Below are positions 1 through 64,000 of a stretch of 64,000 nt of DNA, piece by piece. A program made the translations under genes and the position numbers. The number at the start of each line of letters is the position of its first letter. The first letter of the stretch is position 1. Under the pieces are notes generated by a model. That model was not told the DNA's origin. It did not search any database and saw nothing but the letters and a program-made list of their open reading frames with translations. Location of the stretch: NCBI GenBank assembly GCA_022749755.1, contig CM040445.1:4051182-4115181 (forward strand). The letters run 5' to 3'. Origin of the DNA: Azadirachta indica (lineage: Eukaryota > Streptophyta > Magnoliopsida > Sapindales > Meliaceae).

Positions 1-26
1 CTTTTCTTCTCGTTGGTTTTTGTTTG

Positions 27-1633
27 ATGGGTCTTACTTCACTGCAAGTCTGCATGGATTCATCTGATTGGCTTCAGGTAATACGCCATGCATTGAAGCT
101 TTAATTGCCATATCTCTTTCATCATTCTAAACATTTTTCTTAGCACTGCTTTAGGGTGTGATCAGCTGACCATTTTGTTGATTGCAACTTTAAGTGTCAG
201 ACAAAACATGCAACTTTGAGTAGACACTATATTAGTTATGTCAAGGTTAATCTGCAATAGTTAATACTGCACATGTTATGACTTTGAAGATATATTTCCC
301 AAAATTTTGATCATTCTCGAGCAGAATTTTGATGCCGACATTTTTCGTAAAAAGTTCTAGCTAGGTACAATCCAAATACGAATGATCAATAGAATGGTAA
401 TTCGCCTGTTGGCTCCACATGCATGTGCTCCATTCTAGTGTACATGACATGAAACAACGACTCTCGGGCTGTATCAACATTTTGACTCAGGTCAGAATTG
501 CAAAATCCAGACTCATAAATGCAACTGTTTTTACTACGTTTGGTAGCTTAACCGGTTTCATCGTTTTTTACTTTGGGGTTTCTGTTTAGTAATCGTGTTC
601 TATAGCTTGCATTCCCATACAGACATTCTACTTGATGTCTAAAAAAGCATGAGAATGTCTCGTGGTTGCAATATTCGACATCCAATAAACGACAAAGAAT
701 GTCTACTCCTAGCACTAACACATTTTGCATTTATTTCTTTGTTTTCCATGTCAGGGTTCGATCCACGAGGAGTCTGGTTTGGATTCTTCTTCACCATCCG
801 GGGACTTGCTTACTTGCTCAAGGCCTTTAATGGAAAGGAGGCTAAGGCCCCAGCATGATCAAGCTCTCAAATGCCCGAGGTGTGACTCCACGCACACCAA
901 ATTTTGCTACTACAACAACTACAGCCTCTCTCAGCCAAGGTATTTCTGCAAAACTTGTAGAAGGTACTGGACCAAAGGCGGCACCTTGAGAAACATTCCT
1001 GTTGGTGGTGGTTGCAGAAAGAATAAGAAAGTTTCTTCTAAAAAATCAAACGATCAGTCCATTAACCAAAATCCCGCATCATCATCTCATAATCCAACTG
1101 ATCTCCAACTTTCATTCCCGGAGATGCAATTTTCACACCTTGGTAACATACTTGGGACTCATGGCACTCTTGCTAACCCTAATTTCATGGATACCAAATA
1201 CAATGCCATGCTTGAAAACTCGAGGCCAATTGATTTTATGGAAAGTAAGTTAGAAGCTATAGTTGGTAGTTCTAGAAATTACGATTTTATGGGGAACAAT
1301 GAGTTGGGTATGGTTGGAGGGCTGGGGAATTTGGGTCACCATGGACTAACACCAAACGTTCATAATCTTTGCTCTCCCTTTGGGATGTCTCTTGAAGGAA
1401 ATGGTGGTACATTCATCGACACTTGCCAGAGATTGATGCTTCCGTATGATGCAAACGAGGATCAAAATGCAATAGACGTGAAGCCAAACACCAAGATGTT
1501 ATCCCTGGACTGGCAAGACCAAGGCTGTTCTGATGTTGGGAAGGACGCGTTTGGATACCTGGGCAATTTGGGACCATCATGGAGTGGCATGATGAATGGC
1601 TATGGATCATCCGCTGCCAATTCATTAGTCTGA
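27..1633 (+). CDS. DOF5.6: Dof zinc-finger transcription factor, DOF5.6/HCA2-like
   Basis: Plant-specific DNA-binding protein expected to act in the nucleus on AAAG core sites. Two exons, 27-77 and 755-1633, join in phase 0 across a GT-AG intron (78-754) and give 309 residues. Exon 1 encodes [17 protein letters not shown], the N-terminus I know from the DOF5.6/HCA2 group (vascular cambium regulators). The Dof finger is at about residues 56-110: Cys57, Cys60, Cys82 and Cys85 (CX2CX21CX2C), followed by the basic stretch [18 protein letters not shown]. The rest is Ser/Asn/Gly-rich with no recognised domain. The ATG at 27 is chosen because the exon 2 frame opens upstream only with a non-ATG codon inside the intron. 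The 5' UTR and promoter lie outside the window. The family is certain; the exact orthologue is inferred from the N-terminus. Confidence 0.9.
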
Positions 1634-1908
1634 ACAGAACGGCCTACGACAAGCTGCAGTGACTGTGAAATATTTGCTTTAATTAATTAATTAATTAGTT
1701 GTTAGAATATTATATCCAGTTATTTCTTAGTAACGAAAACTAAGCCTTTGATGAGAAGGTTTTTCTAATTTTGCGTGAAGGTGGTCTTCGATTTTCATTG
1801 ACTTAAAAATGCACCGAGTGTGAACGAGAAAATCCTAGAGTCCAAAAACGACTGCCTAATCAAGTGCATGCATGCCTTAAATTAGTGTTGGCTTTGTATT
1901 TTTGTTTG

Positions 1909-1947
<39 letters not shown>

Positions 1948-3480
1948 TTTCTAATTCGATGTCCTGGCCATGTAAGACATTTAAAGCTCTAGGATTTTGC
2001 TGTACTATCGAGGAAGATATATAGTAGTGCTCTTTTTCATTTTCTTAAAGAATGTGTTATGGTACTTAAGCCTATGATCTTTTATGAGCGATTATGTTAT
2101 AATTGATAAAGGAGCCAACTGTCTGGTCTGTGAGCTTTGGAGAAGAAAGCAGAGTTTTCCGGGAAAGCAAAAAAAAAAAAAAAAAAAGAAAACATTCTCT
2201 CTTTGAGTTTCGTCTCACTGCGTCTGCATGTGACTCCATTGTGCTTCAGAATTTAACTACAAGATACATCTCTCTGCATTGCCACTCATATAATTAATTT
2301 AATTAAATCAATCCGCAAGGAGAAAAATAAATAATAAATTCAATTTAAAGACTTGGATGTTATATTTTTGTGATCCACGTTTGTCTAAATTCGTCGTATT
2401 CAAACGGTAGGCGCGACAGTGACTTCCATTTTATAAAAGTGCGAGTGTACACCAGAGGTCATATACAATCTTTATTATCAGGAACGTTCACCATTAATTC
2501 AAGGAATAGGTAACGGATTTATAGTAGCTTTTTTTTTTTTTTTTAATCTTTGTTAATTATTTAATCTTTCTTTTTTCTTTTTTTTCCATAAAAATTTAGT
2601 TAAAATCGGGAGACATTCATATTACACATACATTTAAGAGTCTATTCCTTTTGCAAACATATATATGTATTCTATTAAAATTTAGACCTGTAATTTTGTA
2701 CAAAAATATATATAAAAGGAAAAAAATTAGCTCAGACTATATATACGAATAAAAAGAGCTGAGCCGCAGACCAATAGATTAAAGTTACTTCTTTTTTTTT
2801 CTTTAAAAGAAAATATATAGGAACTCTTTATATAGTCCGCATTTTAATAAAAATTTTAATAGATATCAAGTTTTACGAGAAAAAGAAAGAAACTTTTTCA
2901 AGACACTCTTTATACTTTATTTCAATCAACCCACTTCCAAGTTACAACAACATTAATTTTTAGATAGTTAATTTTTATTATTCTTATGCTCTTGGAGGTT
3001 AGTTCTCGAAAATTTAGACAAATAAATGATAGCAATTGAAATGTAATTTTGATTAAATATAAAACATAATACTAGACATTCCAAATGATGTAACATAGGT
3101 GATGAATTGGTGTGGTAAATGGTTTTAAGAATAGTATGAATATGTTAGTTGATGAATAACATATTATTTGGGACGAGAATTTGTGATCAAAATTTGATAT
3201 GCTTATTACTCAAATATAAAATAAACCCAAGTCATTTTTATAGTTCTCATTTAATTAATTAAAAAAATCTTCGACATTTATATAAATTGAAAAAAGAAAA
3301 AGAGAATTTGATAGTGTTAGTTGATTGAATTGAAAAAATTCTCAACATATATGTAAATTATTTGTTGCTGTAATTTCGCTTTGAAAAGTGAAGAGAGATT
3401 TGATCGATAGCATATCAAAATCGAAGTAAAAAAATTTGAAATTCCCACGCATACAGACTACCTGTTGTCACTGTTACTTC
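1634..3480. other. Dof 3' UTR and AT-rich intergenic DNA
   Basis: The first few hundred bases should hold the Dof 3' UTR. A (TTA)n microsatellite lies at about 1913-1947 and poly-A or poly-T runs at 2170-2187 and 2531-2544. I see no coding signal; the short ORF at 2103-2297 is low-complexity and has no recognisable protein. Confidence 0.6.
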
Positions 3481-3587
3481 AGCCCAGTTTACGTTAATTC
3501 CAGCTGATGAGAATCATATAATATGAATGCCGGGCTCTGATGGGCCGTTACATGGGCTTGTAACCGCATTTTGGTGTCTAGGGTTTA
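3481..3587 (+). promoter_or_regulatory. Site II and telo-box promoter of the bL12m gene
   Basis: Three site II cores (AGCCCA at 3481-3486, TGGGCC at 3541-3546, TGGGCT at 3553-3558) precede a telo-box-like TAGGGTTTA at 3579-3587. This pairing is known from promoters of plant ribosomal-protein and mitochondrial genes, and it lies just upstream of the likely first exon of the mitochondrial L12 gene. Transcription probably starts within about 100 bases downstream. Confidence 0.65.
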
Positions 3588-3671
3588 ATGCTTCTTCATA
3601 CGAGACGTCGGGGTTTGATTTGCTCACTCTCCACTGAAACTTCCAACTCTTTCTTCTGAATCTATTTTCTG

Positions 3672-4874
3672 GTAAGGTCTCAGGCCAGCATATAGCGATC
3701 CTCATATTCCTCCTTTCTTACTCTAATATCAAGTTATTATCGTGGGATTTCTGTCTAACATATTTATTTAGTTTGTCATTGGAAATGCAATTCCTGTCTA
3801 TTACTTAATTGACCGATCCTGATTGCCATCGCTACTGATTCGGCTGCTGTTCGTGCTTTACTGATTTGCTTTGCTTTGCTTTGCTTGTATAAATCTTGAT
3901 TATTTGCTTCTTCACCAAGTGTTTATGTCAATGCCCATTTGAAAGCTAAAGTGTATGTTAATCGAACTTTCTGAATATTCTTATGTGAGTTTGAAAGTGG
4001 CGAGAAATCCATGAGCTATGCCTGCTAAGAAATTTTATTGTTTCAAATTTTTTTTATTGTTTAGTAATAACTAGCTTTAGGTTTGCGAGAAAGTCAAAAC
4101 AAATGAATTGAGTTAAATCAAATTGAAAGCACTCAAGAAAAGTAAGGTTGTTGATTAGAAGTTCTACTTTGAGGAACTTACGAGGGATCAGGAAGTGCAC
4201 AGTCAGGTTTCAATTCGTTCAGTGCTAAAGCTTTCAGTACTAAATGGTCAATACTCAATAATTCCACTAACCTGTCATCTCCACAGTCAGGGATGCACCC
4301 TTCAACTGGGTTTTTTGTTGTCATTCTTTTAGATAGTTTTTCGGTCTTATTTGTAATGTTGTGGTGTTTCTGTTTTAGTAGTGTTGCAGTATTTTTCTTT
4401 GAATAGGCATTTACGTTTTTAAAAGAATATGATGAACTCCATTTGATTTAGGCCTTTGTTGAACTTTTGTTGATGCACCTGACATTTGTGGTTTTAAATT
4501 TAAGTTCATAAAGCTGGTTAAAGAAGCTTGATAAGTTGATTATCTCTACAGGTTGAAGCTAGGCTCAATGAACAAATGACTTTAACTTTAAAGATCAAAG
4601 AAACTAATGTTAAGCTAATTGTCTCTCTGTACAAGGACTTGATATTGAGTTCTTGAGGTGTAGAAATACGGATAATACTGTCCAGTTTGTGGAAACTCAT
4701 TGTTGATTTTGATTTTGCTGAGATAGTTCTAATTTGCAGCTATGATTACATTGTCTGCGTGATTCGTTTGTATAATGTATATAAAATACTAACTGTGTTT
4801 GATCTTCTGCAGAAAATGAGTAGAGATGTTTCCTTTCTAATTGATTAATTTAACTCTTGTTTTTGGCTATGCAG
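3672..4874 (+). other. Probable 5'-UTR intron of the bL12m gene
   Basis: A donor (CTG then GTAAGG, intron from 3672) follows the promoter, and a pyrimidine-rich acceptor (ATGCAG, ending 4874) precedes the coding exon. The about 1.2 kb between them is T-rich with no coding signal. The downstream leader holds a mini-uORF, ATG AAA TAG, at 4945-4953. Inferred from splice motifs only. Confidence 0.55.
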
Positions 4875-5012
4875 GTGAGCTTTCAGAGGGTGCTCCTCTA
4901 ATTATTAAGAAGTTTTCTCTTTGCATCCATTGCTGTGAATTGTCATGAAATAGATAACCTCTTTGTGTTCCGTATATTCCCTGAAATTCTTTTTTCATTG
5001 AAATTCAAAACC

Positions 5013-5594
5013 ATGAAGCTGATTGCACTTGCCAGATCTATTTGTTCATGTCCTGCTCTCCATGAAATAACTGGGCCTTTGCAAGTTCGTACATTCCAGC
5101 ATGATTTTGTTCCCAGAGATCCTAAAGCTAAGCCCAAGAAGTACAAATATCCAGCATTCTATGATCCGTATGGCCCTAAACCCCCAGCCTCTGATAAAGT
5201 TGTTCAACTTGCTGAACGCATTGCTTCCCTGACCCCTGAGGAACGCAAGCAAATTGGTCCTACACTCAACGAGAGACTAAAGCATCCAAAATTGCAGCCA
5301 ATTTCAACAGAAGGCATGGATTTAGGGTCAGCAGGAGGAGCAGCTGCTGGATCTGCAAAAGTTGAGGAGAAGAAGGAAAAGACAGCCTTTGATGTTAAAT
5401 TGGAGAAGTTTGATGCTGCTACAAAAGTAAAGGTCATTAAAGAAGTGAGGGCTTTCACTAATTTGGGATTGAAGGAGGCCAAAGAACTGGTTGAGAAAGT
5501 TCCTGCTGTAGTCAAACAAGGGGTTACCAAAGAGGAGGCAAATAACATAATAGAGAAGATAAAAGCTGCTGGGGGAGTTGCAGTTATAGAATGA
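5013..5594 (+). CDS. Mitochondrial large-subunit ribosomal protein bL12m (L7/L12)
   Basis: A stalk protein of the mitochondrial ribosome that recruits translation factors. Single coding exon of 193 residues. The start is the first in-frame ATG (5013); the frame stays open upstream only to a GTG. Residues about 1-30 are rich in basic and hydroxyl residues with few acidic ones, as in a mitochondrial presequence. A helical dimerisation region follows ([18 protein letters not shown]), then an Ala/Gly hinge (about 106-117) and the conserved L12 C-terminal domain (about 125-193) with [20 protein letters not shown] and the ending [12 protein letters not shown]. The long N-terminal extension favours the mitochondrial over the plastid form. 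The site II/telo-box promoter fits coordinated expression with other translation genes. Confidence 0.9.
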
Positions 5595-7562
5595 AAATCT
5601 CCAAGTCAAATTGTACTGATTGCTCTTTATGTTGTAAGAGGTGAAGAGTGGCAGAATTATTTGACCCTTTACATTGACACTAAGAATTTTGTTATGTGGA
5701 TGGATAGCATTACTAAAGAGAGAGGAATAATTAGATCAAACTTCCATCCTGTGCAAGCGTAAATTAATCACGTGAGATTGTGTATTGTTGCTTGTTGGTA
5801 TGGTCAGGAGTTTAATTCCTCCCGAGGCAAAACATTCTGTTCTGGTGCTGCACTTCGGCTTTTGAGATTTTGTATTTCTTGAGATATTATTGCTGATTAG
5901 ATGATTGGTACGATTCTCAAAGAGAAATACAGAAAATAAAACTGAATTCTCGCTTTGCTTAGTGGCTTGGGCACTAATTTTCTGCCTGATCATCCAGATA
6001 TGTTTATATCTTTTTGGCTGGATTTGTAATTTTTGCATGGCGACTAGTTTTCTTATTTGAGGCTTGCTCGGTGATCAAGTCGTTTCCGATTAAGAACAAA
6101 CAATTGTCGCATTTAGGGCAACCATGCCCCAGTCCTTCCTTTGAAGGATTGTGAAAATGTGTATGTATTTGGTTCAGGAAGAGGTTGATTTATGCAAAGC
6201 ATTTGCGTCTCCCTTCAAACGCATTAAAATCAAAAGCTGTTCGTTGGCGTTCGAATAATCGACTTCCTTTTTTACTTGTTATTCTAGGACAAATTACCGG
6301 GTGGAGGTTCTGCTTCATCTTCCATTATGGCAGCACGTTGTTTACCATCTTTTACTAGATATGTTATTTCTGGCTTTCATTGTTTAAAATTGTGACTTTG
6401 AGTACGCAAAAATGCCACCGATCAAACTCAAAATGGATAGAGATGGAGCCATTTCCAGGAAAATGTAATGTGAAAACTAAAACCCAACTGTGGAATTACA
6501 ACAATTTGGGTGCCGATTTAATTTTGCTGCCTAGCCGTTTCTATCTCCTCTATATTTCTATCTGCAACACACTCCTAAAAGAATCCAGGCTTCTCACTGA
6601 AGATGGAGGTCTACTCCTCTGTGAGATTTCTTTTTTACTTTCTGTTTTTTTACTTTTCTTTTCTTAATAATTGCAATTATTTCTACCTTCTATGGAAATA
6701 TAACACCATCTCAAGGTAGTTTTCATCTCCCTAATCATTTCCACCTAAATTTAAATTTATAATAATTGTGCTATTTTGTAGGTGTTTTAATTGTTTTGGT
6801 ACCTCTTATTTTCTCATATATTTGGAATTTAAAGTCTTATACAAAGAAATCTAGAGAAGTAGAGTTTTAAACCTGAAAAAGTTTATACCATATCCAGTTA
6901 TTTACAAAATATTTGTTACAGCAAAGATCATAAAAATCATTTATAGTTGTGGAAAGTAAAGTTGAAGACTTATGGAAGAATTTTCAGTGTAACTTTAAAT
7001 CAAAATATTTTTATTACACCAAACAAAAAGGTGTTATAAATCTATATAGTACTTTGATGAAGTTGGTATAAATCTGCACTGAGATGTAATCTTTGGTCTG
7101 TGATTTGGAATGAAATGAATGTTTCTTGCTTTCGAAAGAAAAAAAGAAAAGATCAAACTTTGGAGAAGGGAGAGACCACTGTCGTCTGTTGCCGAAGCAG
7201 CAACGCGCATCAGTTCAGGAAGTTCGTTATGACCTAACTCCGCTGTCTTCGTTTCAGGGCATATATGTCGTCAATTCTCACCACACATACACAAAACTAA
7301 AGAATGAAATGTGCTAATTAAATAAGAAACCTATGGAAGTAAAAAGGAAACTCGTAGCTCCAATAATTATACACTCTCAGTACAAGAAACACTACACGGG
7401 TCCTCAGTGCTGCAACAACAGTCAACAGAGAGAGATACAAAGCAACTTCTGTTACAGAGGCCATAACAGGGAATCGAAGCAATCTAGTCTCTACTGAAAG
7501 AAACGGTCATTACATCAATAAACATTATCCTCAATGCAGAATCTATAATTTAATGGCTACAA
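5595..7562. other. 3' UTRs and intergenic DNA between bL12m and PWWP genes
   Basis: Holds the bL12m 3' UTR (to about 5.9-6.1 kb) and, at the right, the 3' UTR of the minus-strand PWWP gene (roughly 7.3-7.56 kb). The genes are convergent. Short ORFs at 6380-6667 and 7126-7317 show no family motif and I do not call them. No repeat of note. Confidence 0.55.
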
Positions 7563-10500
7563 TTAGGAAGAGGAAGAACTAGGCATGGAACTGACCCTTT
7601 TAAGGAGGCCTTTAATCTCACTCTCCAATTTGGCTTTCATCTCCGGAGAAAGATTATCTCCTGAGTTCTCCAGCATTGATGTCATCATCTCAAGATTCTG
7701 CTTTATGAAGTCAAGAGGAGGTGCCTCCCCAGGTTGAGGTACTGATTCAGCAGGCTTTGCCAAGGTCCTAAACGCCTCCACAGGACAGATCTTGTAACTT
7801 ACAAGGTGGGGATCAAATGGGTTGCTCTTCTCTAAACTCTTAACTGCTTCTCCAGCATCCGCACTTCTCACGAAAACAACCTGTGCAGTACAGGAATCTT
7901 TCGACAACTGTGTTTCTGATTCTTTTAGAGGCCCAAACCTACAAAATGTTGCAACCAAAACTTCTTTTGATGGGATCGAAACTCCTGGGGCAAATGTCAA
8001 GCTAAGTGTAGTTCCTAAGGATTCTCCATTTGTATTCCCTCTGTCACAGTTAATTATATCTAACATCCTCGAAGTTGATATATTAGTACGCCGTCCTGCA
8101 CTAGCTTCCCTTTTCCTCCTCCTTTTCTGCTCAGCTTTGACAGGCGGCGATGCACTAGGTTCAGCACTTGTTCCATTTAAATCCGGTATGCTTGCTGTTG
8201 GCATGGTTTCTGTATTTTTTGATGCTGCTTTCACTTTCCTCCGCCTCCTTTTCTTAACGGGTTTACCTTCAGCTGAGAGCAAGCCAACTTCTGGTGGATC
8301 TTTGACCCACAAGCCCAGTACAGGAGAATTCCCATTATTTTGTCCAGGAATAGAATTAATTGAGTAGGGGCCTGTAACCTGCAAATCTACCACCAATGAG
8401 CCAGGTTTTGAAGTGCTTCCATTCGTATATTGTAATCCTGCAGAAACTTCGGTCTCTGAACACTCATGAGCTGCTCCTCTTTTCCTCTTTCTCTTCTTTG
8501 TCTCAGAACTAACATGGCCAATAACCCGGGGATTTTCCGCCGATGACATTGGCATAGCACCATTACCATTCAAATCTGGAATGCTAGTGGCTTGTTCAAT
8601 TTGCGCACTCAATGGTGTAACTCCCTCCTTTTCACCCTTTTCCTCAGATCTACTGTCAAGTGTCAGAGTGCCCATGGTTGGAAGATCCTCCCCTGATAAG
8701 TTACTAGTATCAACATTAATATTCACATCTGATAGACCAGAAAGAGATTTAATCTTTGATCTAACTGAGTTAGTATTTTTCTTCCTCTTTTGCCTTTTCT
8801 GCTGAGAATCAATATTGGGCAAAGGCTGATTCATTTCTCGTGGATCTTTCAGAAGAAATGTATCAGGGTATTCATTCACCACAGGTTTACCATCTTTCTG
8901 TTTAGAAACAACAATATTCTTGCAGTACATCTCATAAATGGACTCATCATGATAAGCTGATATTCTGAATCTGGAAAAGAACCACTCAATTAAATCAAAG
9001 TTTTTAGTTCTATTTGGATAGAAGCAATCTACAGCTGTAGAAGAGAGTTCCAAAAGCAATTCAGCTGGTGATGCATTAATCAACTCTGGATTAGCAGAGA
9101 TATCACTCTCACTTATGAATTTTCTAAACCATGTTTTTTGGAACCTCTTACCACTACCTCTAACAACTGAAGGAGACACTACAAACTGACCACCACCAGT
9201 GTCCTCCCTCTCCTCATTAGTAACTTTCAGCGCCTTAAGATCTTCTGCTTCACTTGGCAAGCCTCTTTCCCAATTTACGTAGGGATATGACAAATACTTG
9301 CTCTTCTTCCGTTCTCTCAACTCAAAGCCCTTTTCACTTTTTACCTCACTCTGATCATCTACGTTTTGAACACCAGAAAACTCTGCAGTTCTTGGAGATC
9401 CCATGAGGGTGTCCTCCGTAGATGTAGTTAGGGAAGCCAATGCATTGGCATCAATGCTTTCCACTTTGTCATTGCCATCTCTAGCTACGGAATCCTTCTT
9501 CCTCTTCCTCTTTCTGAAATTTGAGGGCATTTTGTCAGACACAATTCTCTCAGCCACATTGCCTCTGCAGTTCTCAGGTACAACACCTAGGTCCCCTACC
9601 AAAATCATGGCCAGAGCTTCTTTCTTCTTTAGCCGTAAAACTTTTTCATTTGTTACAGTTTTCAGGTTCTCTTCAGCTCGTCCTAAATCTTTGTCTCCAC
9701 TCTCAACATCATCAGTGATATCCTGGAGCTGATGCATAGGCACTTGGCAATGTCCTACAGAAAGATAAAAGGCTGACAAACAACTCTTTGAAACAGTAAA
9801 CTCCAGCAAGGCAGGCTTGGGAGAGCCCAAGGCAAGATTTTTGAGCTCCTGAAGACATTTTGCAGGTTCAAAATTGGTGACAAAAAACTTTCCAAGTGCA
9901 CCACATCTGCGATCTGGAATGGAAATTTCTTCACTATTTCCACCATTATCACCTAACTGATGACTTTCTTTTGTAAAACAAGAACAAATCATCTCTGATT
10001 TCAGCCGCTTGCCAAACTCATCCACCGCCTTTTCTACTGCAACAATGAAGATTCTAGCCTTATTTCGACCAGACATCAGTTCAAAGTTCTCATAAAAAGG
10101 TTTCAACTGGGATGGGTGGCACCAAGCAACGTGGCTACTTCCAAAATAACCAACCAGTACACAGTCTGCCAGGTCACTTTTCACCGCAGATTCTGGAGCA
10201 TCCAAAGGGTTGTAAATCCTTCCTGGCCACCAAGTCTGATTTTTGGTCTTAACCCATACAACATCACCCACAGAAAACTTGCATTCTTGATTATCAGATA
10301 CACTTTCCTCTACCCCTGCTCCTTTTAACTCCTGACTCAACATTAACCCAACACCATTTGCTCCATTAAGGTTGTCTACATTAACTCTGCTTAGAGAACC
10401 AGAAAAATCTACGTAAAGTGATATATTGTCTCCAGAAACTCCAATCCTTTTACCTGAACCAGCTCCATTTGAACCCAAAACAATTTCTTCCTTCCTTTCC

Positions 10501-10934
10501 TCATCTCGCACAATCTGCTTCTCAGCCACTACTTCCTCATTCCCATCATTGCCCAGACCGACTACATCACTGTCAAATGGTGCCTTGACAGGATCCACTT
10601 TATACACATTCTCTTTATCAGTACCATCACTGAGCAAACAGCCCTTCTCAACCTCAAAATCACTAACACTGTTCTCTTCAACACCAAATACTGCATCCAT
10701 ATCCACGAACAAAGTCTTTCCTCCAATATTATCACCATTTTTGGTGACTTCAACATCATAGGCAACGGTATCATCACTGTTCATATCAATCCCTTTACCA
10801 TTTTCTTCAGCCGAAGCTAACCCAGTACACTTCTCACTCAAACCAAACAACCCAGAAGAGCCGGGAGCTTCTTCTAGGGTTTTATCAGTGGTATTTTGAG
10901 TTTCTAGGGTTTCAGGGGTTTTAGGGTTTTCCAT
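7563..10934 (-). CDS. PWWP domain-containing protein (PDP-like chromatin reader)
   Basis: Intronless 1123-residue nuclear protein. The PWWP domain is at about residues 218-300: it opens [20 protein letters not shown], with the signature TWWP in place of PWWP, followed by [21 protein letters not shown] domains bind methylated histone tails and DNA, and Arabidopsis PDP proteins work with MSI4/FVE in Polycomb-linked repression. The N-terminus (1-215) is acidic and repetitive. The middle and C-terminal parts carry several basic, NLS-like patches ([15 protein letters not shown]) and two copies of SIPDLNG. An RRM-like segment follows (about 985-1060, containing [10 protein letters not shown] and [20 protein letters not shown]), then a helical, Ser-rich tail. 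The start is the only upstream ATG in frame and is preceded by an A-run leader. Family assignment is firm; the PDP member is not assigned. Confidence 0.9.
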
Positions 10935-11640
10935 GATTAAAAAAAAAAAAATGCTCTAAAAGGTCTCTTCTTTTGTTATATTACCGATTCTCCAATCTCA
11001 CAATCCCTTCACAGCTGATCAACAAAGGAAACAAATAAAGATCCCAGCTTTATTACGAGCTACTCATATAATGACTCGGAATCAAATAAATAAATTGAGA
11101 GCAAAGAAACAAACTTTAACAAAAATGCAAAGTAAAAAGTTAGAGAAAAGAATAAATAAATAATGAGGTAAAACATGCCAGAAATACAAAAATAAAAGAA
11201 AAGAAGAGCACAATACCTCTAAAGAAATCTGGGGGGTATTTACATTCTGGGCTCAGGCGATGATTCGGTGCACCAAACTCAATCGAGTTCTACAGAAGTG
11301 TAATGCTTTATGGTAAGAGGGAGACACAGCGGTGAAACAGATAAGACACGGAAGAAAATAGTAATGGATAGTCATAAAGTAGATGAGAAAGTATTTAGGA
11401 GATAGATACGGCTATTACAAAACACAGAGAGAGAGAGATAGACTTGTTTGTTTGCTTCTATATAATACAGTCACAGAACGGGGGTTTGTATCTTGCGAGT
11501 GCTTTACTGCCTATTTATGAAAACTGTACTATCTATGTGAAAGTAACGCTTTATTTAGTGGTTGTTGTTGTTGGACAGATGTTTTTGTATTTTTTCTCCA
11601 GAAAATATTGACCTGCAATGATTTCAAAAGCATTTATTTA
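10935..11640 (-). promoter_or_regulatory. 5' leader and promoter region of the PWWP gene
   Basis: Upstream of the minus-strand ATG. A good donor (AGAG then GTATTG, intron starting at 11216 and running leftward) suggests a 5'-UTR intron ending close to the ATG; the acceptor is not resolved. A GA/CT microsatellite at about 11423-11440 could be promoter-associated. The transcription start is not determined. Confidence 0.4.
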
Positions 11641-12039
11641 TTTTTAACTGGACTCCACAATGGAGTTCAGTCGTCCAACCTGCCTCGCTTCAGTCAACAA
11701 GGTAATTTCTCATTTTTTTAATGTGAAAAATTCTATTTATTATATGTAAAATTCATCTTATTAGAATATAAATAAATTTTTTTCCACATATAAAATAAAA
11801 TATTAAATATTCGAGCCATATTATTTACGACTACGTCAATACTTTTGATAGATTTTAATATTAATTTGTATATATAATATTAAAAATAATAATAATAATA
11901 ATCAAAAAAGCACTTGCGTGATTTTCCTTGCCTTATCATATGATAATGAATGAAGACGTATAACCCATTTTACCCTTCGATAAAAATAATAATTATATGA
12001 TCCAAGACAAATATCTCAAGCGTTTCTTTCTAAAAAGAA

Positions 12040-12942
12040 AAACGGGTTTTTCCACATACCTCCCCTCATATTTGTGAAAATTTTAATTTACAGAAACATT
12101 TAGAGAAAAGGTCATAAACCTCCAAAAACCTCCCCTACAAATGAAAAAATTAATATCTTAAGACTAAACATAACTTTAATAATATATTTTTTAATTCTTA
12201 ATAAATAACCTTTTTGAAAATACATATACAATAATAAATATAATAATTAAACTTATTTTGTTATTATAAAAAATTTAATTCAAAAATAATTTTATAATCG
12301 TTAAAGTTCGAAATAATAACTTGAATTTAAAATTATTATTATCTTTAAATTATAAAATTTTAAGACTATTATCATTATTTACATTTGTTTCTTCAAATAA
12401 AATAATTTATTTTCTTTAATAATTATTTACAGATAATTTAATTAATTTAATGATAACAATAATTTTAAATTCAAGTTATTATATAGAATTTTAATAATTA
12501 TAAAATTATTTTTGAATTATTTTTTTTATAATAATAAAATAATTTTAATTATTATAGAGATTATTATATATGTATTTTCAAAAAGGTAATGTATTAAGGA
12601 TTAAAAAATATACCATCAAAATGTGTTTAATCCAATGTTTAAAGCATTGGTGTTTTTCAGATTAATCAAAATAATATTATTTTTTCATTTGATTTTTCAT
12701 TTTAAAAGAAGATGATTTACAGATATTTTGATAAATTTACTATTCATTAACGAAGACAAACGTTGTAGAGGAGGTTTGTGGGCCTTTACCCAAATATTTT
12801 TGCAAATTGAGATTTTCACAAACTTTAAAAAAAATATGTGAAAAAAGCTCGTTATAGAGAAGGTTTGTGGTTCTTTTTCCAAATATTTTCACAAATTGAA
12901 ATTTTCACTAAGCTCAAGGGAGGTATGTGGGAAAGCCCTTTC
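12040..12942. mobile_element. Foldback (long-TIR) MITE-like element
   Basis: The ends are inverted repeats: TTTTTCCACATACCTCCC near 12047-12064 is mirrored by GGGAGGTATGTGGGAAAG at about 12918-12935. The inner arms also pair: AACCTTTTTGAAAATACAT at about 12206-12225 matches the reverse complement of 12570-12590, and the AT-rich stretch 12176-12345 mirrors about 12445-12610. No transposase is encoded. Part of the right arm (12760-12900) is duplicated. Target-site duplications could not be settled. Confidence 0.7.
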
Positions 12943-13845
12943 CGAAAAATGATGGCGTAAATTTTACTATTATTGGCCGTAAATTTTTGGACTCGATCAA
13001 GATTTACAACTTTAGATAAAATTTCAATATCATAAGAGAACAGGATTAAAATCGGGAGATTCGTTGTCACTAGTGACCACCACCAAAATTTTCAAAAATA
13101 TATTTGTTACTGATTAGAGCATTAGATTCAAATTGAAGCGTTATTTTTACAGTAAAAGTCATGAGTGGATGAAGAATAAAAATGATAAGATAAGCCCAAG
13201 ATTCTCTCCGCAGCTTGTGCAATATTTGATGAGATTTCTATATGTTTTAGGGAAGGGACGGGACTTTCACCGTAAAGGCATAGCAGACTGTACACATACA
13301 TATTCATACAAACACGATGGCCCCATTAGCAGAAGTGGGCAGCAGGTGCGTTATACATCTTGATTAAATAAAGATAAAAAAAAAAAAATATCATCTTCTA
13401 CAAACATATTATTATTATTTTCTTGCCTTGAAAGATGTATAACAAACAATGAACAGTTTGTGAATTTAAAAATGGATATCTACATACCAAGAATTGAGAG
13501 AGATGCATACGCGGAACTATAATTCAAATAAAATTTTTTAAATAATTCAACATTAAACTACAGCATTTTCATAATATCTACAAATAAATCCTCCAAATAT
13601 GAAAATGGAGATGGAAAGCAGAGGCAGTATATATATGTCAAAGTAGAATGTGGTAATCCGTTTTTGCTGCTTCTTTCTTTCATGAAAGGGTCTGTGGCAC
13701 TTTTTCTATTCCACCTTATTGTGTTTATTTAATTTTAGAAACGAGATGAAACAAAGATTGCTGATCCATAATTAATCTCTGTAGATGTTCGTCCTTCTCT
13801 GATCTCCTAGTCCAAGATGAAACAGTTGTTGAATTGAATGGAAGA
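12943..13845. other. Intergenic DNA and PANK2 3' UTR
   Basis: Between the foldback element and the PANK2 stop codon. The last few hundred bases should be the PANK2 3' UTR (minus strand). The short ORF at 13133-13363 has no recognisable motif. Nothing else seen. Confidence 0.5.
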
Positions 13846-16800
13846 TTATCGGCCTGGCTCATATCTGCAAACACAGTCGTATATGTTCCCTTCAATTAAT
13901 TTTTCTGCCAACCTCTGATTCTTCACCATTGCAAGCTGCAAAACAAAGTTTAATGCTACTTGAGTTGTGGAAGGATACCAAGGAGGTTGCATTTTAAGAG
14001 TAAATTTCCAATAGGAGGAATCAATTCAAAGATAGCAAAGCCAGGCAATCTACTTTGAACTCACAAAAGCTCACAATTATACCTTTAAAGCTTCACATTT
14101 AAACTGAGCATTGAAATTGGTATGAAGGGCTCTACCCATCCCTTCTAAGATAATCTGCACAGCACAGACTCATGAGATTGCAACTAAGTGTACTTAATCC
14201 ATCTTTCCTCAAAATTTATTTTTGTAACAGCTAGTTGTCAGAGAAAAAGAGGAAAAAGGGAATGTAAGAACAAAGAAGCCCATCAAACTGAAATTAATGT
14301 TTTCAAAGAGAGGATTTCTTATGAATTTTATCAACTGAGAAAAGCTTCAGTCATTGGAACAAGCATCATACCAGATCAGCATCTTTAGCGGCAGCAGCTA
14401 GCTCAGAGCTGACTTGCCTAAGGTCTATGCAGGGGCTTCCACAACCATTCTCAACAACCATCAGAGGCACTGAAGGTGGACTCTCTTTAAAACCATCTAA
14501 GGTGTTAGTCATTGCATCTACAAGTAAGCCTCCTGCTTCAGCAGCCCTTCGAAGAATGTCACAGTGCTGTGGATTAGAAGAATCAGTTTACTTTGTTTGA
14601 TTAATATTTGATATGAATGCTGTGTTCAGAGTTCAATGGCACCAAATACCTTGAATTTCTAAAATTAGCACAGAAATGAAAGACATTTATTCTGTTGCGT
14701 CAAAATAATGAATTGATTCTTATAGTCTCCACACTTCTCCTTGTATTCCTCAATCAGATAAAATAACGCACAATTCGGCAGTTCTTGTTCTTTAATTAAT
14801 CATGTACCAGTTATATAAAGAAGAAAGGCCTCTGAATGAGGCTAAGGAAAATGTTATAAACAAAAAGGACAAGGTTGTGACAAAAGCTATCAAATGTTCA
14901 TGCCCAGGAACAAACCTTTGCAGCTTCAGCTACAATATCAGGGAGCTCCATAGCAGTTACGTCATTTAGTGCAGGGAGGGAGTTTGCAACCAAAACAACC
15001 TGCAAAAACATTCTCATTATTGTTTCTTAATACATAATTTAGTTGGGTTGGTATCCAAGGCGTTATTTTAATGCAAATGTATAACATAAACTTCTTAAAA
15101 CAACACAGATGAACTAAATAAGAGAGAATCAAATAGGAAGGACATAAGCATCAAACATATTTCCAAGTGGCAATTGTGGGCTTAATTGATGCTCGGCCAG
15201 CAAAGGCTCACTTGATTGAATCATTTGAGACTAGACAAGCAGGGGTAGGAAACCCACTACCACAACAGTGGATTAGTCATTTAAAGCATTTCCCCAAGTT
15301 TATGCAGCAAATAACTTACTTCAGTTCCACGTCTTAGCAGTTCCCTGGCCAGGGGTAGCATCCCCAGAACAATATCTGCACCCGAGTTGTCCACAAAGAG
15401 TAAAGCTCTCTTATGCGGGTGATGAGGCTTCCTCTCTCCAGACCCTAACATTCTCTCCTTGAAGGCATCAAAATCATCCACCTAGGTTACAAAACCAAAA
15501 AATTTTCCTAAGAACATTTTATGGATTAAATTAGTGTATAATGCAACTAAGGTATTCTCAGCCATTTAAAGATCCTTCTTCTTTGTCTACTGACCCTCCA
15601 AGGTCTTTGCATCTTATTGCGACTCATTCTATAAATTTCAATAATTGTCCCTTTGTGATAGAGATCTACACAGGCACGCGATCCCCAGTCAAATATATTT
15701 GCCGCAAGAACGCCTTCAATAAGCGTGAGCAGTCTTGTCTCCTGCAAGTTAGAGAGGGCATTATAAGATACAGCACAATGGTAGAATTGATGCCAGGTGA
15801 GGTGGTGAAGGTGTACCACAATAACTGACAGGCCACATGACAGACCAAATCACACATATCTGATATAGTCCACATCACCACAACTTTCAGACTCTGCAAG
15901 GGGAGGAAATGAAGGTTTAAGCCATAATTACACATACCTCACTCATACTGTCAAGCTCCATCAGTAAGTCAGGTAAAACAGCAAGTGATGCCTCATTTTC
16001 TCTGTCACATTTGAAAAGAAAAAATGAATAAACAAAAGAATAAGAAACTTCATGGGCAGGTTAATTAGGTTGTCGGGTATTATAAATGAGTTAACAGGTC
16101 AGGTAAACATTTTTATTAGGATAGATGCATGAGTCACGGTTGAAAGGCTTCAAATTTTCACATTTGACTTTCAGTTTTAAGGCTAACTGCTAAAGAATCT
16201 ACCTCTGCTTGATGCTTCTATAGGCATCATGAAATTGGAACTCCCTCAGGCACTCTTCCCTTAACTCCAAAAGATTGGCCAAGCCTAACTTTCCATATGC
16301 AGCAGGCTCCTCCATCAACCTATGCAACAGGTTAAGACGTTAACAAGTGGAGAAAAAGCATAGCTACAAAGATATATTTGTCAAACTACAGTTACCTTGC
16401 CAAGTGAGCAGAAAATGCACGAGCAAATGCTTCACCCCTTCTTTTGGCGTCATCAGTTCCACCTTCACTTGCCACTGCCTGCCATATTTCACAAGAGAAA
16501 ACAATCAATAAAGTAATATCAGGAACTGATCAATAAATTCCTCTAGGAAATATGAAAAAGAGTATAAAACATACTGTGCATACACAGCAATATCTAGCGT
16601 AGCCAATAAATAAAAATTTCAACTACAGCATAATATAACAGCTACAGTAACCATGCAGAATGAACCAGAAACAAAAAAGAGATGCACTTGGGAATAATAG
16701 GGGTTTTTCAGGATGATAACTTTTGTTTACCTTATCAACAAGGTCTGGCAAATGCTCTGACAGCACAGTAAACCAATACCTACAGCAACATGTGGATCTT

Positions 16801-19800
16801 GAGTAAGCTAAGCAAAGCTAAAATTCGCCATTTTTGGTCAAATGGGATGCTAATCATTATTATGCATCTCCTCAGCTGCTGCAAATAAGCAGCTATTTAA
16901 CAATATGTACTCACTCTAACTCACTGTGATCTGCAAGATCAATGGTGTTAGGCTCATACCTGCAGGCAATTTAACAAAATATTAGAACACAAACAAATAT
17001 AATATAGACACCAAAGCAATATCTCTTGTAAACTTGAGCATTCTGAAACAGATAAATTGAGTTTGCAAGAATGTAACAGCAAACAGTCAACCACTGAATA
17101 CATGATCTTCACTCTTCACCCACATATCAGCAACTATATTAATTGAAAAACCCAGAGATTAATTGAAAATCAAGTTAAGACTGTTTCATTTCTACTTCTA
17201 AAATATGTAATGTATCCATTAATTGGGTGTAGAACATATTATCCACTGAACAAAGTATTAGAAAAGAGAGTGATGCAAAATATAAATCCATCGTCAAAAT
17301 CATACGCAAAACCACTGAAGGAAGCAGCAATGGATAGGAATGAGTGCCAGACAAGATAGATAACCACAAGAACAGTAAATCACATCCATCTAGAAACTAA
17401 TCCAGCAATCAGTAAATACTAAAGTTCAACAAGATTGTTGCAAAGAAATATTTAATTCAAGTAATAAGCAAAAGTGATATCCAAGTTCTCATACGTTTTT
17501 GGGTCGGCCAATAGTGGAAACACATCCAAAGTGGGTACTAGATGAAGAACACCAATGTTTAATGCACTTGCATCAGAACGCAAAGTGCCACCTTTGGATG
17601 AAGGAACTTCAAAGCCTCCAAGTCCAGTGGTTCCAGGTGGAGCCATAGGTACAGGAGCAGTAATCTCAGTTCCCTTCAATACAAATTTCTCCATCCATGA
17701 AATCTGCATTTAAATCAAGATATATACTGTCTGAGCTCCAATAATAAATAAACAAAAAGTCAAGAAGGACATTCCTGCATAGACTTGGACAGCTGGTTCT
17801 TAAATTAAAATATTATTTTTGAACTCAACTAGGATCTGTTACAAGGCTTAATTTTTAATATAACAAAATATCTTTTTTAAGTTTAACATGAATTCCAAAG
17901 AGAATTATATAAGAGACTTTCTACTTCCAATAGAATTCAATACAGAGCACAAAATTATACCTCACATCTATAGATGCCAACCTTAGCTTTTATTGTCAGA
18001 ATATATGCTCATCTAGTTGTCTCAATAATCTATACTTTATAGACTTGGAGTACCTGGAATAATAAATATCTTTGCCTCAAAGAATCAGAATACTGGAGTT
18101 ACCTTTTGACAATTTTGTCATACAATAGGACACTAGGGATTCCTGAGTGTGGTTGAGGTAGAAATTCAGGTGCTTAAGAATTATCTAAGGTCTGAATTGA
18201 ATGTGAAATGGTGCTCCATCAATCTAAATAAAAAATATGTTTTGGTTTTATTTGCAATTTAGGAAGAAAAGGAAGTTGCATCTAGAAAAGATGACAATAT
18301 TGGATTGGCAAAAAATCCATAAATCTTACAAATCAAGGTTGGTCAAAACTCAATCATCAGTAAAGTTGTTGCCATATTGAGCACAAATAACGTCATCCAT
18401 GTATCTCAGAAAATGCCGGAAGCCCCACAAATTAAACCAAGCAAGCATGCAACTATGGATGCCAAAATGCATGTGAAGCTGGAAAACATTTGATTGAAGG
18501 GTGTCTCTATGTTTGATCTGCACTTGAACAACAAGTTACAGACAGGTTGCCAAGACTATCCTTATCCTACTTAGAACTTTTCTATGGGTCTGTAGAAAAC
18601 CAACCCCACAACCTGATCTTTAATTATTGGAAGTTATGAAAATATTCTAATATTATATTTTTTAAAAGCCAATTCAAAAATAGCTACAAGACTAATTTCG
18701 AATTAAGTAGGTCACAAGCCAAATGGCCCAAACCCAAACCTGAAGCCAATCTGTTTCCTACCAAATTGGACTCTGGTAACCCAATATTGAGAATCTTAGC
18801 AGCATAAACTGTTTTAATTTTAAGAAAGTTAGTATTCAAAGAAAAATTTAACAAACTCTTGTCCTACTTGCCTTCTCATTCAAATCTCCAAGCGGAGGAC
18901 CATGAATCTTTCCACCAGTGTATGGTGCACCCATAGGGAACCTTTCAACTAACTGATGAACCATCAAGTCATCCAAGCCATGTTTCTCATAACTCATGAA
19001 TGCACCTAAAGCTCCTAGAAAACCTTCATGCCGCAAAAACATAGCTTGTGCCTCTCCTTTTGACCTAAATAATTAATGTGACACTTCAAAGTGTAAGGAG
19101 GAAAAAGATGAATCCAGATAAACATGTAAAAGAAAAATTAATTGTAAGCATAGAGCAAGCAACAACTGTGAGGAGGTGTCTGATGATTGACATGACTACT
19201 TTCATGTCAGTTAATTGTTAAAAGCAAACAGAAACTCGGATTCAATGAATTACTTACCAGAAATGAACAGCAAACGAGATTGTATCCATGGTATAAGCAT
19301 GACCCCTGATAAAAAATCCTCCGAAAAAGATACGCTTAAGTCCAAATCGAAGTGCATTCAAGTATGCTATCTGCATATTAGAATGACCAGTGAGAAACAC
19401 AAAAATCTAACGAAAGCTAATTAGGCACCTAGTTTAGTGATGCCAAAGAACTATTCAAAAAAGCTCAGGTTAGGATAGAGAACTATGAAAGAATAAATAG
19501 ATAGTTGCTAAAGATGATCCAGTATTTGACATTGTAAATAATATAGATAATAGGTCATCTTCCAGGAATCAATCAGCTGTTCTATCCATTAGTATTTTCA
19601 ACTGAGAAATAAGAAAGTAAATTAGTGGTCCCTAAGGAGATAGACCAGTTGGTTTGACCTCTTGCTGTGGAAGTAAGAAGTTAAGGGATCGATTCCTCTC
19701 ACACCAATCTTGGGGAGGAAATTTTTTTAGTTTATGTTTATGTATGGGGTAGGGTGGATTTGGGTGTGTGGAAATACAAAAGTAGAGTAAATTGGTCAAT

Positions 19801-22800
19801 GCAGAGAGAGACAGAAAAATGGATGAGCAAACTTTGTCATAACAAAGACCCTTTAACACACTCCAAATGGAACTTGATAACATTCTCAACAATAAGAAAA
19901 CAGCATATTACTGGAACAAATTTATAGATTTGATTAATTTCCAGACCTAACTACTGCCATGGTTTCCAATTTAATTTAAACAAATGAGACACTTTATGCC
20001 ATACATAAAGCAGATAATGCATTGATTTCCAGTCTTGGAGTGGGATAATGCTTTATGCTTCTGTAAGTTTTCTATTTATTGTGATAAATAACAAGTTGCC
20101 GATGTTCCAAACATATTCTAAATAAATATAAAGAAAGGATGACTTAAAACCTATGTTGAACTGAAAGCCAGAACAGAGAAAAGCAAAAGAAAAAAAAAAA
20201 GAAAAATAAGGAATCTCTGTAACACAAGTGCCTGCTGCAAATTCCTTAAAAACAAAAACGAACTCAAGAGGACAAAATGGTTTTCACATTATATGCGTTT
20301 CAAACAATAAAAAATCTCCATAGCATAATCATCTTCTCAGAAGTAGGGAACATTACATGTTTTATTTATTGCATACAAAGTAAGGTGTTCGTGCAACTAA
20401 CCTGCCCAATGTTATAAGAGATCATTCGCAAGAGGGAGAGAGAAATATCTTCGGGTCTGTAGTCTTCAAGCTCCTTCTTGTCAGAAATAGCCTTGCCAAA
20501 ACTAGAGGCGATGGTTGAAGCTGACAGACCAATCTATGATGATTGGAGGTAGAATTACTCATCGTTTTAATGAATATAGAATTCATGATAATTTACTCAT
20601 CATATGAATGAAAATATAAAACATAAAACAAACCATGATAAGATAATGACTAAATAAAAAAATTAATTGACTAAACAAAGCATTTTATGTGTCCCAATAT
20701 TAAAAAATAAAAAGAATGCAATTCAAACTTTAGTAGTTTTGTGTAGCAGAACAAAGTTCAGATACTACCTTAGAATAATCCATGCCACCATAAATGTCTC
20801 CAACTAACATATCAATGGTCCTATTATCTCCCCTCTGACTCAGCTCCAGCAACTCATCAAAACTGAAATGTGAATGATTAAAAGTGAGAAAGCAACAAGA
20901 GCTCCCAATATAGAAGTAAAAAGTTGGCTGGAAGATTAGTATGACCTTTTGCACTTTGTTAACAGCCTTCCCAATCCCCAGTAAGTGCCACCTCCAACAT
21001 TTGTCCCACTAACCCGCTCAAATTTTCCATCCCCATCAACCTATATCAAATTAAAACACAGATCCTTATAAGTTTTTATCATACTTCAGAGCAAATGCCT
21101 GACAGTTAAAAGTGATAGGGAAGATGATTTTACCTTGATCATACTAACACCAGATCCGATATTTACGAGAAGATAAGGAAACAAATCATTATGGTCAATC
21201 TGCACAAACTCTTTCTGACCCTCCATGTGCGTAAAAGCTTCATGACGAATAGCCTACTCAAGATACCATTTGAAGATTTAATTAATGTTAACCAGAATAT
21301 CCATTTAATATATAGAATTAAGTGAAGGAAACACAATCAAGTCCCAAATATCATCATCAGAAGCAATTTATGATATTTATTCACTTCGGTTTCACAAATT
21401 TACATGATAAAACATAGGTGTGATGCAACTTATAGATGATTGTAAGCTACCTAACCATTAACAAGTATCAATGGCTCGATATTGCACAGTGTTTTCTTCA
21501 TAAATTCTTTATCAGAATTCCTAGATTCTTGAAGGAGAAAGGAAAAAAATTCAAATATAAAGATAAGAATAAAACTAAAAAATAGATGTCCTTTTTCTTT
21601 TAATTTAGAATTTATTAGCAATCCACTCCATAGAACATATAATATCGACTAACAGATAAGAGAAAAGTGAAATTTGTAGCAAAAACACACCTTAAGCAAA
21701 AAATTTGCTCCTGCTACAAGACAATCCATTTCATCTTCTTTGTCAAGACTAACTCCAAGCCTCTCTTTGAAGAGGTCCGTGTACTTGTATGCTCCACCAC
21801 CTGTAGCCTTCTCATGAAATCAACTTGTGATCAGAACGTTCTTAAAGTGTACATATATTAAGTGATTAAAGCAAAAAACAGAGAACTAATGATAAATAGT
21901 AGCAAAAAACATTAAGTTTACCTTAATAACAATATCATTATTTGCCGGGGCGTTAGGATTCCAATGGCGTGAATCCATTCCTGACCACAAGAGGATTATC
22001 AGATATTTAAAGAACAATGAAATAGATTGAACTAATTTTGTCAACAACTTGGATGTAATACCTCATACTACCATAAAAGCATTGAACATGACTGAAATTA
22101 CAGAAATCCACTATATTCAACAATTTGTGAGAAAAGTGAACAAAAGAAAGATATAAGTGAAAGAGCAATGAGATATGTATACCACCACAATGAAGGTGCT
22201 TGGAATATATGAAATCTAAGCATTCATTGATCTTGGTTGTCTCAAACTTAACAAAATGAAGTCTCCCACCAAGAATAGGGTAGCTTCTCCGGTTACCATT
22301 GGAAATACCCAATCTCTCCTTGATAGTCTTCTTCCTTTTATCGTCAATTGGTCGGTCCTCATGCCTTGAAAAATATACCAACTTGATGAGAGATCCTGTT
22401 AGTAAACCACAATTCAAGTTTATACAGAGTCTATGTATGAAACTAAAAGTAGGCATTTCACAACATTTAGAGAGAAGATCTGAGAAGTATAATCTGACAT
22501 TATCTCAAAATAGAGCATGGAATTGCATATATTTGACACGATCAGGAGCACAGTCCAATAAAAGAAGACCTCAATTTCCTTAGCACATTAATGTTTTTGC
22601 AAAGGAGAGGTTTCATTTTATAGTTGTGAAAATGTGTGCTGAAATTGATCACTCCCATTTGAATATTCGGATGAGTTAACTGCATAACACATTATATTAT
22701 TCATGCCAGAAATTGCAAACGTCCTCCTCCCCCAACAAAAGAAAATGGGAAAAGCAGGTTAAAGAATATACTAAAAAAGGAAAAAGATTATGAGAATTTA

Positions 22801-23334
22801 TTAGATACATAGTCTAACATAGAACAAGCAAGTAATTAGAATAGAAGTACACCAAACAGACGGTGAAAAAAATCAAAGCCGTAAAGACCATGATGCAATT
22901 CAGCCACTAAACACAACAAAACATAATCAACTCCAGCTGATAATACAGTTTCTCCATCCAATAAAAAACTAAAAAGAAAAACAGTTAAGAAGTAGAGCTG
23001 AATTGTTAAAAAGTGTACCTCCAATATCAAGAGCCAAATGAGAGATATCATCAGATTGATTAGGCAACAAAATAGTGGGATCTTTCTCTTCAAAATTGCC
23101 TTGAATTGCAGCCTTACTTAAATCCAGCTGTGGCCTGGAACCAGACCGATGAATAGAACCCATTTCTCTATCACTCTGGTTTTGGCTATTCTCTTCTCCC
23201 ACCAAAACAACTGCTTTCTCTTTGCCTTTATTATTGCTGTTGCTATTACTATCGTTATTGTTGTTATTCGCTTGGTGTATTAATATGCCGTCAATTTCAA
23301 GAACTGGGTTTTGGTCTTCTGTTGGACCAGCCAT
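13846..23334 (-). CDS. PANK2: Bifunctional type II pantothenate kinase 2 with C-terminal DUF89 phosphatase
   Basis: The N-terminal half phosphorylates pantothenate, the first step of CoA synthesis; the DUF89 half is a damage-control phosphatase acting on 4'-phosphopantetheine and its oxidised forms. Exons in transcript order: 23334-23019, 22395-22183, 21980-21922, 21807-21691, 21253-21134, 21040-20946, 20862-20769, 20533-20402, 19370-19258, 19064-18872, 17703-17495, 16959-16915, 16779-16731, 16478-16396, 16319-16203, 16001-15938, 15741-15595, 15481-15320, 14999-14916, 14566-14372, 14154-14083, 13935-13846. All join in frame to 922 residues (the Arabidopsis protein is about 900). Residues 22-36 are an Asn/Ser run. 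Kinase motifs: LALDIGG (100-106), Glu222, Arg284 and [11 protein letters not shown]. Phosphatase metal ligands: Asp753, Asn754 and Asp789. All introns are GT-AG except the one starting at 18871, which is GC-AG. Confidence 0.93.
19620..19760 (+). mobile_element. Candidate tRNA-derived SINE in PANK2 intron 8
   Basis: Inside the intron 19371-20401, antisense to PANK2. A box A-like TAGACCAGTTGGTT lies at about 19641-19654 and a box B-like GGGATCGATTCC at 19685-19696, in the order and spacing of a pol III tRNA promoter. No folded tRNA is evident, so a SINE head is likelier than a tRNA gene. The end and target duplications are unresolved. Confidence 0.45.
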
Positions 23335-25500
23335 TAATCCTAATTTCTCACAACCAGCCGCCTAACCACAACCCCCAACTGTCTGTTTAGGCAGAGTCCT
23401 ATTTGGTCACTTGTCTTGTACTCCTGTTCCAACAAATCACAAATTTTTTTAATGAAGAAAAAGGGAAACAAAAATGTAATTATGAAGAAAGAAAAAATAA
23501 AAAAATTTAACAAATATGAATAAACACATACACAAGTTATTAATAAATAAATAATTAAAACATACCTAGCCTGTAGCTTGATCCAGAAGTAAGAAAAATG
23601 ATGATAAAAAGGGAAAAGTTAAAATTACTTATCGAAAGTTAATGCATGATGCCAACTAAAAGAGCAGCTCGCATTGAATTGTTAACATTAAGTAAAAAAT
23701 AACGAAGTCGCTAATTTCAACGATCGAGATGGTATTTAACTCGAAACTTTAAAAGAGTAAAGATTCCGGTGGAACTGAGAAATTGATCCAAATAACTAGA
23801 ATAATCTTAAAAAAGATACGAAGTAATATAAAATCAAGGCGGGGATTAGGTGAAGAGTGATAGTGTTTACGATAAACAAATTGAACAACAAAAACGGCGT
23901 TACAAATGCTGACCTTCACAGTTATTGACGATGATTATGAATTGAAGAAGGCAAAGAAGCACGAGGATTGGTCAAAAACACGAAACGGCAATAAAAGTGT
24001 GTACTGCCCGTCGAAGAGAAACACAGTTGCCTTTTTTTTTTTTGGTTTGCTGACTGAGTGAGTGAGTCCTACTCGCATGAAGGGCGCGTACGTGTCCCCT
24101 CGCGGTGGTGGTGAATGAAGATGACTGTATGTGACTACTCTCTGAATTTGGTGATAATACTTGGCTACATTCACTTCAATCATAATACAAAAATTATAAT
24201 AATATGTTATACAAAAATTAAAAAAGTTTAATGCAAAGTTTAAAAAAATTAATGATGTGACAAATGACTCCGCCTATTGTCAATCCGTACAAATACTAAT
24301 AACAAACTATTTTATTGTATGTTTAATTAACAACAAATGTTGACCTTTCGAAAATAACCGTATGCATGGGAGGATTCAGAATCCAGAGCAAAAAAGCTTT
24401 GGGTAATATAATGCTAGTGAAACAGAGACTCTATAATCCTTTTGGAAAACGGATGATTCTTTCCCTGTTTACTCCGGAAAATGCTTGTAGTACTGTAATT
24501 TTGGATAGGCAGGTCCCCGTAGAATAAGATTATCTTAAACAATATTTTGTGTATGAAATTTTTTTCGTAGTTTACTACTATTGTGCTATGATATGACAAT
24601 TACATGTTACAATCTACATTGTCCATTTAACCTACACGAGGGATGGGAATGGACCGTTCATTCCGTTACAGATCGTGGACCCTTTCCTAATGGGTCTTAG
24701 ACCATAGCTCCAGTGAAAGTCCATTGTAGAGCTCAGAGCAGGCAATTCTATTCACCGCTCAAATTTGATCCAGCAATGAGAAAGAGTTAACGAGGGAATC
24801 GTGTATCAATTACCAGACCTAGAGTTGGCCATCCGTACCTTGTAAGCTGTGACAAAATTCAAATTCCACACATCCAAAATCCACACCTTCAACACTGACA
24901 GTATCGCCTACAAAATGTAAGCTAAATTCTCGCTTTTCACTAGAAAGTAAGATTGTTATCATCGCTGAAAGGGTACTCCCTCCATCATTCACCAGTTGCC
25001 GTTATATTCACATAACACAACACAACTACGACCTACTTTTCCTAAAACTTCACCAATTCATGTACATTATACATACTGACACAACATCAATAATTTGCTC
25101 TGAGTCAAGATTGTACAAATTTACACCGTCTGCGCAAAACTATACCTTAATTCCGAATAAGATCTATCCCGGTTCAGAAAAAATTTACCCTCAAGTCAAC
25201 AATTGATAAGGGAGGTAAAAACCGATAGCACAGTGAAAGATTGCCAACTTGTAACCTGCGCAATTTCATAGTGCAGAAAATCTATATTTCAATTCTTTCA
25301 ATTACACAAACACAATTCATCTCCACACTGCAAAAATTGGTTATTTAATCCTGCCTTTATTCATTTCACACAAGGTCTAATTCATAACCATTAAACTTAT
25401 GTCATCTGGCATGTAACAACAATATTTAGTAACCCTGTCCACCCTCCATTAACATAAGCAGAATATTAACATCCATTTTCAAATATTTTCGTTAACATCT
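23335..25500. other. PANK2 5' leader, intergenic DNA and ISU1 3' UTR
   Basis: Both neighbours are on the minus strand. The PANK2 leader begins at 23335 and may be split: GCTAG then GTATGT gives a donor near 23566, and TTGGAACAG an acceptor near 23424. The PANK2 promoter is probably around 24.0-24.3 kb. From about 24.6 to 25.5 kb is ISU1 3' flank or 3' UTR. No other gene seen. Confidence 0.5.
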
Positions 25501-27569
25501 TCAAACATCAGCAGGCTTCTCAATGGGCACTGCCTCTGAACTGGCACTTGATTTAGCATGTTTGGCCTCGTAATCTTTTACAGCAGCCTTGATAGCATCT
25601 TCCGCAAGCATGCTGCAATGCAGCTTCACTGGCGGTAGAGAAAGATGTTTTGCAATTTCCCTGCAACACATCATTTAAAAAGTTAAAGAGACTGTAAGAA
25701 TAGAACAAGAGAATTCTCAGCTCTTCAATTCTGAAGCAGCTTTGTTTTAGGCTTTAGGCCATCTAGGAGCTAGGCACATATCCATGAACAAAACAACGAA
25801 GCATTTCAACATGGCTGGTGCAACTAGAACAAAATAAATCATTGAAGAGGTGCACCAATAAAGTAACAGAAGTTTCTTCTATTATTCATTGCTCCTGCCA
25901 TAAATCAACATTTTAACTGAGTTCCATGAAAGTTTAATGGACTAAAATATACTTCTTACTTCAGCCATATCTACAGGCAAATAAAAGCGCCTAAGATATT
26001 CCACTTCAACAGAAGCCTCAACCAGCCAAAAGAGATCCATTCAGCACTCTGACTGAACTAACGTATGCAATTGCAGAAAATACTTCATTGATTTTTTATA
26101 GCCCTAAATCTATAGCCAGTCTGAAATAGTCTACATCAATGGTAGACATAACAACCATTTCCATCTCAAAAGTTGATATTCCAAAACGATGCTGGAATAC
26201 TGAATAGCATGCACAAAAGCCCAATAAATGGGAAGACATCTGAACAGGAAAGGGTGTCTGACAGTTAAGAAATTAAAGCCAGAGGGAGAAAAAAGTGGAT
26301 TGTCCACGATTGTAATAACAGCACTATGCCAAAATATAAAAGTTAAGGACCAAAGAATTACAAAAAGGTAAGCAATAAACACCAAACAAGATTATCACAT
26401 AGTTAACTGTTTCAATACAAAGTAACCGAAACCCAGACATGAAAGCAACAATTGTTAACAACAATGAAATCTAAAGGCAAGAACTGCTATTCAATATAGA
26501 CATGAGACAAGAACTCACGTGTTCTTAATGGACAGGACTTCCTGCATCTGCTTCCCTTTCACCCATTCTGTAGCTGAAACATAAGAAACAGATAATAATT
26601 ATGTACATCCTTGAAACAAGATGGTCATGTAACAACTAATGCTACTCAAAAAAACAACTAAAAGACACAACAAAATACTGTGCAAGCAACAAAATAAGAT
26701 TTTTTCTCAACAGCATTGTTAAGAAACGCAACTAAGAAGAAACCCCAAAGTTGCACAAGTTCAATCACAACGTACCGAACGCTGTGACAAGTTCAATCAA
26801 AAGATACAGACTGAGAATAGGCAATAAAGAAAGTCAACTGAAGGAAAAGATAAGATATCAAAAAGAGGGGAGAGAGTTAAAACCTCAAACAAACTGCATC
26901 AGCATATCAACAAGTTTTCTCCTCTTATTTTTTCTGTTTACATCTATTTATTGTTTATTTGAAAGTTCAATTAGGATCCAGGAGAAGTACCTTTACACAC
27001 CAAAACTCATTATCCCAACTTATCCACATAAAATTTTGTCTAATGAAACAAATGTTGCGGTATGTCTGATATAAATAACCATTATAAAAACAAAAGTACC
27101 TGAATTTACATTGAAGTTAGCGCTTACTAATTAGCAAATGCAAATACAACTAGACAGCAGCTCTTATAATAGCAAAGCAAAGGGAAAAAGAATCCCTAAA
27201 TTATCTAATTAAACAAAAATCAACTCCAAACAATTAACACGCAAAACCAAATAATCACGTACCAACGGATGACGAAGCGATGGCGGAGCCACAACCAAAG
27301 GTCTTAAAACGTGCGTCGACAATCTGACCAGTGTTCTCGTCGACCTTAATCTGCAGTTTCATCACATCGCCACACGCTGGCGCACCAACGAGGCCGGTAC
27401 CGACCGTGGGATCGTTTTTGTCGAAGGACCCGACGTTTCGGGGGTTATTGTAGTGGTCCATCACGTTTTCGTGATAGAATCGAGGTAGCGCTACCTGGAC
27501 TGGCCGCGACGCCGATTGGGCAGCCCCCGTGGCTTGCCCCAGCAGCTTCTTTGAGGCGAATCTCAGCAT
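25501..27569 (-). CDS. ISU1: Mitochondrial iron-sulfur cluster scaffold protein ISU1
   Basis: IscU-type scaffold on which the NFS1 cysteine desulfurase complex builds [2Fe-2S] clusters in the mitochondrial matrix. Three exons in transcript order (27569-27263, 26573-26519, 25660-25501) join in frame to 173 residues, close to the 167 of Arabidopsis ISU1. Residues 1 to about 30 look like a mitochondrial presequence (Arg/Lys/Ser/Ala, no acidic residue), followed by FYHENVMDHYNNPRNVGSFD. The three cluster-ligand cysteines are Cys66 (APACGDVM, with Asp68), Cys93 (TFGCGSA) and Cys136 (KLHCSML). LPPVK at 129-133 is the motif bound by the HSCA/HSC20 chaperone pair. The C-terminal tail is Ala/Ser-rich and variable. 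Nothing is missing or truncated. Confidence 0.95.
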
Positions 27570-27835
27570 TTTCGTCTAGGTTAAGCCTTGGAGTATTTGG
27601 GTTTTTAAGGCTTCGTCTGAGGGACACGTGGAGGGTGGAGATGGTTCCAGATAGAAATGTAGATTCCGAGATTACTGGATTAGGATGACCTAGGTCGGTT
27701 CTGCCTCTCTGCGGTCATATTTTCTACGGTTCTTTTCGGTTCGCGCCACGTGTAGGTTAAAAACCGGCTTTCAATTTTCAAGATCCGGGCCAACTTAAAT
27801 AGATAATCAGCTGGAGTAGACCAATTTTATGGTCT

Positions 27836-27854
27836 AGCCCACTTTAGATGGGCC
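27836..27854 (-). promoter_or_regulatory. Paired site II elements upstream of ISU1
   Basis: AGCCCA (27836-27841) and TGGGCC (27849-27854) lie about 270-285 bases upstream of the ISU1 ATG. Site II cores are common in promoters of nuclear genes for mitochondrial proteins. Confidence 0.5.
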
Positions 27855-29469
27855 TCCATGAAAATGAATACTGAATGCACGTCAGCTTTTCTATGAAGTC
27901 CTCAATTTACAGTGCTCAGTACACTGTTCCTAGATAAATTAGAGACGGGTAGGAACTGAATTGGGCCTAATAGTTGCTTAAACGAAGCGAATTTTGGGGG
28001 GTCATGGTAATTGTAGCCCCATATCGCCCCCGTTTCCGTGGGCTTAAGATGTTAATTAAATGAAGTAGGGTGCTTGTTAGTTGTCACCCTACTTGTATTT
28101 CGGCATTAAAACTGAGAGGACACCGTTTTAGGTTTTGAGAAAAGTGTGATAGTAAGGTGTTAAATATATAAGTTCGTTGCAAATGCGCACTGTGTTAATG
28201 TTAATGTGAATGTGAATGTGAATGGGAATGTGAATGTGATTTAACCAAGTTCTAACTTCTCCTTCCTTACACTTTACTATTAAGTGTATATTTTCTATCA
28301 AAGTGTTGCGTTTTGCAGAACTGTGAGATGAAAACATTAGTTATTAGTTACCAAGTGAGTGTTTGATAAATAATAATATTTTTTTCCTAAAAATCTTTGA
28401 AGCATAATAAATTATGTATAATTTTTTTTTAATTTTAATATTTTAGTTGTCAATAATATAAAAAGTGTTAGAAATCAAAAGATATGCACTAGTTTATAAA
28501 AATTATGAAAATCATGGGAATTTATAATTTTACAAATTCTTCAGGGAATAAGATGTTTTTGTTGAACTATAAAAAATATTCCAAAAGTTTAGGCTCCGTT
28601 TGATTTAATTTTTGAATAAAATTTTATATTTTAAAAAAACAAAAAATATAAAGAATTATTAAAATACATATTTATATAAAAAAAAATTTAAAAATTATTT
28701 TTGAATCAAATCTTAATTTTGATTGGTGATATTCATTTGCGATTGAGATGAAGTAGTGGGTCATATTCATGCAACGGCCAGGGATGGATGTGATACGAGT
28801 ATGCAAAAGAAGAAAATAATGGATTCGCTTTCGCTTTAGTATATGTAATGTAAATAGATCTTCGATCGAATTAATTGTGTCGTTCTCTTCGCTTTTGTGA
28901 AAAAACACAAGAAGCTAATCAGTTAGTTCAATTTAATGGTCAACTTCTCTTTAATTCACTTCTTCGATCAATCATCAGTGGATGATAGTGAACACAGCTA
29001 ATTCTTTTACGTTCTTTCATTTTGGTTTCTCAGAAAATGGTTGTACCAATCAAATTTGACTTCCCCAAAATGATAAGCTAATTATAAGAGATCAGAAACA
29101 ATTCTAAATTTGTTTTTGTGTATAATTAATCAGGTTTACACGCTGCCGCCGATTTTGATTAATAAATAATTTAACTTCCAAACCATATGTATCTATGGTT
29201 TGTTATGAATTTTGTAATCAACCTCAACTTTGAGAGTTTTTAACGTACATATTATATCTTTTAATCCCAAATAAATAACTTGTGAGATAAATAATACACA
29301 TATTATGTCTTTTATTTATTTTGCATTGCTTTATTCTGGGCATCAAAATAATTTTGGGTGTGTTTAGAATTGAACATAATAACTATTGATTGTGAGATAA
29401 AATCACTACATTTTAAATGAAATTATTAGCTTAAACATATTGCTAATTTTAGGTGCATTAGGTACGTCG
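27855..29469. other. Intergenic DNA with a short hexamer repeat
   Basis: AT-rich. A (TGTGAA)n-type hexamer run occupies about 28196-28237. No credible coding region; short minus-strand ORFs here are low complexity. Confidence 0.5.
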
Positions 29470-30592
29470 TTTGTGGACAAGATTTGTTAGAGATATGTGT
29501 ACAACATCTCTTCTTAATTGATTCTAATGGGATTCCATCATAAAATGTCTGTCAAATTAAAAATTGCCAGATAAAGCGACGAGGACATTATTCTATTTAA
29601 TAACAAACAAAATCAAATCACAGCATAAATAGCGAGCTGAAAACCTAGTGATCATTTAAAGAAAAAAAAAAAACAAAACAAAATATATATCGTTTTCATC
29701 CCATTTAATTTTACTTGTAAGTTACGACTCAAAATTAAAAAAACACACACATATGTAGAGATTAATTAAGTAACAAAATCTCTTCTCTTGTAATCTAATA
29801 AAAGTCAAACAACTCACATCAACACGAGGATTACGGCTACCAAATTAATTAATTAGATTCCTTCCACCAATTACGCACAATAATTATGAGTTGGTCATCA
29901 TGAATCCATGACGATGACTTGATAAATATTATTTTATCATCATTTAAAATGCACGTATTAATTTATATATAATAAATATTGATGTATTATGCTGCAATTT
30001 GCTATGTATATAGTTTTTCTTTCCTGTCCAAAATTCGTACTCTAATATTATCGCTATTGCAACTACATTACCCGTTTAATTAATATATAACCTAAAAGTG
30101 TCTAAATCAATACTAAACTTTAACTAACCATTTACTTTTTTTTTTTTTTTTTTTTTTTATCTTACATCATGTGAATTGACATTCATTCGTTATATATAAT
30201 TTTTTACATATAAAATACTATATTCTTATAAACATTATATTATTTGAGATAATTAAAAATTTTAAGATAATATTAAAAATATTTAATAACAAAAAATAAA
30301 TATTATAATCCTTAAAATCATTTATCATACCATTTCATCATTCACACGAATCAGAATCACCACAAATTCAACTAATGACATAACAATTAAAATATAGAAA
30401 AATATATATATATATTTTTTTTATACATTTTAATATTTTTAATTTTCTCTTAAAAGAGTAATTTCCATCCCAATTAATATGGAAGCTAATATTATTACCA
30501 TTATTATTTTATATTTAGTTTTTTTTTATATTATAAATTCTTTTTTTTCCACCAATCCAAGGATTAAGTTCTTTAATTATTTCTTTGTGGGA

Positions 30593-30630
<38 letters not shown>

Positions 30631-33433
30631 ATTGTTTTTCTGCTGATAATGTTAAAGAATGAGGAAATTAAGGATAATATTGTTAATCTTTAGAAACATG
30701 TACAGCTGTCGAGATAGGCTTTTCAGGCCCTTTTTTAAATCTTCAGCATTTAGGTATATCATGCCTTTTGGTCCGCACTATATATAGAATATATAATGTA
30801 GTGTATCTATAATAATATTGATATATATTACATTACCTAACAAAAAATACAATCATTGCAAGTTACGATGTAGCAATAACATAGCATATTAATTATTAGG
30901 GATACATTAATTCTTAATTTATTATTTATCTTCCAATAAAAATAACTGATGAATTTTCCCAACTACCCATATTAGAGCTAGCTAGATGATGAAAGGTGTG
31001 CGCAAATATTTAATATCAACGTTCAACAACAAGCTACTTACAAATTTATATTCGAATTAATAAATATTAATAATAAATAATGAGATCTTATATATCATCT
31101 TAAACCAATGATTTTATTTTTATACATCAATCTGTTTAGGTTGTAAAATTTGTTCTTAATTGAACTTGCTAATTTGTATCGGACTCTAATTTTGGTTTGA
31201 CTTGGAATGTCGTCCGTCATCTAGTATTATTTTTGTTTTTATCCCTATTAGTCATTAGACATAGACAAGTACTTTTCTTGTTTTATTTGAAATCCGATCT
31301 ATTATTAGTTATTATTATTATTATTATTATTATTATTTAAAAATAAATAATAATAAAAAAAAAAGTAAACCCAATGGAGAGTAACAGGCAGCCGTACTCA
31401 TAATTTTATTGTAATAGATTAATAAAAATAAACAAATAAATAACACCGATTTCGGCCGTTGAGCATGGAGGATTGCATCACACTAATTTTCAAGGAATTA
31501 CCAGGAGCAGCAGGCTTAGGCCTCACTTTAAGGACGATAGTTACTAATTCAAAATTAATTAATTAATTAACTATATAAATATTTATATATGTAGAATAAA
31601 AGTAAGCAAGTAAATAGTTGGATGATGGATGCAGTTGAAATCTAGCTAATAGATAGTAGATACGGTATATGGATTCCTACCTAACATTTGGAATATCTCC
31701 TATCTTCGCTAGCGGTTAGTATATATTGGAGGTTCCACACATGACATATAATATATATTCCATTTGTGATTAGTTTTGTAAATATGAATGCGTTAATTAA
31801 TTAATTAATTAATTAATTAATAGATTTATAGAAGATATGTAAGATTTAAAGTATGAATTAATTATTAATTGATCAATTGCAGTTACAAACAAAAAGCATA
31901 TAATATGCAATAGAATGAAAGCCATATATATATATATATATATGTGTGTGTGTATAGAACGAGTTGCATATAAATATATATGCATCTTAAAAAGTACATC
32001 ATAAGAACACATGCATCTTAAAAAGGTTTGCCTTTAATTTTATTAATTCACTTGTAGATTATCACTCACAACAAAAACAATAATAAATAATAATAGTAAT
32101 GTAGTTAAAAGGGGTGGGTCGTTTATGGGAATAAAGTTGCCGTAACCAACCCTTTGATTAATTCATTACCACGAGCATGAAGTCGTAGCTAGCTTTGATT
32201 AATTAATTATGATAGATATGGTACGATGAACCCTAATTAATTAATTATATCTTCATATATAACGGTGAAATATTTAACATAATTAACAAATACAATAAAG
32301 GTGTAGATTAGATTAGAAATATCCAACTAATTAATAAATTAATTAAAAGATGAATTAATATATATATATATATATGCATGTCCACCGAGGATATTGCATG
32401 CATGCTACATCTAAATCCCACATATTTTTTTTTTTTTAAGACGGTAATAATATATATATATATATATATGCACGTATTTAGGTATCAATCAACAACTTAC
32501 CTAATTCAAGTTAATTAATTTAGGTTTTATTTATATATATAACTGTAAATTTAGATATTTTTTTTTAATATTACATTTATAATTTATAACTACCTATAAT
32601 ATATCAAAATTTTATTGCGAGTGCAAATAATAAAATTACGATGCATTTCTAAAAACCTGCCCTCGTATTTAGGAAAATTCGTCGCATAGCAAGTGTTACT
32701 TGAAGGATTTGAAACCTGCGTGCGCGCAGATATCCAGATTCTATCTAGATTCCAGGGTCACTGCGGCCGGTGGAGAGCTCCAAGTAACCTTTTACATATT
32801 TTATTTTGTTACTTAATTTATAACTCATAATGAAGTCACCTTAACAGCTTTGTGATAAGTGTTTACTTTTTCACGATGACGTTAGAAGAAATTTATTTAC
32901 ATAGGGAGAAATTGTGTTCAAATTAAACTTTTGAAAAAAATTATAGAATTATAATTACAGTTAAAATATTGAGTTTAATTAATTTATATTGACTGCTGGC
33001 TAATTCAATTTAAATTTGAAGTTTGTTCTTGTGTTTGAAATACATTTTGTTTAGATTTTGAATATTTAGGAATGAAATTTTAGAAATTAAATTGAACACA
33101 AAGAAAAGATAATCATTTATTTGAAAAAAAAAAAAGACTTAGAATGAAATGAAAACACATTTATTAATTTACTTTGAAGTTCTCTGTCGTTGTCTTCTGA
33201 AGCAGCCGTTAGTCTATTGCTTTCTCTCTCTCTCTCAACATGGTTTGTTTTATATATATTTATACATATGTGCCTATTTCCCCCACAGTACCATTGCAGA
33301 GTCTGTTTTCGCTTAGTCTTAATCTTCTCTGTCTTTCTGTTTGTTCTTGCTTTTGTTACTGCAATATTTCAACAGATATCCTAGCTTCTTGTTCTCAAGT
33401 TGTCTTTCTTGTCAATACTGTTTCTTTTGAATA

Positions 33434-34064
33434 ATGTAATCGTAATTTGCTCCATTCTTGTTTGTTCTTGTTTCTCTTTGTGAATGCCCATTTCTTCCCA
33501 ACTGGTTTAAACCAAAACCAAAATTCCAATGATGTCAATCATGGGTTCTTGTTAATCTCGCTTGTCCTGTTTTCTGTGTGCTTCTTTTAGGATTTTATTG
33601 AGTTTTCTGGATGCCCATTTGCTTTTAAATTGCTTTAGAACATCAAACTGTGGTAATGGGGTTTCGTTAATTTTGTGATTCTCGTCTTTGACTAGTACTT
33701 TGTCAAATTTTGAGCATGTAAAGTCACACTAAGTTTGTTTTATGTCGCTTGCATTCTCTTTTTTTTGTTAATGTAATTTTTGGCGGGATTAATTTGATGA
33801 ACAGAAATATTCTTTTGATTGGGTAAAAACAGCTGATGATGGATCTTAGTATTGTGGAAGTCAAACCGTTAATTGAATTCTGAGCTTATGGAGAGAATCA
33901 GTTCATTTCGTTAAACTTTTCCAAGTTCACATTGGATTTTGTTCGATACTATATTTGAATTTCTACTCATATAGAATCAAAGTATGACGATTCATTACTA
34001 ACGATTCTTTTGTTCTTTATAGCAGCACACCACTTTTATTCCTTATAGATTTCCTGAAATGTAA
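33434..34064 (+). promoter_or_regulatory. ATGTAA (AUG-stop) elements upstream of BOR1a
   Basis: ATGTAA occurs at 33434, 33716, 33771 and 34059, between a CT-rich tract (33222-33237, possibly near the transcription start) and the coding ATG at 34328. All four recur at corresponding positions upstream of BOR1b. AUG-stop uORFs confer boron-dependent translational repression in plant boron transporter mRNAs. Whether these hexamers are in mature leader or in a 5'-UTR intron cannot be told from sequence; a plausible acceptor (TTCTTTATAG) ends near 34021. Confidence 0.4.
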
Positions 34065-34327
34065 ATTTTTCTTAATTGAATAGCATACTTATTTATACAT
34101 CCAACTATGATGATTTCAGATTTTTGTTTTGATATGTTAGATGAACAATAAGTCCTTGTCTTTCTGCCAATAGTTTCTTGTACCTATCATTGCTTTTGCA
34201 AGTATAGTCACTAGTTTGGCCTCTTGAGGCACTTTAATCTTTGTTTGAACCTTCGATTTCATAATTAGTTATTTGTTCCAAAAAGAGAGAGAGAGAAACC
34301 TTGTATTTGTTAAAATTTTGACTTCTA

Positions 34328-36983
34328 ATGGAAGAAACATTTGTTCCCTTCCGAGGAATTAAGAATGATCTCAAAGGAAGACTTCTTTGCTACAAGCAAG
34401 ATTGGACTGGTGGTATTCGAGCTGGTTTCAGGTTTGTGGCCCTCTCATTTGATTGTCTCTTGTTGCATAATGCTCTTTTTGACTATCATTACATAATTAT
34501 GATCTGAATTGCGGGCCCAAGTTTTGCTTTCTGGTGTCTGTACACTGTATAGTAATTGCGTATATTAGTAAGTTTTAAGGTTATACGTTTTTAAGTTGTC
34601 GTCCTACTTTATGGCATCTAGGATCCTTGCTCCTACAACATATATATTCTTTGCTTCTGCTATTCCGGTTATATCTTTTGGAGAGCAGCTTGAAAGAAAT
34701 ACGGGTAAGACCTCCTCCCTCGTGCTATTTGCCCGTCCAACGGTCATTGACTAAGACATGCTTTCTTTGGTTGTATGTCACAGATGGAATTTTGACTGCA
34801 GTGCAAACTCTTGCATCAACATCACTTTGTGGTGTCATTCACTCAATTGTTGGGGGACAACCCCTGCTCATACTCGGTGTGGCTGAGCCAACGGTGTTGA
34901 TGTATACATTTATGTTCAACTTTGCGAAAGATCGAAAGGATTTGGGGGAAAAACTATTCTTAGCTTGGACAGGATGGTAACAACACTCTGCATCACTAAA
35001 TAGCAAACTTGGGTTGAACTTTTGTTGATACTAAACCGTTTTCTGTAATCCGTTGGGTTCATAGGGTCTGCATGTGGACAGCTTTATTGCTTTTCTTGCT
35101 GGCCATTTTGGGTGCATGCTCCATTATTAATCGATTTACACGTCTTGCCGGTGAATTGTTCGGTCTGCTGATTGCAATGCTTTTCATGCAGCAAGCAATA
35201 CGGGTAAGTATTATCCATGAAATCACTTTATTAAATGACTCACACCCTTTTTGAGTGTAAGGAGGGTTGAAATGTTTCTGAAAATTTTTGTACATGGAAT
35301 TTCTAAGTATTCTTAATTTCTAGCTTCATTTTAAAAAGTGGTATTCATGAAATAACATATAATTTTTGTTAAAACACCCTTGCAAGAGTAACTAGTACTC
35401 TGTGGAAATTACATTTTCCTTTTTCTTCCTTTCAACTCATGAATTTAATCCAATAGGGATCTGTTGAGGAGTTCCGCAAACCACAGAGAGAAGATCCTAA
35501 TCAGATTTCAATGCATCCTTCTTGGCGTTTTAGCAATGGAATGTTTGCATTGGTTCTTTCCTTTGGCCTTCTTTTTACTGCATTGAGGAGCCGTAAAGCT
35601 AGATCCTGGCGCTATGGATCAGGTACAGCGTCAATCTGACAATTCTGTTGCATATGAGTTGTAAATTCTACATGAATCAGTTGAGGATGTAATTGCCACT
35701 GGGGTTAGTTTATCTCATTCTTTAGACAATTTGGTTGAACACTATCTTTTAGTACCCTGCCTCTCCAGCTGGGAGAAACAGTTTTTCTTCTCAAGTATGC
35801 TCTGTCAGCTGTACATCTCAATAACCTTATCAATTTTTTATTGTGTTTTCAAATCTGTAGGCTGGCTGCGAGGATTTGTAGCAGACTATGGAGTTCCCCT
35901 TATGGTGCTTGTGTGGACTGCGATATCTTACATACCAGTAAATGATGTTCCAAGAGGGATTCCCAGGCGACTTTTCAGTCCAAATCCATGGTCTCCTGGT
36001 GCATATTCAAATTGGACTGTTATCAAGGTGAATCCTGCTGGATAAATTTCACAATATATGAGTCAACACTTGTATTGCGATCTAATTGAAGCACAGATAA
36101 TTTTTGTTATGTTGCATTCAAAGTCTGGCAAGAAACTGATTCTTGTTTAGCTATACAGAAAATGTTGGATGTACCTCCTGTGTACATAGTTGGAGCATTT
36201 ATCCCAGCAACTATGATTGCAGTTCTTTACTACTTTGATCACAGTGTTGCATCTCAACTTGCCCAACAGAAGGAGTTCAATCTGAAAAAACCAGCTTCAT
36301 ATCATTATGACCTTCTACTTTTGGGATTTCTGGTGAGCTGTTTTCTTGGCATACCATTTCTTTTTATGTAATTAATCTACTGAATATCAAATCACAATTT
36401 TTCACCAAAGCAAATTGTTTTAGTATCATCTAATGACTTTTTCTGTATATGATGAATATTTTTCTGATCAGGTAATATTATGTGGTCTTATCGGCGTTCC
36501 TCCATCCAATGGTGTAATCCCACAATCTCCTATGCATACAAAAAGCTTGGCTACCTTGAAACATCAGGTAATTTACTAGCTTACTTGGTTTTTAAAGTTA
36601 CAAGAACCTGGCCTACCTTCTTTTGTTAATTTTTTATAGCCAATTCTTCTTGCTATTTATTTCTTTTTGTGTTAAGTATAAATACTCCCATTACTGTAAT
36701 AAAACTGAAGGAAGATATATTACCTAATGTTGTTTCAATTACTGGGGCACATACAGGAATGAGGTTCAACATTTTGACAAATTGTTAAAATGTGTCTGTA
36801 GAGATGTGTAACTTAATGAGCCAAACGCCTAGTTATTTGAAATACACTTCTACCATTAAGTATGTTGTGGACTTTAAAAATCTATATCTGAACCAAAGAC
36901 CTACTCCCACTCACATGACAATTTACTGCATCATCCCGTGTCCAGGGGCCTTTAACAGTTCCTCTTGGAGGAAACTATTCTAC

Positions 36984-37023
<40 letters not shown>

Positions 37024-38705
37024 TCAGTCACCTTGCTTCTGTTACTGACATCTGCATAACATATTTCAGCTTTATTTGAGTATTCACTTCCCATTGCAAT
37101 GTCTTCTTGATCACATAACAGTTATGAAAATCAGTGTCATCTGTGTCTCTACTGCTTTGACATCTAGATGGCTGCTAATGAATCTTGCTTCTCTTTCCAA
37201 CAGCTTTTGCGAAACAAGCTTGTTTCAACAGCACGAAAGAGTATAAAGAGAAATTCAAATTTGAGTCAATTGTACAGGAACATGCAAGAAGCGTACAATG
37301 AAATGCAGACTCCCCTTGTGTATCAAATGCCACCTGCACTGGTAGATTGATTTGCATTTTACTTGTTGACTGATACAACATTTGTTATCCTTTTCTCCTT
37401 TGCCCTTATTTCTACTTTTAATCAGGGACTGAAAGAGCTGAAAGAATCCACAATCCAACTGGCCTCAAGTTCTGGCTACATTGATGCTCCCGTCGATCAG
37501 GCTGTTTTTGACGTGGATAATGATATTGATGATCTTTTACCTGTTGAAGTCAAGGAACAACGTCTCAGCAATCTGCTGCAGGCATTGATGGTTGGTGGTT
37601 GTGTTGCTGCTATGCCTCTCCTGAAAAAGATCCCAACTTCTGTTCTTTGGGGCTACTTTGCCTACATGGCCATTGAAAGCTTGCCTGGAAATCAATTTTG
37701 GGAGAGGATACTATTGTTGTTCACTGCTCCAAGCCGAAGATACAAGTAAGTATCTGCTGCAGTTTTCTAGTTGTATCTTCATTTGAACTGCCTTCTGCTT
37801 GTTTGGTGCAATGGATTGAGTTTTTTATATAATGAATAGATAGATTTCATATTCTTTAATAAATGCTTCAAAGAAATAAAAACTTGAAATCTATCTAAAT
37901 CATATATCTAAGTAGTTTTAACCGTAGTTCTTCTTGTTATCATCATGTTTGTTATTTATCAGTAGTATTCTTAAAACAATAAGACATCTAATTTCCATTA
38001 TTTGACCTTTCAGGGTTTTGGAGGAGTATCATGCAACATTTATTGAGACTGTTCCCTTCAAAACAATTGCTATCTTTACTTTGTTTCAGACAGTTTATTT
38101 GCTTTCGTGCTTTGGCATAACATGGATTCCAATAGCCGGGGTCCTTTTCCCGCTGTTGATCATGCTTCTTGTCCCAGTGCGGCAATATTTGCTACCTAAA
38201 TTTTTCAAATCAGCTCATCTTCAAGACTTGGATGCTGCAGAATATGAGGAAGCTCCTTCTGTTCCTTACAACATGACATCTGAAGTAAGCTTATTCAAAC
38301 TCTTTCCTTGTCTCTCACAACAGAGTGATCACGGATAAGCTAAGATTAGTTTTGGAAATTTTGGTTTTAATCTGCGTTGCTTTCTTTGATTCACAGAATC
38401 AATTTTCTCAGGGAAGAGCTCACCACATGAATAGTGGGGAAATTCTAGATGAAATAGTCACCAGAAGCCGAGGTGAGATCCGTCATATACAGAGTCCGAA
38501 AATCAGAAGTTCAACTCCAACTTCACTTAAGGATATGCAGGCTTTGAACAGTCCACAGATGCAAAGAGCATATAGCCCCCGTGTCAGGGAACTCAGGGTG
38601 GAGGGAAGCCCTGAGCTGAATGGAAAAGGACCGGAAGCAAAGAAAACTCCCAGTCCTAGGCCATCTAAGCTTGGACCAAGCAGTCATGGTTCACCTTCAA
38701 GCTAA
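34328..38705 (+). CDS. BOR1: BOR1-type borate efflux transporter, copy a
   Basis: SLC4-like plasma-membrane exporter that moves borate from root cells toward the xylem. Twelve exons (34328-34431, 34622-34704, 34784-34976, 35065-35203, 35457-35622, 35861-36027, 36159-36332, 36472-36567, 37204-37341, 37426-37745, 38014-38284, 38397-38705) join in frame to 719 residues; AtBOR1 has 704. It opens [15 protein letters not shown] ([10 protein letters not shown]), continues with [11 protein letters not shown] and [20 protein letters not shown], and has about ten or more hydrophobic segments. Asp311, needed for transport in AtBOR1, is present. In the cytosolic loop, Tyr398 and Tyr405 sorting motifs remain but position 373 is His. 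Lys592 aligns with AtBOR1 Lys590, the ubiquitination site for high-boron degradation. The C-terminal tail is Ser/Pro-rich. All introns are GT-AG. It lies upstream of NIP5;1 on the same strand. Confidence 0.95.
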
Positions 38706-39183
38706 GGTCCTAAATGCATAGTTTACCTCAGTCAGTTTAGTTGTTAATGGTGGTTGAGAGGTCTTGTGTTAAAGTCCACGTAAGTTAGCGTTAGGGGTAT
38801 GTTTCTCTTCATGTTTCTGACCATACGGTGTTTGTGAGTGGTAAATGTTCTTAGTATTGTATCTCCCAGAAATGGGCAGGGGACGGATTTATGTTAATAA
38901 AAGAAATGTTTGGTAGAGTTTTTATTGTTTTAATCTTACAGCATGGGTGCTGTTCAGGTATAGCTTCATTTCAGTGAGTTTGATATCTGTCCTCCGAAGA
39001 AAAATGGTTGTTAATACGAGGGAAGCTTAAAAATTGTATTGCTTTAAGAATGCATATAAAAACATCGTGTGAATGAATGAATGAACACATATATGATATA
39101 TAGCTGCTTATCATCCTAAAAGCCATCTCTTTTCTCCATCAAATATTATGTTAGAAAATTTTCATTCAATCTCGATTACCATT

Positions 39184-39540
39184 TGTTAGGCCTTATGTCT
39201 TCAAGCCCCAAATTTTTATTTTCTTCCCTAGGCTCGCAAGTTAGGACTCATAAATAAGAGAGTTTTTTTAGTCGTTGAATCTAAAGTCCGGTTCATAGAA
39301 ATAGAATAAATCCCAAATTACTATTTCTCTATTAAAATTTTATTAAAATTAAAATTCTGAAAGATCTGATTAAAAAAAAAAAAGAAAAAAGAAAAATATA
39401 TAAGAAAAGAGAAAGTAAAGAGAGGGTGGACTTCTTCTTTTTTTCATGTACAAATAAATTTATTTGTTGATATAGATGACGAAATTTGGTAAAAATAGTT
39501 AGCGTTGTCTGTGAAAAAGACAAAAAAACTAATTTCTTAT
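39184..39540 (+). repeat. Left LTR-like direct repeat
   Basis: Starts TGTTAGGCCT and matches 41337-41715 along most of its length (CTTCCCT, AAGAGAAAGTAAAGA, ACAAATAAATTTATT and ACGAAATTTGGTA are shared in order). Near its end AGCGTTGTCTGTGAAAA resembles the decayed sequence following a plant left LTR. No reverse transcriptase is seen between the repeats. Confidence 0.55.
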
Positions 39541-39859
39541 TATTTAAAAAGAATCTATTACAATAAGAAAATTTCATATTGTACTGAAATCTATGCCTTA
39601 AATAAATTAATAAAATATAATATTTCAATTTGTTTGATAAATGCTCTTTAATCTTTTTCTTATATCATAATTTAATGACATATTTAACTTATGTCCTTGA
39701 TATAAGTGTTTTGAGTATATATATCATCTTTTATTCATTTATGTTTAATTAATTTATGTTACTATTCTGTAAACTTTATTTATTTGTCGTATTTAAGAGA
39801 AAACAACTAATATATTATATATGATTCAAAAGAATAATTATGATGTAAAAAAAGGTATC

Positions 39860-40960
39860 AAAGAGTTATCAATATCTTGTCTAGAAGGACACAAAAAGTA
39901 CTAAAAAAGTATCAACATTTTATTCATAAAGACACTAAAAAAATTGTGCTGAGAGATATCACACATTGTCTAGAATGACATAAAAAAATAGTAAAGAGGT
40001 ACTCATATTTTGTCCAAAAGGATATAAAGAAAAAGTACCAAAAGGGTACCAACATTTTATCCAAAAGAGCACCAAAAAAATTGTACCAAAAAGGATATTA
40101 TATCTTATCCAGAAGGATATAAAAAAGTACTAAAGTGGTGCTAACATCTTGTCCAAAAGGATAAAAAATATATATCAAAAGAGGTACCAACATTTTATCC
40201 AAAAGGATAAAAAAATACCAAATAAGTACTAACATCTTGTCCATAAGGATACATAAAAAAAGTTATACTAAATAGGTACCACATTTTGTCCAAAAGGATA
40301 CAAAAAAGTACTAAAGAAGTACTACACCTTATTCAGAAGAACATAAAAAAGTATCAACGAGGTACTAACATCTCGTTGAGAAGGAGACCAAAAAAAAAAT
40401 ACCAAAAAGGTACTACAATTTTGTTCAAAAGGACACCAAAAAATATACCAAAGAGATACTAACATTTTATCTAGAATGATATAAAAATAGTACCAAAGAT
40501 GTACCAACATTTTATTTAGAAGAACACTAAAAAAATTATATAGAAGAAGTATCACATCTTGTTAGAAGGACACCAAAAAAAAAGAAAAAAATAGCAAAAA
40601 GGTGTCAACGTGTTGTTCAAAAGAAGGACACAAGAAAATGTACCACCAAAGTATCAACACATAATTCAAAAGAACGAAATCAAGTGCCATCAAAATACTA
40701 ATACATAATTCAGAAGAATAAGATCACGTGCCATCAAAGTATCATTATTCGTATCGTTATTGAAAAATGTGCCACCAAAGTATCGTTATTCAAAAGTGTC
40801 CCATCAAAGTACTAATACGTAGTTCAAATAAACAAAATCATGTGCCATTAAAAGTATCAACATATAGTTTAAAAGAACAAAATAATGTAATACTGATATT
40901 CAGTCTAATCCATAAGGAGAAAAATCAAAATATCACCATGGTACCATCATTTAAAAAGAA
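39860..40960 (+). repeat. Degenerate minisatellite, about 45-nt unit
   Basis: The core ATTTTGTCCAAAAGG or ATCTTGTCCAGAAGG recurs roughly every 40-50 bases (for example near 40009, 40053, 40100, 40149, 40191, 40233, 40285, 40370, 40418, 40463), alternating with AAAGTACCAAAGAGGTACC. At least fifteen units to about 40620, then shorter related units. The period is a multiple of three, and on the minus strand one stretch reads as 15-residue repeats. Confidence 0.7.
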
Positions 40961-41020
40961 CAAAAATCAATGTACTTTTGTAGTACTAATATTAAGTCTA
41001 AAACGATAAAAGTAATTAAA

Positions 41021-41395
41021 TAAATCTTTACAGTACCAACATCAAGTCTAAAAAGAATTATAGATCCAAAAGCTAAAGTTTTAACAATTAGAAAAAATCT
41101 TCTAACTTTTGAAATTGAGAAACTCGTGTTAGATCTCATGTCTTCGAGTCTCATATTTCGAAAAAGTTTCCTATTTCATTAAATTTTTGTAATACCAATA
41201 TCAAGTTTAAAAGAATAAAAGTAATTAAAGAAACCTTTACGGTACCAACATCACGTCTAAAAAGAATTACAGATCCAAAAATTAAAGTTTCAACAATTAG
41301 AAAAAAATATTCTAACTTTTGAAATTAGGGAACTCCTGTTAAATCTCATATCTTCATATTCTAAAAAAAAGCTTCCTATTTCATTAAACTTTTAT
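41021..41395 (+). repeat. Tandem duplication of about 190 bp
   Basis: The segment starting AATCTTTACAGTACCAACAT (41021) is repeated from about 41231 (ACCTTTACGGTACCAACAT). They share AAAAGAATTA, GATCCAAAA, AACAATTAGAAAAAA and TCTAACTTTTGAAATT. It sits between the minisatellite and the right LTR-like repeat and partly copies the start of the latter. Confidence 0.65.
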
Positions 41396-41715
41396 TTTCT
41401 TCCCTGAGTTATGCAAGTTGGGCCTTAAAAATAAGAGAGCTTTTTTAATCATTTGATCTAAAGCTTGGTTAATAAAAATAGAGTAAATATCAAATTATTA
41501 ATTTTTTTATTAGAATCTCATCAAAATTAAAATTTTAAGAGATTCAATCAAAAGAGAAAAAAGAAAAGTTTATAAGAAAAGAGAAAGTAAAGAAAAAGAA
41601 AGTTTTTTTTTTATACAAATAAATTTATTAGTTAATATCATACGACGAAATTTGGTATTAACATTATTTTTCTGTCACCTATAGAAAATAAAGTTAGTTT
41701 AAAGAAAAATCAAAT
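41337..41715 (+). repeat. Right LTR-like direct repeat
   Basis: Direct repeat of 39184-39540, starting TGTTAAATCT. With the left copy it brackets a gene-less, minisatellite-filled interior of about 1.8 kb, as in a non-autonomous LTR element (TRIM/LARD-like). Divergence is high, so the insertion is old. Confidence 0.55.
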
Positions 41716-42147
41716 CTCCCAAAACCAAAAAAAAAAAAGCGAAAAAAAAAATCATCACAAACGATTCCTGATTTGTTATTTCATCAGAGAGCCTGGGGGG
41801 GTGGAATGCTGCTATACGAAACTACTTGGCATCATAGACACAAAGAAAAGACAGCCGTAATATATGACCTTAAATAATAGTTCGGACCAGGGCCGGAGGG
41901 CAGGCGATGGATGACGGAAAGAATGAATATTGGATACAATAATAATAATAGAGGGAACGAAGTGAAACGGAAATTTTACAGGAAAAAAAAAAAAAAGGTA
42001 AGCCTAAGATGATACGAACCATGAACTTTTGTGGGGCCCAGGTTTTGTGGCTTTCTCTTTCTCTTTCAGTTTCAGACCAATCATCTCTATTTTATAAATT
42101 AATTGGGAATGTGAATTGTGTCATATCATACCCACACAATACAATTG

Positions 42148-42148
42148 C

Positions 42149-42199
<51 letters not shown>

Positions 42200-42270
42200 C
42201 AGAGAGAGAGACACACACACACAGAAACACACTCCCATTCCACACCCCCCCCCCCCCCCCCCCTCCTCCT
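42148..42270. repeat. Compound microsatellite with 19-C run
   Basis: (AT)n, then (GA)n, (CA)n and an uninterrupted run of 19 C at 42245-42263. It lies about 1.55 kb upstream of the NIP5;1 ATG. Confidence 0.9.
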
Positions 42271-42349
42271 CGAGGTAATTACAGCAGAAGGATTAATCTA
42301 ATAATTGTTGTTTTGTATGATGCATATAATCAATTAGTTTGTTTAATAT

Positions 42350-42515
42350 ATTATTGAAAGAAAGGTCCGTGGAATTATTTAAGTGAAAATGAAGACTTTC
42401 TGGACATGAAAAGAGGTTTTGTCATTATAGACAGGCTTAATTGAATAAATTATTGGGTACTTCTATGTCATCTGCCTGATACAATATTAGTCATATATTC
42501 ATCAGATCGGACGGC
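42350..42515 (+). repeat. NIP-flank repeat A1 (upstream of NIP5;1)
   Basis: Contains TTGAAAGAAAGGT, TATTTAAGT, GCTTAATTGAA and AAATTATTGGGTA, all found in the same order at 47126-47525 (A2), downstream of the NIP gene. It is part of the promoter-distal region of NIP5;1. Confidence 0.65.
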
Positions 42516-43006
42516 GGCTGTGGTCTCTGATTATGGCTGATCATGCTCTCTCTCTCTCTCTATATATATATAATTATTTCATATAAACACTTCCAACATC
42601 TAAGATTAAATCTAAGTAATATAATTAATACATAATTAATATATTATAATTAATATGCCTATTAAATTTAATATCAACTCTAAAATTATTTCGATTTAAC
42701 AGTACATAAAATAGTATAAGAATATGCCATCTTGATTAGTCTCCCACTGTACGTGTGTGTATATATTTATATATTTTGCTTGCAACTGTAAATCAAAAGG
42801 GTAATGGAAATAGCTGTTTAAGTTAAGATGTGAAGGGATGGGCAATGCATTGACTTCGTCTCTTTTACAGTTAGACATGACATGATGATGAAGCCAAGAA
42901 TTGAATAATTCCATGGCCTCTGCCTTTTCATTTATAATAATATGCAATCACTGACTTTCTGCACTCCAACTTCCCTTCCCCACCGAATGCGTCATCCTCA
43001 TCTATC

Positions 43007-43014
43007 TATATATA
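43007..43014 (+). promoter_or_regulatory. NIP5;1: Candidate distal TATA box of NIP5;1
   Basis: TATATATA, followed by pyrimidine-rich sequence. If used, transcription would start near 43040 and all three AUG-stop elements would be in the leader. Not proven. Confidence 0.35.
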
Positions 43015-43280
43015 CATATACGTTTGTTACAAATCACTTGCAATTAGTTTGCATCACAAGTATAACAATCTGGTTTATCTCCCCTTTTCTTTCGATCGAT
43101 TTAATCCTTTTCACATTCCTAAGTTTACCTTTGTATACCAACTAATTTTCACCGTCTCACCTTCGTCATGTTGTTAAGTCTCTGCGACTCTGCAACATCT
43201 TCCATTCGTTTAGCTCTTTGAGTCTGGATCCGTTCGTTTTCTCTGTTCTTTAACCTCAATCTTATAAAAACCATTCAAGC

Positions 43281-43286
43281 ATGTAA
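43281..43286 (+). promoter_or_regulatory. NIP5;1: AUG-stop element 1 in the NIP5;1 leader
   Basis: ATGTAA preceded by TTATAAAAACC and AAGC. It is the most diverged of three related modules and lies 535 bases upstream of the coding ATG. It is followed by a 33-A run at 43342-43374. Confidence 0.6.
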
Positions 43287-43339
43287 ATTAAGCTTCCCCT
43301 TTCTACTTTGATTGACCGAATCCTATCTCAGAAAAAACC

Positions 43340-43375
<36 letters not shown>

Positions 43376-43507
43376 CATTGACGAGTCGATGAATTCGATC
43401 GTTGTCTACTCAAAGAGGTAAAGTACTGCTTATCCTTGTGTAGTCTTAACCTGGCTCTATCCATTTCTGTTATTCCTTAACAACACATTTATAAAAGCCT
43501 CCAAATC

Positions 43508-43513
43508 ATGTAA
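43508..43513 (+). promoter_or_regulatory. NIP5;1: AUG-stop element 2 in the NIP5;1 leader
   Basis: ATGTAA in the context TTTATAAAAGCCTCC then AAATC. The context differs from element 3 at one base across 26. In Arabidopsis NIP5;1 mRNA, AUGUAA stalls ribosomes and triggers mRNA decay when boron is high. Confidence 0.7.
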
Positions 43514-43702
43514 GATTTAGTTCTTCCTATCCAAACTCAAAATCAGAAAAAAAAAATTAAAAAAATTAGTAGGAGGATTATATATATCATACATGCATTT
43601 CTTAATGTTCGCATAAAGATCTCCGATATATCATTAGCGGTATCAGTCCTGGAAAGGATTAAGACGATTCTGTAGAAGCAATTTTATAAAAGCCGCCAAA
43701 TC

Positions 43703-43708
43703 ATGTAA
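43703..43708 (+). promoter_or_regulatory. NIP5;1: AUG-stop element 3 in the NIP5;1 leader
   Basis: ATGTAA in the context TTTATAAAAGCCGCC then AAATC, 113 bases before the coding ATG. It is followed by a pyrimidine-rich stretch and an A-run (about 43751-43773). It is the element most likely to be in every NIP5;1 transcript. Confidence 0.75.
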
Positions 43709-43815
43709 TAGTTCTCATTCATTCTTACTCTCCCAAATCTTAAAAAGCCAAAAAAAAAAAAAAAAAAAAAAAAGAAAAGTTTAGACACATAATATAAGAA
43801 AAGAAGAAGAAGAGA

Positions 43816-45874
43816 ATGCCGGAATCGGAGACAGGAACTCCTGCGGGGTCAGCGCCGGCCACTCCGGGGACACCAGTACCGCTCATTTCATCTATGCGGG
43901 TGGATTCGCTGTCTTACGATCGACAGTCAATGCCTCGATGCAAGTGCCTCCCAGTTACTGTCCCAAATTGGGGTCAACCTCACACCTGTTTCACTGACTT
44001 CCCGACTCCCGATGTCTCTCTTTCCCGGAAGGTACCACTCTTTCCACTGCACACGTCACCTCATTTACTATACTGGTTTTTATCTCCCAGTTTTTATATT
44101 TTATTGCGTGACTTTGCCCCCTTTGTATATCATCTCAAAAGATAATGTATCCTAATTAGTTGTGAGCAATTAAAAAGGGAAAAAGAAAAAAAAAAAAAAG
44201 ACAAAACATAACATAACGTGCAAACTTATGTATGAGAGAAATTAGAGTTCACATGATAGTTCCAAAACATATTGAACGTATCAGTTTGTGTCTTTTTTGT
44301 TTTTTTTTTTCATTAATCCAATTCAATTCACTCACACAAAACATTACCCGAAAGAAACATAGGTATGAACTGATGAATTATCTAAATTAAAATTGAGGAG
44401 ACTAATTAATGATTGAACGAATAAATTAACTGGGAATTATAATTTAAGAAGGTTGAGTGTGGGATATTGCAGATAGGTGCAGAGTTTGTGGGAACATTCA
44501 TCCTGATATTCGCGGCGACAGCAGGAGCCATAGTGAACCAGAAATACAATGGAGCAGAGACACTGATAGGTAATGCAGCATGTGCAGGGCTGGCAGTGAT
44601 GATCATTATCTTATCAACGGGACACATCTCCGGAGCTCACCTGAATCCGTCCCTCACCATAGCATTTGCAGCACTGCGTCATTTCCCATGGGCACAAGTG
44701 CCCGCTTATATAGCAGCACAAGTATCAGGCTCCATATGTGCTTCCTTTGCTCTCAAGGTTGTATTCCATCCTTTCATGTCCGGTGGCGTTACCGTTCCCT
44801 CCGTAAGCGCCGGTCAGGCCTTCGCCCTCGAGTTTATCATTACTTTCAATCTCCTGTTTGTTGTCACCGCAGTTGCCACTGACACTCGCGCGGTATATCA
44901 GAACTCGATTATAAATATCAATATTTATTTGTTACATTATATAATCACATGTATGTATTTTATCTTAAAGATTATTCGTTGTTGGTCTTTTATACATACA
45001 TATATATATATATATATATATGCATTGATGACAGGTAGGAGAGTTGGCAGGAATAGCAGTGGGAGCTACAGTTATGCTCAACATTCTCATAGCTGGGTCA
45101 GTAATATTTTCTCCGTCCCTATCAATTATATCAATTATAATTAATTCCTAATTTTGACATATATGCACGGAAAGCAGGGTGGAGTCAGAACTAGAAAATT
45201 AAGTGGCAAAAAGGTGTTAAAAATAAAAATAATTAATATAATAACGAATAAAGTGATAATATTTTAAAATATAAAAGTTAAAATATATGTAAATTAAAAA
45301 ATTGAGTCAAAAAAATAAATAAATATTTATAATAAAAAAATAAAAAAATTTTATGGGCCTGGAGAGAGGCCAGGATGCGTTCCGCCACTTATGGAAAGGA
45401 CAGAAACCGCGTCTATCGAGCTCTATTATTATCTCTAATCATAAAGTATATATATATATATATATATATAAGAGTAGGTCCGCCGACCCTATATTACATG
45501 AAGTCGACGTTTTAGCTTAGGGTAGAGGTAAGAGTACTGTTTGGCATTGGCGTGCTTTTGGACTTTCTTGCGTCTGCTAGCCTAGATACATGGCTACAAA
45601 GAGAATCTATACGTTCTATATTTATTTGTATATCAAATTATAATTCATTAATTTGACGTATAGAATGGAATGCAGGCCATCAAGCGGCGGCTCAATGAAC
45701 CCTGTACGCACTCTGGGCCCGGCGGTTGCGGCAGGAAATTACAAAAAATTGTGGATATATCTTGTGGCACCTACAGTTGGGGCCATAGTCGGTGCTGCTA
45801 CCTACACTCTCGTCAAGCTCCGCGACGGCGAGGCAGCTGATCCGCCACGCCAGGTCAGAAGCTTCCGTCGCTAG
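43816..45874 (+). CDS. NIP5;1: NIP5;1-type boric acid channel (aquaporin, NIP subgroup II)
   Basis: Plasma-membrane channel for passive boric acid uptake into root cells under boron limitation. Four exons (43816-44031, 44473-44892, 45035-45096, 45676-45874) join in frame to 298 residues; the Arabidopsis protein has 304. The two pore motifs are NPS (130-132) and NPV (241-243), the unusual pair of NIP5;1; Ala110, Gly238 and Arg244 fit the wide subgroup II selectivity filter. Six membrane segments are visible from about residue 74. The N-terminus (1-72) carries RCKCLPV and CFTDFPTPDVSLSRK as in AtNIP5;1, with one TPG (16-18) of the phosphorylated repeat linked to polar localisation. The C-terminus ends VRSFRR, also as in AtNIP5;1. 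Intron 3 (45097-45675) holds a MITE-like insertion. The gene is flanked by BOR1 genes on the same strand. Confidence 0.96.
45178..45388. mobile_element. MITE-like insertion in NIP5;1 intron 3
   Basis: About 211 bp, AT-rich inside. The left end GGTGGAGTCAGAACT is an imperfect inverted match to the right end (reverse complement GTGGCGGAACGCATC). The inner segment GGGCCTGGAGAGAGGCCAGG is typical of a short repeat common in plant genomes. No coding capacity. Confidence 0.5.
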
Positions 45875-46425
45875 CTAGCTAGCTAGCTACGCAAGATTAT
45901 TATTGCTGCAATTTCATCTCTTATATTTTACGTGTAACGATAAAATAAAAGCTGCTTGATTGACAGCGTTGTTGTGTTGTGTTGTATTGTGTTGTATTGT
46001 ATTGTATTGTATTGTGTTTTGTGACATATATAATGGCGCATGTATGTGTGCCAAAGAATAAAGGTCTTATGTATCACGTGATCGAAACTACGATCTCTAC
46101 ATTTTTAATTATTGTCAAATTATGACCTACTGTCCTTGGGGTTTGAAGTTTAATTAATTTAATATATATGGAGTTTTATATATTTACTGCAGATATAAAA
46201 AGGTAATTCGTCAACTTTCTTCGAATTATTAAATTAATTTATGCGTGCCATCAACGAGATCTTGCACTAGATCACCATCTCTCTATATATCTTATATTCT
46301 GGTTAGTTGGATGATTTTCCTATATAGATCTTAAACGTAATGTTAATTAAAGTGATTTTCATAAACGTTAAGTGCAATTGATCCCCTTAATTAATTAAGT
46401 TAAAGGGAAGTATTATATATAACTT
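45875..46425. other. NIP5;1 3' flank
   Basis: The stop codon runs straight into a GCTAGC array (to about 45890). The probable 3' UTR includes a TGTAT/TGTGT pentamer run at about 45969-46018. Nothing further is seen to 46425. Confidence 0.5.
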
Positions 46426-46840
46426 ATATAAAGAAACTATTGAGACAAATGAAATATATATATATATATATATTGTAGCTAGTTTTTTGGTTCCTTAATT
46501 GAAACTTAAATTTAGTTATGATCTTTAACAATATAATATATATCAACTTAAATTAAAAATGAGATTTTTGAATCGCACTCAACGTCAGAACAATAAAGGT
46601 AGCTAGGCTAAAGTTGAAAGAGATAATATCATTTTCATTTTTCTAATAATCAAATTAAAATTGCAGAACATATCAATACTACTAGTTAAGAATAATTCAT
46701 TTTCCCGTACACCACTCTTTCTTTCACGACCCACACGCTATCTGAAAACTGTTGACACGTTCTCATTAACAAGACAAGCTTTAATCGATCAAACCAGAAA
46801 AGTTTGAATTGACATGGCGTCGGTAGCTTTTTTAATCATA
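46426..46840 (+). repeat. NIP-flank repeat B1 (downstream of NIP5;1)
   Basis: Matches B2 (49344-49436 plus 50170-50385): TTGAGACAAATGAAATATAT, CTTAAATTTAGTTAT, CTTTAACAATAT and, after a gap in B2, TTTTTCTAATAATCAAATTA, AATTGCAGA, ACTAGTTAA, CTTTCTTTCAC and GCTATC. Confidence 0.65.
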
Positions 46841-47125
46841 ATTTCTTTTGTTTTTAATTAATTAAATATTCGTTTGTTTAATAATACATTATTATTTTTT
46901 TATATTACAACTTATAATATACTAAACATTATATGTTTACGAAAAATTTAAATATAATAATTATAATACATCACAAATATCTGTATCTAATATGTACGAT
47001 ACTTATTTAAATAAGAGTAAGAATTTACTTACATGAGAGATGAGAAAGCATACCAAAGTAGGAGAGTTTTAGTTAATCAAAATATGTTACCACTAGGTCA
47101 AGGCCTTGGTGTCATTTTTTGATAT

Positions 47126-47525
47126 TGAAAGAAAGGTTTGTGAAACTATTTAAGTAATAATGAAAAAAGATATATAAAGTGGCAGAGCTGCATTGTGGCT
47201 TGCATAAAAATTTTGAAGTTTTTAATAAAAATTATTAACTTTAACTTTTGAAATTATTTTTTATTATTTTAATCCGCACAAATTTTATAGTAGTATATTT
47301 TAAACCCTTAAATATTAAAACTCTGTCACCAAATTTTATGCTATTATTTTGGCATTTAATAATAATAATAATATTATTATTATTAGTTTGGTCCTTTATT
47401 TTGGACATGCGGGGACGTTTTGTCACCATAGGTACGCTTAATTGAAAAAATTATTGGGTAGTTTAGTTGTCAATATTAATCATAAATTTTGCTCATCGGA
47501 CCAGACGACGGATGTGATCTGTAAT
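47126..47525 (+). repeat. NIP-flank repeat A2
   Basis: Second copy of A1 (42350-42515), interrupted by about 230 bp that include a MITE-like element. It lies downstream of B1, as expected if a NIP-containing unit had been tandemly duplicated. Confidence 0.65.
47178..47330. mobile_element. MITE-like insertion in repeat A2
   Basis: The left end AGTGGCAGAGCT is an inverted match to the right end CTCTGTCACC. It interrupts sequence that is continuous in A1. The termini resemble those of the element at 45178-45388, so they may be one family. Confidence 0.45.
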
Positions 47526-47529
47526 GATG

Positions 47530-49343
47530 CCTCATCCTGTATCAATTAGTATCTTGTCAATTAGTTTAATCCTAACAATTTTGTATATCAAATTAGTTTG
47601 GAGGATTTTAATTTATTTTATTTTTAAACAATAATTCATAAACAAAATTTTTAAAGATATAGAAATATTAATTTTTTTTTTTTATAAATTGTAATTAACT
47701 AAAATTTAGAATTAATTTTTGAAAAAAATTAGACCTCTCTAATGTGAGTCATTTTCTAGCTTTCAAGAATATGCACCATTTTTTAGTATCCTTTAACTTT
47801 CAAGTGTTTTAAAGTGGATCATTTTTTAGCACTCTTATTTTTTTTTTTTAAAACACATTGTTGTCACAAGAATTCACTTTTGAGTATTCTTCAATTTTTT
47901 GAGCTCTTTACGTGGGCTCTTTTCTAATTTTTTTTTAATACGTTGTTTTTTTTCAAACACCCTTTGATTTTTGAGTATTTTAAAGTACATAATTTTCGAG
48001 TACCCTTTAACTATTATAAAACATATTCTGTCGACAAAACACCACTTTTGAGTGCTCTTTAAATTTCAAGTGCTCTAAAATGAATTATTTTTTAGTTTTC
48101 ATAACAAATTTTCCCATTTTTGACTATCTTTTGATTTTTGAGTCCTCTCAAATGGGTCATTTTTAATCACCTTTTAACTATTATAAAATACATTACCTCA
48201 ATAAAATCTCATTTTTAAGCGTCATTAACTTTGAGCGATTTAAAGTGGGTTATTTTTGAGTTTTTCAAAACACATTGTCTCAATTTCAAATTCCCTTTTC
48301 CTTTGAATGCTCTAAAGTGAGTCATTTTCGAATACCATTAATTTTAACACCATCACTTTAATTTTGGTAGTTTTTCTGTGTATTCTTTAACTTGAAATTT
48401 GATATTCATAATTTTTTAGTTTCACAGAGTTAAAACTATAATTAGAATTTTGCATTAATTTTAAATTATCATTAATTACAATTTGTATTTCATTGCTAAT
48501 TTTTTTGTTAAAATAATAAAATATTATTATTGTTGATAATTGTGTCAATAATTAAAATCCTAATCCGACCATTTATTAAACAAATTACCCATTTAATAAT
48601 CGTGTCACCTGTTTAATGTAATTTTTTAATATATTTTAATATATATTCTAAATATTTATAATATTATTTACGTAAATGTTAATAAATTTTATTTTAAATA
48701 GTATTAAATAATTTTTAAAAAATTAAAAATATAATTAAACATTTTTTAAAATGTGAAAAATAAAAATAAATATATTTAATTATAAATAAGTTAGTATAAA
48801 ATTATTATTTAAATAGTTAATCATATTACAAACAGGTTCATATGTCAAGACTTCCAAACTTAAACCCAACCCAACTATTAATGATATCACATAATTATAA
48901 TTTATTTATCAATTTTGTTATTTTTAATTAACCGCTAACTTCATATTGGGTTGATAGGTTATGCCAAAAATTGTTTTGCCAAAAATTGTTATCCCTATAA
49001 TGCATACATTAAGGCTCAATTTTAATCCACCCAAGAAATATTATAACAATTCCACACAAACTCAACTAACTAAATACTTTATAAGTTCAAGATATATGCT
49101 TTAAAACTAAATTAAAAAATGACAAATATCATACATATTCAAACCACACAAATAAGGTTTAAAATAATATTTCATACAACCATATCAACCAAAATGTTGT
49201 ACAAATTTAAATTGCATACTGAAAATAAGAATTGTAAATTAAAAATCAAATATCATGTAAATTAAAGATTTTTTTTTTTTAAATGTTAATGACCAAAATT
49301 CAATTACCCATAAATTAAGGCAAAATACATAAAACTTAAATAA
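47530..49343. repeat. Degenerate minisatellite and AT-rich DNA
   Basis: Between 47740 and 48370, units built of TTTAACTTTTGAGTG-like, CTAAAGTGGGTCATTTTT-like and ATAAAACACATTGTC-like segments recur about every 100-120 bases, heavily mutated. From 48370 to 49343 the DNA is AT-rich with no gene. This is where a second NIP gene would be expected if flanks A2 and B2 are a duplicated unit; I found no NIP exon. Confidence 0.5.
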
Positions 49344-50385
49344 ATTGTTGAGACAATGAAATATATATTATAGTTATATTTGTTCCTTAATATATACTTA
49401 AATTTAGTTATCTTTAACAATATATCAACTGCTAGGATTAGTGTATCATCAATGAATTTATTATTTTTTTCTTTTTACATGCACCTATCTCTCTAAAGAA
49501 TATTTATGTATAAAACTTCAATTACTTTCAAGAAAAAAAAAACCTTAATAATCAAAAAAAAAAATTGTTATTCTAACCTTATCCAAAAAATCTCATGATC
49601 AATTTTCCACTCACAACTCTTTGTAAAGTCTAAAATGAATTTTGAATAAGAAGAGAATTTTTCTAAATTCAAAAGTTAAAAAGTTTTTTAGAACTCGAAA
49701 ATGACTTTCAAGTAAGCAAAAAAATTTTTAACTTAAAAGCCACTTTCGAATTTACAAAAAATTAAAAGTGAAAAATTAGTCATGGGAGTACTTTCGTCCA
49801 AAATTTATTGTGATGATCATTTTTTTAACAAACTTTTAAATAGTAATCAAAAGTGAATTTAGGAGATAAAACAAAAATTCCCATTAATTAACCTCAGCAC
49901 ACCGAATGAATAATCAGCAAATGCAAATAAGAGAACTAATTAAGTAAACCTCTAACTATTTGAAATTTGAAGTGAACAAAATGTAAGTGTTTAGTTAGTT
50001 ATGGTTATATATGTAAATTAGAAACTGGTGGGAACTGAACATTTACTTGATTTATGTACAGATGATGAATGTTATGATGATGAGTGTATTTCATTTAAAC
50101 ATTATTAGTTCTATTACCAATAATAATAATGATAATAATAATAATAATAATAATTTAGAGTGATCCAAAAAAAATATGAGATTTGTTTCGGACTCGCCTC
50201 AGAATAAAGATATATATATATATATATATAATTTTTCTAATAATCAAATTAAAATTGCAGAGAAGAGAAGCATATATATACTAGTTAAAAAGAATAATTA
50301 ATCAAGTATTTTGGCTTCTCGTATACGTGGTAGGAGCCAGCCTTCTTTCACAAATATGAGCCTGAGCTATCAGAAAAATTAAATA
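49344..50385 (+). repeat. NIP-flank repeat B2
   Basis: Second copy of B1, split by about 730 bp of unrelated AT-rich DNA (49437-50169, with an (AAT)n microsatellite near 50125-50155). Confidence 0.6.
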
Positions 50386-52259
50386 ATCATTATTAATTTA
50401 ATTAAGCCGGGGGTTGATTAGATAGCTTGAATTAATTGACGTGGATTGGCGTGGGTACTTAGCTTTATCATTTTTTGATGAATGAATGAATGAATGAATG
50501 AATTATATTATATTAGTAGTTGACCCTTAGCCCCCCTCCTCGTTGTTGTTGTTAGCTAAAAGAATGTTGTCTTCTTATAATTATTAAAGACAACAAATTA
50601 ACTAACTTTGTTATCATTTAATTCACCAATCCTCCTAAAAATTATTTATTTATTTATTTATTTATTTAAGTCATAATTCAGATGCTTGTTTAATTAACCA
50701 TTTGTATGTATAGAGCTAGTTATTCAAGAGTTCTTTTAATAAAATGATATAAAATAAATCAAAGAAAATTTTATTTAATAAAAAATTTCATTATCAATAA
50801 CTCATTTATTTTAACCTTTAAATTTTCCAAAAAGAATTTGGATCATTAATTTTATATAATAACAATAATAATTTATCTGTTGTCATTTGTTAATTTAATA
50901 TTAAATTATATTTATCTCAGTATAATTATTTTTTTTATCGAATTTATGAAATTAATGTTTATTTTTATTATTTTACATTAATTTATATTTTATTTTTTAA
51001 GTTGTATGATTGATAAATTAAAAAAATAAATATTTTAAAATAAACAAAAAAAAAAGTGATGAACCATTAATTTCATCCAACAGTCCATAATTGTTACGTA
51101 ATCAATACTAATAATAATTTGTTTTAAGTACTTAACAAGCAGGGTTAGAGCGTACATAAGACCTGAGGAGCCTGGCCCTACAAAATTTTTAAATTTGTTT
51201 ATTATAATATTTATTAATTTATTTTTAAAATATTATCCTATTAACTTGAATCCCAATTTTTAACTGTTTTGGCCCTAACCGGTAGCAGGACCCATAAATC
51301 AAATGATAGGAGATAGATCACAAACTTTTTAACTGGTGAAAAGCATGCTTGCAATGTCAATCAATTATTAACTGTGTATAAAGCTAGCTAGCTAATCAGT
51401 GAACGGAAATGAGGAAAGCTAAGCTCACCATGGAAAAAGAAGACAACTTTAGCAGTCAATTAGTTTTGGCTTTATTGGAGAATGTCAATATATTGTGTGG
51501 TTTTCCTCTCTAAAATGAAATGAAATGAAACGAAACGAAACCAATGGTCAACTGGCCTTTCACTTCAACGTCCAATGGCTAATCAAATATCAACACCAAT
51601 TCAACTCTTTTACGTCTTTCATATATTACCATACCCCTTTATCTTTCAATTATTTTCATTGCTTTTTTTCTTTCTTCTTTTCAGTTTTGGATTCATTCAT
51701 TCCCACGTTGTTTTCAGACAACAACACTTATGTTATACGTTAGCACTGAATTTGATTGCCCAAAATTGAGCGAGCTACCTAATAATTTAATAACAAATTT
51801 AAAAAAAAAAAAAATCATTTTCATGTATTTTTATTTTTTTTTTTTTTTATTATTATTATTATGGTATGTAAACAATATTGTAAGAAAGAGGCTAATATAT
51901 ACAATAATTTAATAATGACAAATTAATTAAGCACTCAGAAGTCAAGTGAATTACTTTTACTCACTTGCAAAACCTAACTAACCAACGACCTAATTAATTA
52001 ACCTAATAATTTATTAATTAATTAAGCTGTAATGCACATTCATGCATGATGCTGCAGATGTTAGTACTACTATTCCTTCCTCTCTATTTGCTAATTCTGT
52101 ATACAGTTTATTCTGAATTTCATTATCAATATCAAGCTCTACCCATCACCTCAGCAGCTTATTAATTTATTGTTATTGACTGCTTTTTGAATTTGTCATA
52201 TACATAACAGGGAATTAAAGTAATACTACACATCATAAAAGTAGTATTTTATTATTCAC
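50386..52259. other. Intergenic AT-rich DNA
   Basis: Tetranucleotide runs: (GAAT)n at about 50478-50504 and (TTTA)n at about 50643-50670. The short ORFs at 51525-51912 overlap homopolymer tracts and have no family motif. Nothing else is supported. Confidence 0.5.
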
Positions 52260-52982
52260 TTGTGGACAAGGTTGGTTAATTAGATATATAATATGTTTGT
52301 ATTTAATTCTTTGATTATTGCTATCCTATAATTAGAAATGTCTGTCTAATAAGATAATGCCAGATAAGACTATGTATAATCACAATTATCATTCTATTTA
52401 ATATAACAATTTGTATAATATACAAAATCAAATCGCTAAAATATAAACATTAATCATTTTCACCCAGTTTAATTAATTTGTAAAATAACTGCGATACCAA
52501 TTGAAATAACGTTGCAGTGCAGGCAGCTCTGAGTTTGAGAGCTTAATTAATTAATTAATTAACAAAATCCCTTGTAATAAATACAAATGTAATCGAAGTC
52601 AAACAAATTAATCAATCAAATTCTTAGCATACGAGGATGACGGCTGCCAACTCATTAATTATTGAATTAAATAATTAGGAAGATATATCAAGTTCCACTG
52701 ATTACACGCAATAGTAACAGAGGAGTTGTTCACGCGACTACTTAAATATTATCTTATGACCAAGTGATAATTAATTAATTAATTATGTGATTGGCCGCTA
52801 TTAATTGCAACATTAATTACCCATTTCAGATGTAACGTTAACCTCCCTAAATGTGTCTAAAAATCAATGCTTACTTTAGCTAACCATTTAATTTTAATAC
52901 ATACAGAATGCTGTGTAGCCAATGGGATCTAATCGATTACCTACCGCAAGTGAAATTTTATGTTATGATGCTTTATTTAAAT

Positions 52983-53013
<31 letters not shown>

Positions 53014-54322
53014 TAATAATAATAATAATAATAATATGTTTCAACCATTTACATAAGGTTTTAGATGTTTAACATTACCTAGTATTTAAAGATAATTTAT
53101 TTCACTATTTTATCTTTTGTTCGAGGTTTAGGTAGGTATTGTACATCATACTTTTTGGTCCGCACTATAATTTAACATAATATATTTATTTATTTATTTA
53201 TTTGTCTTATTACCTCACAGAAAAATCCACACAGCCAACCCAAGCCAATTGCCAGTCAAGATGTAGCTGTAGCAATAGCATAGCATATAAGGTGTGCTCA
53301 TTATTACTCGTATAATCATACTTCCCAAAAAATAATAAAATTAAAAAAAAAAAAAAAAAAAAAACTGATAAATTTTCTCAACTAGGCACATTGCTAGGTA
53401 GTTGACAAGAAGCACGCTCCAATTATTTAAAATGAGAGTTTTAACACGTAATTTGCTTAAGTTTTCAGACTTTATCCATGATAAAGAAAGTATTAAAAAA
53501 AAAATTTATCTTTCCTAAATTATTAATTGACCGTCTATTTTTATTAAAATAATTATAATACTCCTAATTATTGTAAGACAATTTAAAAAATTTAATTTAA
53601 TAGTTATCCAAATTAGAACTAATTAACATGCAAGTGTGAAGACATTCAAAAGAGGAATAGGTAGGATTGTATCTTTATGCAATTTTATTGTACTGCCATT
53701 GATGGTAACAATTGACTATATATAATATTAATTTGATTTGTTTGTAATCTTGTATTTTGATTATACTTATTAGTCCTTCGACAATAGCCAAAAATTTTTT
53801 GTATTATTTTAATCTAATTTATTAGTTATTATTTTGAAAATAAAAAAAAGTAAACCCAATGGAGAATAATAGTTATACATACTAATAATTTTATTATTAT
53901 ATTTTTTTTATGTTTAATTTAACATTTTACAAATAAACAAATAAATAATCACCGATTTTGGCTGTTGAGCGCAAAGGATTGCATCATATGAAACTTAATT
54001 TTTAAATTATATTTTATTTATTGGTAAGTCTAACCGTCAGCGCGCCTCATTTTAAGGACGGCAATTACTCATAATTAATTTGTCATATGAAAAACCCATA
54101 TATCAAATCAAAATACCATGTGGCAAAGTAAAAATTGACGGAGACTATTCGAATAATTAAATAGATTATAAAATGTTTTAAAAATATTATCATAAACACT
54201 AACATTACAAAGTCAAAAACAATTAAATAAAATTGCCGCACACACATATATATATATATATGGACCAAAAATATTTTAGGTTAAGAGCATTTCTCACCTA
54301 ATTAAAATATAATTACTTAATT

Positions 54323-55244
54323 AAAAAAAAGAAAAACCATAATTTTTTCTTGATAAATTTGAAATCTATCATTTTTCTCTTGTTACATTAAAATAGTCAA
54401 AAATTCTTCTACCTTTGCCTTTTTTTTTAAATAAAAATTAGCATTTTTTTTTTGTCAATTTATTGGATTGCTCGTATCAATTTGGATGATCTATTTAAAT
54501 TTGGGTTATGTCACTTTTTTATATTAAAATTAATTTTTTTATAAATTTATTATTTTGTCCATACTGGTTTAGATGACTTATTTAAATTTGGGTTTGAAAT
54601 TCGGGTTGGATTTGGGTGAGAAAAAAATTGCTTTAATTGTAAGTCAAACCCTTGCACTCTAACAAAACTACAAGGGCTAAACCACTAGACCAAAACAAAT
54701 TTTAAGATAATATTTGTAATTAGTAATATATATATATATACTTTTTAAATATAATATTGTCATACACATTAAAATAATAATTATTGTATATAAATTTTTT
54801 TAAAAAATTAATATATTTAACTATTAATATATAAAACCAAATCAATTTTGTAAAATTAAAGTTAGGAAATTCATATTTAATTGTTTAAAATTATTAGTTT
54901 AATTTTTTTATTTATTGTAAAATTTAGTTTAATTGTTTAAAATTATTTATTGTAAAATTATTAAAAAAGAGAAAAACTATAATTTTCTCCTGATAAATTT
55001 GAAATATATTATTTCTCTCTTATTACAACAAAATAGTCAAAAACTCTTCTGCTATTACTTATTTTATTAAAATTAGTATTTTTTCATAAATTTATCGTTT
55101 TGCTTTAGATGATTTATTTAAATTTGGGTTACGTTATTTTTTGTGTTAAAATTAATTTTTTTTTATATATTTATTATTTGTCTATACTGGTTTAGATGAG
55201 CTATTTAAATTTGGGTTTGAAATTCGGGATGGATTTGGGTGAGA
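54323..55244 (+). repeat. Direct repeats of about 300 bp with an intervening insertion
   Basis: 54323-54637 and 54963-55244 share TTGATAAATTTGAAATCTAT-like, ATAGTCAAAAA, TTTAAATTTGGGTTA, ATACTGGTTTAGATGA and GGTTTGAAATTCGGG. The common continuation (AAAATT, AAGTTAGGAAATT) follows directly at 55250 but is displaced to about 54854 in the first copy. About 210 bp are therefore inserted there, including a tRNA-like stretch on the minus strand at 54640-54700. Confidence 0.6.
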
Positions 55245-56294
55245 AATTCTATAAAATTGAAGTTAGGAAATTTATCTTGCCTAAGAGTTTGAGACAAATT
55301 CTGTTAAACACATGTAATCTTCTTATAAACATCACATAATACAACTTATAAATAATGTAAATGGCCTCAAGCTTCTATTATTAACATCCATTGAAGTTTC
55401 ATGCCTAATTCAAACACGTATATACATGATCTATATTATAGTCACATATACACGTATTTGTCTTACAAATATACATATATATATAAACATGATAATATAT
55501 AAACATGACACATTCAAAATATTTTCATGTAATATGTGTAGAGTAGTTTCAACATCATTACTAAAACTATACTCTACACAAAATTCTGCGTGATCTAAAA
55601 AGAAATAAGAAAAATAGAGAAAAGAATGAATTTGCAACTCAATGAGTAGATATAATTTATAAGAAAATATATTTTCATAAATTAGTGTAATATATCTTTA
55701 AATCATGTATAAATAGGACATCATCTGCATAATGAGAATATTATATCATGACACGTAATTCATATAACACCCGGAGAAATTATCATATTTGGCAGAATTA
55801 CCATCACCCAAATAGAAAAATCATACTCAACTCAGTGGCCTCATATCAATAAAAGAGAACACAATTTATACTATAGATCATATATATATATTTTCACAGG
55901 TTCTAAGGACTTTAAATTCAAAACTAGAAAATGGGTACATGTGAAGTGATTTAAACAAATAGAAACAATAAAAATATTAAAACCTATTCAAAATTTGATA
56001 TATATCACAAATATAAAAATAAAAAACTGCTTCAATTTCATAAATATTCTATTTATAGAATTTTTGGATTTCAATATCTCTTCCTGTATTTTTTCAAGAA
56101 TTCTTCCTACTTTCTTATCCTTCACTTTTTCTTTCCTATTCTTCTCCATTTTTCTCCCCCTCGGTTTCCTTCTCTTCCTCTATTTTTTCTTCACAGTTCT
56201 CTCTTTTCTTTCCTTCTCTCTCTCTCTCTCTGGGACTCCAATTGCTTCTCTTTAGTTTGCTTTCAAATTGAAAATTCATAAAACGCAACACATA

Positions 56295-56345
56295 ATATAT
56301 ATATATATATGTGTGTGTGTGCGCGCACGCGCGCACGCGTGTGTA
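56295..56345. repeat. 51-bp alternating purine-pyrimidine tract (Z-DNA candidate)
   Basis: (AT)n passes into (GT)n, then a GCGCGCACGCGCGCACGCG core and GTGTGTA, strictly alternating purine and pyrimidine for 51 bases. The GC core stands out in very AT-rich surroundings and is partly self-complementary. Confidence 0.85.
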
Positions 56346-58147
56346 GCCTTACCGCTTCAAATTACTATTTTATTATTATTTATATTTTCTTTCCTTGACA
56401 CTTGTTATGTAAAGTGTCTCAATTTTAATTTTCTTTACACAAAATAATTATTAATTTAATGTTATAAAATTATAAAATTTAATATTGCAATATAATTATA
56501 ATATGTTAAAATATTATATATAAAATTTTGATGGTTTTTTGGCTATTTCCATGAAAAAAGAGTAAACTTTTATAATAAAAAAATAAGTCGAATTAATGAT
56601 GCAGTTGCAACTGAAATTGACAGAATATTCCTAGTATGAGGAATTAATATCTCCTAGCTTAGGTGTTAGTGTTTTAGAGGTCGATAATGATACGTAAGCG
56701 TTTAACCTAGATAGCTAGGTTGTTAGCCATATAATACCGATAAATACCAATTAATGCATTAATTAAATAAATAAATTACCAACATTTAATTAATTAATTA
56801 ATTTTTAGAAGATGTTTAAACTTAATTTGAAAGTATGAATATCTAGACCGATTTATAAATATTGTGCGTTGTAAAGAAGTTGAAGCATATATATATATAT
56901 ATATATATATAGTCAGGAAAGCGATGGGATTGCTTTTATAAAGTAAAGTAAACTATATATAAGAATATGTATGTAAATGTACGTACATCTTGAAAAGGTT
57001 TGCCATTATTCAAAATTTGTGGATGATAATATATATTAATTTTTTGCTTTTTTGAGACGAGATGATATTATATAATATTATTAATTTGATAATTTACGAT
57101 ATTGATAATAATTAATGTTTGAAAGGGCTGTCGTACGTTATTGAAATGAAGTTGGCGTAACCAAACCAACCCCGAAAGGGTAAAGGGTAAAGTGTAAAGG
57201 GTAAGTAAGGATCCATTACCGTGACTATAAATTTAAATTAATTAAATTTGATTAATTATGATAAGATATATGATATGATGAAGATGAACATTAATCATTT
57301 AATTAATTAAAATATATCTTAAGTTTATATATAAAAATCAGTTGATAAGATATTGTGGTTGAATGAGTTATTAAATTTAATATCGACTAATGATATGATA
57401 TGATATGATATGATATTATATGATAATGGTGTAGACTAGGTTGGATTACAGTTGATTAGAACTTATAAGTTAATTAATTAAGAAGAGAGAGTATAACTAA
57501 TTAATGTGAATGTCGACTGAGACTGATCAGGATTCATCTAACCTGGATCTGACCAATTATAAATATATTCTAGTAATTAAAGTTAATTAATTAGATTTAC
57601 ACGCGTATATGATTAGCTTTAGGCCATGCAATTTAATTAAGATAACATTTAATTAACTAAAGGATCTATATAAGATAATATAATGGCTTCACGATCTACT
57701 TACTACTCACTCACCCAAATCTCGAGAGTCATTTGCTAAGCCTCATCACTTTCTCAGTTATATATAAATATGTATTAACCCACCCTTTTTCTCTTCTATT
57801 TAGGAAACAGAGAGAGAGAAAAGGGCAAGAGGTTAATTTTAAAGTAAATATAAATCTTACATGCAGATGGTCTAAGATCATTCCAGATTCCAGCAGTGAA
57901 AGTGAGGAAGTAATCTTTTGAATATTTAGTTTATTTTAAATCACTTTTTACGATTTTTATTTATTTACTTCACAAAAATATATATATATATATATTTTTT
58001 ATAATATAGATAAATAATAGATGATAGAAACTAGATAGTTTTTTTCGTACAAGGAAGAAAGAAGTAGAAGTAGTTCCTTAATTTCCATCTTTTTCAGTCC
58101 TTTTTGTTGGTTACAGCAGAAAGCTTGCTCTTGCATCACTGTTTTTG

Positions 58148-58183
<36 letters not shown>

Positions 58184-59050
58184 AATTAGAAGTTTCAATT
58201 CTTTCAGCCGTCGACAGTCCCTATTGCAATTTGCTATTTGACCATATTTAGATAAAAGTATATGTTAATTTTTTATTTTGCAATTTGCAATTTGATCATA
58301 TTTGGATAAAAGTATGTGTTAATTTTTTTAACTTAAAATTTTAAATTTAAGAATGAATCCTTAATTATATATTTATTTATTTATATAATATTGTTGTTGA
58401 GTACACTGTAAACTTTTAATCAAATGTAGTTCCCGAAATTTCTAATAATAATGGAATTGTAGAAGTCATTGATAATTGTATTTTTGTAAAAAGCCTTACG
58501 TCAAATAAAAATAACGCGTCCATAAAAGTTCAATATTTAAAAATTTAAAAAAAAAACTGATGAATCATATTATAATTAATTGATTATTTATTTCTAAAAT
58601 TAATTTATTGCATTGGATTTGGGAGTTTATTCTTACGGTTGAGAAATATTTAGTTTAGAAATCAAAATAATTAAATTAACACAAAGATAATTAATGTAAT
58701 CATTTTCATTTAATTAATTAATTTTTTTAGTTTTCTGTTCTTGTCTTCTGAAGCAACCGTTACTCTATTACTTTCACTGCTTTCTCTCTCTCTCTCTCTC
58801 CGTCACATTGTTTGGTTGTTTTTTTTTTTTATTTATAAATGCTTAGTCACCGCACACTAACTCATTCTTGTTCACGCGAAAATCCTTCCATTGCAGAGTT
58901 CATTCGCAAAATCTGTTCTTGCTTCCTCTTAATCTTCGTTGTCTATCTATCTGTTTCTTCTTGCTCTTGTAACTGTAATCTTTCTACACATATCCTACCT
59001 TCTTGTCCTTAAAAATCATTTTTTCTTCTCAATACTGTTCTTTTTCAATA

Positions 59051-59705
59051 ATGTAATCTTGATTTGCTCCTTTCTTGTGTGTTCCTGTTTCCCTTTGGTT
59101 AATGCCCATTTCTTTCTAACTTGTTTAAACCAAAAATTCTAATGATTTCAATGATGGGTTTTCGTTAATCTTGCGTGTCCTGTTTTCTTTGTGTTTCCAC
59201 AAGGATTTTCTTGAGTTCTCTGGATGCCCATTTACTTTAAATTGATTTAGAACATCAAGCTGTTGTTGTAATGGGGTTCCGTTAATTTTCTGATTCTCGT
59301 GTCCAACTATAGGAAGTCTCAATCTTGACTGGTACTTTGTCAAATTTTGAGCATGTAAAGTTAATGTAAGTTTTACTTCTCTTGCGTTCTGTTTTAGTTA
59401 ATGTAAATTTTTGGCGGGATTCATTTGATGAACAGAAATCTTCATTGGATTGGGTGAAAACAGATGGTGATGGATCTTGGTTGTGTTGAAGTAAACTGTT
59501 AATTGAATTCTGAGCTTATGGAGAGAATCTGTTCATTTCGTTAACTTATTAACTTTTTCCAAGTTCACAATGAATTTGCTTCGCTAATATCTTTGAATTT
59601 TTATTGATACATGGAATCAAAGTAGTTTGATTGATAACTAACTGATTCTTTTGTTCTTTATAGCAGTATACCACTGATATTCTTTATAGATTTCCTAAAA
59701 TGTAA
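59051..59705 (+). promoter_or_regulatory. ATGTAA (AUG-stop) elements upstream of BOR1b
   Basis: ATGTAA at 59051, 59353, 59401 and 59700, each the positional counterpart of one upstream of BOR1a (33434, 33716, 33771, 34059). The contexts are shared: TTGAGCATGTAAAGT for the second and ATGTAA shortly before TTTTTGGCGGGATT for the third. A CT-rich tract (58782-58800) marks the likely start of the leader region, as in copy a. Presence in mature mRNA is unproven. Confidence 0.4.
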
Positions 59706-59986
59706 ATCTTTGATATTGAGCAATTTATTTACTTATACGTCCGAATATGATAAATCCACATTTTTCTTCTGAAAATTTATGATGAACAATAAGTCCTTGT
59801 CTTTGTCCCCATAGTTTCTTGTATTTATCTTCTGCTTATGCCACTCTAGTGCTAGTTTTGGCCTCTCGAGTCACTTTATCTTTGTTGAATTTGTCTCTTG
59901 AATTTCATCTCTATTGGTTGGTTGTTCAAACAAGAAGGAGAAAGAACACCTTAAATTTGCTCTTGTTTTTAAAATTTTGAGTTATC

Positions 59987-62900
59987 ATGGAGGAAACATT
60001 TGTTCCCTTCCGTGGAATTAAGAATGATCTCAAAGGAAGACTTTTGTGCTACAAGCAAGATTGGACTGGTGGTCTTCGAGCTGGTTTCAGGTTTGTGGCC
60101 CTCTCATTTGATTATATGTTGTTGCATAATGTTGTCTTTGACCATCGTCATATAATCATTAACCGAATTGCTAGCTCAATATTGCTTTCTATCTTTCCAC
60201 AGTATAAATTGATTGCAAATATTAGATGTTTTAAGGTTATATTCATTTTGAAGTTATCATCACTGTTTTCTGGCGTTTAGGATCCTTGCTCCTACGACAT
60301 ATATATTCTTTGCTTCTGCTATTCCTGTTATATCTTTTGGGGAGCAGCTTGAAAGAAATACCGGTAAAACCATCTTTGTTGCAGTGCCCTCTTGCTATTT
60401 GCCCTTCCAATGGTCATTGACTAAGACATTCTTTATTTGGTTTTATGTCACAGATGGAACTTTGACTGCAGTGCAAACTCTTGCATCAACATCACTTTGT
60501 GGCGTCATCCACTCAATTATTGGAGGGCAGCCCCTGCTCATACTTGGTGTGGCTGAGCCAACGGTGTTGATGTATACATTTATGTTCAACTTTGTGAAGG
60601 ATCGAAAAGATTTGGGGGAGAAACTATTCTTAGCTTGGACAGGATGGTAACAATGCTCTGCATCACTAACTTGTACATTTGGGTTGATTTTCTGCTGATG
60701 CTAAAATATTTTCTGTGATCTGTCGGGTTCCTAGGGTCTGTGTCTGGACGGCCTTATTGCTTTTCTTGCTGGCCATTTTGGGTGCATGCTCCATTATCAA
60801 CCGATTTACTCGCCTTGCCGGTGAATTGTTCGGTCTGCTGATTGCAATGCTTTTCATGCAGCAAGCCATACGGGTATTATTCTTCACAAATTTGCTTTAT
60901 TTATTGACACCCTTTTGTGTGCAAGGAGGTTCTGAGTAATATTGATTTTCAAAAGTAGTGTTTAAGAAATATAATACTTTTTCTATAAAGCACTGTGCAA
61001 GAAAAACTAGTACTCTATGGAAACTCTATTTTTCTTGTTTTTACTTCATATTGATGAATTTAATCCTATAGGGAGCTGTTGAGGAGTTTGGCAAACCACA
61101 GAGAGAAAATCCTAATCAGATTTCATTGCAACCTTCTTGGCGTTTTGGAAATGGAATGTTTGCATTGGTTCTTTCTTTTGGACTTCTTTTTACAGCATTA
61201 AGGAGCCGTAAAGCTAGATCCTGGCGCTATGGATCAGGTACAAGGTTACTCTGACATTTCCATCAAATATGAGATATAAATTCATCAAATTCTTTTAATC
61301 ATGCAATTACCATTGGTTAGCTTATCTCCTTCTTTAAATAATGTGGGAGAGCTCTTTTCTTCAGTTCCCTGGTCTCCGGTTGGGAAAAGTACTGTTGTTC
61401 TTCTCAAGTATGCTATTAAAGCTGTAAATCTCGTTAATCTTATCAATTTTTGAATGTGATATCCACTCTGTAGGTTGGCTACGGGGATTTATAGCAGATT
61501 ATGGAGTTCCCCTTATGGTGCTTGTATGGACTGCAATATCTTACATACCAGTAAATGATGTTCCAAGAGGGATTCCCAGGCGACTTGTCAGTCCAAATCC
61601 ATGGTCTCCTGGTGCATATTCAAACTGGACTGTTATCAAGGTGAATCCTGCAGGAAAATTTTCACAATATATGAGTCGACACTTGTCTTGGCATCTACCT
61701 TTGTGTTATGTTGCATTCAAGGTCTGGGAAGAAACTGATTCTTGTTTAGTTGTACAGGAAATGTTGGATGTACCTCCTGTGTACATAGTTGGAGCATTTA
61801 TTCCAGCAACTATGATTGCAGTTCTTTACTACTTTGATCACAGTGTTGCATCTCAACTTGCCCAACAGAAGGAGTTCAATCTGAAAAAACCAGCTTCATA
61901 TCATTATGACCTTCTACTTTTGGGATTTCTGGTGAGATGTTTTCTTGACATACCATTTCTTTTATGTATTTAATCTACTGAAATTCGAATCTCAATTTTT
62001 TCCAAAGCAAATTTCTTTGGTATTATCTAATCACTCTTTCTGGATATGCTGAATATTTTCCTACCAAGGTAATATTATGTGGTCTTATCGGCATTCCTCC
62101 ATCCAATGGTGTAATCCCGCAATCTCCTATGCATACAAAAAGCTTGGCTACCCTGAAACATCAGGTAATTTACTAGCTTACTTGGCTTCTAAAGTTACAA
62201 GAATCTGGCCGGTATAGCAGCAGAATTTTATAAATCTTTTATACTCAAATCTTCTTACCATTTATTTCTTTTTGCGTTAAATTTTAATTCTCCCATCACT
62301 ATAATAAAACTGAAGGAAGATAAATTACCACTATTGTTTCAATTGCTGGTGCACATACAGGAATGAGGTCCCATGTTCTGACAAACTGTTAAAATGTGTC
62401 TATAGAGATGTGTAACTTAATGGGCCAAATACTAGTTAATTCAAATATACTTCTATCATTCAATATGTTGTTATAGACGTTTTAATCTATATCTGAACCT
62501 AAGACCTGTTACCCTCACATGACAATTTACTACGTCAACCAGGGTCCAGGAGCTTTACGGTTTTTCATGGCGGAAACTATTCTACTTTCATATATATTCT
62601 CAGTCACCTTGCTTTTTATATTGACGACTGCATAACAACATTGTGGCTTTTTTGAGGATTCACTTACTGTTGCAATGTCTTCTTGATCGTGTAACAATTA
62701 TGAAAATCAGTGTAATCTATGTTTCTACTGCTTTGACATCTAGATGGCTACTAATGAATCCTGCTTCTCTTTCTAACAGCTTTTGAGAAACAAGCTTGTT
62801 TCAACAGCACGAAAGAGTATAAAGAGAAATTCAAATCTGAGTCAATTATACAGGAACATGCAAGAAGCATACAATGAAATGCAGACTCCCCTTGTGTATC

Positions 62901-64000
62901 AAATGCCACCTGCACTGGTAGATTGATTTGCATTTTACTTGTTGACTGATACAACATTTGTTATCCTTTTCTCCTTTGCCCTTATTTCTACTTTTAATCA
63001 GGGACTGAAAGAGCTGAAAGAATCCACAATCCAACTGGCCTCAAGTTCTGGCTACATTGATGCTCCCGTCGATCAGACTGTTTTTGACGTGGATAATGAT
63101 ATTGATGATCTTTTACCTGTTGAAGTCAAGGAACAACGTCTCAGCAATCTGCTGCAGGCATTGATGGTTGGTTGTTGCGTTGCTGCTATGCCTCTCCTGA
63201 AAAAGATCCCAACTTCTGTTCTTTGGGGCTACTTTGCCTACATGGCCATTGACAGCTTACCAGGAAATCAATTTTGGGAGAGGATACTATTGCTGTTCAC
63301 TGCTCCAAGCCGAAGATACAAGTAAGTATCTGCTGCAGTTTTCTAGTCGTATCTTCATTTGAACTCCCTTCTGCTTTTTTGGTGCAATGGATTGAGTTTT
63401 TTATACAATGAATAGATAGATTTCATATTCTTTAATTAATGCTTCAAAGAAATAAAAACTTGAAATCTACCTAAATCATATATTTAAGTTGTTTTAACTG
63501 TAGTTCTTCTTGTTATCATCATGTTTGTTATTTATCAGTATTATTCTTAAAACAATGAGACATCTAATTTCCATTTTTTGACCTTTCAGGGTTTTGGAGA
63601 AGTATCATGCAACATTTATTGAGACTGTTCCCTTCAAAACAATTGCCATCTTTACTTTGTTTCAGACAGTTTATTTGCTTGTGTGCTTTGGCATAACATG
63701 GATTCCAATAGCGGGGGTCCTTTTCCCACTGTTGATCATGCTTCTTGTCCCAGTGCGACAGTATTTTCTCCCCAAGTTGTTCAAATCAGCTCATCTTCAA
63801 GACTTGGATGCTGCAGAATATGAGGAAGCTCCTTCTGTTCCTTACAACATGACATTTGAAGTAAGTTTGAATACTCTTTCCTCATCTCTCACCACAGAGT
63901 GATCATGGATAAGATAAGATTAGTTTTGGAAATTTTGTTTTTAATCTGTATTGCTTTCTTTGATCCACAGAATCAGTTTTCTCAGGGAAGAACTCATGAC
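59987..64000 (+). CDS. BOR1: BOR1-type borate efflux transporter, copy b (runs off the window)
   Basis: Tandem paralogue of 34328-38705 with the same exon plan. Exons: 59987-60090, 60281-60363, 60454-60646, 60735-60873, 61072-61237, 61474-61640, 61758-61931, 62069-62164, 62780-62917, 63002-63321, 63590-63860, 63971 onward. Exons 1-11 match copy a in length exactly and give 617 residues; ten more codons are visible in exon 12. No stop or frameshift. Asp311, Tyr398, Tyr405 and Lys592 are kept and position 373 is again His. Differences from copy a are scattered (for example [16 protein letters not shown] against [16 protein letters not shown]). The intron before exon 8 ends in AAG rather than CAG. 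Both copies look functional; division of labour between them is a guess. Confidence 0.95.

Follow-up and report, generated by a model that had tools for sequence, protein, structure and literature searches.

Results

Gene content of the locus

The window, by which we mean the whole 64,000-base stretch of Azadirachta indica DNA analysed here (C6:4051182–4115181 of a 280.8-Mb assembly in 21 contigs), carries three transporter genes, which follow one another on the forward strand within 29.95 kb in the order BOR1a, NIP5;1 and BOR1b (Table 1). Their exon models were built by hand with GT-AG introns. All three genes are intact, which confirms the original prediction that a NIP5;1-type channel gene is placed between two BOR genes on one strand in less than 30 kb. 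The last exon of BOR1b crosses the window end and was taken from the genome, where its stop codon ends 279 bases further on. NIP5;1 starts 5.1 kb after the end of BOR1a, and BOR1b starts 14.1 kb after the end of NIP5;1.

In a Pfam scan that left out BOR1b, BOR1a matched HCO3_cotransp (PF00955; 2.3e-91) and NIP5;1 matched MIP (PF00230; 1.7e-54), and an ncbifam scan returned general MIP-family matches, all below their cut-offs. The top solved-structure match of BOR1a was Arabidopsis Boron transporter 1 (1245 bits, residues 1–699), the matching AtBOR1 structure chains being those of 8teg, 8tej and 5l25. The neighbours on the left were assigned by Pfam as a Dof factor, an L7/L12 ribosomal protein, a PWWP protein, a Fumble piece, which we take to represent the pantothenate-kinase family, and a NifU_N protein. 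The last, which we name ISU, is the nearest left-hand gene. To the right are a MYB ORF and a TPT-family piece, the latter on the opposite strand. A diverged tandem array of 44–46-bp units is found between BOR1a and NIP5;1.

Table 1. Features of the BOR1a–NIP5;1–BOR1b locus, numbered from the first base of the window.
Feature	Position	Strand	Description
Left BOR unit copy	33159–38911	+	~1.1 kb upstream, gene and 3' flank; self-comparison
ATGTAA minimal-ORF cluster, BOR1a	33434–34064	+ (gene)	4 upstream
BOR1a, clade-I borate exporter (putative)	34328–38705	+	12 exons, 719 aa
Silent-site segment	34328–36158	+	BOR1a vs BOR1b, 79.0% identity (1042 sites)
Silent-site segment	36472–37203	+	BOR1a vs BOR1b, 84.0% identity
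Probable gene-conversion tract	37204–38013	+	exons 9–10 and introns 9–10; 96.6% silent-site identity (416 sites)
Tandem array	39893–40582		44–46-bp units
AUG-stop module 1	43262–43286	+	TTATAAAA-N11-ATGTAA; exact; exact in paralogue
AUG-stop module 2	43489–43513	+	TTATAAAA-N11-ATGTAA; exact; exact in paralogue
AUG-stop module 3	43684–43708	+	TTATAAAA-N11-ATGTAA; exact; one mismatch in paralogue
NIP5;1 boric-acid channel (putative)	43816–45874	+	4 exons, 298 aa
N-terminus of NIP5;1	43816–43890	+	one TPG repeat
Short interspersed repeat	45224–45353		inside intron 3 of NIP5;1
Right BOR unit copy	58713–64473	+	ends ~470 bp beyond the window; self-comparison
ATGTAA minimal-ORF cluster, BOR1b	59051–59705	+ (gene)	5 upstream
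BOR1b, clade-I borate exporter (putative)	59987–64279	+	12 exons, 719 aa

Assembly soundness

The window is free of N bases. In whole-assembly DNA searches, which skip simple repeats, the NIP5;1 locus (40 of 110 candidates scored) and the BOR1a unit each gave one full-length match, at 100%. The next matches were BOR1b (85%) and the NIP5;1 paralogue, which is on the same chromosome and aligned at 71–91% in five pieces. For the ISU exon, the assembly contains just one match. As the window lacks N and these searches showed no second near-identical copy of the locus, an assembly artefact, which the original prediction named as a possible refutation, is unlikely, and no sign of one was seen here. 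The possibility that the two BOR genes are haplotypic duplicates was rejected, since their silent divergence is too great and the searches showed no second copy of the locus.

Near-identical sequence does occur twice on one contig elsewhere. A gene that we provisionally call NIP6;1-like is found twice on C3 (near 1.27 and 7.58 Mb), inverted and 99.57% identical over 3.2 kb, and several genome-wide matches to the AUG-stop pattern described below likewise occur twice per contig. Such pairs suggest that haplotypes were kept in the assembly or that large stretches were duplicated very recently.

The duplicated BOR unit

Self-comparison aligned 33292–38911 with 58901–64473 (84.7%) and 33159–33236 with 58713–58796 (77%). 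The two BOR units thus constitute a 5.7-kb direct repeat, with copies 25.7 kb apart, that brackets NIP5;1. Identity drops beyond the 3' edge of the unit, which stops at the BOR gene and leaves NIP5;1 outside. Across the window and the following 28.8 kb, tblastn detected no NIP5;1 pieces other than the gene itself. Duplication of a block comprising BOR and NIP5;1, followed by loss of one NIP5;1, is without support, as there is neither a NIP5;1 remnant in these 28.8 kb nor long homology beyond the BOR gene.

The BOR1a and BOR1b proteins are 93.6% identical (dS 0.153, dN 0.033, ratio 0.21, or 0.13 for residues 1–616), and the most diverged part is exon 12, which encodes the cytosolic tail (dN 0.12). 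Divergence at silent sites, taken as introns plus four-fold sites, is uneven along the gene (Table 1). Identical silent sites continue unbroken for up to 132 positions (37311–37671), a length reached in none of 5000 permutations, in which the longest run averaged 38 and never exceeded 82. Intron identity is 71.7–88.6% in nine cases but rises to 100% for intron 9 and to 95.5% for intron 10. This pattern is probably due to sequence exchange between the two copies by gene conversion, the alternative being local constraint on the introns.

Lineage of the exporters

Both exporters had been labelled BOR1-type, which holds at the level of the clade but not in the sense of AtBOR1 orthologues, as AtBOR1 has its closest counterpart in a C1 gene (17.645–17.649 Mb). 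Identity to the AtBOR1 PDB chain was 85.6% for this C1 gene. The C2 gene, whose model is short of exon 1, followed at 78.7% and the two window BORs at 77.1 and 76.8%. In a seven-sequence tree with AtBOR1 as its one named plant sequence, AtBOR1 and the C1 gene were joined (91/96), the window pair grouped separately (100/98) and the position of the C2 gene was unresolved. The same tree contained a 100/100 split of the clade-I BORs, both window copies included, from the C3 and C7 genes, which are presumably BOR4-like. The window BORs are thereby placed, on sequence grounds, in a separate clade-I lineage rather than as orthologues of AtBOR1, and may correspond to Arabidopsis BOR3 or to no Arabidopsis lineage.

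Further BOR loci comprise three genes in tandem on C3, two on C7, exon matches on C4 and one on C13. In addition, matches to BOR exon 3 are found at 14 places of C2 between 0.58 and 2.80 Mb, each with one to three stops in the matching part, and four more BOR-piece matches are located at 22.3–23.6 Mb of C2. They may be copies of one gene fragment that a repeat or mobile element has dispersed.

The channel, its paralogue and the AUG-stop modules

NIP5;1 has NPS at residue 130 and NPV at residue 241 in place of NPA. With positions counted from these NPx motifs, its filter is A at H2, I at H5, G at LE1 and R at LE2; the selectivity filter of AtNIP5;1 is A-I-G-R. Tomato NIP5;1 carries NPS/NPV, with the filter tabulated as S-I-A-R (PMC3834038). 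The N-terminus contains one TPG repeat, as against two in the paralogue, and this repeat is reportedly crucial to the polar localisation of AtNIP5;1 (PMC12666852). Intron 3 holds a short interspersed repeat, which recurs at 75–86% identity in at least 36 other places, as counted from the 45 listed matches (40 of 110 candidates scored).

The second NIP5;1 is located at C6:1.031–1.034 Mb on the opposite strand and encodes a protein 89.2% identical to that of the window gene, with a dS of 0.436. No third NIP5;1 was found in the assembly, the next best protein match being at 74%. The surroundings of the second gene include a stretch, several kb long, of ORFs that by eye look chloroplast-like (rpoC2-, rps2- and atpI-like), an ORF resembling a LINE-type endonuclease plus reverse transcriptase, and protein-kinase gene pieces (L017:2154–3684). 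At4g10390, the neighbour of AtNIP5;1, is presumably a kinase gene, and the second locus with its kinase pieces could represent the ancestral surroundings of NIP5;1. Three ORFs taken from there, of which two are kinase pieces, had no match in the window, the 28.8 kb beyond it or L012 at E values up to 1.

Upstream of the NIP5;1 coding sequence, a module consisting of TTATAAAA, 11 variable bases and ATGTAA occurs three times (Table 1), the letters of TTATAAAA being taken from the repeated modules of this genome and not from the literature. The window holds no further matches on either strand with up to one mismatch. Shuffled controls contained a mean of 0.47 modules, and three were reached in 2 of 100. 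Genome-wide, the pattern matched 106 times versus 146 for a reversed control; as this amounts to no enrichment, the signal is in the clustering and not in the count. The three modules would lie within the NIP5;1 mRNA. AtNIP5;1 has been described with two AUG-stops, preceded 12–19 nt upstream by a conserved stretch (PMC12666852), and a rapeseed NIP5;1 with two uORFs (PMC8279314), so that the third module is one more than given in these accounts for either species. Arabidopsis AUGUAA has been tied to ribosome stalling, mRNA decay and transcription (PMC11915504), and by analogy the neem gene may be under AUG-stop boron regulation.

ATGTAA upstream of the exporters

The NIP5;1 module is absent from the leaders of BOR1a and BOR1b, allowing for up to one mismatch. 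The bare ATGTAA hexamer, in contrast, occurs four and five times, respectively, in the 1050 bases upstream of the two genes, compared with about 0.4–0.5 expected over a nearly equal stretch and with one each upstream of the C1 and C2 BORs. Across the window, it is at chance level (78 versus 75.7). As BOR1a and BOR1b are copies, the excess counts as one observation and not two. Three of the four BOR1a hexamers could be placed in register and all three are kept in BOR1b, the fourth falling at an alignment gap; this retention says little, since 0.32 of all hexamers are kept. The excess could reflect shared boron control. If the hexamers are in the mRNA, the importer and the linked exporters share a minimal-uORF logic; if they are intronic, as the BOR leader may be, they are meaningless.

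Linkage in other genomes

The original prediction had the two partners unlinked in Arabidopsis, and the locus numbers agree (NIP5;1, At4g10380; BOR1, At2g47160; BOR2, At3g62270; BOR3, At3g06450). Both NIP5;1 genes of soybean are on chromosomes 10 and 20, where none of the 15 listed BORs is found, these being on chromosomes 3, 4, 5, 6, 9, 13, 15, 17 and 19 (PMC11770081). In rapeseed, NIP5;1 genes are given on A02, C02, A03, C03, A07 and C06 (PMC6852077) and BOR1 genes on A04, C04 (two), A05, A03 and C03 (PMC6137915); as the lists overlap, A03 and C03 carry both. Among the titles and abstract openings listed in full-text searches of the open-licence literature, none reports BOR–NIP5;1 linkage, and the accessible portions of that on longan, Medicago, grapevine and tomato give no usable pair of positions. 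The proposal that the linkage matters was partly supported, in that the linkage is real and shows no sign of artefact. It is weakened on three counts: the linked exporters belong to a separate clade-I lineage, the linkage is not general, as soybean and Arabidopsis are unlinked, and neither BOR has the AUG-stop module of NIP5;1, although the bare ATGTAA excess at both BORs points the other way.

Within the assembly, C6 carries the two NIP5;1 loci and C1 the best match to AtBOR1. In 60 kb around the second NIP5;1, of which 10 kb are N, tblastn gave no BOR match at E values up to 0.001, and likewise none for Dof, L7/L12, PWWP or ISU. The chance of finding one of two NIP5;1 genes within 26 kb of any one of 4, 8 or 11 BOR loci was computed as 0.15, 0.30 or 0.41%, which are rough figures obtained after the pair had been noticed.

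Discussion

Origin of the cluster

Our preferred reading, to which we assign a probability of about 0.6, is that of a lineage-specific proximal cluster that arose by ordinary duplication, the linkage being probably incidental or at most tied to the added exporter dosage. A NIP5;1 copy would have come to adjoin a clade-I BOR that is not the AtBOR1 orthologue, and later the BOR alone (5.7 kb, from the upstream region to the 3' flank) would have been copied across to the other side of the channel gene. Since then, purifying selection has maintained the two BORs, which probably exchanged sequence by gene conversion. The NIP5;1 duplication looks older because its dS exceeds the ~0.18–0.25 of the unconverted BOR parts, an order of events that is insecure as rates may differ between genes. 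Each gene probably does the job of its family. By analogy with the known members, NIP5;1 would admit boric acid and be switched off at high boron through ribosome stalling at the AUG-stops, and the BORs would export borate. Proximal duplication most likely brought about the linkage as a by-product.

This duplication account is favoured because other BORs are in tandem as well (the three on C3), because the BOR unit excludes NIP5;1 and no extra NIP5;1 piece is found nearby, and because the three models are intact, the BOR dN/dS is 0.21 and AtBOR1 finds its best match on C1. Counting against an incidental linkage are the chance of adjacency of only ~0.3% and the surplus of ATGTAA ahead of the two linked BORs.

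The same geometry can be read as a locus labile in copy number. As the BORs are direct repeats with apparent exchange, unequal recombination between them could delete or duplicate NIP5;1, leaving a hybrid BOR and heritable, selectable variation in boron uptake. The same-strand arrangement of the repeats 25.7 kb apart, the 132-site run, which indicates exchange, and Cape Verde Arabidopsis, where tandem BOR1 copies raise leaf boron (PMC13037888), all speak for it. We nevertheless consider it unlikely, since it is based on one sequence, the repeats are ~85% alike overall, which lowers crossover rates, and gene conversion is no proof of crossover.

Slightly more improbable is a cluster kept together by selection for shared chromatin or regulation, or for co-inheritance of boron-efficiency alleles. 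Functionally paired genes that are adjacent on one strand and intact, with constrained BORs, would be expected from it, and both the low chance estimate and the ATGTAA excess upstream of the two BORs agree. However, the partners are unlinked in Arabidopsis and soybean, AtBOR1 is best matched by a C1 gene, the 60 kb around the second NIP5;1 (part N) showed no BOR, and the NIP5;1 module is absent from the BOR leaders. The boldest combination, in which recombining BORs bracket the channel and shift importer and exporter dosage jointly, with all three genes under shared AUG-stop boron control, is a conjecture against which we would lay long odds.

A mere accident, in which unrelated insertions or rearrangements fell side by side without any functional consequence, is given a slim chance: proximity of family copies is expected at ~0.3% and many gene pairs could catch a reader's eye, but both BOR copies are under constraint, so the extra copy is probably useful. 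Misjoining of haplotypes or paralogues is scarcely credible despite the twice-occurring sequences elsewhere, such as the NIP6;1-like gene, given the N-free window, a BOR1a–BOR1b silent-site difference of 16–21% over most of the gene, which exceeds that of alleles, and the single occurrence of the NIP5;1 locus, the BOR1a unit and the left-hand ISU gene.

What is new is the anatomy, namely, a BOR direct repeat around NIP5;1, signs of conversion and three AUG-stop modules. The geometry, with two same-strand BORs in apparent exchange bracketing an uptake channel, is the part that deserves testing. With an importer placed between exporters that show signs of exchange, one could ask directly whether changes in copy number are how boron transport capacity evolves, and for a boron-efficiency QTL at this locus, the effects of importer and exporter would be hard to separate.

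Comparison with known systems

NIP5;1 resembles AtNIP5;1 in its MIP fold, the NPS/NPV motifs and AUG-stops in the predicted leader, and differs in having three such modules instead of two. Compared with AtBOR1 (At2g47160), the window BORs keep K590, present as K in both BOR1a and BOR1b, as well as Y398, Y405 and Y414, whereas Y373 is replaced by H, as it is in the C1 gene, and by Q in the C2 gene. K590 is described as a ubiquitination site of AtBOR1 (PMC12666852). Like Arabidopsis BOR3 (At3g06450), they are putative borate exporters outside the BOR1/BOR2 pair, and BOR3 has been modelled as working with a polar diffusion facilitator while itself being non-polar (PMC13420508). The closest parallel in copy number is found in Cape Verde Arabidopsis, with three independent BOR1 tandem duplications on Fogo (PMC13037888). 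Both systems have an extra clade-I BOR next to the first. The Cape Verde duplications are recent and polymorphic, and the accessible portion of that report does not mention NIP5;1 in the duplicated region (PMC13037888), whereas the neem pair is old, with a silent divergence of ~0.2, and brackets NIP5;1.
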